DNA from: Terriglobia bacterium
GTDB lineage: Bacteria > Acidobacteriota > Terriglobia > Bryobacterales > Bryobacteraceae
NCBI GenBank assembly: GCA_021325175.1
Contig: JAJPHS010000050.1
Location: 1-56,209 of the forward strand
Direction of reading: 5' to 3'
Length of the DNA stretch: 56,209 nucleotides
The first letter of the stretch is position 1. Each line of letters starts with the position of its first letter. The translations under genes and the position numbers were made by a program. Shown one piece after another: positions 1 to 56,209 of this stretch. The notes under the pieces were generated by a model that saw only the letters and a list, made by a program, of their open reading frames with translations, was not told where the DNA came from and ran no database searches.

Positions 1-366
1 ATGGATTACGACACGCTGGCCAAGGCCGGCAGCATGCTCGGCTCGGGCGGCATGGTGGTGATGGATGAGACCACGGACATGGCGCGCGTGGCGCTGCGGA
101 TCATGCGATTCTACGCGCACGAAAGCTGCGGCTGGTGCATCCCCTGCCGCGAAGGCACCACCTGGCTGAGGAAAATTTTAACGCGCATGGTGGAAGGAAA
201 CGGGCGCCGCGAGGATGTCGCGCTGCTCGGCGAGCTTTCCAAAAACATGCTGGGGCGGACATTCTGCGCGCTGGGCGACGCGGCGGCGATGCCGACGATT
301 TCGATTGTGGAAAAATTCGCCGAGGATTTTGACAAATATATTGTGCCGGAGGCGGTGCTGGTCTGA
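1..366 (+). CDS. nuoF: NADH-quinone oxidoreductase subunit F, C-terminal part (5' truncated by window)
   Basis: This is the last 121 residues of the complex I subunit that binds NADH, FMN and the N3 [4Fe-4S] cluster. The cluster ligands are visible: Cys43, Cys46 and Cys49 in SCGWCIPCREGT and Cys89 in TFCALGDAAA (numbering from window base 1). The Met at base 1 is internal; the family is usually about 430 residues, so about 300 residues lie upstream of the window. The stop TGA at 364-366 shares a base with the nuoG ATG, so the two are translationally coupled in the nuo operon. The family assignment is secure. Confidence 0.96.
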   Translation: MDYDTLAKAGSMLGSGGMVVMDETTDMARVALRIMRFYAHESCGWCIPCREGTTWLRKILTRMVEGNGRREDVALLGELSKNMLGRTFCALGDAAAMPTISIVEKFAEDFDKYIVPEAVLV

Positions 367-2408
367 TGCCGGAAACGGTCAAGCTGACGATTGACGGACA
401 CCCCGTCGAAGCGGAAAAGGGCACGCTGCTGATCGAGGCGGCACGCCAGGCCGGTATCGAGATTCCCTCTTTTTGCTATTACGAGGGACTGACGCTTCAA
501 GCGGCTTGCCGCATGTGCCTGGTGGAAGTGGAAAAGACGCCGAAATTGCAGGTGGGCTGCACGCTGCCGGTGGCCGAAGGCATGGTGGTCCACACCGAAT
601 CGGCGGTGGTAAAGCAGGCGCGCAAGGGCACGCTCGAATTCCTGCTGACCAATCATCCGCTGGATTGTCCGGTTTGCGACAAGGGCGGCGAGTGCGAATT
701 GCAGGACATGGTGTTTCGCTACGGCGCGGGCGAAAGCCGGTTCCGGGAACGCAAGGTGCACGTCGATGAAAAGCAGTGGTCGCCGGTGGTGTTTTTCGAC
801 GCGCCGCGCTGCATTCTCTGCTATCGCTGCGTGCGGATTTGCAATGAAGGGATGGGCGTGAACGCGCTGGGCGTGGCCAATCGCGGCGTGATCTCGGAAA
901 TCGTTCCCAATCGCCACGATCATCTGGAGTGCGACGAGTGCGGCGCCTGCATCGATATCTGCCCGGTCGGCGCGCTGACCAGCGGAATTTACCGCTATCA
1001 GACGCGCCCCTGGGAGATGGAGCACGTGGGCACGATCTGCACCCACTGCGCCGACGGCTGCCGGACCACGCTGGGCGTGCGCAACGGAAAAATCATCCGC
1101 GGCAACAATCGCGATCGCAGCGGCATCAACGGCGAATTTTTGTGCATCAAGGGCCGCTACGCTTTCGATTTCGTCGATCATCCGGAGCGGCTGCAATCGC
1201 CTTTGCTGCGATCCGGCGAGGGCTTCGAGCCGGTTTCCTGGTCGAAGGCGATCGAGATCGTGGCGGCGCGCTTCAACGAAATTAAAGTTCGCGGCGGCGA
1301 GTTTGGCGTGATCGGATCGAATCACACCACCAACGAAGAAAATTTTTTCCTGGCGAAAATGGCGCGCCAGGGACTGGGCACAAAGAACATCGATCATCAC
1401 CGCACCGGCGATCTGGCGGCGTTCTTCGACGCGCTGGCCGGGCGCAACGATGCTCTGGCGTCTACGCAGGATCTCTATCTGGCCAAGGCGGTGCTGATCG
1501 CCGGCGCGGATCTGTCGCAGCAGCATCCTTTGCTCGCCTTCCAGGCGCGGGCCAACGTCCGCCATCACGCCGCGCATATTTATACCGTCGCGCCGGGTCC
1601 GGTCCGGGAAGACAAGTATTCGTTTGCCCGCGCGCAAAATCTGGAAGAGCTTCGGGACAAGCTCGCCCGGGAAGAAAATCTGGTGATCGTGATCGGACCG
1701 CTGGCCGACACGCGCCGCACGATCGCTTTCGGCGATTCGCTGGGCGTGGCGGTGAAGTACGTTTGCCTGGTCGATTACTCGAACTCGCGCGGCGCCTTCG
1801 ACATGGGCGTGGTTCCGCGCGACGGCGGAAAGAGCCTGGAGCAGATGCTGGCCGCGGCGGATTTGAGCGCGCTGTGGGTGGTGGGGGCCAATCCGCTGAA
1901 AGACGCGAAGCTCGCCTCGCGGCAGGCCTTCGTGGTCGTGCAGGATCTGTTCATGACCGAAACGGCGCGGCGCGCCGATATCGTTCTGCCGGCCGCCTCC
2001 GCGTACGAAAAGAGCGGGACGGTGACCAATGTTTGCGGCGAAGTGCAGAAGCTCAAAGCGGCGGTGAAGGTGATGGGCGCGAAAACCGACCTGGAGATTT
2101 TCGGGCTGATCGCCAAAGAGATGGGCCTGCATCTGGGAATCTGGCTGCCGGATAAAGTTTTGGAAGAAATCCGCCAGACGGTGCGCGGCTACAATGTTCC
2201 GCTGCCGGTGATCGCGACGGGCGGGGCGGCGCCGACCATGCCGTTGAATGGGCGGGTGGCGGAGTTGCCGGGCGTTGTCAAATCGGCCGGAGACACGTTG
2301 TTTACCTCCGGCACTTTGTCGCGATATTCGAAGATTTTGAACTCCGTAGTGGAATCGCCGGGATCGCTTTTCAGTGGCCAGAGGCCGGTGGCCGGTAGCC
2401 AGGAGTGA
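366..2408 (+). CDS. nuoG: NADH-quinone oxidoreductase subunit G
   Basis: Complex I peripheral-arm subunit carrying several iron-sulfur clusters (680 aa). The N-terminal ferredoxin-like domain has Cys37, Cys48, Cys51 and Cys65 for a [2Fe-2S] cluster. It is followed by the His/Cys motif HPLDCPVCDKGGEC, two four-cysteine motifs (CILCYRC and CDECGACIDICP) and a molybdopterin-oxidoreductase-like domain opening with CTHCADGC. The start ATG overlaps the nuoF stop by one base. The last about 11 residues (SGQRPVAGSQE) are encoded by a GGCC-rich inverted repeat that flanks the neighbouring S23-type gene, so the native C-terminus and stop were probably replaced when that cassette inserted. The catalytic and cluster-binding parts look intact. 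Confidence 0.95.
   Translation: MPETVKLTIDGHPVEAEKGTLLIEAARQAGIEIPSFCYYEGLTLQAACRMCLVEVEKTPKLQVGCTLPVAEGMVVHTESAVVKQARKGTLEFLLTNHPLDCPVCDKGGECELQDMVFRYGAGESRFRERKVHVDEKQWSPVVFFDAPRCILCYRCVRICNEGMGVNALGVANRGVISEIVPNRHDHLECDECGACIDICPVGALTSGIYRYQTRPWEMEHVGTICTHCADGCRTTLGVRNGKIIRGNNRDRSGINGEFLCIKGRYAFDFVDHPERLQSPLLRSGEGFEPVSWSKAIEIVAARFNEIKVRGGEFGVIGSNHTTNEENFFLAKMARQGLGTKNIDHHRTGDLAAFFDALAGRNDALASTQDLYLAKAVLIAGADLSQQHPLLAFQARANVRHHAAHIYTVAPGPVREDKYSFARAQNLEELRDKLAREENLVIVIGPLADTRRTIAFGDSLGVAVKYVCLVDYSNSRGAFDMGVVPRDGGKSLEQMLAAADLSALWVVGANPLKDAKLASRQAFVVVQDLFMTETARRADIVLPAASAYEKSGTVTNVCGEVQKLKAAVKVMGAKTDLEIFGLIAKEMGLHLGIWLPDKVLEEIRQTVRGYNVPLPVIATGGAAPTMPLNGRVAELPGVVKSAGDTLFTSGTLSRYSKILNSVVESPGSLFSGQRPVAGSQE
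2376..2403 (+). repeat. Left inverted repeat bounding the S23-type cassette
   Basis: A 28-base GGCC-rich repeat beginning GGCCAGAGGCCGGTGGCCGG. Its first 11 bases match the reverse complement of 2767-2793 at 10 of 11 positions, and a GGTGGCCGG block is also shared after a 7-base length difference. It lies inside the 3' end of nuoG and supplies that gene's final codons. Together with the right copy it delimits the four-helix-bundle gene. Confidence 0.7.
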
Positions 2409-2419
2409 TCGCCGCCGAA

Positions 2420-2759
2420 ATGACCGTCAAGCGTTACCGCGATTTGGTCGCGTGGCAAAAGGCGATGGATCCGGTGGAAGAAGTTTGCAAGATAACGAAG
2501 CAGTTCCCAAGAGAGGAGTCTTACGGTTTGACCAATCAACTGCGGCGCGCCGCCGTTTCGATTCCGTCCAACATCGCCGAGGGCCAAAGCCGGGGAAGCC
2601 GGGAGTTCATGCGGTTCCCTTTCGATCGCTCTGGGCTCGTTGAGCCTGGCATACACGAAGCAAACGGAATTGGAGCGCTTTACCGGACCCGCCGGCGAAG
2701 TCGGCCGTTTAATCCATGGACTATCGAACTCGATTGAAAAACATGCGGCAGCAAACTAA
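2420..2759 (+). pseudogene. Four-helix-bundle protein (S23/TIGR02436 type), frameshifted
   Basis: The N-terminal part reads RYRDLVAWQKAM, then LTNQLRRAAVSIPSNIAEG, both hallmarks of the S23 ribosomal-intervening-sequence/four-helix-bundle family. After the codons for EFMRF the frame breaks at a run of three C bases (2617-2619). In the open frame the protein continues as unrelated sequence to 2737. Removing one C restores LSIALGSLSLAYTKQTELE and EVGRLIHGLSNSIEK, the expected third and fourth helices, ending at TAA 2757-2759 (about 112 aa). The ATG at 2420 is preferred over GTG 2405, with AGGAG at 2401-2405. Family members bind or associate with nucleic acid, but most have no known role. The gene sits between nuoG and nuoH, flanked by inverted repeats, as an insertion would. 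The frameshift could be real decay or a single-base assembly error. Confidence 0.82.
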
Positions 2760-2766
2760 ATTTATG

Positions 2767-2793
2767 CCGGCCACCGGCTGGCGGCCCCTGGCC
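2767..2793 (-). repeat. Right inverted repeat bounding the S23-type cassette
   Basis: Reads GGCCAGGGGCC, then GCCAGCC and GGTGGCCGG on the minus strand, the inverted partner of 2376-2403. It ends 8 bases before the nuoH ATG. No Shine-Dalgarno sequence is visible before nuoH, so the repeat may have displaced the original ribosome-binding site. Confidence 0.7.
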
Positions 2794-2801
2794 CCTACGC
2801 G

Positions 2802-3989
2802 ATGAATTTCTTAATTCTCTCTTTGATTAAAGCCGCGGTGGTCGCCTTCGTGCTCATGACCACGCTCGCTTATCTGCAATGGATCGAGCGTAAAGTCATC
2901 GCCCACATCCAGCTTCGCGTCGGGCCGCGCCGCGTCGGGCCGCATGGGCTGCTCCAGCCGCTGGCCGACGTGATCAAGCTGCTCACCAAAGAGGACATTC
3001 TGCCGTCGCATGTCAACAAGGTTTTCTATTTTCTGGCGCCGTTCATCGCGGTTTTCTTCGCGCTGATCGCGATTTCGGTCATTCCCTTCGGCACCGAAAT
3101 CAGCGTGGGTCCGGTTCACACCGCCATGCAGCTCACCGATTTGAATATCGGCGTGCTGTTCATTCTGGGGCTTTCGGGAATGGGCGTGTACGGCGTGGCG
3201 CTGGCCGGATGGGCGTCGAACAACAAGTACGCGCTGCTCGGCGGTCTTCGCAGCTCGGCGCAGATGATCAGCTATGAGCTGCCGATGGCGCTGGCGATCG
3301 CGGCGCCGCTGCTGATGCTCAACACGCTCAGCTTCCGCCAACTGGTGGACGCGCAGAGCGGCTACTATCTGGGCTTCATCCCGCGCTGGACAATCTTTCA
3401 AGGCCCGGTTCCGCAGGTGGTGAGCTTCATCCTGTTCTGCATTGCGGTTTTCGCGGAAACCAACCGCGTGCCGTTCGATCTTCCCGAGGCTGAAAACGAG
3501 CTGGTGGCGGGCTTTCACACCGAATATTCGAGCATGAAGTTCGCCGCCTTCTTCATGGCCGAGTACGCCAACATGGTGACCGTCTCCTGCGTGGCCACGC
3601 TGCTGTTCCTCGGCGGATGGCAGCCGCTATGGCCGGCGCAGTATGGCTCGAGTTTCCTGCCGACCGCGACGTTCCTGGTTGGCGCGGCGCTGTGCTTTTA
3701 TCACGGCTTCCATCCGGCGCGATCGTTTGACCGGATCACGCTGCCGGTCGCCGGCGTGGTGTTCCTGGGAATCGCCGCGGTCTTTCTGATCCCGCCGGTT
3801 TCCGCGGTTTTGCTGCCGTTGTTCTGGTTCGCCGCGAAGGTGGGATTCATTCTGTTCGTTTATATTTGGGTGCGCGGCACGCTTCCGCGCTTCCGCTACG
3901 ATCAGTTGATGCGCTTTGCCTGGACGTTCATGTTTCCGGTCGCGGTCGCCAACCTGTTTATCACCGGCCTGGTGGTGGCCCTTACTTAG
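2802..3989 (+). CDS. nuoH: NADH-quinone oxidoreductase subunit H
   Basis: Membrane subunit of complex I at the quinone site (395 aa, about 8-10 membrane segments). Family motifs include IERKVIAHIQLRVGPRRVGP near the N-terminus, AETNRVPFDLPEAENELVAGFHTEYSS in the middle (central E-rich loop) and IWVRGTLPRFRYDQLM near the C-terminus. It is 50-70 residues longer than typical NuoH. The extra length is a hydrophobic stretch between GGWQPLW and FWFAAK (roughly residues 275-340) that could form one or two additional helices. nuoJ follows after 3 bases. nuoI, normally next, is absent here. No clear ribosome-binding site precedes the ATG. Confidence 0.95.
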   Translation: MNFLILSLIKAAVVAFVLMTTLAYLQWIERKVIAHIQLRVGPRRVGPHGLLQPLADVIKLLTKEDILPSHVNKVFYFLAPFIAVFFALIAISVIPFGTEISVGPVHTAMQLTDLNIGVLFILGLSGMGVYGVALAGWASNNKYALLGGLRSSAQMISYELPMALAIAAPLLMLNTLSFRQLVDAQSGYYLGFIPRWTIFQGPVPQVVSFILFCIAVFAETNRVPFDLPEAENELVAGFHTEYSSMKFAAFFMAEYANMVTVSCVATLLFLGGWQPLWPAQYGSSFLPTATFLVGAALCFYHGFHPARSFDRITLPVAGVVFLGIAAVFLIPPVSAVLLPLFWFAAKVGFILFVYIWVRGTLPRFRYDQLMRFAWTFMFPVAVANLFITGLVVALT

Positions 3990-3992
3990 ACT

Positions 3993-4493
3993 ATGGATTC
4001 GATTCTTTTTCTCATCTTCGCGGCGATCTCGGTGGTTTGCGGCGTCAACCTGGTGCTGCAAAAGCATCCGATTTCAAGCGCGCTGTCGCTGGTGGGCGTG
4101 ATGGGATCGCTGGCGGTGCTTTATCTGCTGCTGGGCGGCGAGTTCATCGCCATGGCGCAATTGATCGTCTACGCCGGCGCCATCATGGTGCTGTTCATTT
4201 TCGTCATCATGCTGCAGAACGCCGGCGGCGAGACGCGCGGGAAGAAACGTCTGTGGGCGAGCTACGCCGGCGCGCCGATGATCGCCGCAATCATCGGAAT
4301 TGGCGCCTATCTGATCCAACACGCGGTTCCGCATACCGCCGAAGTGACCTTCGGCGCCTTCCAGCACGGCAATCCGTTCGACATCGGAACGAGTCTGTTC
4401 GAAAATTACGTGCTGCCGTTTGAAATCACCAGCATCCTGATCCTGATCGCGATCGTGGGCGCGATCGTGCTCGCCCGCAAGGAGATTGAATAG
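3993..4493 (+). CDS. nuoJ: NADH-quinone oxidoreductase subunit J
   Basis: Antiporter-associated membrane subunit of complex I (166 aa, five predicted membrane helices). The third helix region carries [25 protein letters not shown], a strongly conserved NuoJ signature that includes the pi-bulge helix. The ATG follows nuoH by 3 bases, and the stop TAG overlaps the GTG start of nuoK by one base. The order H-J-K without I is unusual, but the gene itself looks normal in length and motifs. Confidence 0.94.
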
Positions 4494-4825
4494 TGCCGCA
4501 ACTGCCAGCCGTGATCAATGGTCCCGCGCCTCTTTCCTGGTATCTGATCCTGAGCGCGGTTCTTTTCGCGCTCGGCGTCGCCGGGTTTCTGTTCCGGCGC
4601 AACATTATTACGGTTTTCATGTCCATCGAGCTGATGCTCAACGCGGTAAACCTGAGCTTTATCGCCTTTTCCTACAAGCTGGGGCGCAACGACGGGCACA
4701 TTTTCAGTTTCTTCGTGATGGTGGTGGCCGCGGCGGAGGCCGCCGTGGGTCTGGCCATCATCCTGACCGTTTTCAAGAATCGCCAGACGCTCGAAATCGA
4801 CGAGGTAAGCTCGCTCAAGAACTAA
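4493..4825 (+). CDS. nuoK: NADH-quinone oxidoreductase subunit K
   Basis: Small proton-channel membrane subunit of complex I (110 aa, three helices). It shows the two conserved membrane glutamates in context: [14 protein letters not shown] (helix 2) and [18 protein letters not shown] (helix 3). The start used is GTG 4493, overlapping the nuoJ stop. A second GTG at 4511 would give a length nearer the usual 100 residues and cannot be excluded. nuoL begins 3 bases after the stop. Confidence 0.94.
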
Positions 4826-4828
4826 ACG

Positions 4829-6676
4829 ATGCAACTTTGGCTCATTCCCCTGTTTCCGTTCGCCGGATTTCTGGTGAACGGGTTTTTCGGCCGGCGGATG
4901 TCGAAGCTGGCGGTCAGCTTTGTCGCCTGCGGCAGCGTGCTGCTGTCGTTTTTGTGGGTGCTGAAGACGATCGCCGCGCTCGGCGCGCCGGAAGCGGCTT
5001 ATTTCGAGCATTACTTCACCTGGATCCAATCCGGCGCGCTGAATATCAGCGTCGATTTCGCGGTGGACCGGCTGGCGGAAGTCATGCTGATGGTGGTCAC
5101 CGGCGTCGGTTTCCTGATTCACGTCTACGCGGTCGGCTACATGGCGCACGAAGGCGGTTATTACCGCTTTTTCGCTTATTTCAACCTGTTCATGTTCTTC
5201 ATGCTGATCCTGGTTCTGGGCGCGAACTTCCTGCTGCTGTTCGTGGGATGGGAGGGCGTGGGACTGTGCAGCTATCTGCTGATCGGGTTCTATTTCCTTG
5301 AAAAATTCGCCACCGACGCGGGCAACAAGGCGTTCATCGTGAACCGCATCGGCGACTTCGGATTTTCGCTGGCCGTATTTCTGATCGCGCTGCACTTCGG
5401 CTCGCTCGATTTCGGCCGGGTTTTTTCGCAGGTGAAAGACATGCCGGTGGAGGCGCACCCGGGATGGATCACCGCGATCTGTCTGCTGCTGCTGCTGGGC
5501 GCGGCGGGAAAATCCGCGCAGGTTCCTTTATATGTCTGGCTGCCGGACGCGATGGCGGGTCCCACGCCGGTTTCCGCGCTGATCCACGCCGCGACCATGG
5601 TCACGGCCGGCGTGTACATGATCACGCGCAGCTCGCAGCTTTATCTGCATTCTCCGTTCGCTCTGAACATCGTGGCGATCATCGGCGTGGCCACGGCGTT
5701 CTTCGCCGCAAGCATCGGCCTGCTGCAAAACGACATCAAGAAGGTTTTCGCGTATTCCACCGTTTCGCAGTTGGGTTACATGTTTCTGGCGCTCGGCAGC
5801 GGGGCGTTTTCGGCGGGAATTTTTCATCTGATGACGCATGCCTTTTTCAAGGCGCTGCTGTTTTTGGGCGCGGGCAGCGTGATTCACGCCTTATCCGGCG
5901 AACAGGACCTGCGCAACATGGGCGGGCTGGCGAAGAAAATCCCGATCACCTGCGCGACGCTGTTCTGCGCCGGAGTGGCGATCGCCGGCGTGCCGCCGTT
6001 TTCCGGTTTCCACAGCAAGGACGCGATCCTCGGCGCGGCTTACGAGTACTCTCCGTGGATGTACTGGCTGGGCGTCATTACCGCGTTCATGACGGCGTTT
6101 TACGTCTTTCGAGCGCTGTTTCTGTGCTTTTTCGGTTCCTATCGCGGCCATCACCACCCCCACGAATCGCCGCTGGTGATGTGGGGACCTCTGGCGATTC
6201 TGGCGGCGCTGAGTTTGGGCGGCGGATACATCAACGTCCCGAAATTTCTGGAGCCGATGTTTCCGCTGGCGGCCGAAAGCGGCAATGAGTGGACGGTTTA
6301 CGTCTCGATCGCGGCGGGCCTGGGCGGCATCGCGCTCGCGTATCTGTTCTACGTGGTCGCGCCCTCGATTCCGGAAGTGCTGGCCGGCAGTCTGCACGGT
6401 CTTTACACTTTGATCTACAACAAATATTTCGTGGACGAGCTTTACGATGAAACCGTGGTGCGTCCGGTGGTGGACGGCTCGCGCACGCTGCTGTGGCGCG
6501 GCGCCGATGCGAGCCTCATCGACGGCGCGGTGAACGGGATCGGCCGCGCGGCGCGCGGGATCGGGGGCATTTTGAAATTCGCGCAAAACGGATACATCCG
6601 CGACTACGCCGGATGGGTGGTTTTGGGCTCGATCGCCATTGTGGTCTACATGGCGTTCAGCGGAGGCGCGCGATGA
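4829..6676 (+). CDS. nuoL: NADH-quinone oxidoreductase subunit L
   Basis: Largest Mrp-antiporter-like proton-pumping subunit of complex I (615 aa). Conserved pieces include FVGWEGVGLCSYLLIGFY with the key helix glutamate, SAQVPLYVWLPDAMAGPTPV, SALIHAATMVTAGVY and THAFFKALLFLGAGS. The C-terminal part carries the long lateral-helix region expected of NuoL, ending in a membrane anchor. It is preceded by nuoK and overlaps nuoM in an ATGA junction, so the module is translated as a unit. Nothing unusual was seen. Confidence 0.96.
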   Translation: MQLWLIPLFPFAGFLVNGFFGRRMSKLAVSFVACGSVLLSFLWVLKTIAALGAPEAAYFEHYFTWIQSGALNISVDFAVDRLAEVMLMVVTGVGFLIHVYAVGYMAHEGGYYRFFAYFNLFMFFMLILVLGANFLLLFVGWEGVGLCSYLLIGFYFLEKFATDAGNKAFIVNRIGDFGFSLAVFLIALHFGSLDFGRVFSQVKDMPVEAHPGWITAICLLLLLGAAGKSAQVPLYVWLPDAMAGPTPVSALIHAATMVTAGVYMITRSSQLYLHSPFALNIVAIIGVATAFFAASIGLLQNDIKKVFAYSTVSQLGYMFLALGSGAFSAGIFHLMTHAFFKALLFLGAGSVIHALSGEQDLRNMGGLAKKIPITCATLFCAGVAIAGVPPFSGFHSKDAILGAAYEYSPWMYWLGVITAFMTAFYVFRALFLCFFGSYRGHHHPHESPLVMWGPLAILAALSLGGGYINVPKFLEPMFPLAAESGNEWTVYVSIAAGLGGIALAYLFYVVAPSIPEVLAGSLHGLYTLIYNKYFVDELYDETVVRPVVDGSRTLLWRGADASLIDGAVNGIGRAARGIGGILKFAQNGYIRDYAGWVVLGSIAIVVYMAFSGGAR

Positions 6677-8193
6677 CGCTGCTCGACGCCGTCCTGTTCC
6701 TGCCGCTGATCGGATTCGCGGCGCTGCTGCTGATCCCGAAACAATTCTCGCGCGCCGCGGCGCTGATCATTTCCCTGCTGATTTTTATCGTCTCGCTGGG
6801 GCTGATCGGGCCATACTGGTTCGCCAATCCTTCCGGCTACGTGTTCACCACCGACGCCGTCTGGATCAACTCGCCGCCGATTCGCTATCACGTCGGCCTC
6901 GACGGCCTGAGCCTGTGGCTGGTGCTTCTGACGACGCTGCTGACGCCGATCTCGGTCGCGGTGTCGTGGAAATACATCGACCACCGGGTGAAGGAGTTTT
7001 ACGCGTTTCTGATTCTGCTCGAATTCGGGCTGATCGGCGTTTTCGTGGCGCTCGATCTGTTCCTGTTCTACGTGTTCTGGGAAATCTGCCTGGTCCCGAT
7101 GTACTTCCTGATCGGCATCTGGGGCCATGAGCGGCGCATCTACGCCGCAGTGAAATTTTTCCTGTACACGATGGCCGGCTCGGTGCTGATGCTGGCGGCG
7201 ATTATCTATCTGTACAATCGCGCGGGCTCCTTCGACTACGTCGCGATTCTGAGCCAGATCGAAACCGGACGGCTCACGTTCACGCCGCGCGCCGAGATGC
7301 TGCTGTTTTTGGCGTTTTTCATTTCCTTCGCGATCAAGGTTCCGCTGTTCCCACTGCATACCTGGCTGCCGGATGCGCACGTGGAAGCGCCGACGGCGGG
7401 CTCGGTGATGCTGGCTTCGGTGATGCTGAAGATGGGTGCCTATGGTCTGTTGCGCTACTGCCTGCCGCTGTTTCCCGACGCCGCGCGCAGCTCGGCGCCG
7501 TGGGTGGCGGCTCTGGCGATCACGGGAATTATTTACGGCGCGCTGGTCGCGCTGGTCCAGCCCAATATGAAGAAGCTGGTGGCGTACTCCTCGGTGAGCC
7601 ACCTGGGGTTCGTCGTGCTTGGGATTTTTTCCTTCACGCAACAGGGGCTGGACGGCGCGGTGTATCAGATGCTGAACCACGGCATCTCGACCGGCGCGCT
7701 GTTCATGCTGGTCGGCTATTTGTATGAACGGCGGCACTCGCTGGAGATCGCGGCGTACGGAGGGGTGGCTACGCCGGCGCCGAATCTGTCGATCATTTTT
7801 TTGATCACCACGCTCGCCTCCATCGGCTTGCCGAGCTTGAATAACTTCGTGGGCGAATACCTGGTGCTACAGGGCACGGCTATGGAGCACTTCACCTGGA
7901 CCGCGTTCGCCGCCATCGGCGTGATTCTATCGGCGTGCTACATGCTGTGGCTCTATCAGCGGGCGTTTTTCGGCAAAGCGTCCGACGGCGTGACGCATCA
8001 CATCTACGATCTGACCGGACGGGAATGGGCGGCGATTGTTCCGCTGATCGCGCTGATGGTCTGGATGGGAACGTTCACGCAAAGCTTCCTACCGCCGATC
8101 AGCGCGCAGAACGCGCGGATTCTCGATACGACGCACCGGCTCAAAACCGAGCGCGTGCAGATTCTGGCTCCGGAGGCGATCCGTGCCCGCTAG
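6673..8193 (+). CDS. nuoM: NADH-quinone oxidoreductase subunit M
   Basis: Second antiporter-like subunit of complex I (506 aa). The start at ATG 6673 is chosen because it forms an ATGA overlap with the nuoL stop and begins with the usual hydrophobic MTLLDAVLFLPLIGF; the frame is open further upstream only by chance. Motifs include YVFWEICLVPMYFLIGIWG (key Glu), KVPLFPLHTWLPDAHVEAPT (conserved Lys), MKKLVAYSSVSHLGFVVLG and NHGISTGALFMLVG. It overlaps nuoN by 11 bases. Confidence 0.96.
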   Translation: MTLLDAVLFLPLIGFAALLLIPKQFSRAAALIISLLIFIVSLGLIGPYWFANPSGYVFTTDAVWINSPPIRYHVGLDGLSLWLVLLTTLLTPISVAVSWKYIDHRVKEFYAFLILLEFGLIGVFVALDLFLFYVFWEICLVPMYFLIGIWGHERRIYAAVKFFLYTMAGSVLMLAAIIYLYNRAGSFDYVAILSQIETGRLTFTPRAEMLLFLAFFISFAIKVPLFPLHTWLPDAHVEAPTAGSVMLASVMLKMGAYGLLRYCLPLFPDAARSSAPWVAALAITGIIYGALVALVQPNMKKLVAYSSVSHLGFVVLGIFSFTQQGLDGAVYQMLNHGISTGALFMLVGYLYERRHSLEIAAYGGVATPAPNLSIIFLITTLASIGLPSLNNFVGEYLVLQGTAMEHFTWTAFAAIGVILSACYMLWLYQRAFFGKASDGVTHHIYDLTGREWAAIVPLIALMVWMGTFTQSFLPPISAQNARILDTTHRLKTERVQILAPEAIRAR

Positions 8194-9640
8194 CTTTTTC
8201 CCGGCCTCCGCGGAATATCTGCGCATTCTGCCGGAGATCCTTCTGACGCTGTTCGGCGTGGCGATTATGTTTTTCGAAGCGGTGCTGAGCGAGGCGCGGA
8301 AGCGGATTTTCGCGCCGCTCGCCGCCGCGGGATTGGGCGCGGCGCTGGTTGGATCGATCGTCGCCTACGGCTCGCCCGGCGCCGCGTTTCACGGCATGAT
8401 CATCGTCGATGGATTCGCGACGTTTTTCCGCGTGCTGGTGGTCGCCGCCGGTTTGCTGGCGGTGTTCGCCTCGGCCGAATATTTGTGGCGCGAAAATCAT
8501 CCGGGCGGCGAGTTCTATGCGCTGATTCTGTTCAGCGTGGCCGGGCAATCGATCATGGCTTCGGCCAACGAGCTGATCGTGATCTTCATCGGCCTGGAGA
8601 TTTCCTCCATCGCGTCGTATATTCTGGCCGGGTATCTGCGCGACGATCCGCGCAACAACGAAGCGGCGCTGAAATATTTTCTGCTGGGATCGTTTGCCAC
8701 AGCGTTTCTGCTGTATGGCGTGGCCTGGATCTACGGGCTGACGGGCTCCACCAATTTGGAAGCGATCCGGCTGGCGCTTTCCGCCGGCGGCGCGCCGCCG
8801 CTTCTGCTGACCGGCGCCGCGGCGGCGCTGATGTTCGTGGGCTTCGGCTTCAAAATTTCCGCCGCGCCATTCCAGATCTGGGCGCCCGATGTTTATCAAG
8901 GCGCGCCGGCGCCGGTGTCGGGGTTTCTGTCGGTGGGACCGAAGGCGGCCGCCTTCGCGATTCTGATCCGCACCTTTGAGACCGCGTTCGGGCCGATCGC
9001 CCACGACTGGCAGCCCCTGATGTGGGTGTGCGCGCTGGCGACGATGATCGTCGGCAACTTCGCGGCGATCCAGCAGTCGAACATCAAGCGCATGCTCGCC
9101 TACAGCTCGATTGCGCACGCCGGCTACGTGCTGATCGCGGTGACGGCGGCGTCGCAGACCGGCGCGGCGGCTGCGATGTTCTATCTGGCGGCTTACGCGT
9201 TCACCAATTTCGGCGCCTTCGCCGTGGTCACGCACGTGGCGCGCAAGGGCGAACGCTACGTCAAGATCGACGATTTCGCGGGACTGGCCCGGCGGCAACC
9301 GGGAATGGCCGCGATGCTGGCGATTTTTCTGTTGTCTCTGATCGGCGTCCCGCTGACCGGCGGATTTTTCGGGAAGTTTTACATCTTCAAGGCGGCGTTG
9401 GATTCCAACCTGGTGTGGCTCACCGTGCTCGGCTTGTTGAACAGCGCGGTGGCGGCGTATTATTACCTGCGCGTTCTGGTGGTGATGTACATGAAAGATC
9501 CGGACGGCGCGGCGGAGTCGCTGCCCTCGGCCGGACCGGCGTTGAAGCTGGCCGTGTACGGGTCGGCGATCGTGACGCTGCTGCTTGGCATTCTTCCGGG
9601 CTTCGTGCTCGATTTCGCCAATCGCGCGGCGTTGCGGTAG
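8183..9640 (+). CDS. nuoN: NADH-quinone oxidoreductase subunit N
   Basis: Third antiporter-like subunit of complex I (485 aa), last gene of the operon in this window. Seen are FIGLEISSIASYILAGYL (key Glu), APFQIWAPDVYQGAPAPV and NIKRMLAYSSIAHAGYVLI, all in family order. The start GTG 8183 lies inside the end of nuoM and gives the usual N-terminus (SAEYLRILPEILLTLFG). A new promoter begins 11 bases after its stop, marking the operon end; no strong terminator hairpin is visible. Confidence 0.95.
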   Translation: MPASFFPASAEYLRILPEILLTLFGVAIMFFEAVLSEARKRIFAPLAAAGLGAALVGSIVAYGSPGAAFHGMIIVDGFATFFRVLVVAAGLLAVFASAEYLWRENHPGGEFYALILFSVAGQSIMASANELIVIFIGLEISSIASYILAGYLRDDPRNNEAALKYFLLGSFATAFLLYGVAWIYGLTGSTNLEAIRLALSAGGAPPLLLTGAAAALMFVGFGFKISAAPFQIWAPDVYQGAPAPVSGFLSVGPKAAAFAILIRTFETAFGPIAHDWQPLMWVCALATMIVGNFAAIQQSNIKRMLAYSSIAHAGYVLIAVTAASQTGAAAAMFYLAAYAFTNFGAFAVVTHVARKGERYVKIDDFAGLARRQPGMAAMLAIFLLSLIGVPLTGGFFGKFYIFKAALDSNLVWLTVLGLLNSAVAAYYYLRVLVVMYMKDPDGAAESLPSAGPALKLAVYGSAIVTLLLGILPGFVLDFANRAALR

Positions 9641-9650
9641 CATCGTTTGC

Positions 9651-9679
9651 TTGACCGGCGCCAGTGCTTGCCCTAAACT
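9651..9679 (+). promoter_or_regulatory. Sigma-70-type promoter implying a leaderless mRNA
   Basis: TTGACC (9651-9656), a 17-base spacer and TAAACT (9674-9679) match the -35/-10 pattern with ideal spacing. The next gene's ATG starts at 9686, 7 bases after the -10, so transcription would begin at or next to the start codon. There is no usable Shine-Dalgarno sequence. Confidence 0.55.
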
Positions 9680-9685
9680 CAGGCA

Positions 9686-10474
9686 ATGCATGCGCGAGCT
9701 TTCGCACTGCTGATTGCGGCCGCGATGGCCCGGGCGCAGCCCGGATATCCGCCGCCGCGCGACGCCGCCGGCAAGCCCGACCTGAGCGGCATCTGGCAGG
9801 TGATGAACACGGCGGACTGGAATCTGGAGGGTCACGCCGCCTCCGCCGGGAACCTGCCGCAACTCGGCGCGATCGGAGCGATTCCGCCGGGCGAGAGCGT
9901 GGTGGAAGGCGGAACGATTCCTTATCTGGCTGAAGCGGCCGCGCGGCGAAAACAAAATTTCGCCAATCGCTGGACCGCCGATCCCGAGATCAAGTGCTAT
10001 CTGCCCGGCGTCCCCCGCGCCACTTACCTGCCCTACCCTTTTCAAATCGTGCAGTCGCAAAAAACGATTCTGTTCAGCTACGAATACGCCGGTGCGGCGC
10101 GCATCGTGAACATGGATTCGAACAAACAGGCGCCGATCGATAGCTGGATGGGGTGGTCCAACGGGCATTGGGAAGGCGACACGCTGGTGATCGACGTCAC
10201 CGGATTGAACGACAAGACGTGGTTCGATCGCGCGGGAAATTTTCACTCCGCCGCGCTGCGCGTGACCGAGCGATACCCGCCGCGCGGCGCGGGAATGCTC
10301 AATTACGAAGCGACGATCGACGATCCGCAAACATTTTCGCGGCCCTGGAAAATCCGCATGATTCTTTACCGGCACGAGGAAGAGAACGCGCGGCTGCTGG
10401 AGTTCAAGTGCGTCGAATTCGTGGAAGAATTATTGTACGGGCATCTCCGGAAGAAGACGGGAGGCAAGCCATGA
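9686..10474 (+). CDS. Secreted protein of unknown function (paralogue of next gene)
   Basis: 262-residue protein with an N-terminal signal peptide (MHARAFALLIAAAMARA, cleavage near AQP). The mature start KPDLSGIWQVM and the core GHWEGDTLVIDVTGLNDKTWF followed by FSRPWKIRMILYR define a family seen repeatedly in Acidobacteriota secreted proteins of unknown role. The neighbour at 10471 has the same architecture (GRWEGDTLVVDTTNF, WTRPWTAQITLAR), so the two arose by duplication. It overlaps that gene in an ATGA junction and is driven by the promoter at 9651. No catalytic motif is recognisable. Confidence 0.85.
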   Translation: MHARAFALLIAAAMARAQPGYPPPRDAAGKPDLSGIWQVMNTADWNLEGHAASAGNLPQLGAIGAIPPGESVVEGGTIPYLAEAAARRKQNFANRWTADPEIKCYLPGVPRATYLPYPFQIVQSQKTILFSYEYAGAARIVNMDSNKQAPIDSWMGWSNGHWEGDTLVIDVTGLNDKTWFDRAGNFHSAALRVTERYPPRGAGMLNYEATIDDPQTFSRPWKIRMILYRHEEENARLLEFKCVEFVEELLYGHLRKKTGGKP

Positions 10475-11430
10475 ACGTTTGGCGCGCGCTGATTGCCGCG
10501 ATCGTTTTGAGCGCGGCGGCGTGGCCGCAGCCCGCGGCGCTTCCGCGAACGCCGCACGGCGATCCGAATCTGGAAGGCATCTGGACCAGTGCTTCCGTGG
10601 TCCCGCTGGAGCGCCCGGCGGAGCTGAACGGCCAGGAGTTTTATACGCCCGCGGAGGCCGCCGAAAACGCGAAACGCGTTTTGGGCATTTCGAGCTGGGA
10701 GCGGCTCGGCGCGCAGGCGCGCGAGCACTACAATATGTCGCAATACGGGTTGGATCTGAGTCAGGTGAAGGTGGCTTCCACGCTGCGTACTTCGCTGATC
10801 GTCGGTCCGGAGGGGCGCGTGCCGCCGTTTACGGCGGAAGCCCGGCAGCGGCTGGCCGAGCGCGCGGCGCGCAATCGCGGGCATCAGTTCGACGGCCCGG
10901 AAAATCGCCCGCTTCAGGAGCAGTGTCTGATGTATTCAACCGAGGGTCCGCCGATGCTGCCTTCGGCGTACAACAGCAATCTGCAAATCGTGCAGGATGC
11001 GCGGCACGTGGCGATCGTGCAGGAGATGATCCACAGCACGCGCGTGATTCCGACCGACAACAGCCCGCATCTGGCGCCGGAAATCCGCCAATGGGCGGGC
11101 GATTCGCGCGGGCGCTGGGAAGGCGACACGTTGGTGGTAGATACGACGAACTTCACGGACCGGACGGCGTTTCGCGGATCGACCGAGCATCTGCATCTGA
11201 TCGAGCGGTTCACGCGCGTCGACGCGGATACAATTCTGTACGAGTTCACCGCCGAAGATCCGCATACCTGGACGCGGCCGTGGACGGCGCAGATCACGCT
11301 GGCGCGCATCGAAGGACCGATTTTCGAGTTCGCCTGCCATGAAGGAAATCTCGGGATCGCCAACACATTGAGCGGGGCGCGCGCCGCGGAAAAAGCGGCC
11401 GCCGAGGCCGCGCGAAAGGAGTCCAAATGA
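10471..11430 (+). CDS. Secreted protein of unknown function (paralogue of previous gene)
   Basis: 319-residue protein with a signal peptide (MNVWRALIAAIVLSAAAWPQ). It carries the same start (DPNLEGIW) and WEGDTLVVD core as the 262-residue neighbour, plus an insert around residues 50-150 that includes ENRPLQEQCLMYSTEGPPMLPSAYNSN. The ATG at 10471 is chosen because it forms an ATGA overlap with the preceding stop and starts a clean signal peptide. The C-terminus is Ala/Glu-rich and its stop overlaps the next ATG. Function unknown; co-translation with a DUF6152-like protein suggests the three act together in the periplasm or outside the cell. Confidence 0.85.
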   Translation: MNVWRALIAAIVLSAAAWPQPAALPRTPHGDPNLEGIWTSASVVPLERPAELNGQEFYTPAEAAENAKRVLGISSWERLGAQAREHYNMSQYGLDLSQVKVASTLRTSLIVGPEGRVPPFTAEARQRLAERAARNRGHQFDGPENRPLQEQCLMYSTEGPPMLPSAYNSNLQIVQDARHVAIVQEMIHSTRVIPTDNSPHLAPEIRQWAGDSRGRWEGDTLVVDTTNFTDRTAFRGSTEHLHLIERFTRVDADTILYEFTAEDPHTWTRPWTAQITLARIEGPIFEFACHEGNLGIANTLSGARAAEKAAAEAARKESK

Positions 11431-11819
11431 AGCTCGCGCCCTGTCTGTTGCTGCTCGCGCTGGCTCGGCTTGAAGCACACCACTCGTTTGCCGCGGAGTT
11501 CGACGTGAACAAGCCGGTGAAGCTCCATGGCACGGTGACGGAGATGGACTGGATCAATCCTCACTCCTGGATTCATCTGGATGTGAAGGACGCGGACGGA
11601 AAAGTCACGAGCTGGATGATCGAGGGCGGAAGTCCGAATGCGCTGCTTCGCCTGGGATTCAACAAATCGGCGCTGCCGAAGGGGAGCGAAGTGGTGGTGG
11701 CGGGTTTTCGCGCCAAGGACGGCTCCAATCGCGCGGTCGGCCAGTCGGTGTCGTTCGCCGATGGACGGAAGCTGTTTCTGGGCGGATCGGCGCCGGGCTC
11801 AAGCGGGGGCGAGAAGTGA
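11427..11819 (+). CDS. DUF6152-like secreted protein
   Basis: 130-residue protein with a signal peptide (MKLAPCLLLLALARLEA) and a mature start AHHSFAAEFD. It continues with VKLHGTVTEMDWINPHSWIHLDV and a DGRKLFLGG end, the pattern of the DUF6152 family, an OB-like small periplasmic domain of unknown function. The ATG overlaps the preceding stop, so it is the third gene of the 9686 operon. The conserved HHSF and WINPHSW motifs could bind metal, but that is speculation. Confidence 0.85.
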   Translation: MKLAPCLLLLALARLEAHHSFAAEFDVNKPVKLHGTVTEMDWINPHSWIHLDVKDADGKVTSWMIEGGSPNALLRLGFNKSALPKGSEVVVAGFRAKDGSNRAVGQSVSFADGRKLFLGGSAPGSSGGEK

Positions 11820-11879
11820 TAGAGCCGGCTTGCGCGGCGGGCCGAAAGAGGCGGGTTCCGGGAAAAGAATTTTGACGAA

Positions 11880-11896
11880 TTCCGAAAATTTCGGAA
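11880..11896. promoter_or_regulatory. Perfect palindrome, candidate operator
   Basis: TTCCGAAA-A-TTTCGGAA: two perfect 8-base arms around one central base, a form typical of a dimeric repressor or activator site. It immediately follows a TTGACG hexamer and lies 78 bases before the next gene. Confidence 0.45.
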
Positions 11897-11910
11897 CGCA
11901 AATGTATCAA

Positions 11911-11930
11911 GCCCCGGCATTCCTGCCGGC
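11911..11930 (-). repeat. REP-like palindromic element, copy 1
   Basis: On the minus strand this reads GCCGGCAGGAATGCCGGGGC, identical at 18 of 20 positions to the element at 42673-42692. It is internally palindromic (CCGGC...GCCGG). Confidence 0.55.
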
Positions 11931-11976
11931 GGCGCCTGAATTCTAAACTGGCTGCTCTCGTGCGAGAGCGGGTTTG

Positions 11977-14331
11977 ATGATCTGGCGAGCCGTTTTGTGC
12001 GCCATCGCCGCCGGCGCGATTTACGCGCAGCCTCCGGCGATTTTTTATTCGGATCTGGAGAGCGGTCCGGCGGGCGCCATTGTGACGATTTATGGAAAAC
12101 GTTTCGCCTCCAGCGGCACGATCACGGCGGGCGGCGCGGCGCCGGCGTCCATTTTTTCCTGGTCGGATCGCAAAATTTCATTTCAACTCGGCGCGGGGGC
12201 GGCGACCGGCGCGATCACGGTTCAGAACGGCGCGGGGACCTCGAACGCGGTTCCGTTCGCCATTCGCCCCGGCCGGATCTACTTCGTTTCACCGGGCGGA
12301 AGCGATAACAATCCGGGCGATTTTTCCGCGCCTTGGCGGACCATTCTTCACGCGCGGGATGAGGTTTCGGCGGGCGACATCGTTTATCTGATGGATGGCG
12401 TCGCGCAGACGGGGGACGACGACGGAGGATTCAACGCGTGTTTCACGATCGACTCGATTTCAGGCGCGCCGGGCGCTCCCATCGCCTTCGTCGCTTATCC
12501 GGGCGCGACGGCGACGATCGGAAACGTGAACAGCTCGGGCTGCGATAGCGGGATTCGCAGCGCGGGAAATGGAGAATCGCATTGGGTCTTCGCCGGACTT
12601 GTTTTGCGCGGCGGCACGGAGGCGATGGCGATCGCGCAAGGCTCGGATTGGCGCGTCGTCGCAAACGATCTGTCGTGTCCCAATGGAAATGACGAATCGG
12701 GGTGCCTGGCGACGGAGCAAAGCAGCAACTGGAAATTTCTCGGCAACACGGTTCACGACACCGGGGCGGCGGATGCGACGGCCGAATACCAGGGCGTTTA
12801 TTTTTCGACCGACAGCAACCATATCGAGATCGGCTGGAACACGATCTACAACGTTCATGGATGCCGCGGAATTCAGATTCACTCCTCGCCGCTCGGCGAC
12901 GGCGGCGCGGACGATCCGACCGGTTTCAACCAGTACGACATTCAGATTCACGACAACCTGATACACGATACGCAGTGCGACGGCATCATTCTGGCCACGG
13001 TGGATCCTTCGCGCGGCGCGGTTCAGGTCTATAACAACGTGATTTACAACGCGGGAAAAGGGCCGAATAATCCCGAAAAGAGCGGAAGCTGGAGCTGCAT
13101 CTGCGTTCCCGGATACACCAACAACGGTCCGGAAGGCGGAGGATCCGTTCAGGTGTTCAACAATACGATGTACAACTGCGGATCGTTCGCCAATCCTCCG
13201 TACGCCGATGCGAGCGCGGCGGTCATCAACGGTGGAGGCAACGGAAACCTGACGGTGCGAATGACCAACAATATCGCCGATCAGCCGTCCTCGACGCCTG
13301 CGCCTTATGTGGTGGTCTACGATCCCATCAGCGGCGATGCGTGCGGAAGCGGGCAGAACTGCAACGGCGTTCAAGGGTCGAACAATTTGTTTTTCGGCGG
13401 CGGGGGTCCGCCGGCCAACGCGAATCTCACGCAGAGCTTGAACGCGAATCCGCAGTTTGTCAACGCGAGCCAGTTCGATTTTCACCTGATGGCCGGCAGC
13501 CCGGCGGCTTCGGGCGGAATCACCGAACCGCAGACAACCGATTTCGACGGCATTTCCCTGCCCCAAGGCGCGTCGTATCCGATCGGCGCGTATGCGATTT
13601 ATAGCGGCGCCGCTGCTCCACGGATCAGTTTAAGCTCCATCGCGAGCGCGGCCGGCGGTCCCGCGCGCGCCATCGCTCCGGGAGAGATTGTCACGATTGC
13701 GGGCGGCGGGCTGGGTCCTGCGTCGCCGGCTGCCTTCAGCCTCGATCCGGCGACCGGCGGCATTGCCTCCACGCTCGACGGCACGCAGATTTTTTTTGGC
13801 GCGATCGCGGCGCCGGTTCTGTGGACGTCGGCGGCGCAGGTGCAGGCGATGGCGCCGTTCGAGATTGCCGGACAATCGCAGGTCGCGGTAACGGCGTCGT
13901 TTCAATCCGCGCAGTCGGCTCCGATGACGGTGAGCGTCGCCGCGGCGGCGCCGGGGATTTTCACGATCGACGGCAGCGGCAGCGGATCGGCGGCGGCGCT
14001 GAATCAGGATGGAAGCGCGAACAGCGCGGCCAATCCCGCAGCGGCGGGCTCGGTGATCACGATTTTTTTCACCGGAGGCGGCCAGACGAATCCACCGGGC
14101 GCAACCGGAGCGGTGAGCGCGGCCCCGGCCCCCTTGCTCGGCTCGATGACGGCGGCGGTGGGCGGAAAAACGGCGGCGATCCTGTACAGCGGAGCGGCGC
14201 CGGGGCTGGTCAGCGGAGTGCAGCAGATGAATCTCCAACTCGCCTCTGATACGCCATCGGGCGCGCAGCCGATCACGATTTCGGCCGCGAGCATCGCCAG
14301 CCCGGCGGGTCCGACCATCGCGGTCCGTTAA
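11977..14331 (+). CDS. Secreted IPT/TIG plus right-handed beta-helix protein with Solibacter-type C-terminal domain
   Basis: 784-residue secreted protein. It has a signal peptide (about 1-18, ending YAQ), an IPT/TIG immunoglobulin-like domain (about 20-95), a long right-handed parallel beta-helix (about 97-530) with NN/DN-rich coils such as GVYFSTDSNHIEIGWN, HDTQCDGIILATVDPS and VYNNVIYNAGKGPNNPE, and a C-terminal domain (about 550-784) matching the TIGR03437-type pattern (PGEIVTIAGGGLGP, MAPFEIAGQ, VITIFFTGGGQTNPPGA). TTG 11974 is an alternative start. It is one of three paralogues in the locus (also at 31324 and 37226). Beta-helix proteins of this kind often bind or cleave polysaccharide, but no catalytic residues can be assigned, so the role in EPS processing or adhesion is inference. 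Confidence 0.88.
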   Translation: MIWRAVLCAIAAGAIYAQPPAIFYSDLESGPAGAIVTIYGKRFASSGTITAGGAAPASIFSWSDRKISFQLGAGAATGAITVQNGAGTSNAVPFAIRPGRIYFVSPGGSDNNPGDFSAPWRTILHARDEVSAGDIVYLMDGVAQTGDDDGGFNACFTIDSISGAPGAPIAFVAYPGATATIGNVNSSGCDSGIRSAGNGESHWVFAGLVLRGGTEAMAIAQGSDWRVVANDLSCPNGNDESGCLATEQSSNWKFLGNTVHDTGAADATAEYQGVYFSTDSNHIEIGWNTIYNVHGCRGIQIHSSPLGDGGADDPTGFNQYDIQIHDNLIHDTQCDGIILATVDPSRGAVQVYNNVIYNAGKGPNNPEKSGSWSCICVPGYTNNGPEGGGSVQVFNNTMYNCGSFANPPYADASAAVINGGGNGNLTVRMTNNIADQPSSTPAPYVVVYDPISGDACGSGQNCNGVQGSNNLFFGGGGPPANANLTQSLNANPQFVNASQFDFHLMAGSPAASGGITEPQTTDFDGISLPQGASYPIGAYAIYSGAAAPRISLSSIASAAGGPARAIAPGEIVTIAGGGLGPASPAAFSLDPATGGIASTLDGTQIFFGAIAAPVLWTSAAQVQAMAPFEIAGQSQVAVTASFQSAQSAPMTVSVAAAAPGIFTIDGSGSGSAAALNQDGSANSAANPAAAGSVITIFFTGGGQTNPPGATGAVSAAPAPLLGSMTAAVGGKTAAILYSGAAPGLVSGVQQMNLQLASDTPSGAQPITISAASIASPAGPTIAVR

Positions 14332-14346
14332 TGGCAGCCGGAATGC
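14332..14346 (+). promoter_or_regulatory. Sigma-54-type (-24/-12) promoter candidate before the EPS export genes
   Basis: TGGCAGCCGGAATGC matches TGGCAC-N5-TTGC at 8 of 10 positions, with the invariant GG (14333-14334) and GC (14345-14346) at the correct 12-base offset. It lies just upstream of the SLBB export gene, whose ATGs are at 14364 and 14379. A sigma-54 activator gene lies at the other end of the locus (43438-44832). Confidence 0.5.
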
Positions 14347-14363
14347 TTTTGTAGGCCATCGCT

Positions 14364-14993
14364 ATGCTTTCCAGAAAAATGACTCGCGTGATCGTGTTGG
14401 TTGGAATTGCGGGATTGACGGTTTCGGCGCAGCGGAAAATGATGCCGGATGGCGCGGCTTCCGCATCGGCGGCGGCGACGGCGCCGCGTCCTTCGGCAAA
14501 CGCGCCGTGGCCATATCGGATCGGCCCCGGCGACGTGTTGCAGATCAACGTTTATAAAGAACCGGAAGCATCGCTGGCGTCCGTGGTGGTTCGCTCCGAT
14601 GGAATGGTGGCGCTTCCGCTGATCAAGGAGATTCGCGCCAGCGGGCTCACTCCCGCGGAGCTGGAGCAGCAGATTACCGCCGCGCTCAATCGCATCATCC
14701 GCGACGCCGACGCGACGGTGCTGGTGCGCGAGATCCACAGCGAAAAGATTTACGTGATCGGCGCGGTGCGAAAGGAGGGTCCGATCACGCTGCAAACTCC
14801 GCTGACCGTCCTTCAGGCCATCTCCGAAGCCGGCGGATTGACCGATTATGCCAAGAAAAGCCGCATTTACGTGCTGCGGCGCGAGCGCGACGCGGAAACG
14901 AAAATCCGCATCGATTATCCGGCGGCGCTGAGCGGAAGCCGGCCGGATCAGAACATCCTGCTGCATCCTGGCGACACGCTGGTGGTCCCCTAG
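14364..14993 (+). CDS. Polysaccharide export protein (Wza/EpsE type, SLBB)
   Basis: 209-residue periplasmic/outer-membrane export component. After an N-terminal signal segment comes the poly-export domain opening with YRIGPGDVLQINVYKEPEAS (about residues 49-68), then RSDGMVALPLIKEI, LTPAELEQQI and an SLBB-type region (VIGAVRKEGPI, ISEAGGL, ILLHPGDTLVVP). No lipobox cysteine is visible, unlike Wza. ATG 14379 would give a tidier signal peptide (MTRVIVLVGIAGLTVSAQ) and a more sensible leader behind the sigma-54-like promoter, so the start is uncertain by five codons. It is the first gene of the export block. Confidence 0.92.
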   Translation: MLSRKMTRVIVLVGIAGLTVSAQRKMMPDGAASASAAATAPRPSANAPWPYRIGPGDVLQINVYKEPEASLASVVVRSDGMVALPLIKEIRASGLTPAELEQQITAALNRIIRDADATVLVREIHSEKIYVIGAVRKEGPITLQTPLTVLQAISEAGGLTDYAKKSRIYVLRRERDAETKIRIDYPAALSGSRPDQNILLHPGDTLVVP

Positions 14994-15005
14994 CGGGCGA
15001 AGCCG

Positions 15006-16325
15006 ATGCACAATAAAGTTGCGATTTTCTGTCTGGCCGCCGCGATTTTGCCTTGCGGCGGCCAGAATCTGCTCGAATCGACTCCGCTGGTCGGCCCGCT
15101 GGCCGATGGTTTCCACATCTATCAGATGATGCTTTCGTTCGAATACACGTCGCTGGTGGGCGGGCTGAACGCGTCGGCTCCATCGGCGCTCAACGTGGGT
15201 CCGGATTATACCGGCTGGGCGGGGGGCGAGTTCGCCTACACGCGAAATCGCGCGCGCACGCATTTCAGCATTCTTTACGAGCCGCTGTACTTTCGCAGTT
15301 TTCGTTTTTCATCGCTGCATGGGCTGAATCAGGTGCTGCATATGGAAATGACGCGCCAGGTGACGCCGCAGTGGGCGCTCAACACGGGATTGTCGGCGGA
15401 GGATATCACGATTGAGCAGTTCCTCTTTTCAACTCCGCAGGCCGCAGGGCCCGTGCTTTCCTCCGATCCGAATGAGCAGGCTCCGCCCTCGGGGCAAACG
15501 GGATTGACGGCGATTCAGGCGATTATCTATGGCCAGCGAGTGCTCACCATATCCGGAAGGCTGGGCGTCACCTACAAACCAACATCGAGATTCCGGGTCA
15601 CCTTCGACGGCGAGGGGTCGGATTCGCGCGCGCGTCCGGACCAAAACCAGCCGGTTCCGCAAGCCGCGCTCGAAACGGAGATGGAGACGGCGGAGCTTTC
15701 GTTGGCATACTCGACCAGCCCGCGATCGGAGGCCGCCCTTCGCGCGGACACGCAGCGGCTGCGAAGCTTCGGCGACACGTATACGATCGAGTCGCTCGGC
15801 CTGGGTTTCACCCACAGATTCACGCCGCATCTGATCGGATCGGTGCTGGCGGGCGGCGGAGTCATCACGCCGCTCCGCGCCGGCCCGCTGGTTTCTGGGG
15901 GATCGTCGTGGATCGGCGAAGCGCGTCTCGGCTACGAAGGCCGGGAAAATGTTTTGTCGGCGAACTACAGCCACTTTGCCGGAGATTTCTACGGATTGGG
16001 AGCGACTTCCACCACAACCTTCGCCGGAAACTGGAGCTGGCGCCGATTGGGCCTCAACTGGGGATTGCACGCCTACGCGGCCGAGCAGATCCTCAGCGGC
16101 GGCCTCGCCGCGGGAACCAGGATGTGGCAGGCGAGCGGCGGCGTTTCGCGCGCGGCGGGACGGCAGCTCGTGGTGAGTCTTGATTATTCGTATCTGACGG
16201 GATCGTTTTCTCCCGTTCTGCTGGCGCAAAACGTGAATGGGCAGGCGGCGCGGCTTACGTTTTCCTGGATTCCGTTTCTGCGCGACGCGCCGCCGCTCGG
16301 ATTGCCGCGGGTGGGCGCGCAATAA
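15006..16325 (+). CDS. Predicted outer-membrane beta-barrel protein of the EPS locus
   Basis: 439-residue protein with a signal peptide (about 1-20, ending PCGG). It then shows alternating aromatic/hydrophobic strands such as THFSILYEPLYFRSF, RFRVTFDGEGSDS, LSLAYSTSPRSEAALRA, NVLSANYSHFAG and LVVSLDYSYLTGS, typical of a transmembrane barrel. Exosortase-type EPS loci carry an outer-membrane barrel gene beside the SLBB and Wzz genes, and position and length fit that role. No specific family is recognised with certainty. The stop is followed at once by short competing hairpins (16326-16349). Confidence 0.7.
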   Translation: MHNKVAIFCLAAAILPCGGQNLLESTPLVGPLADGFHIYQMMLSFEYTSLVGGLNASAPSALNVGPDYTGWAGGEFAYTRNRARTHFSILYEPLYFRSFRFSSLHGLNQVLHMEMTRQVTPQWALNTGLSAEDITIEQFLFSTPQAAGPVLSSDPNEQAPPSGQTGLTAIQAIIYGQRVLTISGRLGVTYKPTSRFRVTFDGEGSDSRARPDQNQPVPQAALETEMETAELSLAYSTSPRSEAALRADTQRLRSFGDTYTIESLGLGFTHRFTPHLIGSVLAGGGVITPLRAGPLVSGGSSWIGEARLGYEGRENVLSANYSHFAGDFYGLGATSTTTFAGNWSWRRLGLNWGLHAYAAEQILSGGLAAGTRMWQASGGVSRAAGRQLVVSLDYSYLTGSFSPVLLAQNVNGQAARLTFSWIPFLRDAPPLGLPRVGAQ

Positions 16326-16446
16326 TCCCAAAAAATGGGACGGATCCCAATTTGTGTCGCAAAGTCGAAGGCACGCGCTTGTTAAACCGTGCGGCTATGG
16401 TGGATCGGGGGTGGAAAGAAGCTTGCATGAGGGAGTGCAAACGCTT
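16326..16446. other. 121-base gap inside the EPS operon with short competing hairpins
   Basis: TCCCA (16326-16330), TGGGA (16336-16340) and TCCCA (16345-16349) can pair in two mutually exclusive ways. GCACG (16371-16375) pairs with CGTGC (16388-16392). No convincing promoter was found; GGGAG at 16431-16435 is the ribosome-binding site of the next gene. Confidence 0.3.
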
Positions 16447-18009
16447 ATGAGTCCGACGCGCGCGGCGCCGCAGTTTTTACCGCTGTCGATCCTGCGGATG
16501 CTTTGCAAGCAAATCGTGCCGGCCTGCGCGCTGGCGCTGGTGCTGGCGGGCGCGGCGGCGTGGGTGATTTCGCGCATGCCCGATATTTATCGCGCCGAAG
16601 CGGTGGTGCTGGTGGATTCGCAAAAGATCCCGGAGAAGTTCGTCTCCTCCACGGTGCAGGTTTCCTTGCAGGACAATCTGAACGCCATCAAGCAGCAGGT
16701 TTTGAGCGCGAACCGCATCCAAGAAATCGCCGAAGAGTTTCATCTCTATGAGCAGGAGCGCGGCGTAAAGACGATCGACGAGGTGATCGAGCGCGTGCGC
16801 CGGGACCTATCGGTGGAGCTGGAACGCGGCCTGGGCGGCGGGCGATCCGGCGCGTTTCGGATCACCTTCGACGCAGCGAGCCCGAAGCTTGCCGCCGGCG
16901 TGGTGAATCGCGTCACGCAGTTGTTCATCCGCGAAAATTTCCGCACGCGCGAGCAACGCGCCGAAGGCACCTCGGAGTTTATCGAGCGCGAATTGAAGAT
17001 CGCCAAACAGCGGCTGGACCAGCAGGAAGCGAGCCTGAGCGAATACAAGCGCCGATGGGTGGGCGAGCTGCCGCAGCAGGAGCCGGCGCTGCTGGGAGCA
17101 TTGAACCGCCTGCAAACGGAGCTGATCGGCAATCAGGAAGCGATCGATCGCGCGCAGCAGAACAGCGTGATGCTGGAAAATACGCTGCGCTTCGCGGAAT
17201 CGTCCTTGGCCACGGCGACGCGCGCGCTCACGCCGCCGCCGGCGCCTGCCGATCCCGTGGCGCGGCGCGATCCTGGTCCGGCCGCGCCTCCGCCGCCTTC
17301 GGCCGCCTTGCGCGCGCAGCTTGAGCAGGCGCGGCTCCGCTATTACGAGGATCATCCCGAAGTCAAGCGATTAAGGCTGGAGCTTGACCGCGCGCTCGCC
17401 GAGGAAGCACGCCTCGCCGGGCCGCTGAAGCCTGCCGAGACCGAAACCCGCGCACCCGATCCGCCCAAAGTCGAGGTTCCGGTTTCGGTCCAGCAGGCCG
17501 CCGTGGATGTCAAGCGCGAGCAGGAACGGATCGCGATGACCAAGGGCCAGATCGAAATGGTCAACGAGGAGATCGCGCGGCGGACGCGGGAACGCGAGAA
17601 AATTCTGGATCAGATCCGCGCCTATCAGAGCCGCGTGGAGACGCTGCCGATCCGGGAGCAGCAACTGGCGGCGCTGACCCGGGACTACGAAACCTCCAAA
17701 GCGAACTATCATTCGCTGCTGGATAAAAAGATCAACGCCTCCATGGCGACCGACATGGAGCGCAGCGACCAATCGGAGCGATTCACCATCGCCGATCCGG
17801 CGCGCGTGCCGGCCAAGCCGGTGAAACCGCGGCGCCTGCTGCTTTATCCGGCAGCGGCGCTCGGGGCATTTGCGTTCAGCCTAGCTCTGTTTTTCGGGCT
17901 CGAGCTGAAAAAAAACCTGTTTCTCGGCGAATGGGAGCTGCCGCCGGATTTGCGCGTGCTCGGCCGCATCGCCACGATTCAGACGCCGCTGCGAGCGGAG
18001 ACGCACTAG
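16447..18009 (+). CDS. Wzz/GumC-type polysaccharide chain-length determinant
   Basis: 520-residue inner-membrane co-polymerase. A membrane helix near residues 20-42 is followed by a Wzz domain (IYRAEAVVLVDSQKIP, SSTVQVSLQDNLN). A long periplasmic coiled coil (about 170-430) is interrupted by a Pro/Ala-rich insert near 260-285. The GNVR-like end LTRDYETSKANYHSLLDKKI and FTIADPARVPAKPVKPRR precede the second membrane helix. The start at ATG 16447 has GGGAG 11 bases upstream. There is no fused kinase; a separate BY-kinase gene lies two genes downstream, the arrangement of XrtA-type EPS systems. It controls chain length and export. Confidence 0.92.
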   Translation: MSPTRAAPQFLPLSILRMLCKQIVPACALALVLAGAAAWVISRMPDIYRAEAVVLVDSQKIPEKFVSSTVQVSLQDNLNAIKQQVLSANRIQEIAEEFHLYEQERGVKTIDEVIERVRRDLSVELERGLGGGRSGAFRITFDAASPKLAAGVVNRVTQLFIRENFRTREQRAEGTSEFIERELKIAKQRLDQQEASLSEYKRRWVGELPQQEPALLGALNRLQTELIGNQEAIDRAQQNSVMLENTLRFAESSLATATRALTPPPAPADPVARRDPGPAAPPPPSAALRAQLEQARLRYYEDHPEVKRLRLELDRALAEEARLAGPLKPAETETRAPDPPKVEVPVSVQQAAVDVKREQERIAMTKGQIEMVNEEIARRTREREKILDQIRAYQSRVETLPIREQQLAALTRDYETSKANYHSLLDKKINASMATDMERSDQSERFTIADPARVPAKPVKPRRLLLYPAAALGAFAFSLALFFGLELKKNLFLGEWELPPDLRVLGRIATIQTPLRAETH

Positions 18010-18010
18010 G

Positions 18011-18949
18011 ATGTACGAATCCCACTTCGGTTTGCGCAACTGCCCGTTTGAAATGACGCCCGATCCGGCGGCGATTTTTCTCACCGACGCTCATCGCGAA
18101 GCGCTCGCCGGCCTCTCGTATTCGATTCTCAAGCGCAAGGGATTCGTGGTCCTCACCGGAAAAGCCGGCACCGGCAAAACGACGCTGCTGCGCCGGCTGC
18201 TCGAAATGACGCCAGGCGATGATGCCGCGGTGAGCATGGTGTTCAATCCGACGCTCTCCGCCGCCGAATTTCTGGAGCTGCTGCTACTCAATTTCGGAAT
18301 GCGCGATTTTCCGCAAAGCAAAGCGCAGCGGCTTACGATGCTCGAAGCACTGCTGACCCGGTCGCAATCGCGCGGGAAAACGCGCGTGCTGGTGGTGGAT
18401 GAGGCGCACAAGCTGAACCTGGAGGTTCTCGAAGAGATCCGCCTGCTGGCGAACTTCGAAACCAGCGATCACAAGCTGTTGCAGATCGTGCTCGCCGGGC
18501 AGCCCGAGCTGGACGATCTGCTGCGTCTGCCCGAGCTATGGCAGCTCAAGCAACGGATCGCGGTGTGGCTGCGAATCCACTCGCTTTCGCCGGGACAGGT
18601 GATCGAATATATGCAGTATCGCTGGACGCGGCTGGGCGGCGGCGGTCTGCTGCCGTTCACGCCGGACGCGGTGGGGCTGGTCGCGAAGTGCTCGTCGGGA
18701 ATACCGCGCCTGATCAACGCGATCTCCGACAACGCGCTGCTGATCGCCTTCGGAGCCAAGCTCGGCGTTGTGGGCGGCGCCCAGATTCTCGAAGCCGCCA
18801 GGGACTTGGATCTGGTCACCCCGGCGATTGCGGCGCAGGCCGCGCCGCCGATCCGGCTTCAGACGCTTGAACGATATCTTCCCGGCGAGAACAAAGGATT
18901 GTTCGGACGCTGGGCATCGCGAACTTCGCGCGAGGGCGCGCATCGATGA
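18011..18949 (+). CDS. AAA ATPase, ExeA/XrtA-associated type
   Basis: 312-residue P-loop ATPase. It starts MYESHFGLRNCPFEMTPDP, a signature of the ExeA-like family found in EPS loci. Walker A LTGKAGTGKTTLL is near residues 45-57, Walker B RVLVVDEAHKL near 126-136, then LLQIVLAGQPELDDLL and a lid region ending SGIPRLINAISDNALL. Position between the Wzz-type gene and the BY-kinase matches the ATPase of exosortase-associated EPS clusters. The exact role in assembly is unknown. Its stop overlaps the kinase ATG. Confidence 0.9.
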   Translation: MYESHFGLRNCPFEMTPDPAAIFLTDAHREALAGLSYSILKRKGFVVLTGKAGTGKTTLLRRLLEMTPGDDAAVSMVFNPTLSAAEFLELLLLNFGMRDFPQSKAQRLTMLEALLTRSQSRGKTRVLVVDEAHKLNLEVLEEIRLLANFETSDHKLLQIVLAGQPELDDLLRLPELWQLKQRIAVWLRIHSLSPGQVIEYMQYRWTRLGGGGLLPFTPDAVGLVAKCSSGIPRLINAISDNALLIAFGAKLGVVGGAQILEAARDLDLVTPAIAAQAAPPIRLQTLERYLPGENKGLFGRWASRTSREGAHR

Positions 18950-19806
18950 GCCGAATCTACGAAGCATTGAAGCAATCCGGAGAAACAAAGCCCGGCAGCA
19001 TCGTCGAAATGATCGACGGCGCGGAGGCGATCCCGCAGCGGCCCGCACGCGCGGAATGGACGGAGCGAACGGTTTCCGAATACCGGCAAACGGCGCTGCG
19101 GCTTCAGCCCGGCTCGCCGCTGCTTCCCTTCGACGGCTCCGATCCGCGCGCGGCGGAGCAGTACCGGATGCTGCGCACCAATCTTCTTCAGCATCCCACC
19201 GAAGCGAAAATCATCGCGATTTCGAGCGCCGGTCCAGGCGATGGAAAGACGGTCACCGCGATTAATCTGGCGGGAAGCTTCGCGCTCAAGGATGAAGCCC
19301 GGACGATCGTGGTCGATGCCGACCTGCGCCGCGGCTCGATCGCGCCCTCGCTGGGCATCGAGTCGCGGCCCGGCTTGGCCGATGTTCTCCGCGGCGGATG
19401 TCTGCTCGAAGACGCGATCGTAAGTTTCGCGATGATGCCGAATCTGCATGTGCTCGCTTCCGGCGAAGTGTCGGGGAATCCGGCGGAGCTGCTCGATTCG
19501 CCGGGATGCCGCGCCATCATGAGCGAGCTTCGCGCGCGTTTTTCTTTCGTGATTGTGGACACGACGCCGATCAGCGCGGTGGCCGATTTCAAGCTGATCC
19601 AGCAGCTTTCCGATGGCGTCGTTCTGGTGCTGAGGCCGGATCATAGCAATCGCGCGATGGGGTTGAAGGCGGCCTCGCTGATTCCTCGAGAAAAACTTTT
19701 AGGAACCGTGATTAACGATTTCAAAGAATGGGCTTTTTGGAAGAACCGCGACCATTACGAATACTACAGCGCGGGTGCCGGAAAAAATAAACCGGCAAAT
19801 AAATAG
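18946..19806 (+). CDS. BY-kinase (CpsD/CapB-type tyrosine autokinase)
   Basis: 286-residue cytoplasmic ATPase/tyrosine kinase that works with the Wzz-type protein. It begins MSRIYEALKQSG, as kinases of XrtA-type loci do. The EQYRMLRTNL motif is followed by Walker A SAGPGDGKT, Walker A' VVDADLRRG and Walker B FVIVDTTP. The C-terminal end has the tyrosine cluster HYEYYSAG, the probable autophosphorylation site, though short. ATG overlaps the ATPase stop. The cycle of phosphorylation would control polymer length and export. Confidence 0.92.
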   Translation: MSRIYEALKQSGETKPGSIVEMIDGAEAIPQRPARAEWTERTVSEYRQTALRLQPGSPLLPFDGSDPRAAEQYRMLRTNLLQHPTEAKIIAISSAGPGDGKTVTAINLAGSFALKDEARTIVVDADLRRGSIAPSLGIESRPGLADVLRGGCLLEDAIVSFAMMPNLHVLASGEVSGNPAELLDSPGCRAIMSELRARFSFVIVDTTPISAVADFKLIQQLSDGVVLVLRPDHSNRAMGLKAASLIPREKLLGTVINDFKEWAFWKNRDHYEYYSAGAGKNKPANK

Positions 19807-19820
19807 CATTTAGCATCAAC

Positions 19821-19844
19821 AACTTACGAAAAAATATGTAAGTT
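19821..19844 (+). promoter_or_regulatory. Inverted repeat before the NusG-like gene
   Basis: AACTTAC (19821-19827) and GTAAGTT (19838-19844) are perfect 7-base arms around a 10-base A/T-rich loop, within the 51-base gap before the antiterminator gene. It could be a pause hairpin, an operator or an attenuator; there is no U tract for an intrinsic terminator. Confidence 0.4.
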
Positions 19845-19857
19845 ACGGGGCGAAGCT

Positions 19858-20364
19858 ATGTCCGATTTCGCACTGAGCTGGTATGCCTTACAGACGCGAG
19901 CCAATTTCGAAAAACAGGTCACCGCGCAGCTCGATTTGAAAGGTCTTCAGAATTATTGCCCCTGCGTCCCGGAAATTCATCAGTGGGCGGACCGCCGGAA
20001 ACGGATCGAGCGGCCGGTGTTCCCGGGCTATGTTTTCGTTCGGCTCGCCGATACGGCGCCGGCCCGGCTGATGATCCGGGAGACGCACGGCGCGGTTCGA
20101 ATCCTGGGGAACGCGGATCGAATCGAGCCGGTTCCCGATCAGGAGATCGACTCCATTATGCGCATGCTGAAAAGCCCGTTACTGTGTTTTCCGCACCCTT
20201 ACCTCGAAGAAGGGTCGCGGGTTCGCATCCGCCGGGGAGCGTTGAAAGGCGTGGAAGGCGTTCTGGTGCGATTCAAGAATCGAACGCGGCTGGTGGTTTC
20301 GGTGAATCTGCTTTCGCGCTCGATTGCCGCGGATATCGATGCGAAGGATGTCGAAAAATGCTGA
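19858..20364 (+). CDS. NusG paralogue (UpxY/LoaP/RfaH-like transcription antiterminator)
   Basis: 168-residue protein. The NGN domain begins WYALQTRANFEKQVTAQL and includes RRKRIERPVFPGYVFVRL. A KOW domain follows (EGSRVRIRRGALKGVEGVLVRFKN). It lacks any housekeeping NusG context (secE, rplK), and lies inside an EPS operon, as RfaH-, UpxY- and LoaP-type specialised paralogues do. These bind RNA polymerase and suppress pausing or termination across long operons. GGGG lies 8 bases before the ATG. The 3' end overlaps the next gene by 7 bases. Which subfamily it belongs to cannot be settled by eye. Confidence 0.9.
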   Translation: MSDFALSWYALQTRANFEKQVTAQLDLKGLQNYCPCVPEIHQWADRRKRIERPVFPGYVFVRLADTAPARLMIRETHGAVRILGNADRIEPVPDQEIDSIMRMLKSPLLCFPHPYLEEGSRVRIRRGALKGVEGVLVRFKNRTRLVVSVNLLSRSIAADIDAKDVEKC

Positions 20365-21461
20365 TCGCGCCGGATCGTGAATGCAAGGTGGAAGCGCGGG
20401 CGCGGGATCGCGCCGCGTGGCCGGAGCTGCGTGCGCTGTGGAGCGAGCTGGCAGCGCCGCGATCGATATTTCTCAGCGCGGAATGGATCGGCACGTGGCT
20501 CGAAATATTCGGCGAATCGCTGCGGCCGCGGCTGGTGACCTTTGAAGCCGCGGGGGAGCCGGTCGGCGTGTGCATGATCACGAAAGCCAGGCCGAACGCG
20601 GCGTACCGTATCGTGCGGCGGCTGTCGATCAACGGATGCGGCGAGCCCACCGGCGATACGGTCTATTCGGAGCGAAACGATCTGGTATGCCGCGCCGGAT
20701 GGGAGCTGCCGGTGGCGGCTTCGCTGGCTCATTTCCTTGAAGCCGAGGATTGGGAGGAAGTGTCGCTGGACGGATTTATCCCGGGAATCGCCTACGAAGC
20801 GCTGAAGCGCGCGTTTCCCGATGGCGCCGAAGAGATGAAGCGAAACTCGTTCGTGGATCTCGAGGAGATTCGCGCTTCCGGCTCGACTTACGAAGCGCGA
20901 TTGACGCCCGGAGCGCGAAAGCACGTTCAACGGTCGCTTCGCTATCAAAGCGAAAGCGGCGAGCTTCGGGTGAGCGCGGCGCGCGACCTTTCCGGCGCGC
21001 TTCGCATGTTCGACGAACTCGGCGCGCTCAGCCGCAAGAGATGGCATGAGGAGGGAAAGACGAGTGTTTTCGCTTCGCCGGCGTTTGTTGCCTTTCATCG
21101 CGCCTTTATCGCGAAGATGTTTTCGCGCGGCGGCGTGCTGCTGCTCCGCGTCACGGCGGGAGAAGCGCTGGCGGGAGTGGTTTACGCGCTGGTCGAACAC
21201 GGCCGCGTGTGTCTTTATCAGGCCGGATACTTTTACACCGGCGATAAGAGGTTGAGTCCGGGCACGGCGACGCTTGCCGCGGTGGTGCGCTACTGCCTCG
21301 ATCACGGATTCCGCGAATGCGATTTTCTTTCGGGCGACGCGCAATACAAGGAATCGCTGGGGACGAAGACGCGAACGATGGCGTGGGCCGTATTCCGCAG
21401 GGATGGAATCAAGGCCTGGTGCTTTGAACAGTTGAAGCAGGCAAAGCGGCGGTTTTTATGA
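20358..21461 (+). CDS. BioF2-like (GNAT/FemAB-type) acyltransferase
   Basis: 367-residue protein of the Acetyltransf_6/BioF2-like group. Early region FLSAEWIGTWLEIFGESLRP matches the family start. The second GNAT half contains HVQRSLRYQSE, LSRKRWHEEGK, FHRAFIAKMFSRG, VYALVEHGRVCLYQAGY and ECDFLSGDAQYKESLG, all typical. Start ATG 20358 overlaps the NusG-like stop. Members in EPS loci are thought to transfer acyl or aminoacyl groups to the sugar polymer or to a lipid intermediate; the substrate here is unknown. Confidence 0.85.
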   Translation: MLIAPDRECKVEARARDRAAWPELRALWSELAAPRSIFLSAEWIGTWLEIFGESLRPRLVTFEAAGEPVGVCMITKARPNAAYRIVRRLSINGCGEPTGDTVYSERNDLVCRAGWELPVAASLAHFLEAEDWEEVSLDGFIPGIAYEALKRAFPDGAEEMKRNSFVDLEEIRASGSTYEARLTPGARKHVQRSLRYQSESGELRVSAARDLSGALRMFDELGALSRKRWHEEGKTSVFASPAFVAFHRAFIAKMFSRGGVLLLRVTAGEALAGVVYALVEHGRVCLYQAGYFYTGDKRLSPGTATLAAVVRYCLDHGFRECDFLSGDAQYKESLGTKTRTMAWAVFRRDGIKAWCFEQLKQAKRRFL

Positions 21462-22501
21462 TTTTGGTGTTAAAACGCACGTTTTCGATGCTTTTTGCGT
21501 GCTTTTTGCGCGCGTCCGGAGCGTTGTGGTGGGCGCGGCGGCGGCTGCGGCTGAGCGGCGCGATCGCGGTGCTGACGTTTCACCGCGTGCTGCCGGATCA
21601 AGACTTCGAAGGCACCGACAGCCTGGCGGGGATGGTGGTGCGCGAGCGGACATTTCAGAAGCTCGCCGCCTATCTCAGTTGCCGGTTTGAGCCGGTTGGA
21701 CTGCTGGACGCCGAGCCGGGCGGCGCGAATCGCAAGCTGCGCGCGATGGTCACTTTCGATGACGGATGGAAGGACACGATGAGCGTCGCGCTTCCGATTG
21801 CGCACGCGCACGGCATTCCGATCGCGGTGTTCCTCTGTCCCGGCCTGCTTGATCGCGCCGCGCCTTTTTGGCCGGAAAACGCGGCCAATGCGCTGAAGCG
21901 AGAGCAGCCCGGAATTTCCGCCGCGCGCGTGGAAGCGCTGATTGAAACGCTGAAGGCCCGCTCCAGAGCGGATCGTGACCGGCTGCTCCGGGATCTGTTC
22001 CCGTTCCCTACGATCCCGTATCCGGCGGATCGGACGCTCACCTGGGAAGATGTTCTGCGCATGAAAAAGATGGGGGTCACCATCGGATCGCACACGATGA
22101 ATCATGAGATTCTGCCGGCGCTGTGCGCTCGCGCGGCGCGGCGTGAAGTTCGCGAATCGAAGGAGGTAATCGCAAAGCTGTTGAACCAGACGTGCGAGGT
22201 GTTTGCTTATCCCAACGGAGATTGCGGCGGCGGCGTGGACGCGATCGTCGCCGAAGAGGGATACCGGCTCGCGTTCAGCACACAGTGCGGGCCGTGGATG
22301 CCGGACAGCGATCGCCGGCGGATTCCGCGGGCGAACGTCAGCGAGGACAACGTGACGTTTTTCGGGAAGTTTTTCTCCGGCGCGCGCTTTGAATACACCA
22401 CGATCTGGCGAATGTATCGCACGATGGAACGCGCCCGGTGCGCGGATCGGGAATTACCGGAGCGCCAGGTTGAGGCGGCGGCCGCCGGTCGGAGCCTTTA
22501 A
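21458..22501 (+). CDS. Polysaccharide deacetylase (NodB homology domain)
   Basis: 347-residue carbohydrate esterase-4-type protein. The NodB motifs are seen in order: MVTFDDGWKD (catalytic Asp and metal Asp), IGSHTMNHEIL (metal His pair) and FAYPNGD. It should remove N-acetyl (or O-acetyl) groups from the polymer. The N-terminus has a short hydrophobic patch and then AVLTFHRVLP, so it may act at the membrane. ATG overlaps the acyltransferase stop; the stop TAA shares a base with the next ATG. A second, more divergent deacetylase lies at 40436. Confidence 0.9.
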   Translation: MILVLKRTFSMLFACFLRASGALWWARRRLRLSGAIAVLTFHRVLPDQDFEGTDSLAGMVVRERTFQKLAAYLSCRFEPVGLLDAEPGGANRKLRAMVTFDDGWKDTMSVALPIAHAHGIPIAVFLCPGLLDRAAPFWPENAANALKREQPGISAARVEALIETLKARSRADRDRLLRDLFPFPTIPYPADRTLTWEDVLRMKKMGVTIGSHTMNHEILPALCARAARREVRESKEVIAKLLNQTCEVFAYPNGDCGGGVDAIVAEEGYRLAFSTQCGPWMPDSDRRRIPRANVSEDNVTFFGKFFSGARFEYTTIWRMYRTMERARCADRELPERQVEAAAAGRSL

Positions 22502-23820
22502 TGCCGATCCATCTCGGGCTCGAGGGTCTTACCGTCCCGCTGCTTTATTTTTCCGGGATTCTGGCGGTGATCGCGGCGATGTTCTGGAAACCGATCGTGG
22601 GGCTGTACTATCTGGTTCCGCTGATTCCGATTCAAACCGTCCGCTACCGGTTGAATGAATGGCCTCTCGGATCGAGCGTGGTCGCGATCGTGCTGCTGGC
22701 GGTGACCGCCGGATTGATCCGGCGCGGCGAAACCTGTTTTCCCTCGACGCCATGGTCCAAACTGCTGCGCGTTTACTGCATTTTTCTGACGATTTCGTAC
22801 CTGATCGGCTCGGCTTACCTGGGCTCGTTTTCGATTGCGTGGGGCGATCCGCGATTCATGGAACTGCGCGATTACATGATGATGCCGTTCCTGCTGTGCC
22901 TGACGGCGGCGTGCGCCAAGGATAAAAAACAGATCGCGATTCTGATCGCGCTGATGTGCTTGAGCGGGCTGGCGCTGAACCGCAGCTTTTGGAACACGGT
23001 TTCCGGCCGCGATTTTTCGGTTTACTCCGACGATCTGCGCGATCAGGGCGGGATGGGCTACGCGGGCGTGAACGGGCTGGCGGCGTTCGAAGCGCAGTTC
23101 GCCATTTTTCTGCTGGCGATGGGAATTTCGCAGATCAAGATGCTGTTCCGCATCGCTTACCTGTCGCTTTCCGGATTTTCCGCGATGTGCCTGATGTACA
23201 GCCTGTCGCGCGGGGGCTACGTCGCGTTCGCCGCGGGAATGGTTTTTCTGGGATTGGTGAAGCAGCGGCTGCTGCTGGTGTGGATCGTGGTTTTCGCTTT
23301 CGTGTGGACGGCGGTGCTGCCCAACGCGGTGACATCGCGGGTGACGATGACGGTGGATGATTCCGGAGAGCTCGATCACTCGGCGGACACGCGGCTCACG
23401 CTCTGGGAGGACGCGATGCAGATTTTCGATTCCAATCCGATCGTGGGAACCGGATTCAACACGTACGCCTATATGCATCGCGTTGGCAATTACGGCGATA
23501 CGCACAATATTTTCATCAAAGTGATGATCGAAACCGGCGTGATCGGACTGGCGCTGTTCCTGTGGCTGCTGGCGCGCACGTTCTTTGCGGGCTACCGGCT
23601 GTTTCGCTCCTCGGAGAATTTCTTTTCGGCGATCGGATTGGGCCTGGCGGGCTGGGTGCTTTGCTCGGCGGTGGCGAACCTGTTCGGAGACCGCTGGACC
23701 TTTCTTCAGGTGAACGGATTCCTGTGGGTGCTGGCGGGCCTGGTGGCGGCGGCGTCGCGGATCGAGAACGCATCGCGCTCGGCCGAAACGGATGCGGGGG
23801 AAATGGCGCTGGCGGCGTGA
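22501..23820 (+). CDS. O-antigen ligase/polymerase-type membrane protein (Wzy_C)
   Basis: 439-residue polytopic membrane protein with about ten helices. The Wzy_C signature is seen in the long periplasmic loop and after it: TRLTLWEDAMQIFDSNPIVGTG and GDTHNIFIKVMIETGVIG. It probably polymerises the EPS repeat unit or ligates glycan to an acceptor; the family cannot be split further by sequence alone. Start and stop overlap the neighbours by one base each, indicating tight operon coupling. Confidence 0.88.
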   Translation: MPIHLGLEGLTVPLLYFSGILAVIAAMFWKPIVGLYYLVPLIPIQTVRYRLNEWPLGSSVVAIVLLAVTAGLIRRGETCFPSTPWSKLLRVYCIFLTISYLIGSAYLGSFSIAWGDPRFMELRDYMMMPFLLCLTAACAKDKKQIAILIALMCLSGLALNRSFWNTVSGRDFSVYSDDLRDQGGMGYAGVNGLAAFEAQFAIFLLAMGISQIKMLFRIAYLSLSGFSAMCLMYSLSRGGYVAFAAGMVFLGLVKQRLLLVWIVVFAFVWTAVLPNAVTSRVTMTVDDSGELDHSADTRLTLWEDAMQIFDSNPIVGTGFNTYAYMHRVGNYGDTHNIFIKVMIETGVIGLALFLWLLARTFFAGYRLFRSSENFFSAIGLGLAGWVLCSAVANLFGDRWTFLQVNGFLWVLAGLVAAASRIENASRSAETDAGEMALAA

Positions 23821-24911
23821 TGAAGGTTTTGCAACTGATCAGCAGCGGTGGAATGTTCGGAGCCGAGAACATGCTGCTGGCGCTTTCCCTCGCTCTGCGG
23901 CGCGACGCGTGCCGCGTGAGTGTTGCGGTTTTCGGCGACCGCCGCGAGCCGCATCTGGAGATCGCCCAAGCGTGCCGCGAATCGGGGCTGGAGGTGGTTA
24001 CGATTCCCTGCCGCGGGCGCTGGGATGGCGACGCGGTACGGACGCTTTCAAAATGGATCGGCGAATCGGGCGCGGAGGTGCTGCACTGCCACGGCTACAA
24101 GGCCGATATTTTCGGCGGGATGGCTTCACGAGGCTTGCGGATCGCGCGGATCTCGACCTGCCACAACTGGCCGGATCGCCGCTGGCTGATGCGAGCCTAC
24201 GCGGCGCTGGACCGGAGGATGCTGCGGCGCTTCGATTTTATCGGCACGCCATCGCGGCAGGTGGCGCGGATACTTTCGCGGTCGGGAATCGCGGAACGAA
24301 AAATCGTTCAGATCGGCAACGGGATCGACACTTGCCGGTTCGGCGCGGGTTCACGGCAAAGCCGGACGCAGCCGGTCATCGGATTCGCCGGAAGATTGGT
24401 AGAGGCCAAGGGCGGCGCGGTGCTGCTGGAAGCGGCCGCCGCGGTGCTGCGCGAGCAACCGTCCGCGCGATTTGTTTTCGCCGGCGATGGCCCGTGCCGC
24501 AAAGAATGGGAAGAACTGGCGCAGCGGCACGGCATCGCCTCGAACGTCGTATTTCTCGGAACGCGCCGCGATATGCCGGCGGTTTACTCGTCATTTGATG
24601 CGCTGGCGCTGCCGTCCGATGAGGAAGCGATGCCGATGTGCGTGCTGGAGGCGATGGCGGCGGGCGTGCCGGTTGTGGCCACGGCGGTCGGGTCGGTTCC
24701 GGAGCTGATTGAAGATCAGGTGAACGGTATTCTCATCCCTCCACGGCGCCCGGATGCGCTTTCGCGCGCGATTGTTCGGCTGCTCGGCGACGGCGAGTGG
24801 GCGCGGAAGCTGGGAGAAAACGGGCGGCGGTGCGTGGAGCAGAACTATTCCTCCACGCGCATGAGCGCGCAGTATCGGGAACTGTACGATCGCGCGCTGA
24901 CGCGGATGTGA
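23820..24911 (+). CDS. Glycosyltransferase, GT4-type
   Basis: 363-residue GT-B glycosyltransferase. The N-terminal domain starts MKVLQLISSGGMFGAENMLL (glycine-rich acceptor loop). The C-terminal donor domain has VIGFAGRLVEAKGGAVLLEA, FVFAGDGPCRKEWEELA and the E-x7-E region DEEAMPMCVLEAMAAG. Start ATG 23820 overlaps the preceding stop, which is why it is preferred to any earlier in-frame start. It would add one sugar to the lipid-linked repeat unit in the cytoplasm; donor and linkage unknown. Confidence 0.9.
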   Translation: MKVLQLISSGGMFGAENMLLALSLALRRDACRVSVAVFGDRREPHLEIAQACRESGLEVVTIPCRGRWDGDAVRTLSKWIGESGAEVLHCHGYKADIFGGMASRGLRIARISTCHNWPDRRWLMRAYAALDRRMLRRFDFIGTPSRQVARILSRSGIAERKIVQIGNGIDTCRFGAGSRQSRTQPVIGFAGRLVEAKGGAVLLEAAAAVLREQPSARFVFAGDGPCRKEWEELAQRHGIASNVVFLGTRRDMPAVYSSFDALALPSDEEAMPMCVLEAMAAGVPVVATAVGSVPELIEDQVNGILIPPRRPDALSRAIVRLLGDGEWARKLGENGRRCVEQNYSSTRMSAQYRELYDRALTRM

Positions 24912-24947
24912 CTCGGTTTTCCCTCATTTTGCACTGCCGTTATTTCC

Positions 24948-26000
24948 ATGGCGATTCGACTTTCCATCATTGTGGCTTGCCGTAACGAGGCGGACGCGAT
25001 TCGCGAATTTCTCGATTCCCTGCTCCGGCAGAATTTAGCCGGCATCGGCTGGGAGGCGATCATCGCGGACGGAATGAGCGACGACGGCACGCGGCGCATT
25101 CTGGACGAATATGCGGCGCGCGATAACCGTATTCGCGTGATCGAGAATCCGGGGCGAATCGTTTCGACGGGTTTGAATTCCGCGATCCGGATGGCGCGCG
25201 GCGAGATTGTCGTGAGGATGGACGGGCATACCAGCTATGCTCCCAATTATTGCCGCGTGTGCCTGGAGACGCTGCTGCGCACGGGCGCGGAAAACGTTGG
25301 CGGTCCGGCGCGCACGCACGAGGCGGCGGGACTGGCGCGCGCGGTGGCGATCGCGTATCACTCCCCGTTTTCGACGGGCGGCGCGCGCTTCCACAATCCC
25401 GATTACGAAGGTCCGGTGGATACGGTGCCGTACGGCTGCTGGCGAAAATCGACGCTGGTGGATCTCGGCTATTTCGACGAAACGCTGGTCCGCAATCAGG
25501 ATGACGAGTTGAATCTCCGGCTGATCCGGCGCGGCGGCGTGATCTGGCAAAATCCGGCGATCGTTTCCTGGTATTGGCCGCGCGCGCGGCTGGGCGCGCT
25601 GTTCCGGCAGTATTTTCAGTACGGCTACTGGAAGGTCGCGGTGATTCGCAAGCACCGTATTCCCGGATCGTGGCGTCATCTGGCGCCGGCGACATTCACG
25701 ATCACGAACATTCTTCTGCCGCTGGCGGCATTGGCGGCGGAAGCGATGGGCGAGCGCGGGATGGCAAAGATCACGCTCGCGTGGTGGCTATCGCTCGTCG
25801 CCCTGTATTCGCTGGCGACTTTCGCCGCATCGTTTCGCTGCTCCAGGAACAATTGGCGGCTTTTTCACTACTTTCCCGTCATTTTCGCGACATTTCATTT
25901 TTCCTATGGCGCCGGATTTTTAAGCGGCCTGGCGCGGCTGATGCAGAGGCGGCCGCATTCGCTCTCCTCCACTTCCGTGTTCGCAAAAATTACCCGCTGA
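24948..26000 (+). CDS. Glycosyltransferase, GT2-type (ExoA-like)
   Basis: 350-residue GT-A glycosyltransferase with C-terminal membrane helices. SIIVACRNEADAIREFLDSL begins the nucleotide-binding fold, and VRMDGHTSYAP holds the DXD-like metal site (DGH). DTVPYGCWRKS and RNQDDELNLRLIRRGG are typical of succinoglycan ExoA-like enzymes. Three hydrophobic segments follow after residue 240. A 36-base pyrimidine-rich gap precedes the ATG. Confidence 0.9.
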   Translation: MAIRLSIIVACRNEADAIREFLDSLLRQNLAGIGWEAIIADGMSDDGTRRILDEYAARDNRIRVIENPGRIVSTGLNSAIRMARGEIVVRMDGHTSYAPNYCRVCLETLLRTGAENVGGPARTHEAAGLARAVAIAYHSPFSTGGARFHNPDYEGPVDTVPYGCWRKSTLVDLGYFDETLVRNQDDELNLRLIRRGGVIWQNPAIVSWYWPRARLGALFRQYFQYGYWKVAVIRKHRIPGSWRHLAPATFTITNILLPLAALAAEAMGERGMAKITLAWWLSLVALYSLATFAASFRCSRNNWRLFHYFPVIFATFHFSYGAGFLSGLARLMQRRPHSLSSTSVFAKITR

Positions 26001-26009
26001 GGTTTAACG

Positions 26010-28565
26010 ATGTTTCGAGCCGTTGATTTTGTGCTGGCGCTGGCGTTGCTGATTCTGTTAATGCCGCTGTTTTTGTTGATCGCGATTGCGGTGATGATCG
26101 ACTCGCCGGGCAATCCGTTTTTCCTCGCGACGCGCGTGGGCAAGGGGGGCAGGCCGTTTCGGATGTGGAAATTTCGAACCATGATCCGCGGCGGCGGCGG
26201 ATCGAACGTGACGGCGCGCAAGGATCCGCGCGTGACTCGCACCGGAAAATTTCTGCGCGCGACCAAGCTCGACGAGCTGCCGCAATTTATCAACGTTGTT
26301 CTGGGCGATATGAGCCTGGTGGGTCCAAGACCGGAATCGCCGGAGTTCACGAATCTTTATACGCCCGCGCAGCGTGAAGTGCTGAATGTGCGGCCGGGCG
26401 TCACGGGACGGGTCCAGCTTGCGATGAGCGATGAATCGGAGCTGATTCCGGAAGCGGACGCGGACGCTTTTTATGTCCAGCACCTGATGGATCGCAAGAT
26501 CAAAGCCGATCTCGAGTACCTCAAAATCCGCAGCTTCGGCAGCGATTTGTACATTTTGCTCTCGACGGCGGCGTACGTTATCTGCACGCTTTTCCGCGCG
26601 GCGGCATCCAGTCTGCCCGCCGGGCTGCGATCCGGCATCGGCGCGCTGGGCGGCCAGTGGACCGTTCCACTGTATCTGTTCTGCACGGCGGCGGCTTACT
26701 GGCTGGCGTGGCTGCTGCGATTCGACTTTCAGATCCCGGCATCGGAAAGGGTGCTGTTCCTTCCGGGGCTGGCCATCACGACCGCGGCGAAGCTGCTGGT
26801 GGCGCTGTGGATGGGACTGTATCTGGAGCGATGGTGGCGCTATCAGGGCTTGGCCGACGCGGCGCGGCTGCTGGGAATGAACATTGCCGGATCGCTGCTT
26901 TCCACCGTTTGCATTTACAGCTTCGCGCGCGCCGAATTTTCGCGGTCGATTTATTTTTTGGATCTTCTGGTTTGCATTCTGCTGACGGGCGGATCGCGGT
27001 TTTTCTTTCGGTTCGTGCGCGAGCTGACGACGGAGTGGATGCCGCAGCCCTCCGCCAAGGGACTGCTGATATACGGCGCGGGCGCGGCGGGAATCGAGCT
27101 GGCGCGCGAGGTTCGCCTGAATACTTCGCTCGGCTACAAGCTGATCGGATTCCTGGACGATGACGCACGAAAACACGGCGCGCGCCTGATGGGGCGGCCG
27201 ATTCTGGGCGGCGGCGAGGAGGCGAGGCGCGTGACCGAACAGTTGAAATCGGCGAAGCATCCGGTGCAGGAGATCGTGATCGCGATGCCGTCGGCGCACC
27301 CGAAGCAGCGCCGGCAGGCGCTGGAGCGCGCTCGCGCGGCGGGCGTTTCCTGCCGGATTCTGCCCGGTTTCGGCGACCTGATCAACGGAAATATTTCGCT
27401 GGCGCGCACGCGCGATATTCAAGTGGCCGACCTGCTGAGCCGGCCGCCGGTGGTGTTGAATCCGGAATCGGCGCAAAAGGCGCTGCGTGGGAAAACGGTG
27501 ATGGTCACCGGCGCCGCGGGCTCGATCGGCAGCGAGCTTTGCGCGCAACTGGCGCGGTTCGATCTGCGCCGCCTGATCGCGTTCGACGTGGCCGAAAGCC
27601 AGCTCTTCGCGCTTGAAGAAGGGCTGAGCGGAACGCTCGGGGGCGATCGCATGGTGATCGAAGTCGGCGATATTCGCGACCGGGAGCACGTCAAATCGGT
27701 GATCGATCGGTATGAAGTGAATACGATTTTTCACGCGGCCGCCTATAAGCACGTCCCGATGATGGAGCGGCAGGTTCGGGAGGCGGTGCGGAACAACGTG
27801 CTTGGCACCTGGATTGTCGCGCAAGCGGCCTGGCGCGGCGGCGTCTCCGATTTCGTGCTTATTTCGACCGATAAGGCGGTTCGCCCGACCAGCATCATGG
27901 GGCTGACCAAGCGCGTCGCGGAGCTTCTGGTTTCCGCTGCGCGCCCCGCCGCATCGGGCGATTCAACGCGTTTTTTGACGGTGCGATTCGGCAACGTGCT
28001 GCTCAGCAATGGAAGCGTGGTGCCGACGTTTCTGAAGCAGATCGCCGCCGGTGGTCCGGTGACGGTGACACATCCGCGCATGGAGCGTTATTTCACCACC
28101 GTGCAGGAGGCTGTGCAGCTTATTTTGCAGGCGCTCACCATCGGGCGCGGATCGGATATTTTTCTGCTGGATATGGGTAAGCCGGTTCGAATTGTGGATC
28201 TGGCGCGAAAAATGATCGAACGCGCGGGCTTGAGGCTGGGCGAAAACATCGAGCTCACTTACACGGGAATTCGTCCGGGCGAAAGATTGATGGAGGAGCT
28301 GACGCTGCCGGGCGAGACTTTTCTGGCGACGTCGAATCCGAAGATCCGGCGCTATGAGGGCAGCGTTCTTTCCTACGACAAAATCGTGCCGTGGGTCTAC
28401 GCGCTGAAGCGGCTGCTGCACAACGGCGAAAACGCCGAACTGATCCGCCACATGGCGGAGCTGGTTCCTGAGTACGAAGGCCGGGCGGCCGCGGCGGAGC
28501 CGCATCCGGTGGAACGGAGCGCGTTCGCTTCCGCCGAGCTCGTGCAAAGGACCAGCGCGGGATGA
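26010..28565 (+). CDS. Fusion: PglC-type phosphoglycosyl transferase plus PglF/FlaA1-type UDP-sugar 4,6-dehydratase
   Basis: 851-residue two-enzyme protein. Residues 1 to about 195 are a monotopic phosphoglycosyl transferase: reentrant helix VDFVLALALLILLMPLFLL, FRMWKFRTM, TKLDELPQFINVVLGDMS (catalytic Asp-Glu) and LVGPRPE. Residues from about 210 carry four membrane helices, a nucleotide-binding domain (LLIYGAGAAGIELAREV) and an extended-SDR dehydratase: VTGAAGSIGSELCAQL, HAAAYKHVPMME and STDKAVRPTSIMGLTKR, with Met in place of the usual catalytic Tyr, as in PglF-type enzymes. It would make a 4-keto-6-deoxy UDP-sugar and transfer the first sugar phosphate to undecaprenyl phosphate. Normally these are two genes. 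TGAGG precedes the ATG; the stop overlaps the next gene. Confidence 0.92.
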   Translation: MFRAVDFVLALALLILLMPLFLLIAIAVMIDSPGNPFFLATRVGKGGRPFRMWKFRTMIRGGGGSNVTARKDPRVTRTGKFLRATKLDELPQFINVVLGDMSLVGPRPESPEFTNLYTPAQREVLNVRPGVTGRVQLAMSDESELIPEADADAFYVQHLMDRKIKADLEYLKIRSFGSDLYILLSTAAYVICTLFRAAASSLPAGLRSGIGALGGQWTVPLYLFCTAAAYWLAWLLRFDFQIPASERVLFLPGLAITTAAKLLVALWMGLYLERWWRYQGLADAARLLGMNIAGSLLSTVCIYSFARAEFSRSIYFLDLLVCILLTGGSRFFFRFVRELTTEWMPQPSAKGLLIYGAGAAGIELAREVRLNTSLGYKLIGFLDDDARKHGARLMGRPILGGGEEARRVTEQLKSAKHPVQEIVIAMPSAHPKQRRQALERARAAGVSCRILPGFGDLINGNISLARTRDIQVADLLSRPPVVLNPESAQKALRGKTVMVTGAAGSIGSELCAQLARFDLRRLIAFDVAESQLFALEEGLSGTLGGDRMVIEVGDIRDREHVKSVIDRYEVNTIFHAAAYKHVPMMERQVREAVRNNVLGTWIVAQAAWRGGVSDFVLISTDKAVRPTSIMGLTKRVAELLVSAARPAASGDSTRFLTVRFGNVLLSNGSVVPTFLKQIAAGGPVTVTHPRMERYFTTVQEAVQLILQALTIGRGSDIFLLDMGKPVRIVDLARKMIERAGLRLGENIELTYTGIRPGERLMEELTLPGETFLATSNPKIRRYEGSVLSYDKIVPWVYALKRLLHNGENAELIRHMAELVPEYEGRAAAAEPHPVERSAFASAELVQRTSAG

Positions 28566-29821
28566 TCCGGTCCGCCGGGGGAGAAGCGAAGCAGGCGACG
28601 CGGCGCGGGAAGGCGTCCGAGCGCCGCCTTCGTGTGTTCATGATGGACCTGATGGCCATCGTGCCTTACTACACGGGCCATTTATGCGCGGCGCTGGAGT
28701 GCGAAAACGGAATCGATCTGTGGCTGGGATCGATCACGTATTATCTCGATCGCGGCTTTTTCCGGCGGCTGCATCTGCGAAATCGTCCGGGGCTGATGGA
28801 CGTGGTTTCGCGGATTCCGTTTGCGACGGCGCCGCGGCGGATTTTAAAGCTCGCCGAGTATCTGGCGAATCTCGCGGCGCTGGTGGGTCGATTTGTCATT
28901 CGCCCGCCGGACGTGCTTCACGTGCAATTTCTGCCGCTGGCCGGACGCGGGCTGCCGGTGGAGGAGTGGTTTCTGCGGCTCCTGCGCCGCCGCGGCGCGG
29001 CCATCATTTATACGGTTCACAACGTTTTGCCGCACGAAAACGGGGAAGGGCTTCGATCCACCTACCAGCGTCTTTACGCGCTGCCGGATCGTTTCATCTG
29101 CCACGATTCCTGCGCGCGGGATCGGCTCGCGGCCGAATTCGATGTACCGGCCGCGCGAATTTCCGTGATCCCGCATGGTGCTTTGTTCGATGAATGGCGC
29201 GATCCGAGTGTTGCGGAATCGCGGCGGCGGCTCGGTTTGCCGGAAGACCGCTGCGTCGTCCTGATGCAGGGCATTCTGCGGCCATATAAAGGATACGCGT
29301 TTCTGCTGGAGGCTTGGCGGAGAGTCGCGCGGCAGGCGGGCGCGCTGCTGGTGATCGCCGGAACCGGCGATCCGGATGTTCTGCGATCGATTACCCATCA
29401 GGTTCGCGATCTGGATCTGGCCGCGTCGGTCCGGCTGGAGCTGAAATTCGCGCCGCTCGACGTTGTGGATGCGTATTACCGCGCGGCGGACATTTTGGTT
29501 TATCCCTATTCGGCGGTTACGACCAGCGGCGCGCTGATGACCGGCATTGCGCACGGCAAGCCGATCGTTGCCACGAAGCTGCCCGCGTTTGAGCGAATCA
29601 TCCGCGATGGCGATAACGGTCTGATGGCCGAATTTGGGCGGGTCGACGAGCTTTCGGCTCAGCTCGTGAAGCTCATCGAGGATCCGGCGCTTCGCGCGGA
29701 CCTCGGCCGGGCGGCGCGGGAAACGTACAAAAAAGTTCCGCAATGGCCGGCGATCGCGCGAGCGACGCTTGAATCCTACCGGTGCGCGGTTCGAGAAAAA
29801 CATGAGCGCTTCCTTCACTGA
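28562..29821 (+). CDS. Glycosyltransferase, GT4-type
   Basis: 419-residue GT-B glycosyltransferase. The N-terminal half has FMMDLMAIVPYYTGHLCAAL and IIYTVHNVLPHE, which fits family-4 enzymes. The donor half has VVLMQGILRPYKGYAFLLEA, LLVIAGTGDP and YPYSAVTTSGALMTGIAHGK with the nucleotide-binding acidic/aliphatic pattern. The ATG overlaps the preceding stop; an internal Met after about 25 charged residues is a possible alternative start. Role in repeat-unit assembly is by context. Confidence 0.88.
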   Translation: MIRSAGGEAKQATRRGKASERRLRVFMMDLMAIVPYYTGHLCAALECENGIDLWLGSITYYLDRGFFRRLHLRNRPGLMDVVSRIPFATAPRRILKLAEYLANLAALVGRFVIRPPDVLHVQFLPLAGRGLPVEEWFLRLLRRRGAAIIYTVHNVLPHENGEGLRSTYQRLYALPDRFICHDSCARDRLAAEFDVPAARISVIPHGALFDEWRDPSVAESRRRLGLPEDRCVVLMQGILRPYKGYAFLLEAWRRVARQAGALLVIAGTGDPDVLRSITHQVRDLDLAASVRLELKFAPLDVVDAYYRAADILVYPYSAVTTSGALMTGIAHGKPIVATKLPAFERIIRDGDNGLMAEFGRVDELSAQLVKLIEDPALRADLGRAARETYKKVPQWPAIARATLESYRCAVREKHERFLH

Positions 29822-31316
29822 GACTTCGCGCGAGCTGCGCAACCTGCTGCGGCAATCCTCGCATTATGGATTGGGGCTGCTGGGCAATCTCGCGCTGGGC
29901 TTCGTTTCTTTTCCGGTTTTCACGCGCGTTTTTTCGGTGGCCGATTACGGCCTGATCGATCTGACGCAGAAAACGCTTCTGTTCGCGACGGCGTTCTCCA
30001 AGGCGGGGCTGCAAAACTCCGCGCTGCGCTTTTATGACGCTCCGGCGTTCCGCGCGGATTTCGAGAAGGCGCGGCAATATTACTCGACCATGTTTTTCGG
30101 CGTGGTGAGCACGGCGGTGATCGCGACGGCGGCTTTCTCGGCGGGCATCGGCCTGATCCCCGCGTCTTTTCTGGATGGTCCGCTGGGTTCGATTCTGCGC
30201 CTCGGCGCGATTCTGATTTTTCTCCGGTCCTTGCAGTCGATTCTGTGGTCGTTCATGCGGATCGAGGAGCGGACCAAAGCTTATAACCTCATTTCACTGG
30301 CGATGCGGATCGCGACGTTTCTGGCGGTGTGCGCGTGTTTGCCGTGGATGGGCAAGTCGGTGCGGACTTACTACTCGGCGACGATCGCGGTCGAGTCGGC
30401 GTTTGTCGCGGCGATTTGCGTTTTCCTGTTGCGCCGCGGCGCGCTCCAGCCGGGACGCTTCGATCGAAAGCTTTTTCTGGCGGCGCTGGCGTTCGGATCG
30501 CCGCTGATCGTGCAGGAGGTTGCGGGCGTGCTGCTCGAATCCGGCGATCGGGCGCTGGTGCTGCATTACCTGGGAGCCGGCTCGCTGGGATTTTATTCGG
30601 TGGCTTACGGGCTTTCAAACTACATCAACAATTTTCTGATCACGCCGCTCGGCCTGGCGATTCTGCCGATTTATATGCGCATCTGGACGGCGGAAGGACC
30701 GGAAAAAACGGTCGCTTTTTTGAGCGATGCGCTGGACTGGTTCCTGATGGCTGGATTTTGCGTATTGGCGGTCGCATCGCTGGCGGCGCACGACGCGGTG
30801 CTGCTGCTGGCGTCGCCGAAATATCGCGGCGCGGATCAACTGATGCCTCTGATCGTCGCCGGGCTGCTGCTCTATACGACGCACGTTTTTCTGAACGCGG
30901 GTCTGGTGATCTACAAGCAGACGCGGCGGATGGCGATGATTCTCGGCTGGTCTGCCGTGGTGAATATTACGCTCAATTGTTTGCTTCTGCCGCGAATCGG
31001 GCTGCGCGCCGCGGCGTTGGCTTCGCTGATCGGCTACGCGACATGCATCGGCCTGCTGCTTCGCGTCTCCGGCAAGACGATGCGGCTGCGGATTCGCGCC
31101 GCGGCGGTCGTCCGCTATTCTGTCGTGGCGATCGTGACATTTTTAGCCGTTTCTCACCTGGATTTTCGATCCTCGTTCTGGAACACATTCGGAAAGGCGA
31201 GCCTCGGAACGCTGGTCTATGTGGTTTTGATGCTTGTGCTCGATCAACGCGTGCGCACGCTCGCACGGCGAGTGCTTCATCGATCGGCGGCGCGCGAAGC
31301 CGCGATGGCTGCTTGA
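29802..31316 (+). CDS. Oligosaccharide flippase (Wzx/MATE-MurJ superfamily)
   Basis: 504-residue membrane protein with 12-14 predicted helices. The N-terminus LRQSSHYGLGLLGNLALGFV and FPVFTRVFSVADYGLIDLTQ is the family's first-helix signature. Later, LIVQEVAGVLLESGDRALVLHYLGAGSLGFYSVAYGLSNYI is typical of Wzx. It would flip undecaprenyl-linked repeat units to the periplasm. ATG 29802 is chosen because the longer open frame upstream lies inside the glycosyltransferase gene and adds no membrane sequence; the overlap is 20 bases. Confidence 0.9.
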   Translation: MSASFTETSRELRNLLRQSSHYGLGLLGNLALGFVSFPVFTRVFSVADYGLIDLTQKTLLFATAFSKAGLQNSALRFYDAPAFRADFEKARQYYSTMFFGVVSTAVIATAAFSAGIGLIPASFLDGPLGSILRLGAILIFLRSLQSILWSFMRIEERTKAYNLISLAMRIATFLAVCACLPWMGKSVRTYYSATIAVESAFVAAICVFLLRRGALQPGRFDRKLFLAALAFGSPLIVQEVAGVLLESGDRALVLHYLGAGSLGFYSVAYGLSNYINNFLITPLGLAILPIYMRIWTAEGPEKTVAFLSDALDWFLMAGFCVLAVASLAAHDAVLLLASPKYRGADQLMPLIVAGLLLYTTHVFLNAGLVIYKQTRRMAMILGWSAVVNITLNCLLLPRIGLRAAALASLIGYATCIGLLLRVSGKTMRLRIRAAAVVRYSVVAIVTFLAVSHLDFRSSFWNTFGKASLGTLVYVVLMLVLDQRVRTLARRVLHRSAAREAAMAA

Positions 31317-31323
31317 AAAAACC

Positions 31324-32916
31324 ATGATTCGAATCTTGTTTGCATTCTTGTGGCCGGCGATCGTTCTATCAGGACAGCCGCGGATTTTTTTCACCGATCT
31401 CGAAAGCGGTCCCAAGACGGGCGGCGAAAATAATCAGGGAGCGTTCGTCACGATCCACGGAAGCGGCTTCGGCGATGGCGATGAACGCGCGCGAGTCACC
31501 ATCGGCGGCGGAGTCGCAGCGTCGTATCGCATCTGGACGGCATCGAAAATCGTCATTCAACTTGGCGCGGCCGCGGCGACGGGGGACATTCTGGTGACGA
31601 CCGCGGCGGGAACATCCAATCCCGCGCCGTTCACCGTGCGCGGCGGCAACATCTACTTTGTCGCGCGCAGCGGCAAGGATTCGAACCGCGGAACTTTCAC
31701 CTCGCCGTGGCGGACGATTTTGAAGGCGAAGAACTCGATCAAAGCGGGAGATATCGCCTACGTCGAGGACGGCGTCAATCAGACATCCGATGATGGCGAA
31801 GGCTGGAGCTCGTGTCTTACCATTGGCGGAACCGGCGGAGCGCCGGGGCTGCCAGCGGCTCTGGTCGCCTATCCGGGCGCAACGGCGATCATCGGCGCAA
31901 CAGGCGCCTGCCCCAGCGCCATCCGAACCAAAGGCTACGGCGAATCGCATTGGGTTCTCGCCGGATTCGTGCTGCGCGGCGGCGGCGCGGGCCTGGCAAT
32001 CGCCCAGGGCGACGATTGGCGAGTGATCGCGAACGATATTTCCTGCCCCGATGGCGACGGCGCGTCGGGATGCGTCGAAACCAGCCAGAGCAGCAACTGG
32101 AAATTCCTGGGCAATCGCATCCACGATGCGGGGAAACCGAACGCATCCGCGCTTTATCACGGCGTTTATTTTTCGACCGACAGCAATCATCTGGATGTGG
32201 GATGGAACATCATCGAAAATGTCCACGGCTGCCGCGGGCTGCAAATTCATTCCTCGCCGCTTCAGGGCGGAGGCGCGTCCGATCCGACCGGGCGGAATCA
32301 GTTTGACCTGAAGATTCACGACAACATCATTCACGATACGCAGTGCGATGGAATTGTATTGGCGACGGTCGATCCCTCGCGCGGCGCGATCGAGATTTAC
32401 AACAATCTCATCTACAATGCCGGCAAAGGACCGGACAATCCCGAACACTCCGGCTCCTGGAGCTGCATTTGTCTGCCGGGCTGGGGAGATGCATCGGCGA
32501 AAGGCGCGATCGACGTCCATGACAACACGCTGTACAACTGCGGCGGGTTCGCGAATCCGCCGTACAGGAACGCCCGCGCGGCGGTGCTGAATGGCGGGGG
32601 GAATCCGAATCTGGCGATCCGGCTCCGCAACAACATTATTGTTTCGCGCGGCGGCGTTCCCTACGTGATCGCGTACGAAGCGTCGGGACGGATGTGCGCG
32701 GATCGCGGCGATTGCAAGGGCGTGACCGGCGCGCGCAATCTTTTTTTCGGAAACGGCGGCGCGCCGGCGATTCCGGGCCTGACGCAGTCGATCAGCCGGG
32801 ACCCGCTGTTCATCGATCCGGCAAAGGGCGATTTTCACTTGCGCCCGAACAGCCCCGCTCGCGATCTGGGAGCGTTTCCACTCGCGGATCATATCGAAGG
32901 TTCACGGTCGCATTAA
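31324..32916 (+). CDS. Secreted IPT/TIG plus right-handed beta-helix protein (short paralogue)
   Basis: 530-residue secreted protein: signal peptide (about 1-17), IPT/TIG domain (about 18-105, beginning RIFFTDLESGP and GGENNQG), then a beta-helix to the C-terminus. It shares long blocks with the proteins at 11977 and 37226 (GVYFSTDSNH, NVHGCRG, IHSSPL, HDTQCDGI, AGKGPDNPEHSGSWSCIC). It lacks any C-terminal extra domain, so it represents the core unit of the family. It sits between the flippase and glycosyltransferase genes on the same strand and is probably co-transcribed, which ties the family to EPS production. No catalytic residue is assignable. Confidence 0.87.
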   Translation: MIRILFAFLWPAIVLSGQPRIFFTDLESGPKTGGENNQGAFVTIHGSGFGDGDERARVTIGGGVAASYRIWTASKIVIQLGAAAATGDILVTTAAGTSNPAPFTVRGGNIYFVARSGKDSNRGTFTSPWRTILKAKNSIKAGDIAYVEDGVNQTSDDGEGWSSCLTIGGTGGAPGLPAALVAYPGATAIIGATGACPSAIRTKGYGESHWVLAGFVLRGGGAGLAIAQGDDWRVIANDISCPDGDGASGCVETSQSSNWKFLGNRIHDAGKPNASALYHGVYFSTDSNHLDVGWNIIENVHGCRGLQIHSSPLQGGGASDPTGRNQFDLKIHDNIIHDTQCDGIVLATVDPSRGAIEIYNNLIYNAGKGPDNPEHSGSWSCICLPGWGDASAKGAIDVHDNTLYNCGGFANPPYRNARAAVLNGGGNPNLAIRLRNNIIVSRGGVPYVIAYEASGRMCADRGDCKGVTGARNLFFGNGGAPAIPGLTQSISRDPLFIDPAKGDFHLRPNSPARDLGAFPLADHIEGSRSH

Positions 32917-32919
32917 CTC

Positions 32920-33849
32920 ATGCCGAGAATCGCCGTCATCATTCCGGCCTACAACGCCGCGCCGTATTTGCCGCTCGCCTTGAACAGCCTGCTTCGCCAG
33001 AGCTATCGCGACTGGGAAGCGGTGGTGGTGGACGATGGCAGCACCGACGGGACCGCCGCGTTGATGCAGGGGCGCGACTGGGGTCCGAAGATCCGTTATC
33101 TGTTCCAGGCGAATCGCGGCGCGGCGGCCGCGCGGAATACGGGCATTCAGGCGTCGGATAGCGATCTGATCGCGCTGCTCGATGCCGACGATATTTTTCT
33201 TGAGCCGCGTCTGGAGCGCGGCGCCGCTGTTCTGGAGGCGGACCGCGGCGCCGGCCTGGTTCACGCCAACATTGCGATGATCGGCTCCTCCGGCGAGTTT
33301 CTTCAATCGCGAAAATTTCCGGAAAAATATCTTTCGGGCAGGATTGCGAGGCATATTTATCGCCGCCGCGCGCGCATCGCGCCATCCACCGTGCTTTTTC
33401 GCCGAGCCTGTGTCGAGCGCGCCGGACTTTTCGACGAGACGCTGCGCGTCAGTGAAGATCGCGACCTGTGGTTCCGCATCGCGCGGCATTACCGGTTCGT
33501 CTATCTGCCGGAGGTGCTGGCGTATTATCGGCGGCTGCCGACATCGCTCACCGGAAAGATCGATCGCGTTGTGGAATATCAGCTCGCTTTTATCGGCAAG
33601 CACCGCGAATCCGGCGTTCGCGGCGCTCTCGATTTTCATCTCGCCTACGGCAGCATTTGCCGCGAAATGGGCGATGCGCTATTCAATGCGCGGGACCGGC
33701 GCGCGGCGCTGGGCTGGTATGGAAAAGCGCTCGCCCATCAACCGAATCTCAAAAATCTTTATATGACGCTCCGCGGCGCGCTCAAATTGGCCGCGTCCGG
33801 AGCGGGAGAAGAACATGCTCACGGCGAGCGTAATCATTCCGACGTTTAA
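32920..33849 (+). CDS. Glycosyltransferase, GT2-type
   Basis: 309-residue GT-A glycosyltransferase. IAVIIPAYNAAPYLPLALNS opens the fold, VVVDDGSTDGT binds nucleotide, and LLDADDIFLEPRL carries the DXD-type metal site (DAD). ATVLF-type acceptor segment SEDRDLWFRIARHYRF matches the ED-motif region. The tail contains a short TPR-like helix pair (DRRAALGWYGKALAHQPNLK). It overlaps the next glycosyltransferase gene by 35 bases. Confidence 0.9.
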   Translation: MPRIAVIIPAYNAAPYLPLALNSLLRQSYRDWEAVVVDDGSTDGTAALMQGRDWGPKIRYLFQANRGAAAARNTGIQASDSDLIALLDADDIFLEPRLERGAAVLEADRGAGLVHANIAMIGSSGEFLQSRKFPEKYLSGRIARHIYRRRARIAPSTVLFRRACVERAGLFDETLRVSEDRDLWFRIARHYRFVYLPEVLAYYRRLPTSLTGKIDRVVEYQLAFIGKHRESGVRGALDFHLAYGSICREMGDALFNARDRRAALGWYGKALAHQPNLKNLYMTLRGALKLAASGAGEEHAHGERNHSDV

Positions 33850-34822
33850 TCGCGCGCATCTCATCCGCCGCGCCTTGGGCTCGGTGCTACCGCAAATCGC
33901 GGCGGAGGACGAGGTGATCGTCGTCGACGACGGATCAAGCGATGCGACCGAAGCCGTGGTCCGGAGTCTCGCTCATCCGCGGGTGCGTTACGTCCGCCAG
34001 GCGAACGCGGGCGCGGGCGCGGCTCGCAATCGCGGAGTTCGCGAATCGCAAGGCGCGCTGGTTGCGTTTCTTGATTCCGATGATGAGTGGCTGCCGGGCA
34101 AGCTCGAATTACAGCGGCGTTTCATGGCGGCCCGCAGCGACGTTCTTTTCTGCTTTACCGATTTTACCCGCGAAATGGGATTTCGCCAGAACCGCTCCAT
34201 CCGCTACTGGAGCGGCGATCCGCGTCCGTGGGCGGAGGTCTTCGGGCCCGCGCAGGCGTACTCGGAGCTGGCGCGGCCGCCCGAGGAAATCGGCGACTGC
34301 GAAACCTACAGCGGCGACATCTACCTGGAAGAGATGCGCCGCAACTACATTCTGACCAGTTGCCTGATGGCGCGCCGCCGCGAGGCCGCCGACGCGCTGC
34401 ACTTCGGCGAATCGCTGCGAACCTTCGAGGATTGGGAGTGCTTCGGCCGGCTTGCCGGGCGCGGGCCGGCGGGATTTCTGAATTGCGAAACGGCGATTCA
34501 GTGGGCCCATGCGGGCCCCAGGCTCACCGATGCCGATTTGTTTGCATGCGCGGAATCGCGGCTCGCGATCCTGGAGCATGTTTGGGGGCGCGACGATGCG
34601 TTTCTGCGGAATCATGGCGATGAATTCCGGCGGCTGGTCCGGCAGCAGACGCTTCTGAAAATTCGCGGATTATTGGTTCTCGGCCGCGCCCGCCAGGCTC
34701 GGCGCGTTCTTCGCCAGGTCGACGGGCCGCCGGCGATCTATCGCGCTCTGTCGCGGCTGCCCGGAGGGCTGCTGGCGCGATTGCTGCGCCTTCGCCGGCG
34801 CCTGCATCGCGATGCCAGATGA
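33815..34822 (+). CDS. Glycosyltransferase, GT2-type
   Basis: 335-residue GT-A glycosyltransferase. SVIIPTFNRAHLIRRALGSV, EVIVVDDGSSDAT and GALVAFLDSDDEWLPGKLEL show the fold and the metal site (DSD). TFEDWECFGRLAGRGP holds the catalytic ED region. GGAGAAG lies 4-5 bases before the ATG, inside the previous gene, supporting this start. The C-terminal helices are Arg/Leu-rich. The donor sugar is unknown. Confidence 0.9.
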   Translation: MLTASVIIPTFNRAHLIRRALGSVLPQIAAEDEVIVVDDGSSDATEAVVRSLAHPRVRYVRQANAGAGAARNRGVRESQGALVAFLDSDDEWLPGKLELQRRFMAARSDVLFCFTDFTREMGFRQNRSIRYWSGDPRPWAEVFGPAQAYSELARPPEEIGDCETYSGDIYLEEMRRNYILTSCLMARRREAADALHFGESLRTFEDWECFGRLAGRGPAGFLNCETAIQWAHAGPRLTDADLFACAESRLAILEHVWGRDDAFLRNHGDEFRRLVRQQTLLKIRGLLVLGRARQARRVLRQVDGPPAIYRALSRLPGGLLARLLRLRRRLHRDAR

Positions 34823-34837
34823 ACTTGTATTCACACA

Positions 34838-36064
34838 ATGTCTACTCCTTCGCAAATCGAAAAATTGCCGGCAGTTCCGGCATCGGCGCCAAACAGCGCG
34901 CGGGTGGAACTGCTCGAAGCCTCGAACGTCGAATCCATTCGCGATGCATGGAACGGGCTTGCGGCGCGCGCCATCGTGCCCAACCCGTTTTATGAACCCT
35001 GGATGGCGCTGCCCGCTTTAAAGCATCTGGCGGAGAAAAGCAAAATCTACTTTCTTCTGATCCACGGACCGGCGAACACTCCGGACAATTTGTGGGGATT
35101 GTTTCCGCTGGAAGTCCGAGCAAAGTGTCTTCATCTGCCGATTCGCGCGTTGTCTTTTTGGCAGCACCAGCACTGCTTTCTGGCCGCGCCGCTGATCGAT
35201 CGCGATCACGCGGCCAAGGCGATCGAGCTTTTCTGGCGGTGGTTCGAAAACAATCCGCTGCGCTGCCGCGTGCTCGATACGAATTATTTTCCCGGTGACG
35301 GGGATCTTCAGCCGTTATGGACGGAGTACGTGATCGGCCGCTGCGCGCTGGCGCTCAACGAACATCCGCGCGGGCTGCAAGACCTCAGCGGCGGATTCGA
35401 GAAATACTCGACTGAAATTTCGAACGATCAGCGGCGCTCCTATCGCCGGCGCGAACGCCATATGGTGGCATTTTCTCCGCCCGAGTACCGGCAGGTGGAG
35501 AGCGCTGACGAGCTCGAGCACTGGATCGATGATTTTCTGCGCCTGGAGGCCAGCGGCTGGAAGGGACGCGCGGGCGGCGGCGCGTTTGCCTTGAATCCGC
35601 GCGAGACCGCATTTTTCCGGGATCTGGCGCGCTCCGCATTCGAGCAGCGCCACGCCTGGTTTTTCTCACTGCGCCTGGCTGGGAAAAACATCGCCATGAT
35701 AGAGACCTTCTTCACCGGTGGCCAGGGCTTTGGTTTCAAGAGCGCCTACGATGAAGAGTATTCGCGATTTTCGCCGGGGGTGAGTCTCCAGATGGAATTT
35801 CTGCGGAGAATTTCGCAAGAGCCCGGCGTCAGTTCCGTCGATACCTGCGCGGCGCCGCGGCATTCCTTGTTCAATGCGTTTTCCAACCGGCGGAGAATCA
35901 TCCGGCGCTCGCTGTACTCGGACGGCTCGGCGGCCGGCGATCTGATCGTTTCGGCGCTGCCGCTGCTGCGCTGGGCGAAACATCGGCTTCGTCCCAACTC
36001 CGTGCCGGATTATCTGCGCCGCTTCACCGCCCGCGCGTCTTTTAATGAACCCGATCACAACTAA
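34838..36064 (+). CDS. BioF2-like (GNAT/FemAB-type) acyltransferase
   Basis: 408-residue protein of the same broad group as the one at 20358. NPFYEPWMALPAL is the usual early motif. SNDQRRSYRRRERHM, FLRLEASGWKGRAGG, FFRDLARSAFEQRHAWFFSLRLAGKNIAMIETFF and GFKSAYDEEYSRFSPGV are the second-half signatures. Two such genes in one locus suggest two different acyl decorations. No ribosome-binding site is obvious before the ATG. The 3' end overlaps the next gene by 20 bases. Confidence 0.86.
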   Translation: MSTPSQIEKLPAVPASAPNSARVELLEASNVESIRDAWNGLAARAIVPNPFYEPWMALPALKHLAEKSKIYFLLIHGPANTPDNLWGLFPLEVRAKCLHLPIRALSFWQHQHCFLAAPLIDRDHAAKAIELFWRWFENNPLRCRVLDTNYFPGDGDLQPLWTEYVIGRCALALNEHPRGLQDLSGGFEKYSTEISNDQRRSYRRRERHMVAFSPPEYRQVESADELEHWIDDFLRLEASGWKGRAGGGAFALNPRETAFFRDLARSAFEQRHAWFFSLRLAGKNIAMIETFFTGGQGFGFKSAYDEEYSRFSPGVSLQMEFLRRISQEPGVSSVDTCAAPRHSLFNAFSNRRRIIRRSLYSDGSAAGDLIVSALPLLRWAKHRLRPNSVPDYLRRFTARASFNEPDHN

Positions 36065-37229
36065 ACCCGGCGGCGATCCGATCCGGATTTTGTACATTAT
36101 CGATACGCTGGGCGGCGAGGGCGGCGCCGAATTGAGTTTGCTGCGCCTGATCCGTCATCTTCCGCCGGAGCGCTTCCGCTGCCGCGTGATTACGTTTCAC
36201 AATCGCAATCCCGAATTCTTGAAGGAATTTCCGTGCCGGGTGGATCACTGGGAGCTCAAGCGAGTCTACGGCTGGCGCGCCGCGGTGGTGGCCGCGCATC
36301 TTCGAAATATCGTGCGGCGGGACCGCATCGATATCGTCCACAGCTTTTTTCCCACCTCGGATTTATGGGCGGCTCCGATCGCGCGGGCCTGCGGCGCGAG
36401 AATTCTCATCTCCAGCCGGCGCGATATGGGAATCGTGCGCGCGGGCAAGCACCGGCTGCTGTATCGCGCGCTGCAAGGAATGTTTGATCAGATTCAGGCC
36501 GTTTCCGAAGCGGTGCGCCAATTCACGATTCAGGCCGACGGCGTGGATCCGGCTCGCGCCGTCACCATTCATAACGGAGTCGAGCCGTGGACGGCTTCCG
36601 TATGCGCGCGAGATCCGAGCCGCGTAAGGATCGCCTGCATCGCCAACTGGCGTCCGGTGAAAGGGATCGATGTGCTGGTTCGCGCGGCGGCAAAAGTCGG
36701 CTCGCGCGACGACCGGGCGCTTTTTTGGATCGCCGGCAATCCGGGAGCGGGCGAGTATCGGCGGGAAGTGGAGTCGCTTTGCCGCTCCCTCGGCGCGGAC
36801 CGGTGGATTCATTTTCTGGGCGCTTCTCCACAGGCGCGGGATTTGCTCGAACGGAGCGATCTTTTCGTTTTGCCGTCGCGCAGCGAAGGGCTTTCAAACG
36901 CGCTGTTGGAAGCGATGCAGAGCGGTCTGGCGTGCGTGGCAAGCGATGCCGGAGGAAACAGCGAGGTGGTGGTGCATGGAACAACGGGGCTGCTGTTTCC
37001 GGCGGGAGACGACAATGCGCTGGCGGAAAAAATTCTCGAGCTGATGGCGAATCCTGCGCGGCGCGAGCGAATGGGCGGGGCCGGACGAAAGCGCGTCGCG
37101 GAACAATTTTCGGTAAAGGCGATGGTCGAGCGCGTGATGACGTCCTATGAAACGCTGCTCGAAAAAAAGGCGGCCGGCGCCCGATCGGGAACCAGCCGCC
37201 GGAAAGTAGGCGATGAATTGGCGCTTTAA
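36045..37229 (+). CDS. Glycosyltransferase, GT4-type
   Basis: 394-residue GT-B glycosyltransferase. ILYIIDTLGGEGGAELSLL is the acceptor-side glycine loop, VTIHNGVEPW the linker, RIACIANWRPVKGIDVLVRAA and FVLPSRSEGLSNALLEAMQSG the donor side with its E-x7-E motif. It is the last + strand gene before the inverted secreted protein gene; the two stop codons overlap within TTAA (37226-37229), leaving no space for a terminator. Confidence 0.9.
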   Translation: MNPITTKPGGDPIRILYIIDTLGGEGGAELSLLRLIRHLPPERFRCRVITFHNRNPEFLKEFPCRVDHWELKRVYGWRAAVVAAHLRNIVRRDRIDIVHSFFPTSDLWAAPIARACGARILISSRRDMGIVRAGKHRLLYRALQGMFDQIQAVSEAVRQFTIQADGVDPARAVTIHNGVEPWTASVCARDPSRVRIACIANWRPVKGIDVLVRAAAKVGSRDDRALFWIAGNPGAGEYRREVESLCRSLGADRWIHFLGASPQARDLLERSDLFVLPSRSEGLSNALLEAMQSGLACVASDAGGNSEVVVHGTTGLLFPAGDDNALAEKILELMANPARRERMGGAGRKRVAEQFSVKAMVERVMTSYETLLEKKAAGARSGTSRRKVGDELAL

Positions 37230-40200
37230 TGAACGGTGATCACCGCGCTTTTCGCCACGAGGATATAGCCGGATTGCGAGATGTAGCGAAGCTCATAATT
37301 GCCGGGCGGCGGCGCGCCGAAGCCGGCCGTCTCTCCACTGGTTTTCCCGTCAGTGGCGATCCACCAGACGGGATTGTCGCTGGTCGCGGATACGGCGTAC
37401 AACCCGATCGCGTCTCCGGCTTTAGCGGCCGGGGCCGTCCAGGAGAAACTTACCGTCTGTCCGGAAGAGATCGAAAGCGAGGAAGGCGTGACGCTGGTTC
37501 CCGCGACTCCGACAGCAATCGGCGAACTGGCCGCCGCGAGGTTCCGCGTGCCTCCGAGGAAGTAGCGGATTTCGTAGAGGCCCGGCGTCGATGGAAGCGT
37601 GAAGTTAAAGCTCCCGCCCAACGCCGATGTGAGCTTTTTACTGGCCAGCGAGTACCAGGCGGGCGCATCCACCGAGCTGAGAACAATGTAGTCGTTCGCC
37701 AGATGATTGGCCGGAGCGGTCCAGCTTACCTTGATCGTCGTACCGGATACGCCGCCCGACACCGAATATACTCCGCCGACGCCGGACGACGAGGACGACG
37801 AGAACGGGGCGAGATTGATGGTTGCGGAAGCCGTCATCGCGGGGCTGTTGGTGGTCGCGATGACGGTCACCGTCTGCGCGCTGGCGATCGCCGCCGGCGC
37901 GGTGTAAAGACCGGATGCCGAGAGCGTGCCGACGTTCGGCGTCATCGACCACGTCACCGGCGCCGACATGCCGGTTTCCGTCGCCTTGAATTGCTGGCTC
38001 TGTCCGGCGCTCAAGCTGACCGATCCAGGCGAGACGGCCAGCGTCGCCGGCTGCGAGGGAGTGCTCGCGGTGAGCGTGATGACAGCGGTCGCCGATTTGG
38101 TATTGTCCGCGACGGAGGTGGCCGTGATAGTGACCATCTGCTGGCTGCTGATCGAGCTGGGCGCCTGATACATGCCGGAACTGGAAAGCGAGCCAACGTT
38201 GGGACTCATGGTCCAGGAAACGCCGTTATTCGTGGTCCCGGTCACCGTGGCGGAAAATTGCTGCGAGCCGGAGGCGCCCAGCGTGACGCTCGCCGGAGTC
38301 ACGGCGATTCCGACCGGAGTGAGATGAATGGTTGCCGTCGCCGACTTAGTGCTATCGGCGGAGGAGGTTGCCGTCACCAGAACGGTCTGAGCTGAAGTGA
38401 CCACCGCGGGCGCCGTGTACAACCCGTTACTCAACGTTCCGACCATTGGATTGAGCGACCAGGAAACGGCGCTGTTCGACGATCCGGTGACGGAGGCGGT
38501 GAATTGCTGCGTCGCGCCGCCATCCAAGGATACCGAAGCGGGATTAAGAGTGACCAAGACCCCGGATGACGGCGTTGTCGAATTATTGGGGAGCGAATAC
38601 GCGCCGATGGGGAATCCCGAGCCTTGCGGCAGCGGGTATCCATCGAAATCGGTTGGGTCGGAGGTCGCCATGCCGCCGGTGGCCGCGGGGCTGCCGGAAT
38701 TCAGGTGAAAATTCGCTTGTGATGCATTTACAAACAAAGGATCGGAATTCACGGAATTTGTAATATTGCTGTTTGCCGGCGCGGGGCCATTTCCATAAAA
38801 AAGATTATGAGATCCGCCGATGCCGTTGCAATTCTGCGAATCGGCGCAGACGCCGCCGGAGCTTCCATAAATTACCAGATACGGCGCGGTGTTGCCGGCC
38901 GGCTGGTCGATGATGTTGTCCTGCATCTGGATGAGCAGGTTCAGGTTACCGCCGCCATTCAGAACTCCGCCGCTCGCCCCGGCGTAGGGCGGATTGGCGA
39001 AGGACCCGCAGTTATAGAACGTGTTGTTATAAACCTGAACGGTTCCCCCGCCCGGCGAGCCCGTATTGGTATAGCCGGGCACGGCGAGACAGCTCCAGGT
39101 GCCGCTATTTTCGGGATTATTCGGACCTTTTCCGGCATTATAAATGATATTGTTATAGACCTGAACGGGTCCCTGTGAGGGATCAATGGTGGCCAGAATA
39201 ATTCCGTCGCATTGCGTATCGTGAATCACGTTGTCGTGGATCTGGATGTCGAACTGATTGTGGCCCGTCGGATCGCTGGCGCCGCCGCCGTTGAGCGGCG
39301 AGGAGTGGAACTGAACGCCGCGGCATCCATGGACGTTGTAGATCGTGTTCCAGCCCATCTCCACGTGATTGCTGTCGGTGGAAAAATAAACGCCGTGATA
39401 CTCCGCGGTGGCATTTGCCGCGCCGGTGTCATGAACCGTGTTTCCGAAAAACTTCCAGTTGCTGCTCTGTTCGGTGGCCATGCAGCCGGATTCGCTGTTG
39501 CCGTTCGGACAGGTCATATCGTTGGCGACCGCGCGCCAATCCGAGCCCGCGGCGATGGCCATCGCCTCCGTGCCGCCGCGGAGCGACAATTCGGCGAACA
39601 CCCAGTGCGATTCGTTTTCGCCCTTGGTGCGGATGCCGCTCGAACAGGCGGATTCATTCACATTGCCGATGGTCGCCGTGGCCCCCGGATATCCCACGAA
39701 GGCGATCGGAGCGCCGGCGGCGCCGGAAATTCCGCCGATCGTGAAGCAGGCGTTCCAGCCTTGCCCGTCGTCCTGGGTTTGCGAAACGCCGTTCATAAGA
39801 TATACGGTGTCGCCCGCTTGAACGCTGTCCCGGGCGTGGGTCACGGTCGCCCACGGCGCGCTGAAGCTGCCGTCATTTCCATCGCTGCCGTTGGTGGCCA
39901 CAAACAGAATCCTTCCGGAGCGAACGGTGAACGGCAGGCCGTTGGAGGTTCCGGCCGCATTTGAAACCACGATGTTGCCGGTGGCTGCGGCGGGGCCGGG
40001 CTGGAACGTGATTTTCGTATCGCTCCAGATGCGATACGCCGCGGCGGCTCCGCCGCCGACCGTTACGATGGAGCTTCCCTGCGAACTGCCGAAGCGCTCG
40101 CCGTAGATCGTCACCCAGACGCCGTTGTTGTTTTCGCCGCCGGAGTTCGGACCGCTTTGCAAGTCCGAATAAAACAGGCGCGGTTGAGCGTGGAGCGTCA

Positions 40201-40270
40201 TCGGGATGCCCGCCGAAAGCGCGAGCGGTATCAATCGAAGTAATAGATTAAGAATACGATTTGTATACAT
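37226..40270 (-). CDS. Large secreted IPT/TIG plus beta-helix protein with Ig-like repeats
   Basis: 1014-residue secreted protein on the opposite strand to the EPS genes. After a signal peptide (about 1-28, ending LHAQ) come an IPT/TIG domain, a beta-helix (about 125-550) closely matching the proteins at 11977 and 31324, and three tandem bacterial Ig-like (Big-type) repeats. The repeats recur as VSLDGGATQQFTASVTG, VTLGASGSQQFSATVTG and VSLSAGQSQQFKATETG (about 570-830). Two further beta-sandwich repeats end in GLYEIRYFLGG and GNYELRYISQSG. It looks like a cell-surface stalked version of the family. AGGAAG lies before the ATG. Adhesin or polysaccharide-active function is inference. Confidence 0.88.
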   Translation of the reverse strand: MYTNRILNLLLRLIPLALSAGIPMTLHAQPRLFYSDLQSGPNSGGENNNGVWVTIYGERFGSSQGSSIVTVGGGAAAAYRIWSDTKITFQPGPAAATGNIVVSNAAGTSNGLPFTVRSGRILFVATNGSDGNDGSFSAPWATVTHARDSVQAGDTVYLMNGVSQTQDDGQGWNACFTIGGISGAAGAPIAFVGYPGATATIGNVNESACSSGIRTKGENESHWVFAELSLRGGTEAMAIAAGSDWRAVANDMTCPNGNSESGCMATEQSSNWKFFGNTVHDTGAANATAEYHGVYFSTDSNHVEMGWNTIYNVHGCRGVQFHSSPLNGGGASDPTGHNQFDIQIHDNVIHDTQCDGIILATIDPSQGPVQVYNNIIYNAGKGPNNPENSGTWSCLAVPGYTNTGSPGGGTVQVYNNTFYNCGSFANPPYAGASGGVLNGGGNLNLLIQMQDNIIDQPAGNTAPYLVIYGSSGGVCADSQNCNGIGGSHNLFYGNGPAPANSNITNSVNSDPLFVNASQANFHLNSGSPAATGGMATSDPTDFDGYPLPQGSGFPIGAYSLPNNSTTPSSGVLVTLNPASVSLDGGATQQFTASVTGSSNSAVSWSLNPMVGTLSNGLYTAPAVVTSAQTVLVTATSSADSTKSATATIHLTPVGIAVTPASVTLGASGSQQFSATVTGTTNNGVSWTMSPNVGSLSSSGMYQAPSSISSQQMVTITATSVADNTKSATAVITLTASTPSQPATLAVSPGSVSLSAGQSQQFKATETGMSAPVTWSMTPNVGTLSASGLYTAPAAIASAQTVTVIATTNSPAMTASATINLAPFSSSSSSGVGGVYSVSGGVSGTTIKVSWTAPANHLANDYIVLSSVDAPAWYSLASKKLTSALGGSFNFTLPSTPGLYEIRYFLGGTRNLAAASSPIAVGVAGTSVTPSSLSISSGQTVSFSWTAPAAKAGDAIGLYAVSATSDNPVWWIATDGKTSGETAGFGAPPPGNYELRYISQSGYILVAKSAVITVH

Positions 40271-40435
40271 CTCTTCTTCCTTTCTGTTTCACGGCTGGAA
40301 TGAAAATTTAAATAAACCGTGATCCTTTAGCAGATAGGGCGGAGCGAATTAACGTTACATAATGAAGCTTCGGAAATCGCCTTAGAGCGGGCGCGGATGT
40401 GCCCGAGGACGCCGAATGCAAAGCGGGGAGCGAAC
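40271..40435. promoter_or_regulatory. Divergent intergenic region between secreted protein gene and deacetylase gene
   Basis: 165 A/T-richer bases between outward-facing genes. It holds the 8-base palindrome TAACGTTA (40350-40357) and a distant CACGG/CCGTG pair. The ribosome-binding site GGGGAG (40425-40430) of the deacetylase is clear. No -35/-10 or -24/-12 pair is convincing on either strand, though two promoters must be here. Confidence 0.35.
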
Positions 40436-41293
40436 GTGAAGCCTATATCGCTCGGTTATCACGATGTTTTGGACGATCCGGAGGCGCGGGATGAGAGCCG
40501 CGATTGCCCGCAGCGCTATGCGCTGAGCCGCGCCGGATTTGAGGCGCACCTTAGCTCGATTCGGAACAAAGCAGGCGAATTTTCGGTTGCGCTGGCCGAT
40601 TCGCGAAGCGCCGCGAGCGGCCATCGCGTCTTTCTCACCTTTGACGATGGCTGTCTCGGCTGTTATGAAAATGCCGCGCCGTTACTTGAAAAATTCGGCT
40701 GGCGCGGGCATTTTTTTATTACCTCGGATTGGATCGGGCGGCAAGGATTCCTCGATCGGCGGCAGATTCAGGAGCTGCGCCGGCGCGGTCATGTGATCGG
40801 GAGCCATTCGCGGTCCCATCCGGCGAGGATGTCGCATTTATCCATCGAGGAGCTGCGCCTGGAATGGTCCGAGAGCTGCGCGGCTTTGGCGGATATTCTG
40901 GGTGAGCCGGTGCGAACCGCGTCGGTGGCGAACGGTTATTTTTCGCGCAAGGTCGCGGTATGCGCGGCGGAGGCGGGAATCGAGGTGCTGTTCACATCGG
41001 CGCCGTCCCGCCGGATCTCGCAGGTGAACGGGTGTCGCGTGCTCGGGCGGTACACCATTTTTTCCGGAACGCCGCCGCGGGTTTCCGGAGCCATCGCCAA
41101 CGGGGAAATCGCGCCGCGCTCGCGCCAGCTCGCCGCCTGGATGGCCAAGCAGGCGGTGAAAGCGGCGGCCGGGGAATCGTATTTTGCAATTCGAAAATGG
41201 CTTCTCCACTTCATGCGCCCGCCCGGGCGGGCGGCATCGGGACGGGCGGCCGAAACGGCAATCAGGATCGATCAGAAAGGACAGAACCGGTGA
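40436..41293 (+). CDS. Polysaccharide deacetylase family protein
   Basis: 285-residue NodB-type protein. ISLGYHDV opens the barrel, FLTFDDGCLGCYENA has the catalytic Asp pair, and VIGSHSRSHP has the metal-binding His pair. Start GTG 40436 is chosen for GGGGAG 5 bases upstream and because the protein then begins at the first barrel strand. It is more divergent than the deacetylase at 21458 and may act on a different sugar. The 3' end overlaps the UDP-sugar dehydrogenase start by 4 bases. Confidence 0.87.
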   Translation: MKPISLGYHDVLDDPEARDESRDCPQRYALSRAGFEAHLSSIRNKAGEFSVALADSRSAASGHRVFLTFDDGCLGCYENAAPLLEKFGWRGHFFITSDWIGRQGFLDRRQIQELRRRGHVIGSHSRSHPARMSHLSIEELRLEWSESCAALADILGEPVRTASVANGYFSRKVAVCAAEAGIEVLFTSAPSRRISQVNGCRVLGRYTIFSGTPPRVSGAIANGEIAPRSRQLAAWMAKQAVKAAAGESYFAIRKWLLHFMRPPGRAASGRAAETAIRIDQKGQNR

Positions 41294-42624
41294 GTATCGC
41301 ACAGTCGGTCACGTTCACGCGTCCGCACGCGGCGCAATTGGAAAACAAAATTCGAACCAGGTCGGCGCGAGTCGGCGTGATGGGGTTGGGCTATGTGGGA
41401 CTACCGCTCGCTTTGGAGTTTGCGCGGGCGGGCTTCGTGGTTCATGGAATCGACGTGGCGGAATCCAAGGTGGATCGCCTCAACGCGGGCGATTCCTACG
41501 TTCAGGATGTGACCGATGACGCGCTGCGCGCGCAGATCGAATCGGGCCGCTTTCGGGCCACCGGCAATTTTTCCGTCATTCGCGATCTGGACACGATCAA
41601 TATTTGCGTGCCGACGCCGCTGCGCAAGACCAAAGATCCCGACATGAGCTATATCGTCGCGGCCGCGGAACAGATCGCCCGCTACGCCCATCCGGGAATG
41701 CTCATCATTCTGGAATCGACCACGTATCCGGGAACCACGAAAGAGCTGCTGCAACCGATGCTGGAAAAAACCGGATTGGCCGCCGGACGTGACCTTTTCC
41801 TGTGTTTTTCGCCGGAGCGTGTCGATCCCGGCAATCCGCAGTTTCATACCGCCAATATCGCCAAGGTCGTAGGCGGGATCACGCCTTCCTGCACGCGGCT
41901 GGGCGCGATATTTTATGGCGCGGCGATCGAGAACGTGGTCGCGGTGAGCAGCACCACCGTCGCCGAGATGGTGAAGCTGCTCGAAAACACGTTTCGCATG
42001 ATCAACATCGGACTTGCCAACGAAATGGCGCTGATGTGCGATCGTATCGGCGTCGACGTTTGGGAGGTGATCGACGCCGCGGCCACCAAGCCGTTCGGAT
42101 TCATGCCGTTTTATCCGGGGCCGGGCTTGGGCGGCCACTGTATTCCGATTGATCCGTTTTACTTGTCCTGGAAGACGAGGCAAGCCGGCATCGAGGCGCG
42201 GTTTATCGAGCTTGCCGGCTACATAAACGGCTACATGCCGCATTTCGTGGTGGAAAGAGTGCAAAACGCGCTGAATGACCGCGGAAAAGCGCTAAAAGGC
42301 GCGCGAGTGCATCTGGCCGGAATCGCCTACAAGCGCAACATCGACGATATCCGCGAGTCACCCGCGCTCGATATTCTTCATCTGCTCGCAAAGCGCGGCG
42401 CGCAGGTGGACTATAGCGATCCGTTCGTGCCGGAGCTTCGCGTGGACGGGCTCAACCTGCGCTCCTCGGAGCTCCTGTTTTCCGCCGCGCGGGCGGACTG
42501 CGTGGTGATCGTAACGGATCACGCGGCGTTTCCCTACGCGGAGCTGCTGGAGCACGCCAGCCTGATCTTCGATACGCGCAATGCGATGCGCGGCATCCGA
42601 TCGGAGAAGATCGTGCGGTTGTAA
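41290..42624 (+). CDS. UDP-N-acetylglucosamine/UDP-glucose 6-dehydrogenase (WbpA/Ugd type)
   Basis: 444-residue nucleotide-sugar dehydrogenase that oxidises the C6 alcohol to a uronic acid with two NAD+. VGVMGLGYVGLPLALEFA is the Rossmann motif, PTPLRKTKDPDMSYI favours the WbpA (HexNAc) branch, ESTTYPGTT and FSPERVDPGN follow, and GPGLGGHCIPIDP contains the catalytic Cys. The C-terminal domain has GIAYKRNIDDIRESPA. Start GTG 41290 overlaps the deacetylase stop. It supplies an acidic sugar to the EPS. It ends the + strand locus. Confidence 0.93.
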   Translation: MSIAQSVTFTRPHAAQLENKIRTRSARVGVMGLGYVGLPLALEFARAGFVVHGIDVAESKVDRLNAGDSYVQDVTDDALRAQIESGRFRATGNFSVIRDLDTINICVPTPLRKTKDPDMSYIVAAAEQIARYAHPGMLIILESTTYPGTTKELLQPMLEKTGLAAGRDLFLCFSPERVDPGNPQFHTANIAKVVGGITPSCTRLGAIFYGAAIENVVAVSSTTVAEMVKLLENTFRMINIGLANEMALMCDRIGVDVWEVIDAAATKPFGFMPFYPGPGLGGHCIPIDPFYLSWKTRQAGIEARFIELAGYINGYMPHFVVERVQNALNDRGKALKGARVHLAGIAYKRNIDDIRESPALDILHLLAKRGAQVDYSDPFVPELRVDGLNLRSSELLFSAARADCVVIVTDHAAFPYAELLEHASLIFDTRNAMRGIRSEKIVRL

Positions 42625-42634
42625 ATCGCGATAT

Positions 42635-42652
42635 GGAGGGCTGAAGCCCTCC
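42635..42652. terminator. Hairpin between convergent genes, candidate bidirectional terminator
   Basis: GGAGGGC-TGAA-GCCCTCC forms a perfect 7-base stem with a UGAA tetraloop (8 pairs if the loop closes to two bases). It lies in the 82-base gap between two convergent genes, 10 bases after the dehydrogenase stop. There is no U tract on either side, so it may be a factor-assisted terminator or a REP-like element. Confidence 0.45.
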
Positions 42653-42672
42653 TTGGGGCAAAATGCGACCTG

Positions 42673-42692
42673 GCCGGCGTGAATGCCGGGGC
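42673..42692 (+). repeat. REP-like palindromic element, copy 2
   Basis: GCCGGCGTGAATGCCGGGGC, 18 of 20 bases identical to the inverted copy at 11911-11930. A weaker relative (15 of 20) is at 46512-46531. Confidence 0.55.
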
Positions 42693-42706
42693 TGGTTTGA
42701 AGTGGG

Positions 42707-43441
42707 CTAAATTCGGCCGCGGGATTTGTACCACAGCAGGCCTAACCATTCGTGGAGAGTGTCTTCGTTCCATTCGATCGCTTCGCTTGAAGGGAGCAGA
42801 TCGGCGAGTTGAATGGGAATCGTTGCGCGAAAGCCGCAGGGGGCGGGGACGACTTCGATGCCGGATTTTTCAAAAGACAGCTCGGAGCGTCTCATGTGAA
42901 ACGCCTCGGTCACCAGCGCGATTCGCCGGATTCCGCGCGCGCCGAGAATGGCGGCGGAAAATTTCGCGTTCTCATACGTCGAACGGGAGCGCTCTTCGGT
43001 CCAGATCATCGATTTCGGCACGCCGCACCGCTCGATTTCGCGCGCCATGGTCACCGCGTACGGCACGCCGCCGCGCGATCCTCCGCCGGTGGCGAGCACG
43101 GGAACGGGGAAGGCGTTGCGGTTGAGCCACGCCGCGTAGTGGCATCGTTCGAGCGTTCCCGTCGACGGGATGTCGCCGATTTTTTCCGGCGACGATGGAT
43201 AAACCGCGCCGGAGAGCACCACAATCGCGCCCACGCCGGAAGCGGCGAGGCTGGCTTGGCCGGCTTCGGACAGATACGGCCCTTCGAGCGTGCGGACGGC
43301 GAGCGAGGCGGCGGGCGGCCAGCAGAACAGGAACAGCGCCGCGGCCGCAGCGGTCCACCAGGGCCGCGATTTCCAGAACCGGAGCGCGCCTACGACGATT
43401 GCCAGGACCAGCAACGGAAAAAATGGTTGAATGTAACTCAT
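42707..43441 (-). CDS. YdcF/ElyC/SanA-family membrane protein (DUF218)
   Basis: 244-residue protein with two N-terminal membrane helices. The DUF218 core follows: GAIVVLSGAVYP, PVLATGGGSRGG, WTEERSRSTYENAKFSA and IALVTEAFHMRRSELSFEKSGIEVVPAPCGF. Family members affect envelope or cell-wall polymer synthesis in other bacteria, and such genes are common beside EPS loci. Its ATG overlaps the stop of the sigma-54 activator upstream, so the two are co-translated. Catalytic role unknown. Confidence 0.9.
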   Translation of the reverse strand: MSYIQPFFPLLVLAIVVGALRFWKSRPWWTAAAAALFLFCWPPAASLAVRTLEGPYLSEAGQASLAASGVGAIVVLSGAVYPSSPEKIGDIPSTGTLERCHYAAWLNRNAFPVPVLATGGGSRGGVPYAVTMAREIERCGVPKSMIWTEERSRSTYENAKFSAAILGARGIRRIALVTEAFHMRRSELSFEKSGIEVVPAPCGFRATIPIQLADLLPSSEAIEWNEDTLHEWLGLLWYKSRGRI

Positions 43442-44832
43442 TCCGGAACGGAATCTTTCGCCGGAACCAAAGAAAAATTCGGGCTGGATGGCTGGATCGC
43501 CAGCTTTTTCATTTTATAGAGCAGAACTTTGTAATCGACGCGCAAGGCGGCGGCCGCTCTCTTGCGATTCCAGCGCGCTGCTTCGAGGGCGGCGAGAATC
43601 GCTTCCGTCTCCGCTTTTTCCTTGGTGCGCGCCACCTGATCGAGCACCGCCAGCGTGGACTCGGACGGCGGCGCGACCCGGGGCGGCGCGGAACCGACGC
43701 GGGCTTGCAGCTCGCGAACGATCAGATCCGGATCGCGAAGCACCAGGAAGCGGCGCACGATGTTTTCAAGCTCGCGGATGTTGCCCGGCCAGTGATAACT
43801 TTGCAGCGCCGCAAGCAATTCGCGGGTCAGCGGCGGCGCTGGATTGGCCGGGGTTTCGTGCTTGCGCAGCAGATAATCGGCCAGCGGGAGGATCTCGTCG
43901 CGGCGCTCGCGCAGAGGCGGCATGCGTACGCTGAGGACGCTCAGCCGATAATACAAATCCTGGCGGAACCCGCCTTCTACGATCATGGTTTCAAGCGGGC
44001 GATGCGTAGTCGCGATCACGCGCACGTCGACGCGGATCGATTCCTTGCCGCCGATTCTCCAGAATTCCTGATCCTGCAAGACGTGCAGCAGCTTGGCCTG
44101 GAGCTTGTAGTCCATGTCGCCGATTTCGTCGAGCAGCACCGTGCCGCCGTCGGCAAGCTCGAATAATCCGGCCTTGCGCTGGAAGGCTCCAGTGAAAGCG
44201 CCGCGATCGTAGCCGAACAGTTCGCTTTCGACGAGCTCGGATGGAAGCGCGGCGCAGTTCAGCTTGAGAAAAACTTTACTGGCGCGCGTCGAATGCTCGT
44301 GAACCTGGCGCGCCAGGACTTCCTTTCCGGTTCCGGTCTCGCCCTGAATCAGCAGAGGAAAATCGGAGCGGCCGATTCGCGCCACCAGAGCCTGGATCTC
44401 GTGCATTTCGGGATTGAGACCGAAAAACACCTTCAACGCTTCGCCGCGCGGGGACGCCGGTGGCCGGGCGCGCTCACGCCGCTCGAGGCCCGCGTGAATC
44501 GCATTCGCGGCTGCGGTATCGGTTTCCTCCGCGATCATGACGGCCGCGCTTTTTAGCGCTTCGGCGCGGACGGCGGGCGAGGGATGCGCGGCGACAACGA
44601 AGGCGGGCGCGGCCGACCCCATCCGGCGCATCTCGCGCAAAATTTCGACGGTTTCCTCATCGCTGGTCTGGAGCACGATGGCGCAAGCGGGAAACCGCCT
44701 TTGTAAATAATCAAACACCTCTTGTTTGTTCTTAGCGGGCACCGCTTTGTAACCGAGCGAGGCAAGCGCCGAACACAGCGGATGCAAACTCTCGTCGAAT
44801 TGACGCACGACGAACGTTTTGACAGTGCCCAT
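43438..44832 (-). CDS. Sigma-54-dependent transcriptional activator with degenerate receiver domain
   Basis: 464-residue bacterial enhancer-binding protein. Residues 1-115 have the shape of a receiver domain but the phospho-acceptor position reads FPACAIVLQTSD, with no Asp at the end of strand 3, so normal phosphorylation is unlikely. The AAA+ domain (about 138-370) is complete: Walker A GETGTGKE, the sigma-54 contact loop GAFTGA, Walker B GGTVLLDEIGDM and the arginine-finger region. The C-terminus has a FIS-type helix-turn-helix (RWNRKRAAAALRVDYKVLLYKMKKL). It resembles response regulators of exosortase-type EPS systems. The -24/-12 candidate at 14332 is a plausible target. Confidence 0.93.
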   Translation of the reverse strand: MGTVKTFVVRQFDESLHPLCSALASLGYKAVPAKNKQEVFDYLQRRFPACAIVLQTSDEETVEILREMRRMGSAAPAFVVAAHPSPAVRAEALKSAAVMIAEETDTAAANAIHAGLERRERARPPASPRGEALKVFFGLNPEMHEIQALVARIGRSDFPLLIQGETGTGKEVLARQVHEHSTRASKVFLKLNCAALPSELVESELFGYDRGAFTGAFQRKAGLFELADGGTVLLDEIGDMDYKLQAKLLHVLQDQEFWRIGGKESIRVDVRVIATTHRPLETMIVEGGFRQDLYYRLSVLSVRMPPLRERRDEILPLADYLLRKHETPANPAPPLTRELLAALQSYHWPGNIRELENIVRRFLVLRDPDLIVRELQARVGSAPPRVAPPSESTLAVLDQVARTKEKAETEAILAALEAARWNRKRAAAALRVDYKVLLYKMKKLAIQPSSPNFSLVPAKDSVPE

Positions 44833-45232
44833 GTTATGCCCTCACTCCGGCCGCACCTGAGCAAGAAACCCCTATGCTCCGGGCCGGCGCTACCGCTCCG
44901 GCTCCTCTGCCAGATAAGGATGATTACTACGGGTGGTTTTGCATCGCCTCATGAAAACAACCGACCGCCGCATGGTTCACCAATAGACACGGTTGGACGT
45001 TCCTGATCTCCTCCCAATCCGAACTGCCCGCGCCTTTATTGGTTTGTGATAGCCAGCATAACGCAGTCATCTGACTTTGAAAAGTAGAAAACTGTAAGTA
45101 ACCGCGAAAGCATTTTCGAGCGGCAGAGTGTATGAAAAAAACCAGAATATGACTCGTGAACTTCGTGACGTGTTCGTATCTAAATCGGACCAAATGTCAC
45201 GGACAATTCATGACTCGCGAGACTTTTTCGAA
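44833..45232. other. 400-base intergenic region upstream of the sigma-54 activator
   Basis: Lower in GC than its surroundings and without a convincing gene; a minus-strand 88-codon open frame (44927-45193) has no family features. A G/C-rich, pairing-prone stretch lies within 80 bases of the activator start and probably forms its mRNA leader. Two loosely similar direct repeats (ATGACTCGTGA near 45148 and ATGACTCGCGA near 45210) lie near the end of the sugar dehydrogenase gene. No sigma-54 site was found. Confidence 0.4.
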
Positions 45233-46468
45233 TTAACGCGAGGCGCTGACGCGGGGCGTGACATGAATCAGCGCGCCGGGATTCGCGTCTTCGAGCATCC
45301 ACAACGAGCCGTCGGGCGCTTCTTCGACATCGCGGATGCGGTGGCCGACCTCCCAACGCTCGGCTGCTTTGGCGCCGCCGTGGCCGTCGAAGATGATCCG
45401 GTTGAGGGATTTCGTCTCCAGCCCGCTGATGAAGCCATTGCCGTTCCACTGCGGGAAAGTCTGCGTGCCGTGATAGAACATCAGATTGCCCGGCGCGATC
45501 ACCGGCACCCAATAAAGGACCGGCTTCGCAAGATCGGGCCGCGTATCGGGACTCGGAATCGGCACGCCGTCATAGTTCTTGCCGTAGGAGACAAGCGGCC
45601 AGCCGTAATTCTTGCCCTTCTCGATCAGGTTCAGCTCATCGCCGCCGCGCGGGCCATGCTCGACTTCCCACAGTTCGCCGGTGGGCGAAAATGCCAGGCC
45701 GTAAGGCGTGCGGACGCCCATAGCCCAGGTTTCGGCGGGCGTGAGATTGGGGCCGGGAAATGTATAAGTGCTGACGACCTTGGCGGTCTTGGCGGCTTCG
45801 GTGTCCCTGGGCGGATCGATCAGAGGAATTGTGGAGGCGCCGGTCTTGCCGAAGTTCGGGTTGCCGGGCGCGGGTTTGCCGTCGAGCGTCAGGCGCAGGA
45901 TTTTGCCGACGGGTTGATTCGGGTCCTGGGCCGGCGTCATGCGCTGGCGGTCGCCGACGGAGAGAAACAGGAACTGGCCATCGGGCGAGAACGCGACCTG
46001 CGCGCCTTCCTGGCCGCCCTTGCCCTTGGGCATCTGGCGCCACAGCACCTCGAAATTTTCGAGCTTGGCGGAGGTGCTGGTGATGACCAGTTTGGCCCGC
46101 GCCAGCGCCAATCCGCCGCCGTAGTCGCCCGGCTCGCAATAGGTGAGATAGATGCTATGGTCGGCGGCGTAATGCGGCGAGAGAAAGACGCCGTGCATGC
46201 CGTTCTGGCCCTGCCACCAGACCGCGGGTGTGTTCTCCACCTGGATTTTTTCGCCCTGCTGCGTGACCAGCCACACCGGGCCGGGCTTCTCCGTGATCAG
46301 CATCCGGCCATCGGGCAGAAAGGCGATCCGCCAGGGCAGCTTGAAGGTGGTCACCGTAGTCATTGCAAAGGGCAAGGCGGGCTCCGGCTTCAATTCGCCG
46401 ACGTTCTCCTGGCCCCACACCGCGGCGGACGCCAGGGTGAGAAGAGCCGCCGTTTTCGCCATTGTCAT
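45233..46468 (-). CDS. PQQ-dependent aldose sugar dehydrogenase (YliI/Asd type), secreted
   Basis: 411-residue periplasmic six-bladed propeller. After a signal peptide (about 1-20, ending VWGQ) come LPWRIAFLPDGRMLITEKPGPVWLV, GMHGVFLSPHYAADHSIYLTY, GGQEGAQVAFSPDGQFLFLSVGDRQ, MGVRTPYGLAFSPTGELWEVEHGPRGGDELNLI and NYGWPLVSYGKNYDG, which match soluble aldose dehydrogenases. AAGGAG precedes the ATG by about 9 bases; an ATG two codons on is an alternative. It oxidises free sugars in the periplasm with PQQ. No PQQ genes lie in the window. Confidence 0.9.
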   Translation of the reverse strand: MTMAKTAALLTLASAAVWGQENVGELKPEPALPFAMTTVTTFKLPWRIAFLPDGRMLITEKPGPVWLVTQQGEKIQVENTPAVWWQGQNGMHGVFLSPHYAADHSIYLTYCEPGDYGGGLALARAKLVITSTSAKLENFEVLWRQMPKGKGGQEGAQVAFSPDGQFLFLSVGDRQRMTPAQDPNQPVGKILRLTLDGKPAPGNPNFGKTGASTIPLIDPPRDTEAAKTAKVVSTYTFPGPNLTPAETWAMGVRTPYGLAFSPTGELWEVEHGPRGGDELNLIEKGKNYGWPLVSYGKNYDGVPIPSPDTRPDLAKPVLYWVPVIAPGNLMFYHGTQTFPQWNGNGFISGLETKSLNRIIFDGHGGAKAAERWEVGHRIRDVEEAPDGSLWMLEDANPGALIHVTPRVSASR

Positions 46469-46511
46469 CGACCTGTCTCCTTGTGTTTAGATTGCGGGAT
46501 TTTCGCCAACG

Positions 46512-46531
46512 CCCGGCATAAATGCCAAGGC
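46512..46531 (+). repeat. REP-like palindromic element, diverged copy 3
   Basis: CCCGGCATAAATGCCAAGGC matches the copy at 42673 at 15 of 20 positions and is followed by a T-rich run. It could alternatively be the terminator of a lost + strand transcript. Confidence 0.35.
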
Positions 46532-46794
46532 TATTTTTATTTTAGAGTAGTACGCCGCGGCGGCGCATGATGAAACGTGATGCGATCAGGCGAGCGAAAG
46601 CAGAGGAAGCCGGCGCGTCCGGCTGTTGAAGCCGGGAGCCAATTGTCATTTATCGAAAATCTACTTTCAGTGTGCTGACCACTCAAATTCAGGTCGAGCC
46701 GCGAGGCGGCCGGTAATACGATGGTGCGTGCTATCCGGCCGTAAAACCGCAACCGGTACGAGTTCCCCTGCTTGGCATGCCAAGCGATCAGCTT

Positions 46795-47137
46795 TCCGCA
46801 GCGGACGGCGATTGGCTCTGTCATTTGCTCGCGACACTGCAAGCCAATCCGGGATGCGCAGTGGGCGGCACGATTGTCAACGGACTTCCAGACAATGTGT
46901 TCGCCGCGGCCTGGCAAGTTATCTTCTGATTACGTCGTGGAGCGGAACGCAACGCAGGAAATCGAATATTTCGGAACTGGCAATACCGCGTATCCCGCGG
47001 AGGGATTTTGACAAATCGGAGGTCTGGACCGGAACTGGAATCTTTGGGGAGGCGAAGATCGGGATCTTTGCCGGCGGTGGCGCGCCTCCGGCCGCCGATT
47101 TGTGGCATGCCCGGAAGCGAGAATCTTCTTCGCCTGA
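46795..47137 (+). pseudogene. Decayed GT2-type glycosyltransferase
   Basis: Three in-order fragments of one glycosyltransferase can be read on the + strand. In the first frame: GDWLCHLLATLQANPG, then CAVGGTIVNGLPDNVFAAAW (to the stop at 46927-46929). One base later in the next frame: DYVVERNATQEIEYFGTGNT and AYPAEGF, an in-frame TGA at 47009-47011, then QIGGLDRNWNLWGGEDRDLC and RRWRASGRRFV. These correspond to the family sequence 'DWL..L......GG..VN.LP.N....A', 'F....N.A.P...F...GG.D' and 'GEDRD.C.RWR..G'. A frameshift, a nonsense codon and no recognisable N-terminal nucleotide-binding half mean it is dead. It lies tail-to-tail with the TonB receptor gene, outside the EPS locus. Confidence 0.75.
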
Positions 47138-47205
47138 GGCTGTCATGCCGAACGGTGGTTCGCCAGGCAACCGGCCTGAATCGCCGGCGATGTTTTGGCT
47201 GGTTT

Positions 47206-50200
47206 TTAAAAAATCAGCCGCAGGGCTGCCTGATTCTGGCGCGCCGGGGTACCGAAGGCGATGGTCGAATTGATCGTGCCGAAGGCCGAGCTGTCGCGGA
47301 TCACGTTGGGGGTGTTGAAAACCGGATGATTCAGTGAATCAAACGACTCGAAGCGGAACTGAAGCTTCGCTTTCTCTTTGACATTGAAATTACGCACCAG
47401 CGACAGATCGAGTGTTGTCAGGCCCGGTGCGATGATCACGTCGCGGCCCTCATCGCCGAACGTATAGGTCGCGCCGGGCAAGTTCGCCGCGACCGGAGCC
47501 TGGAAGCAGGCGGTATTGAAAAATTGCGCCGGAGTCTTGGGACCGTTGTTGGGGTTGCAGCCGGCCACCACGTTCGGCCGCTGAATCGAGGACGACGTCT
47601 CCGCCGTGTTTGAGTAGTTCCCCGACAACGTAGCCGTGAGCGGAGTTCCGGTCTGCGTCTGCAGCAGCGCCGCAAGCTGCCATCCACCGGCGATCTTCGA
47701 AGCCACGCCATCGGTCAGCCAATATTTCCCCTTTCCGAACGGCAACTCCCACACCGGGCTGATTACAAACCGGTAACGAACGTCGAAGGTGGATAATCCG
47801 CGGCCCGTTCTGAAATCGTACTGGTTTGAGTACGCGTTGCCGCCGTTCGGAGCGGCGTCGTCGATCGATTTGCCCCAGGTGAACGATGCCAAAAACGACA
47901 GTCCGTAGGCGTAGTGCTTGTTGAGTTTGGCTTGTAGCGATTCATAGTGTGAATTGCCGTCGAACTGATACCAGTTGATGGTCCCCCAGGCCGGATAGGG
48001 ACGCCTGGCCTGAACCTGCTGCGCCGTGCCGGGTCCCGGCGGAGGCTGGTTGATGTTCTGCGTGACTTGCAGGTGGTTGCCGGCGGAGCCGAAATAATCG
48101 GTTTCAAAAACCATGTCGTGCGTCAACTGGCGCTGCACTCCCATGCTCCACTCGTAAACGCGCGGATTCTTGAAGTTCGGATCGACGCCGGTGAGGGAGA
48201 TAGCAGTAACGGTCTGGCTCGCCGCCGGGAACGGATTCAAAAGCGTGATCGGCGCGGCGATGCTCGAGGTATAAGTCTTGGTCAGAGTGTAGGGATAACC
48301 CTTGAAAATTCCACCCAGCCCGTTGTTGATATTCAGCCCGTTAAAGAAAGTGCCGGCGCCGCCACGAATTACGGTCTTTCCATCGTGGAAAGGCTGCCAG
48401 GCGAAGCCTAGGCGAGGACCGAAATCCTTGGCATCGTACTTCATCACATGATTGCCGAGGTTGTCCTGTGGCACGCTGGCGACGGCGCCGACGCCGGGAT
48501 TCTGCTGCGTTTCTGGCTGGCCCGTTGCCGGATTGAACGTCGTCATGCGGTTGGCCTCGTCTCTGGGCGGCGTGTTCATTTCCCAGCGAAGTCCCAAATT
48601 GAGCGTCAGGGTGGAGCTGACCTTCCAATCGTCCTGAACATAAACGCCGATGATGGACTCCAGGCCGTAGTATTTTTCCTGCGCCGGAGTGTTGCTGGTG
48701 CTGGCTGGATAGCCGAGCAGCATATCGGCCAGACCGTAACCGGAGGTCGGCCCGTTGCTGGTATTGGTGAAGCTGAGCGAGCCATTGAACTGGCTGCTGG
48801 AGAAGTTATTGGTGTAGAACCGGGAAAGGTTCGCGCCGGTCCTGATGGTATGCTTGCCCTTGGTCAGCGAAAAGTTGTCGTTGTAGATATAAATCACGTC
48901 GAAGCGCCGCTGCGAACTGTAATTGCCGAAGCCATTCGAGGTGAAATACGAAGTGACGGTGGTTAACGGCGGCCCGGCGACGGGAAGATTGATGGGGAAC
49001 GAAGTGGGCACAACTCCGAACGGGCCCCAGAAATTGGTCACATCCTCCGGCGTGCGCGGTTGAATCAACATGCTGACGCCGACGCGGGCCTGATTGACCA
49101 TGCTCGGCGAGAAGATGTGCGTTTCCGCCAGCCCGTAGACTTCCGATCTCTGATTCACAAAGCAGCCGAAGCCGGGCAGGTCCTTGGGTTGGCAAAGGGC
49201 ATTGTTCGGCTCAAACGACGGATCGTTAAACCAGTTCGCGGTCGCATAGCCGGAGTCCGAGGCGCTGAAATTGTGATCGATCTTCAGGCTGAACTCGTTC
49301 ATGTGCTCGGTACGGGTGTCGTTGTAGCTGTAGTTATTTTTCGGGAGCGAGCCGGCGGGAGTGGGGAAAGTCGGCGCAGGCAGATAGGACATAAGCGCCA
49401 CGCCCACCGGGTTGATCATATTCGGCGGAATGATATTTCCCGGAAGAGGAACTCCGGTCAATGGATTCTTCAGGGTCACCGGAATCGCGCTAAAATCGCC
49501 GACGCGCTCGCCCGCCGTGGGCACGGTGATCAGCGAGCTGAATCCGGAAGCCTGCCGCAAACCTTCATAGCTGAAGAAAAAAAACGTCTTGTTTCTGACG
49601 ATCGGGCCGCCGACGGTGCCGCCGAAATCGTTCTGCTTGAACGACGGCGTGGGACCGGTCTGGAAGAAGTTGCGAGCATCCATAATCTGATTGCGCAGGT
49701 ATTCGAAAGCCGACCCGTGAAAATCGTTGGTGCCGGATTTGGTGGTGATGATCACCTGTCCGCCCGAGCCATAGCCGTATTGCGCCGAGTAAATTCCGGT
49801 GAGCACATTGAATTCTTCGATGGCGTCGATGGAGGGGCGGAAGTTTGGCGCGAACACGTCCGGATCATTATTGTCGAATCCGTTTAGCAGAAAGTTGTTG
49901 CTGGTTTCGCTGTTGCCGGCGACGTTGAATCCGCCGCGGAAGCTAAGCGAGGAGTTTTGCGCCGGCGGCATCACGTTCGGCACTAGCTCCGTCAGAGACC
50001 ACATCTGGCGGCCGTTCAGCGGCATTTCCGTGACCTTGCGGTTATCGACGACGCCGCCCACCTCGCCCGATTCCGTGTTCACCGCAGCGGCTTCCGCCGA
50101 CACTGTGACGTTTTCGGAAACATTACCGACCTCCAGAGAAATGTCGTAGCGGCTATTCTGCGCGACGGCAAGCGAAATACTGGTCCGCGTCTGCGTCTTG

Positions 50201-50451
50201 AAGCCGGTGGCGGAAACTTCCAGATCATAAGTTCCGGCGGGAAGAAAAGTGAACTGGTACACGCCGGCCGGGTTGGTTTGCGCGGTGCGCACCGTGCCCT
50301 GTTCGTGATTGGTGAGTTTCACCGTCGCGTTCGGCAGCACCGCGCCGGTGCTATCCTGCACGGTTCCGGAAATCGCCCCTTCGTTCTGCGCGCGCAGAGA
50401 TGGAACCAGCAGCGCGAAAAAGACAGAAAAAACCGCGAGACAATTCTTCAT
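47206..50451 (-). CDS. TonB-dependent receptor, Oar-like, with carboxypeptidase-regulatory N-terminal domain
   Basis: 1081-residue outer-membrane protein. Signal peptide MKNCLAVFSVFFALLVPSLRAQ is followed by a carboxypeptidase regulatory-like domain (GAISGTVQDSTGAVLPNATVKL, about 23-105), a plug domain (VTEMPLNGRQMWSLTELVPNV; GSGGQVIITTKSGTNDFHGSAFEYLRN) and a large barrel ending in the aromatic-terminated strand ALRLIF. Such receptors are highly expanded in Acidobacteriota and are thought to take up oligosaccharides or other large substrates; the ligand is unknown. ATG 50451 is chosen because it starts the signal peptide; the frame is open for 43 more codons upstream. A hairpin sits 12 bases before the start. 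Confidence 0.92.
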   Translation of the reverse strand: MKNCLAVFSVFFALLVPSLRAQNEGAISGTVQDSTGAVLPNATVKLTNHEQGTVRTAQTNPAGVYQFTFLPAGTYDLEVSATGFKTQTRTSISLAVAQNSRYDISLEVGNVSENVTVSAEAAAVNTESGEVGGVVDNRKVTEMPLNGRQMWSLTELVPNVMPPAQNSSLSFRGGFNVAGNSETSNNFLLNGFDNNDPDVFAPNFRPSIDAIEEFNVLTGIYSAQYGYGSGGQVIITTKSGTNDFHGSAFEYLRNQIMDARNFFQTGPTPSFKQNDFGGTVGGPIVRNKTFFFFSYEGLRQASGFSSLITVPTAGERVGDFSAIPVTLKNPLTGVPLPGNIIPPNMINPVGVALMSYLPAPTFPTPAGSLPKNNYSYNDTRTEHMNEFSLKIDHNFSASDSGYATANWFNDPSFEPNNALCQPKDLPGFGCFVNQRSEVYGLAETHIFSPSMVNQARVGVSMLIQPRTPEDVTNFWGPFGVVPTSFPINLPVAGPPLTTVTSYFTSNGFGNYSSQRRFDVIYIYNDNFSLTKGKHTIRTGANLSRFYTNNFSSSQFNGSLSFTNTSNGPTSGYGLADMLLGYPASTSNTPAQEKYYGLESIIGVYVQDDWKVSSTLTLNLGLRWEMNTPPRDEANRMTTFNPATGQPETQQNPGVGAVASVPQDNLGNHVMKYDAKDFGPRLGFAWQPFHDGKTVIRGGAGTFFNGLNINNGLGGIFKGYPYTLTKTYTSSIAAPITLLNPFPAASQTVTAISLTGVDPNFKNPRVYEWSMGVQRQLTHDMVFETDYFGSAGNHLQVTQNINQPPPGPGTAQQVQARRPYPAWGTINWYQFDGNSHYESLQAKLNKHYAYGLSFLASFTWGKSIDDAAPNGGNAYSNQYDFRTGRGLSTFDVRYRFVISPVWELPFGKGKYWLTDGVASKIAGGWQLAALLQTQTGTPLTATLSGNYSNTAETSSSIQRPNVVAGCNPNNGPKTPAQFFNTACFQAPVAANLPGATYTFGDEGRDVIIAPGLTTLDLSLVRNFNVKEKAKLQFRFESFDSLNHPVFNTPNVIRDSSAFGTINSTIAFGTPARQNQAALRLIF

Positions 50452-50462
50452 GAGACCCTTTT

Positions 50463-50482
50463 TCGCTCGCGCCGGCGAGCGA
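50463..50482 (-). promoter_or_regulatory. Leader hairpin before the TonB receptor
   Basis: TCGCTCGC-gccg-GCGAGCGA: perfect 8-base arms with a 4-base loop, ending 11 bases upstream of the receptor ATG and immediately before AAAAAGGG, its likely ribosome-binding site. It could control translation or stabilise the mRNA. Confidence 0.45.
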
Positions 50483-50531
50483 TTTTCGGCTACTTTATCA
50501 AATTTTTTCGACGGTGTGAATCCCTGTTTGC

Positions 50532-50553
50532 GCCGCTCAAAAGATTGAGCGGC
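50532..50553. promoter_or_regulatory. Second inverted repeat in the receptor/RRM intergenic region
   Basis: GCCGCTCAA-aaga-TTGAGCGGC: perfect 9-base arms with a 4-base loop, about 80 bases from the receptor start and about 130 bases from the RRM gene. An operator or a leader hairpin; no U tract follows. TATAGT at 50588-50593 is a possible -10 for the RRM gene but lacks a good -35. Confidence 0.4.
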
Positions 50554-50685
50554 TACGATTTCCCGCGTTCGCGAGCGCATTCCGTGGTATAGTAACAGCG
50601 CCGAGTAATTTTGGCATCATCGCATCAGCGGCCGACCGCGCTCATCCGATCCTGCCCCGATCCGCAATTGCCCAGAGGAGGCCAG

Positions 50686-50946
50686 GTGAAGAATATCTTC
50701 GTCGGAAATCTCGAGCCGGACGCCACGGAAGCCGCGCTTCGATTCCTGTTCCAGCCATACGGGGCGGTCAAACGCGTCAGTCTCGTCAGAGATCGCGAAA
50801 GCGGGCAATTGAAAGGCTTCGGATTCGTGGAAATGAGGATCGAGGCCGACGGCGATCGCGCCATCTCGGAACTGAACGGCAAGGAAGCCGCGGGCAGGGT
50901 CCTGGATGTCCACGCCGCCCGGCCGCGCATTCATCAGAAAAAGTGA
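50686..50946 (+). CDS. RNA-binding protein with one RRM domain
   Basis: 86-residue protein consisting of a single RNA recognition motif. RNP2 is KNIFVGNLE at the start and RNP1 is LKGFGFVEM at about residues 44-52; the helix ATEAALRFLFQPYG and the end DRAISELNGKEAAGRVLDVHAARPR complete the fold. Start GTG 50686 is decided by AGAGGAGG 4 bases upstream. Proteins of this type in bacteria are often linked to cold or stress responses. The next gene follows after 3 bases. Confidence 0.92.
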   Translation: MKNIFVGNLEPDATEAALRFLFQPYGAVKRVSLVRDRESGQLKGFGFVEMRIEADGDRAISELNGKEAAGRVLDVHAARPRIHQKK

Positions 50947-50949
50947 ACA

Positions 50950-51285
50950 ATGCCGTTTGAGCAGATCATGCCGCGGCCGTTTACGCCGGAAGGCGTCCGC
51001 ACCTACGCTCCGCAGGCGCCGGGCGTGTACGGAATTTCCAATGCGCGGGAGTGGATTTATATCGGCCACGCGAAAAATATCCAGGGGGCGCTTCTCGATT
51101 ATTTCCAGGACCCCGGCTGCGCGGCGATGAAGAAAGACCCGCGCGGATTCGTTTTCGAATTATGCGATGAGGCGTGCTGGTCGACGCGCCAGGACCGGCT
51201 CGTGATTGAGTACGAACCGGCTTGCAACCGGCACTTTGTTCCTGCCCGCGGACGGCGGGAGCCGGCAATGCGGAAGACAACATGA
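50950..51285 (+). CDS. GIY-YIG-fold protein, catalytically degenerate
   Basis: 111-residue protein. APGVYGISNAREWIYIGHAKNI aligns with the GIY-YIG nuclease core (GVY at about 25-27, YIG at about 38-40), and DRLVIEYEPACNRHF matches the C-terminal segment with its Pro and Asn. The conserved helix Arg that normally follows YIG is not seen (NIQGALLDYF), so nuclease activity is doubtful. It follows the RRM gene by 3 bases and its TGA overlaps the next ATG, so it belongs to a small operon. A binding or structural role is possible. Confidence 0.65.
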   Translation: MPFEQIMPRPFTPEGVRTYAPQAPGVYGISNAREWIYIGHAKNIQGALLDYFQDPGCAAMKKDPRGFVFELCDEACWSTRQDRLVIEYEPACNRHFVPARGRREPAMRKTT

Positions 51286-51614
51286 CCGGTCTCATTGTCA
51301 AAGGTTCGACGGCTTTCTTCGTCGAAGGGAACGATCCCGGCGCGCAGGATGCGCTGGGGCTGGTCAACCGCCTCCGCGGAGGAAACACCCGGTCGCTTGA
51401 AACCAAACTTACCGCGCTAAACCTGCGGCTCGCCGCGCGTCCGGCCGAGCTATCGCGGCAATCGCTCGCATGGGCCTACGTTTTCCTCACGCTTACCGAA
51501 GGCGATGAGCAGCGGCTTGAACCCGGCCCGTTCGACGACGAGCTTGCCGGCATCGTCATGAGTATCGAAACAGAACAGCAAAACGCCGATGCCAGGGGAG
51601 AAACTTCTGAGTGA
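51282..51614 (+). CDS. Hypothetical protein
   Basis: 110-residue soluble protein, not recognised. It starts MTGLIVKGSTAFFVEGND, with predicted helices LGLVNRLRGG and LAWAYVFLTLTEGDEQRLE, and an acidic C-terminus. The ATG overlaps the preceding stop (ATGA), which supports it as a real gene co-translated with the GIY-YIG-fold protein. Confidence 0.65.
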   Translation: MTGLIVKGSTAFFVEGNDPGAQDALGLVNRLRGGNTRSLETKLTALNLRLAARPAELSRQSLAWAYVFLTLTEGDEQRLEPGPFDDELAGIVMSIETEQQNADARGETSE

Positions 51615-51635
51615 ACCTCGCGCCGGAGTGTTGAA

Positions 51636-51821
51636 ATGAGATTCCCGAACCAATTTTTATCGCGTTGCCCGCGATGCAGGTCGGTCGATTTTCGAAGCGT
51701 CGGAGTGCGAAACGCCCTGGAAAGCGCGCTCTACTGGCTGCTGCGGCCGCAAAGATGCGCTCTTTGCGGCCGTCATTTTTTCCTGCTGCGCTGGATGGTC
51801 CCGCTGGGGGAAACAAGCTGA
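51636..51821 (+). CDS. Small zinc-ribbon-like protein
   Basis: 61-residue protein with two CXXC knuckles, RCPRCRSVDF and RCALCGRHFF, separated by about 26 residues that are helical and aromatic (ALESALYWLLRP). This spacing fits a zinc ribbon. Its position 21 bases after the previous gene on the same strand supports a real gene. Function unknown. Confidence 0.6.
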   Translation: MRFPNQFLSRCPRCRSVDFRSVGVRNALESALYWLLRPQRCALCGRHFFLLRWMVPLGETS

Positions 51822-51844
51822 TTCAAAAACAAACGAGGTGAGCA

Positions 51845-52171
51845 TTGGCGAAAGTACACGAATATCTTCTGATTCTGGCGGACGGCAACTACGAAATCAC
51901 GAAATCGAACGGGCCGATCTGTTTTGAACAATCGCGGCAGGAGGTCGGCGGACACTTCGCCAACTTTGATCCGGGCGTGGGCAAAGGGTTCACGGCGCAA
52001 ATCAATGAAGACGGCAGCCGATTGAACCTGCCGCTCAACGGAGTTTTTAAAGACGTCGCGGGAAACGTATTAATCGGCCGGTCCCATGGCTCGGAGATGT
52101 GGGGATTGACGCCGCCCCAGCGCGACGAGCTTCTGGTCCGGCTCAGGCTGAACGGAAACCGTCGTCCCTAA
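51845..52171 (+). CDS. Hypothetical protein
   Basis: 108-residue protein, not recognised. Start TTG 51845 has GAGGTG about 5 bases upstream. Visible features are HEYLLILADGNYEITKSNGP at the N-terminus and PLNGVFKDVAGNVLIGRSHG. It has no signal peptide or membrane segment and looks like a small all-beta domain. Same strand and spacing as its small-gene neighbours. Confidence 0.6.
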   Translation: MAKVHEYLLILADGNYEITKSNGPICFEQSRQEVGGHFANFDPGVGKGFTAQINEDGSRLNLPLNGVFKDVAGNVLIGRSHGSEMWGLTPPQRDELLVRLRLNGNRRP

Positions 52172-52187
52172 CGATTGGAGAGTACCC

Positions 52188-52334
52188 ATGTCAAAGATGT
52201 GCGGCGATACCGCCCGTTTCTACCGGATTCGGGCGCAGAGGAACAGAAGACGGGCGCGAATCCGTGAACTGCGCGCGGAAATCGAAGCCCGGAAAGCCGC
52301 TTTTGCCCGCCCGGCCGAAAAGCCCGCGGCTTGA
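52188..52334 (+). CDS. Very small basic protein
   Basis: A 48-codon gene with GGAG 8-9 bases before its ATG. It encodes MCGDTARFYRIRAQRNRRR followed by an Arg/Glu-rich helix (IRELRAEIEARKAA) and a short Ala/Pro tail. The composition suggests an RNA- or ribosome-binding helix, but this is a guess. The next gene starts 2 bases after the stop. Confidence 0.55.
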   Translation: MSKMCGDTARFYRIRAQRNRRRARIRELRAEIEARKAAFARPAEKPAA

Positions 52335-52336
52335 CG

Positions 52337-52600
52337 ATGCGTCCCGGAACACCCGAAGCGCGTCCGGCGGACCCGCAGGAACCGAAACCACACAACCACG
52401 GCCGGATGTATCGCTGCAAGATGGTTCCCTTTAAGGGCGCGACGGAATACGGCGAGTGGTTCGCGACAGAATTGGAAGTGCAAACGGCGATGCGGAGTTT
52501 GGTTCGAAAACTCGGAACGCGGTATTACTGCGAGACGAGAAAGACAACGTGCCCGGAATGCGAAGCCGGCGAAGGCGAGAAGGTAATCTCCGTCCTGTAA
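52337..52600 (+). CDS. Hypothetical small protein with CPEC motif
   Basis: 87-residue protein, not recognised. MYRCKMVPFKGATEYGEWFA and VRKLGTRYYCETRKTTCPEC contain three or four cysteines that might bind zinc. ATG 52337 is chosen over an upstream TTG that lies inside the previous gene. Same strand as the preceding small genes. Confidence 0.55.
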   Translation: MRPGTPEARPADPQEPKPHNHGRMYRCKMVPFKGATEYGEWFATELEVQTAMRSLVRKLGTRYYCETRKTTCPECEAGEGEKVISVL

Positions 52601-52644
52601 ACAGCGGGCGGGGTTCGATGTTGACCGGCGGGCCGGTCACCGAT

Positions 52645-53796
52645 TCACTGGTATTTTTCGAGCAATCTGCGGGCGATAATCAATTTTTGCAGCTCATTGG
52701 TGCCTCCGCCGATCACCACCAGCGGAGCGTCGCGATAATATCTCTCCACCGGAAAATCTTTCGAATATCCGTTGCCGCCCAATATCCGCATCGCCTCGAA
52801 GGAAACCTCGGCCGCGGTTTCGGTGGCGAACAGCTTCGCCATGCCCGCCTCCAGATCGCAGCGCTCGCCGCGATCTTTTTTCTCCGCCGCCGATTCGATC
52901 AATAATCGCGACGCTTCGATTTTGGTCGCCATTTCGGCCAGTTTCGCCTGGATGAGCTGATGCTGCGCGATCGGTTTGCCGAAGGTCACCCGCTGCCGCG
53001 CGTAGCGGATCGCTTCCTCGAAGGCCGCCTGCGCCACGCCAAGGCCGCGCGCGGCGACGTTCAGCCGCTCGGCTTCGAGTCCGGTCATCGCCTGGACGAA
53101 ACCCTGGCCTTCGACGCCGCCGATCAGGTTTTCGGCGGGAACCGGAAAATTTTCGAAATGCAGCTCGCAGGTTTCCACCGTTTTGTATCCGAGCTTGTCG
53201 ATATCCCGGCTGACGATTAATCCCGGCGCGCCCTTCTCGATGACGAAGGCGCTCATGCCGCGATGGGCGGGCTTGGCTGAGGCATCTGTTTTGGCGAGCA
53301 GCAGAAAAGTATTTCCGTAGCGGGCGTTGGTGATCCACATTTTCGAGCCGTTGACGCGATACGTCGAGCCGTCGCGCGACGCCGTGGTCGAAATGTTTTG
53401 CAGATCGGTGCCGGCGTTGGACTCGGAAAGACAAATCCCGCCGCGCCGCTCGCCGCTCGCCAGGCCGGGAAGAAAGCGGCGCTTCTGATCTTCGGTTCCG
53501 AAACGGACCAGAACATCGCAGAGCACGCCGTGCGTGCCGATGATGCCGGCCAGTCCCAGCCAGCCGCGGGAAAGCTCGGTGAAGATTCGCGCGAAGGTGA
53601 CGTAATCGACCTCGCTGCCGCCGAACTGCTCGGGCACGTTCAATCCGAACAGGCCCATGCGCGCCATCTCGCCGGCGAGCGCGTGCGGGTATTCGCCGCG
53701 ATGCTCCATCGCGCTCGCCACCGGGATCACTTCACGCTCCACGAACTGGCGCACGGCTCGCAGAATGAGCCGCCGCTCCTCGGAGGGTTGAGACAT
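52645..53796 (-). CDS. Acyl-CoA dehydrogenase
   Basis: 383-residue FAD enzyme that introduces the 2,3 double bond of acyl-CoA (fatty-acid or branched-chain breakdown). Seen are AEMARMGLFGLNVPEQFGG, the FAD/substrate motif CLSESNAGTDLQNI, YRVNGSKMWITNA, GFVQAMTGLEAERLNVAARG, YARQRVTFGKPIAQHQLIQ and ILGGNGYSKDFPVERYYRD with the end GGGTNELQK. It is divergently transcribed from the dipeptidase gene. TAAAAT lies 6 bases before the ATG with no Shine-Dalgarno sequence, which suggests a leaderless message. The chain-length preference cannot be read. Confidence 0.94.
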   Translation of the reverse strand: MSQPSEERRLILRAVRQFVEREVIPVASAMEHRGEYPHALAGEMARMGLFGLNVPEQFGGSEVDYVTFARIFTELSRGWLGLAGIIGTHGVLCDVLVRFGTEDQKRRFLPGLASGERRGGICLSESNAGTDLQNISTTASRDGSTYRVNGSKMWITNARYGNTFLLLAKTDASAKPAHRGMSAFVIEKGAPGLIVSRDIDKLGYKTVETCELHFENFPVPAENLIGGVEGQGFVQAMTGLEAERLNVAARGLGVAQAAFEEAIRYARQRVTFGKPIAQHQLIQAKLAEMATKIEASRLLIESAAEKKDRGERCDLEAGMAKLFATETAAEVSFEAMRILGGNGYSKDFPVERYYRDAPLVVIGGGTNELQKLIIARRLLEKYQ

Positions 53797-53802
53797 TCTT
53801 CG

Positions 53803-53808
53803 ATTTTA
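53803..53808 (-). promoter_or_regulatory. Candidate -10 of a leaderless acyl-CoA dehydrogenase mRNA
   Basis: TAAAAT on the minus strand, 6 bases before the ATG (53796). It matches the -10 consensus at 5 of 6 positions; no clear -35 lies 17 bases upstream. Confidence 0.35.
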
Positions 53809-53845
53809 CGCGCTCGATCGCGGATCGCAGGTCCGCGGGCTGTGG

Positions 53846-53851
53846 CACAAT
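53846..53851 (+). promoter_or_regulatory. Candidate -10 of a leaderless dipeptidase mRNA
   Basis: CACAAT lies 8 bases before the ATG at 53860, with no Shine-Dalgarno sequence between. The -35 region is not recognisable. The layout mirrors those at 9674 and 53803. Confidence 0.35.
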
Positions 53852-53859
53852 AGCGGACT

Positions 53860-55014
53860 ATGAGAACGCTCATCGCCGCGATGGCACTGCTTGTTCCCCT
53901 GGCGGCTCAGGACGACATGGCTCGCGCGCGAAGAATTTCCGCCGAAGCCATCGGAATCGACAGCCACATCGATACCATCCAGCGCGTGCTGATCGGCAAC
54001 GCGGACATCAGCCAGCGCCTCGACTACGGGCACGTCGATATCCCGCGCCTGCATGAAGGCGGGATGAAAGCGCCCTGGTTCGCGCTGTGGGCGCCGACCT
54101 ATTATCGCGGCGCCGAAGCCGTTCGCCGCACGCTGGACCTGCGCGACGCCATGCAGCGCGTGCTCGACAGCCATCCCGGCGAGATCGAGCTGGCGCTGAA
54201 CGCCGGCGATATTGAGCGCATCGTCAAGTCGGGGAAAATCGCGGCCTTTTTATCGATTGAAGGCGGCCATCAGATCGACGACGATCTCGCCGTTCTGCGC
54301 ATGTATTATCGAATGGGCATCCGCTCCATGACGCTGTCACATTTCCGCGACAACGACTGGGCCGATTCCTCCACCGACACGCCCCGCCACAACGGCCTTA
54401 CCGATTTCGGCAAGGAAGTGGTGCGCGAAATGAACCGGCTCGGCATGGTAGTGGACGTCTCACACGTCTCCGATAAAACGTTTTATGACGCGATTGCGGT
54501 GAGCAGCAAGCCGGTGATTCTTTCGCACTCCTCCTGCCGCGCGCTGTCCGATGTTCCGCGCAATGTCACCGATGATATGCTGCGCGCGCTGGCCAAAAAC
54601 GGCGGCGTGATCGGGATCAATTTCGGCGAGGGATTTATCAGTCCCAAGGACGCGGCGAAACTGCGGTCGACCATTTCCAGCATGTCCGAGGCGCCGGAGA
54701 TGAGCGGAAAAACGCTCGACGATTACGCGGCCAGGGAGTACCAGCGCGATCTTCAGGGGTCCTTCAAAGCCGCCGCGACCATCGAGGATGTCGTGGCGCA
54801 CATCGATCACGCGGTGAAGATCGCCGGAATCGATCATGTCGGCATCGGCAGCGACTTCGACGGCATCACCGGGCCGCCGCGGGGGTTGGAGGATATTTCA
54901 AAAATGCCGTCACTGGTGGCGGCGCTGCTGCGCCACGGCTACAGCGAAGGCGACATCAAAAAAATTCTCGGAGGAAATACGCTGCGGGTGATCCGCGCGG
55001 TTACCGGCCGCTAG
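53860..55014 (+). CDS. Membrane dipeptidase (peptidase M19), secreted
   Basis: 384-residue zinc dipeptidase. After a signal peptide (about 1-16, ending LAAQ), the metal and catalytic motifs appear in order: IDSHIDT (His, Asp), SIEGGHQI (bridging Glu), VDVSHVSDKT, PVILSHSSCRAL (His pair region) and HVGIGSDFDG (Asp). It hydrolyses dipeptides, possibly also N-acyl amino acids, in the periplasm. Its 3' end overlaps the convergent small gene by 14 bases. Confidence 0.94.
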   Translation: MRTLIAAMALLVPLAAQDDMARARRISAEAIGIDSHIDTIQRVLIGNADISQRLDYGHVDIPRLHEGGMKAPWFALWAPTYYRGAEAVRRTLDLRDAMQRVLDSHPGEIELALNAGDIERIVKSGKIAAFLSIEGGHQIDDDLAVLRMYYRMGIRSMTLSHFRDNDWADSSTDTPRHNGLTDFGKEVVREMNRLGMVVDVSHVSDKTFYDAIAVSSKPVILSHSSCRALSDVPRNVTDDMLRALAKNGGVIGINFGEGFISPKDAAKLRSTISSMSEAPEMSGKTLDDYAAREYQRDLQGSFKAAATIEDVVAHIDHAVKIAGIDHVGIGSDFDGITGPPRGLEDISKMPSLVAALLRHGYSEGDIKKILGGNTLRVIRAVTGR

Positions 55015-55264
55015 CCTTCGCGCGCACGTTGAGTTTTTTCGCCGGGCGCGCCGGTTCCGCCGCCCGATGCGCCGGATAGCGCTCGCGCAGCCAGTTTTCA
55101 ATGACTTCGCGCTGCGTGGCGAGCAGGACGCGCTGCCATTTTACGACGCCGGTACGCTCGTTATATTCGGCCATCAGATACGATCCCTCGTTGAAAACAT
55201 GAATCAAATCGGTGGTGGCGCGTTTGAATTGAAAGGTCGAAAGTGCGGCGTGGTGCTTTTGCAT
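55001..55264 (-). CDS. Hypothetical protein
   Basis: 87-residue protein, not recognised. It begins MQKHHAALSTFQFKRATTDL with IHVFNEGSYLMAEYNERTG, then KWQRVLLATQREVIENWLRE and a basic, Pro/Ala-rich tail. The mixed alpha-beta N-terminal part and the lack of shadow-type composition suggest a real small gene, but the overlap with the dipeptidase 3' end is a caution. Confidence 0.5.
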   Translation of the reverse strand: MQKHHAALSTFQFKRATTDLIHVFNEGSYLMAEYNERTGVVKWQRVLLATQREVIENWLRERYPAHRAAEPARPAKKLNVRAKASGR

Positions 55265-55373
55265 CTTTGTAAATAGGATAGCATGGTCGAAAATAGCCCG
55301 CTGGTAAGATTGCTACAGTAATAGATTGTCGCGCGTCATTTCCTCTCCGGTTACCGCTCCCGCCGCGCGTTCG

Positions 55374-56209
55374 ATGAGCTGGCCGCAGCTCTATCTGGCT
55401 CTGAGTTTTACGACGCTGGCCACCCTTCTGCTCGAGCTGTCGCTGACCCGCATTTTTTCCGTCGTCTTTCATTACCACCTTGCGTTTCTGGCGATCTCGA
55501 TTGCGCTTTTCGGACTCGGCGCGGGCGGCGTTTTTTCCTACGTTGTCGCGGGATGGCGCGCGAATCTGTTCGAGGCGATGGGATATCTCGCCGCCGCCAA
55601 CGGAGCGGCGGTAGTCGCGTCTCTGTGGTTTCTTCTCTCGCGCGAAGGCGAATTGGGCTATTTCACCTTGGCCGCGGTCTATCTGGCCTGCTCCATTCCG
55701 TTCTTTTTCGCCGGCGCGATCGTTTCCCTGGCGATTTCCGAAGCGGTGGGCCGCATCGACCGCGCCTATTTTTTCGACCTTGCGGGCGCCGCCGGCGGAT
55801 GCCTGATTTTCATCGAGTTTCTCAATCTCTTCGGCGGGGCGGACACAGTGATCGCCGCCGGAGTTTTTTATTGCGTCGCGGCGGCCATCTGGTTCAATCT
55901 CTCCGGATCGAGCCGTTCGCGCGCCGGCGCGGTGGCGTTCTCGCTGCTGCTGGTGACGCTGATGGTGGTAAACCACAAAAGCCACTGGGTGGATGTCCAT
56001 TTCGCCAAGGGCCAGGAGCTCCCGGCGGAACGATTTGTGAAATGGAACAGCTTTTCCCGCGTCGGCGTCCATTTTGACGGCATCTGGAGCATCGTCATCG
56101 ACGGCGACGCGGCCACTGGGATCGCGGCCTTCGACTGGGACCACTGGAGTCCCGCCGAGCGCGCCGCGCTCATCCACAGCGGACCGGGATCGCCTTATCT
56201 GCTGCGGCC
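55374..56209 (+). CDS. Spermidine-synthase-like membrane protein, N-terminal part (3' truncated by window)
   Basis: The reading frame stays open to the last base without a stop, giving at least 278 residues. Six or seven membrane helices are seen, starting LYLALSFTTLATLLLELSLT and RIFSVVFHYHLAFLAISIAL, followed by VKWNSFSRVGVHFDG. These features belong to the membrane-fused spermidine-synthase-like (PABS) proteins common in Acidobacteriota; the methyltransferase-fold domain would lie beyond the window. An alternative start is TTG 55326, 6 bases after TACAGT (55314-55319). Neither start has a clear ribosome-binding site. Whether it makes polyamines is unknown. Confidence 0.8.
   Translation, partial: MSWPQLYLALSFTTLATLLLELSLTRIFSVVFHYHLAFLAISIALFGLGAGGVFSYVVAGWRANLFEAMGYLAAANGAAVVASLWFLLSREGELGYFTLAAVYLACSIPFFFAGAIVSLAISEAVGRIDRAYFFDLAGAAGGCLIFIEFLNLFGGADTVIAAGVFYCVAAAIWFNLSGSSRSRAGAVAFSLLLVTLMVVNHKSHWVDVHFAKGQELPAERFVKWNSFSRVGVHFDGIWSIVIDGDAATGIAAFDWDHWSPAERAALIHSGPGSPYLLR

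What the first reader, a model, noticed from the sequence alone, without database searches (positions are those of the whole stretch)
11977..40270. Three paralogous secreted TIG/beta-helix proteins built into the EPS locus, each with a different C-terminus
Proteins at 11977, 31324 and 37226 share a TIG domain and a beta-helix with near-identical blocks (GVYFSTDSNH, HDTQCDGI, IHSSPL) but end in a Solibacter-type domain, nothing, or Ig repeats. The locus has no classical glycoside hydrolase or lyase. The trio may cut, bind or scaffold the polymer, with C-terminal modules setting location. This is the best candidate for an undescribed system here.
Basis: inference. Interest (0 to 1): 0.75.

Follow-up and report, generated by a model that had tools for sequence, protein, structure and literature searches.

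The report
Tail-swapped secreted beta-helix EPS proteins
An acidobacterium's slime-making gene cluster carries three copies of one secreted, sugar-enzyme-like protein that share a core but have different tails; related bacteria show the same pattern, which suggests one way of trimming their own slime in different places.

Summary
T1 (11977-14331 +), T2 (31324-32916 +) and T3 (37226-40270 -) share a TIG plus beta-helix core (59-71% identical to T1) and end in a TIGR03437 domain, nothing, or an Ig-like array. A search of the genome (94% complete) finds only these three. The core is modelled confidently (pLDDT 93.8) as a pectin-lyase-type helix, nearest PL9 but without a conserved lysine; it has a conserved Tyr/Arg/Gln/His/Asp patch, a six-rung Asn ladder and paired cysteines. 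The family is patchy (25 of 399 genomes of the class) but mostly sits in Wzx/Wzy-type EPS loci: 20 of 26 long loci carry three or more EPS gene classes against 0 of 40 random regions; a second set gave 5 of 12. In 12 of 12 scorable multi-copy loci the copies differ in their end modules, and in three genomes the differing copies are sister sequences. Best reading: enzymes acting on the cell's own matrix (probably a lyase or other depolymerase) whose tails set location, working like RbmB or PlyA/PlyB without belonging to those families. Catalysis, substrate and location are inferred. Epimerase and pure scaffold remain open.

The parts
11977..14331 (+). T1: signal peptide, TIG, beta-helix, Soli_cterm tail; first gene of the EPS gene array
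   Evidence: signal peptide judged by eye
12061..12261 (+). T1 TIG domain
   Evidence: PF01833, residues 30-96
12793..13005 (+). T1 conserved patch region (GVYFSTDSNH to TVD)
13642..14328 (+). T1 C-terminal TIGR03437 domain
   Evidence: residues 557-785
31324..32916 (+). T2: signal peptide, TIG, beta-helix, no tail; 7 bp after wzx, 3 bp before GT2
31423..31635 (+). T2 TIG domain
   Evidence: residues 64-134
32158..32373 (+). T2 conserved patch: core residues 261-332 (Y264, R286, Q289, H291, D315, D324; Cys pair 285/323); core residue 1 is at 31378
37226..40270 (-). T3: signal peptide, TIG, beta-helix, Ig-like array; convergent with GT4c, divergent from a deacetylase gene
   Evidence: coordinates
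39926..40132 (-). T3 TIG domain
39182..39397 (-). T3 conserved patch region
37229..38587 (-). T3 tail: Big_2-like repeats and two C-terminal beta-sandwich-like modules
14364..19806 (+). EPS export/assembly genes: SLBB export protein, possible outer-membrane protein, GNVR chain-length protein, AAA_22 ATPase, tyrosine autokinase
   Evidence: the possible outer-membrane protein has no family hit
19858..20364 (+). UpxY-type antiterminator
   Evidence: 127.1 bits vs cut-off 100
20358..31316 (+). EPS synthesis genes: GNAT/FemAB-like, deacetylase, Wzy_C, GT4, GT2, sugar transferase/epimerase, GT4, Wzx
32920..37229 (+). EPS synthesis genes: GT2, GT2, GNAT/FemAB-like, GT4
40397..42624 (+). polysaccharide deacetylase and nucleotide-sugar dehydrogenase (likely source of a uronic-type sugar)
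   Evidence: TIGR03026 422.1 bits vs 189.8

Best explanation
T1, T2 and T3 are exported enzymes of one family that act on the polysaccharide made by the same locus. The TIG domain and the beta-helix groove hold the chain; a patch (Tyr264, Arg286, Gln289, His291, Asp324, T2 core numbering, placed on sheet PB1 from the strand order) probably cuts it, most likely by beta-elimination at a uronic-type sugar supplied through the locus's nucleotide-sugar dehydrogenase. The copies do the same chemistry in different places: T2 soluble, T1 and T3 held by their tails. Shown: core identity, fold model, patch conservation, EPS linkage, exchange of end modules. Inferred: secretion (signal peptides by eye), catalysis, the lyase mechanism, the substrate, and tails as locators.
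For: The only three members found in the genome all lie in this EPS locus, while 0 of 12 other TIG-domain regions in the genome carry two or more EPS classes. EPS linkage elsewhere: 20 of 26 loci of at least 18 kb vs 0 of 40 random regions with three or more classes, and 5 of 12 further loci. AF2 model pLDDT 93.8, pTM 0.94; best Foldseek hits are rhamnogalacturonan lyase and Pel9A, with GH136, GH28, XylC, PL6, RbmB and AlgG also listed. Patch in 50 members: Y264 48, R286 49, Q289 47, D315 48, H291 41 (8 more Tyr), D324 41 (7 more Asn). The three members without Y264 or R286 are all in loci with no EPS class. Third codon positions have diverged widely while the protein is kept, most strongly around the patch. 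Nucleotide-sugar dehydrogenase in the locus. Deacetylase within 5 kb in 18 of 44 loci, GT4 in 27 of 44.
Against: TM-scores to solved enzymes are at best 0.49 (by query) and 0.60 (by target), and phage tailspike-type helices match too. The helix body matches no PDB sequence below E 0.049. Six of 26 long loci in the first set (L054 two classes, L070 one, L058, L060, L073, L076 none) and seven of 12 in the second (three with two classes, four with none) miss the mark. Four members in loci with at most one EPS class keep the patch (L058, L060:7475, L070:10001, L073:10001), so patch loss and location are only loosely tied. The uronic sugar is inferred from one gene. A matrix scaffold would also conserve a groove.
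Confidence: 0.5

Rival explanations
1. Non-catalytic matrix proteins: the groove and TIG bind the EPS, and the tails cross-link it or hold it to the cell (like V. cholerae RbmA/Bap1 or rhizobial Rap lectins).
For: Tails include Ig-like, BACON, choice-of-anchor D and dockerin modules; two sister members (L060:5291, L073:7492) and L076 have lost patch residues, so some copies may be binders only.
Against: The tailless form (T2 and relatives) has no second domain beyond TIG to cross-link with; the patch is rich in Tyr/Arg/His/Asp and kept in 43 of 50 members as Y,R,Q,[HY],[DN]; the nearest folds are enzymes.
Confidence: 0.2
2. Polymer-tailoring enzymes that do not cut, such as C5-epimerases of a uronic acid (AlgG/AlgE-like), acting during or after export.
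For: AlgG is among the fold hits (4nk6, E 2.1e-3, rank 44); nucleotide-sugar dehydrogenase in the locus; His and Arg in the patch suit either reaction (recalled chemistry).
Against: AlgG ranks below lyases and hydrolases; several copies per locus with different end modules are easier to explain for extracellular trimming (inference).
Confidence: 0.15
3. Secreted enzymes for feeding on foreign (plant or microbial) polysaccharide that merely sit near EPS genes.
For: Acidobacteria degrade plant polymers (recalled); PL9-like fold; some members lie away from EPS genes.
Against: T2 is 7 bp and 3 bp from its EPS neighbours; EPS linkage recurs in other genomes against 0 of 40 random regions.
Confidence: 0.08
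4. Periplasmic quality-control lyases that clear mis-exported polymer (AlgL-like, recalled).
For: Sec-type signal peptides (by eye); T2 embedded in the operon next to wzx.
Against: Long Ig-like and dockerin modules, and an N-terminal array of 11 matched He_PIG stretches in Terriglobus (L074), suggest a place outside the cell.
Confidence: 0.07

Closest known systems
Vibrio cholerae RbmB
   Same: Enzyme with a predicted beta-helix, encoded in its own biofilm gene cluster, that cuts the polymer as a lyase (PMC11637428, passages seen); its structure 9ozl is among the fold hits (E 5.4e-4).
   Different: No RbmB chain appears in profile searches of PDB sequences. That RbmB has no TIG and no differently tailed copies is recalled, not tested.
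Rhizobium leguminosarum PlyA/PlyB glycanases
   Same: Related enzymes that cut the strain's own EPS, one kept on the cell surface and one diffusing, with a C-terminal cadherin-like domain (PMC9298526, passages seen).
   Different: Type I secretion and a cadherin-like domain (same passages); homology to the present family was not tested.
PL9 lyases (Pel9A 1ru4; rhamnogalacturonan lyase 5olr, whose PL9 label is recalled)
   Same: Best fold match (E 2e-8 to 8e-6; TMt 0.55-0.60); N-cap sequence match to 5olq.
   Different: No conserved lysine to serve as the PL9 base; helix body not matched by sequence.
Methanosarcina disaggregatase / PF08480 Disaggr_assoc
   Same: PF08480 passes its cut-off in T1-T3 (23.1, 27.7, 24.0 bits vs 22.6); disaggregatase cuts the producer's own matrix polysaccharide (PMC12369344, passages seen).
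   Different: Marginal scores; 13 of 36 members match at E 0.01; the match may be to generic helix repeats.
XrtA/PEP-CTERM EPS loci
   Same: Export, chain-length, ATPase and kinase proteins match XrtA-type models.
   Different: All below those models' cut-offs; the one exosortase found is on another contig; T1-T3 carry no PEP-CTERM tail (by eye).

Membership tests
Pectin-lyase-like right-handed parallel beta-helix | three strands per coil with Asn ladder | tested here: met
   strand order of the AF2 model read as three per coil; N246, 277, 316, 343, 383, 419, each just before the third strand, are all invariant in 50 sequences
IPT/TIG domain | PF01833 above cut-off | tested here: met
   45.3, 29.8 and 27.8 bits vs 20.9
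PL9 | fold | tested here: inconclusive
   best Foldseek hits but TMq only 0.47-0.49; PF22842 matches T1 at 3-92 of 370 positions
PL9 | catalytic Lys (Lys273 in Pel9A, PMC10992409 passages) | tested here: not met
   no Lys column above 64% in 50 members unweighted (69% weighted); highest in the helix is position 258, Ala in T1-T3; no superposition was possible
PL9 | Asp Ca2+ site | not testable with these tools
   model coordinates not available
RbmB | sequence homology | tested here: not met
   no RbmB chain in profile searches of PDB sequences
RbmB-like function | encoded in own EPS locus | tested here: met
RbmB-like function | cuts own EPS | not testable with these tools
   needs assay
Disaggregatase-related PF08480 | score above cut-off | tested here: inconclusive
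   marginally above in T1-T3; 13 of 36 members at E 0.01 or better
AlgG/AlgE C5-epimerase | catalytic residues of AlgG | not tested
   only a fold hit
Wzx/Wzy-type EPS locus | flippase, polymerase/ligase, export, chain-length and initiating transferase genes | tested here: met
   PF01943, PF04932, PF02563, PF13807, PF02397
XrtA/PEP-CTERM system | curated model cut-offs and exosortase in the locus | tested here: not met

The most novel reading that the evidence does not exclude
A new family of polysaccharide-active enzymes, built into acidobacterial EPS loci as a set: the catalytic core is duplicated and each copy gets a different end module (none, TIGR03437, Ig array, dockerin, choice-of-anchor), so that one reaction is carried out in different shells of the matrix. 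The tails would then be a read-out of matrix geography, and TIGR03437, named by NCBIfam an uncharacterized Solibacter C-terminal domain, would gain a role as a matrix or surface anchor.
Probability: 0.35. Interest if true: 0.7.

Novelty: new variant of a known kind. Interest (0 to 1): 0.5.

Why it matters
Acidobacteria are among the commonest soil bacteria (PMC5259719 abstract start), and how they shape their EPS is little described. A family that mostly sits in EPS loci gives a marker for such loci, a candidate new enzyme family with a ready substrate, and a natural experiment on what the tails do. Named strains carry it (Terriglobus roseus DSM 18391, L075; Terriglobus albidus DSM 26559, L074; Acidobacteriaceae KBS 96, L076 and L079), so it can be tested directly.

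Tried and rejected
PL9 membership: rejected on the missing conserved lysine. A search for true PL9 homologues in 151 genomes of the class at E 1e-30, to align residues, gave nothing, but its controls were silent too, so it says nothing about absence; in the own genome only T1's N-cap matches. Sigma-54 control by the nearby NtrC-type regulator: 14 sites found, 22.7 expected by chance. Recent gene conversion among the copies: no bin of strikingly raised third-position identity in the helix, though no dS was computed. Exosortase sorting: no PEP-CTERM tail by eye, and the exosortase region carries no EPS class. Plasmid carriage of T2 relatives: none at E 1e-5 in that collection. RNA features: no tRNA, no Rfam match at gathering score. 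The first genome-contig scan found nothing; the second, from a 13-member alignment, gave 44 loci. A first, less sensitive pass of the EPS count by tblastn gave 16 of 26 vs 0 of 40; the profile pass reported here came after it. T3's tail model resembles many Ig and cadherin chains at low TM, so it names no partner. Papers: acidobacteria + exopolysaccharide + beta-helix + gene cluster, 0 papers; acidobacteria + exopolysaccharide + Wzy + gene cluster, 3 papers, none on this by listing; Solibacter/TIGR03437/exosortase/exopolysaccharide, 12 of 91 listed, none holding TIGR03437; Terriglobus, 8 of 3,001 listed. The library is open-access only, so absence from print is not established.
Full report
What is there. 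The window is the whole of contig C148 of a 4.26 Mb draft genome, 94.3% complete. An EPS gene array runs from 11977 to 37229 on the + strand: 20 genes with gaps of at most 51 bp, by the starts I chose. It begins with T1 and then holds SLBB export, GNVR chain-length, ATPase, tyrosine kinase, UpxY-type antiterminator, two GNAT/FemAB-like proteins, a deacetylase, Wzy_C, Wzx, sugar transferase/epimerase and several GT2/GT4 genes, with T2 between wzx and a GT2. T3 is convergent with the last gene; a deacetylase and a nucleotide-sugar dehydrogenase follow.

The trio. The cores of T2 and T3 are 59% and 71% identical to T1. A profile of the trio finds just these three in the genome. A TIG search finds 14 TIG matches, two of which are T2 and T3 (it does not list T1's TIG, which hmmscan finds). 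Around the other 12, none has two or more EPS classes and two have one weak class; seven of these 12 regions are cut short by contig ends (10.5-15.6 kb instead of 19.9). Third codon positions of identical residues agree in 33-79% per 50-column bin while amino acids are kept, most strongly in the bins that hold the patch. I read this as old duplications with all three copies under purifying selection; no dS was computed.

Relatives. 36 of 101 related genomes match at E 0.001 or better, many only in part; seven, the own genome included, have matches above 300 bits. With a 13-member alignment 25 of 399 genomes of the class match at E 1e-20, and with 50 members 12 of 396 of the phylum at E 1e-30. 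A scan of named genomes gave 44 loci, most titled Acidobacteria, Terriglobia or Bryobacterales, with contigs labelled Phycisphaerae (L069), Archangiaceae (L083), Pseudomonadota (L077), Nevskia soli (L053) and Candidatus Aquidulcis (L088). Such labels may be wrong; L053 groups with Bryobacterales.

EPS linkage. Profiles seeded with the window's EPS genes were run over the 44 loci and over 40 random 19.9-kb regions from four genomes of one or two contigs that carry the family. At least three EPS classes were found in 25 of 44 loci, 20 of the 26 that are 18 kb or longer, and 0 of 40 controls; two controls had two classes and two more had one. Fisher p is 6e-12, a guide only, as loci are related. 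One control region held a family member by chance and no EPS class. The misses in the first set are L054 (two classes and UGDH), L070 (one), L058, L060, L073 and L076 (none). By the starts of their ORFs alone the neighbours in L060 and L073 look like ordinary cell genes. As the profiles come from this window, EPS loci of another make-up may be undercounted.

Fold and patch. T2's core with 50 sequences is modelled at pLDDT 93.8 and pTM 0.94. Foldseek's best PDB matches are rhamnogalacturonan lyase and, at rank 10, Pel9A; GH136, GH28, XylC, an alginate lyase, GH87, tailspikes, PL6, RbmB and AlgG are also listed, at modest TM-scores; phage beta-helix proteins match likewise. Sequence profiles match the N-cap of the rhamnogalacturonan lyase and XylC and a CGTase domain; the helix body matches nothing below E 0.049. 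In 50 members Y264 is kept in 48, R286 in 49, Q289 in 47, D315 in 48, H291 in 41 (8 have Tyr), D324 in 41 (7 have Asn); 30 have the exact set Y,R,Q,H,D315,D324. Cys 223/232 and 285/323 are each both present in 49 and both absent in one; 363/388 are both present in 42, three have only 388, five neither, much as disulphides would be. R286 and D324 directly follow the 285/323 pair in neighbouring coils, by my reading of sequence and DSSP. No Lys column exceeds 64% unweighted or 69% weighted, against PL9's lysine base (PMC10992409, passages). Y264 or R286 is missing in L060:5291, L073:7492 and L076, all from loci without EPS classes; the first two are sisters, so at most two events. Against a strict link, L058, L070:10001 and the partner copies in L060 and L073 keep the patch in loci with none or one EPS class. 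Three Terriglobus-type copies have Met for Gln289, and L086 has Ala for Asp324.

End modules. By family search: TIGR03437 (L049, L051, two more and T1), BACON_2 before it (L049), Big_2 arrays (T3, L047, L054), Ig_7 (L058), choice-of-anchor D or ASH (L073, L086), dockerin I (L065), and 11 He_PIG stretches at the N-terminus (L074). By reading only: Fn3-like ends, a 20-residue RPNPPTNL-like end, further dockerin- and TIGR03437-like tails, and the He_PIG-like N-termini of L075, L084 and L085. Sixteen loci, the window included, hold at least two members; four were dropped because a member is a fragment (L067, L081, L085, L090). In the other 12 the copies differ: in 10 at the C-terminus, in two (L074, L075) at the N-terminus (partly judged by length and reading; second members of L056 and L070 are distant, about 180-200 bits, and one member each of L053 and L086 is incomplete). 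Loci are related, so 12 is not 12 events. The tree is firmer: T1 and T3 are sisters (100/99) with T2 next (99/82); in L053 a tailless and a TIGR03437-like copy are sisters (98/92); in L054 a TIGR03437 and an Ig-array copy are sisters with weaker support (96/76). End modules therefore seem to change after duplication within a genome.

How it most likely works. Inferred: the proteins leave the cell by Sec, hold the strain's own EPS in the groove, and cut it at a uronic-type residue. RbmB is a precedent for a biofilm-cluster beta-helix lyase (PMC11637428, passages), PlyA/PlyB for two related EPS glycanases of which one stays on the surface and one diffuses (PMC9298526, passages). Characterised acidobacterial EPS (Granulicella) holds glucuronic acid as a minor part (PMC5259719, passages), which permits a lyase but is another organism. 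I put a self-acting EPS enzyme of the cutting kind at 0.5, a binder at 0.2, an epimerase at 0.15.

Verdict. Function is unproven. The kind of system is known; I found no description of this family, its EPS-locus habit or its module exchange in the listings searched.

Noticed in passing
window 19858-20364: UpxY-family antiterminator (NF033644, 127.1 bits vs cut-off 100) inside an acidobacterial EPS array; UpxY is best known from Bacteroides capsule loci (recalled).
   Followed up: no
window 43438-44832 (-): Sigma-54-type regulator beside the EPS locus; NtrC-like genes recur near family members in other genomes, but no excess of sigma-54 sites here.
   Followed up: partly
L065:11501-11704; L078, L079, L089: Dockerin-type-I-like ends on EPS-locus beta-helix proteins (PF00404 5.6e-10 in L065; the others by reading).
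   Followed up: partly
L074:13469-16915; L075; L084; L085: Terriglobus-type members carry a long N-terminal Ig array before the TIG-helix core, at the opposite end from other members' tails (L074: 11 He_PIG stretches; the others by reading).
   Followed up: partly
L060:5219-9127; L073:7420-11656: Pairs of adjacent members outside EPS loci, one with an intact patch and one with Tyr264 and Asp315 lost: possibly an active and an inactive partner.
   Followed up: partly
L061, L062, L064, L067, L071; more loosely L077, L079, L082, L086, L089: A recurring family gene - GT2a - GT4a - deacetylase block in different genomes.
   Followed up: partly
window 47206-50580 (-): Large outer-membrane barrel protein with a carboxypeptidase-regulatory domain (PF25183, E 2.1e-244) just downstream of the EPS locus.
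   Followed up: no
window 9686-11819: A DUF6152 protein and an ORF without Pfam family between the nuo genes and T1; homologues of both occur together in control region L133.
   Followed up: no
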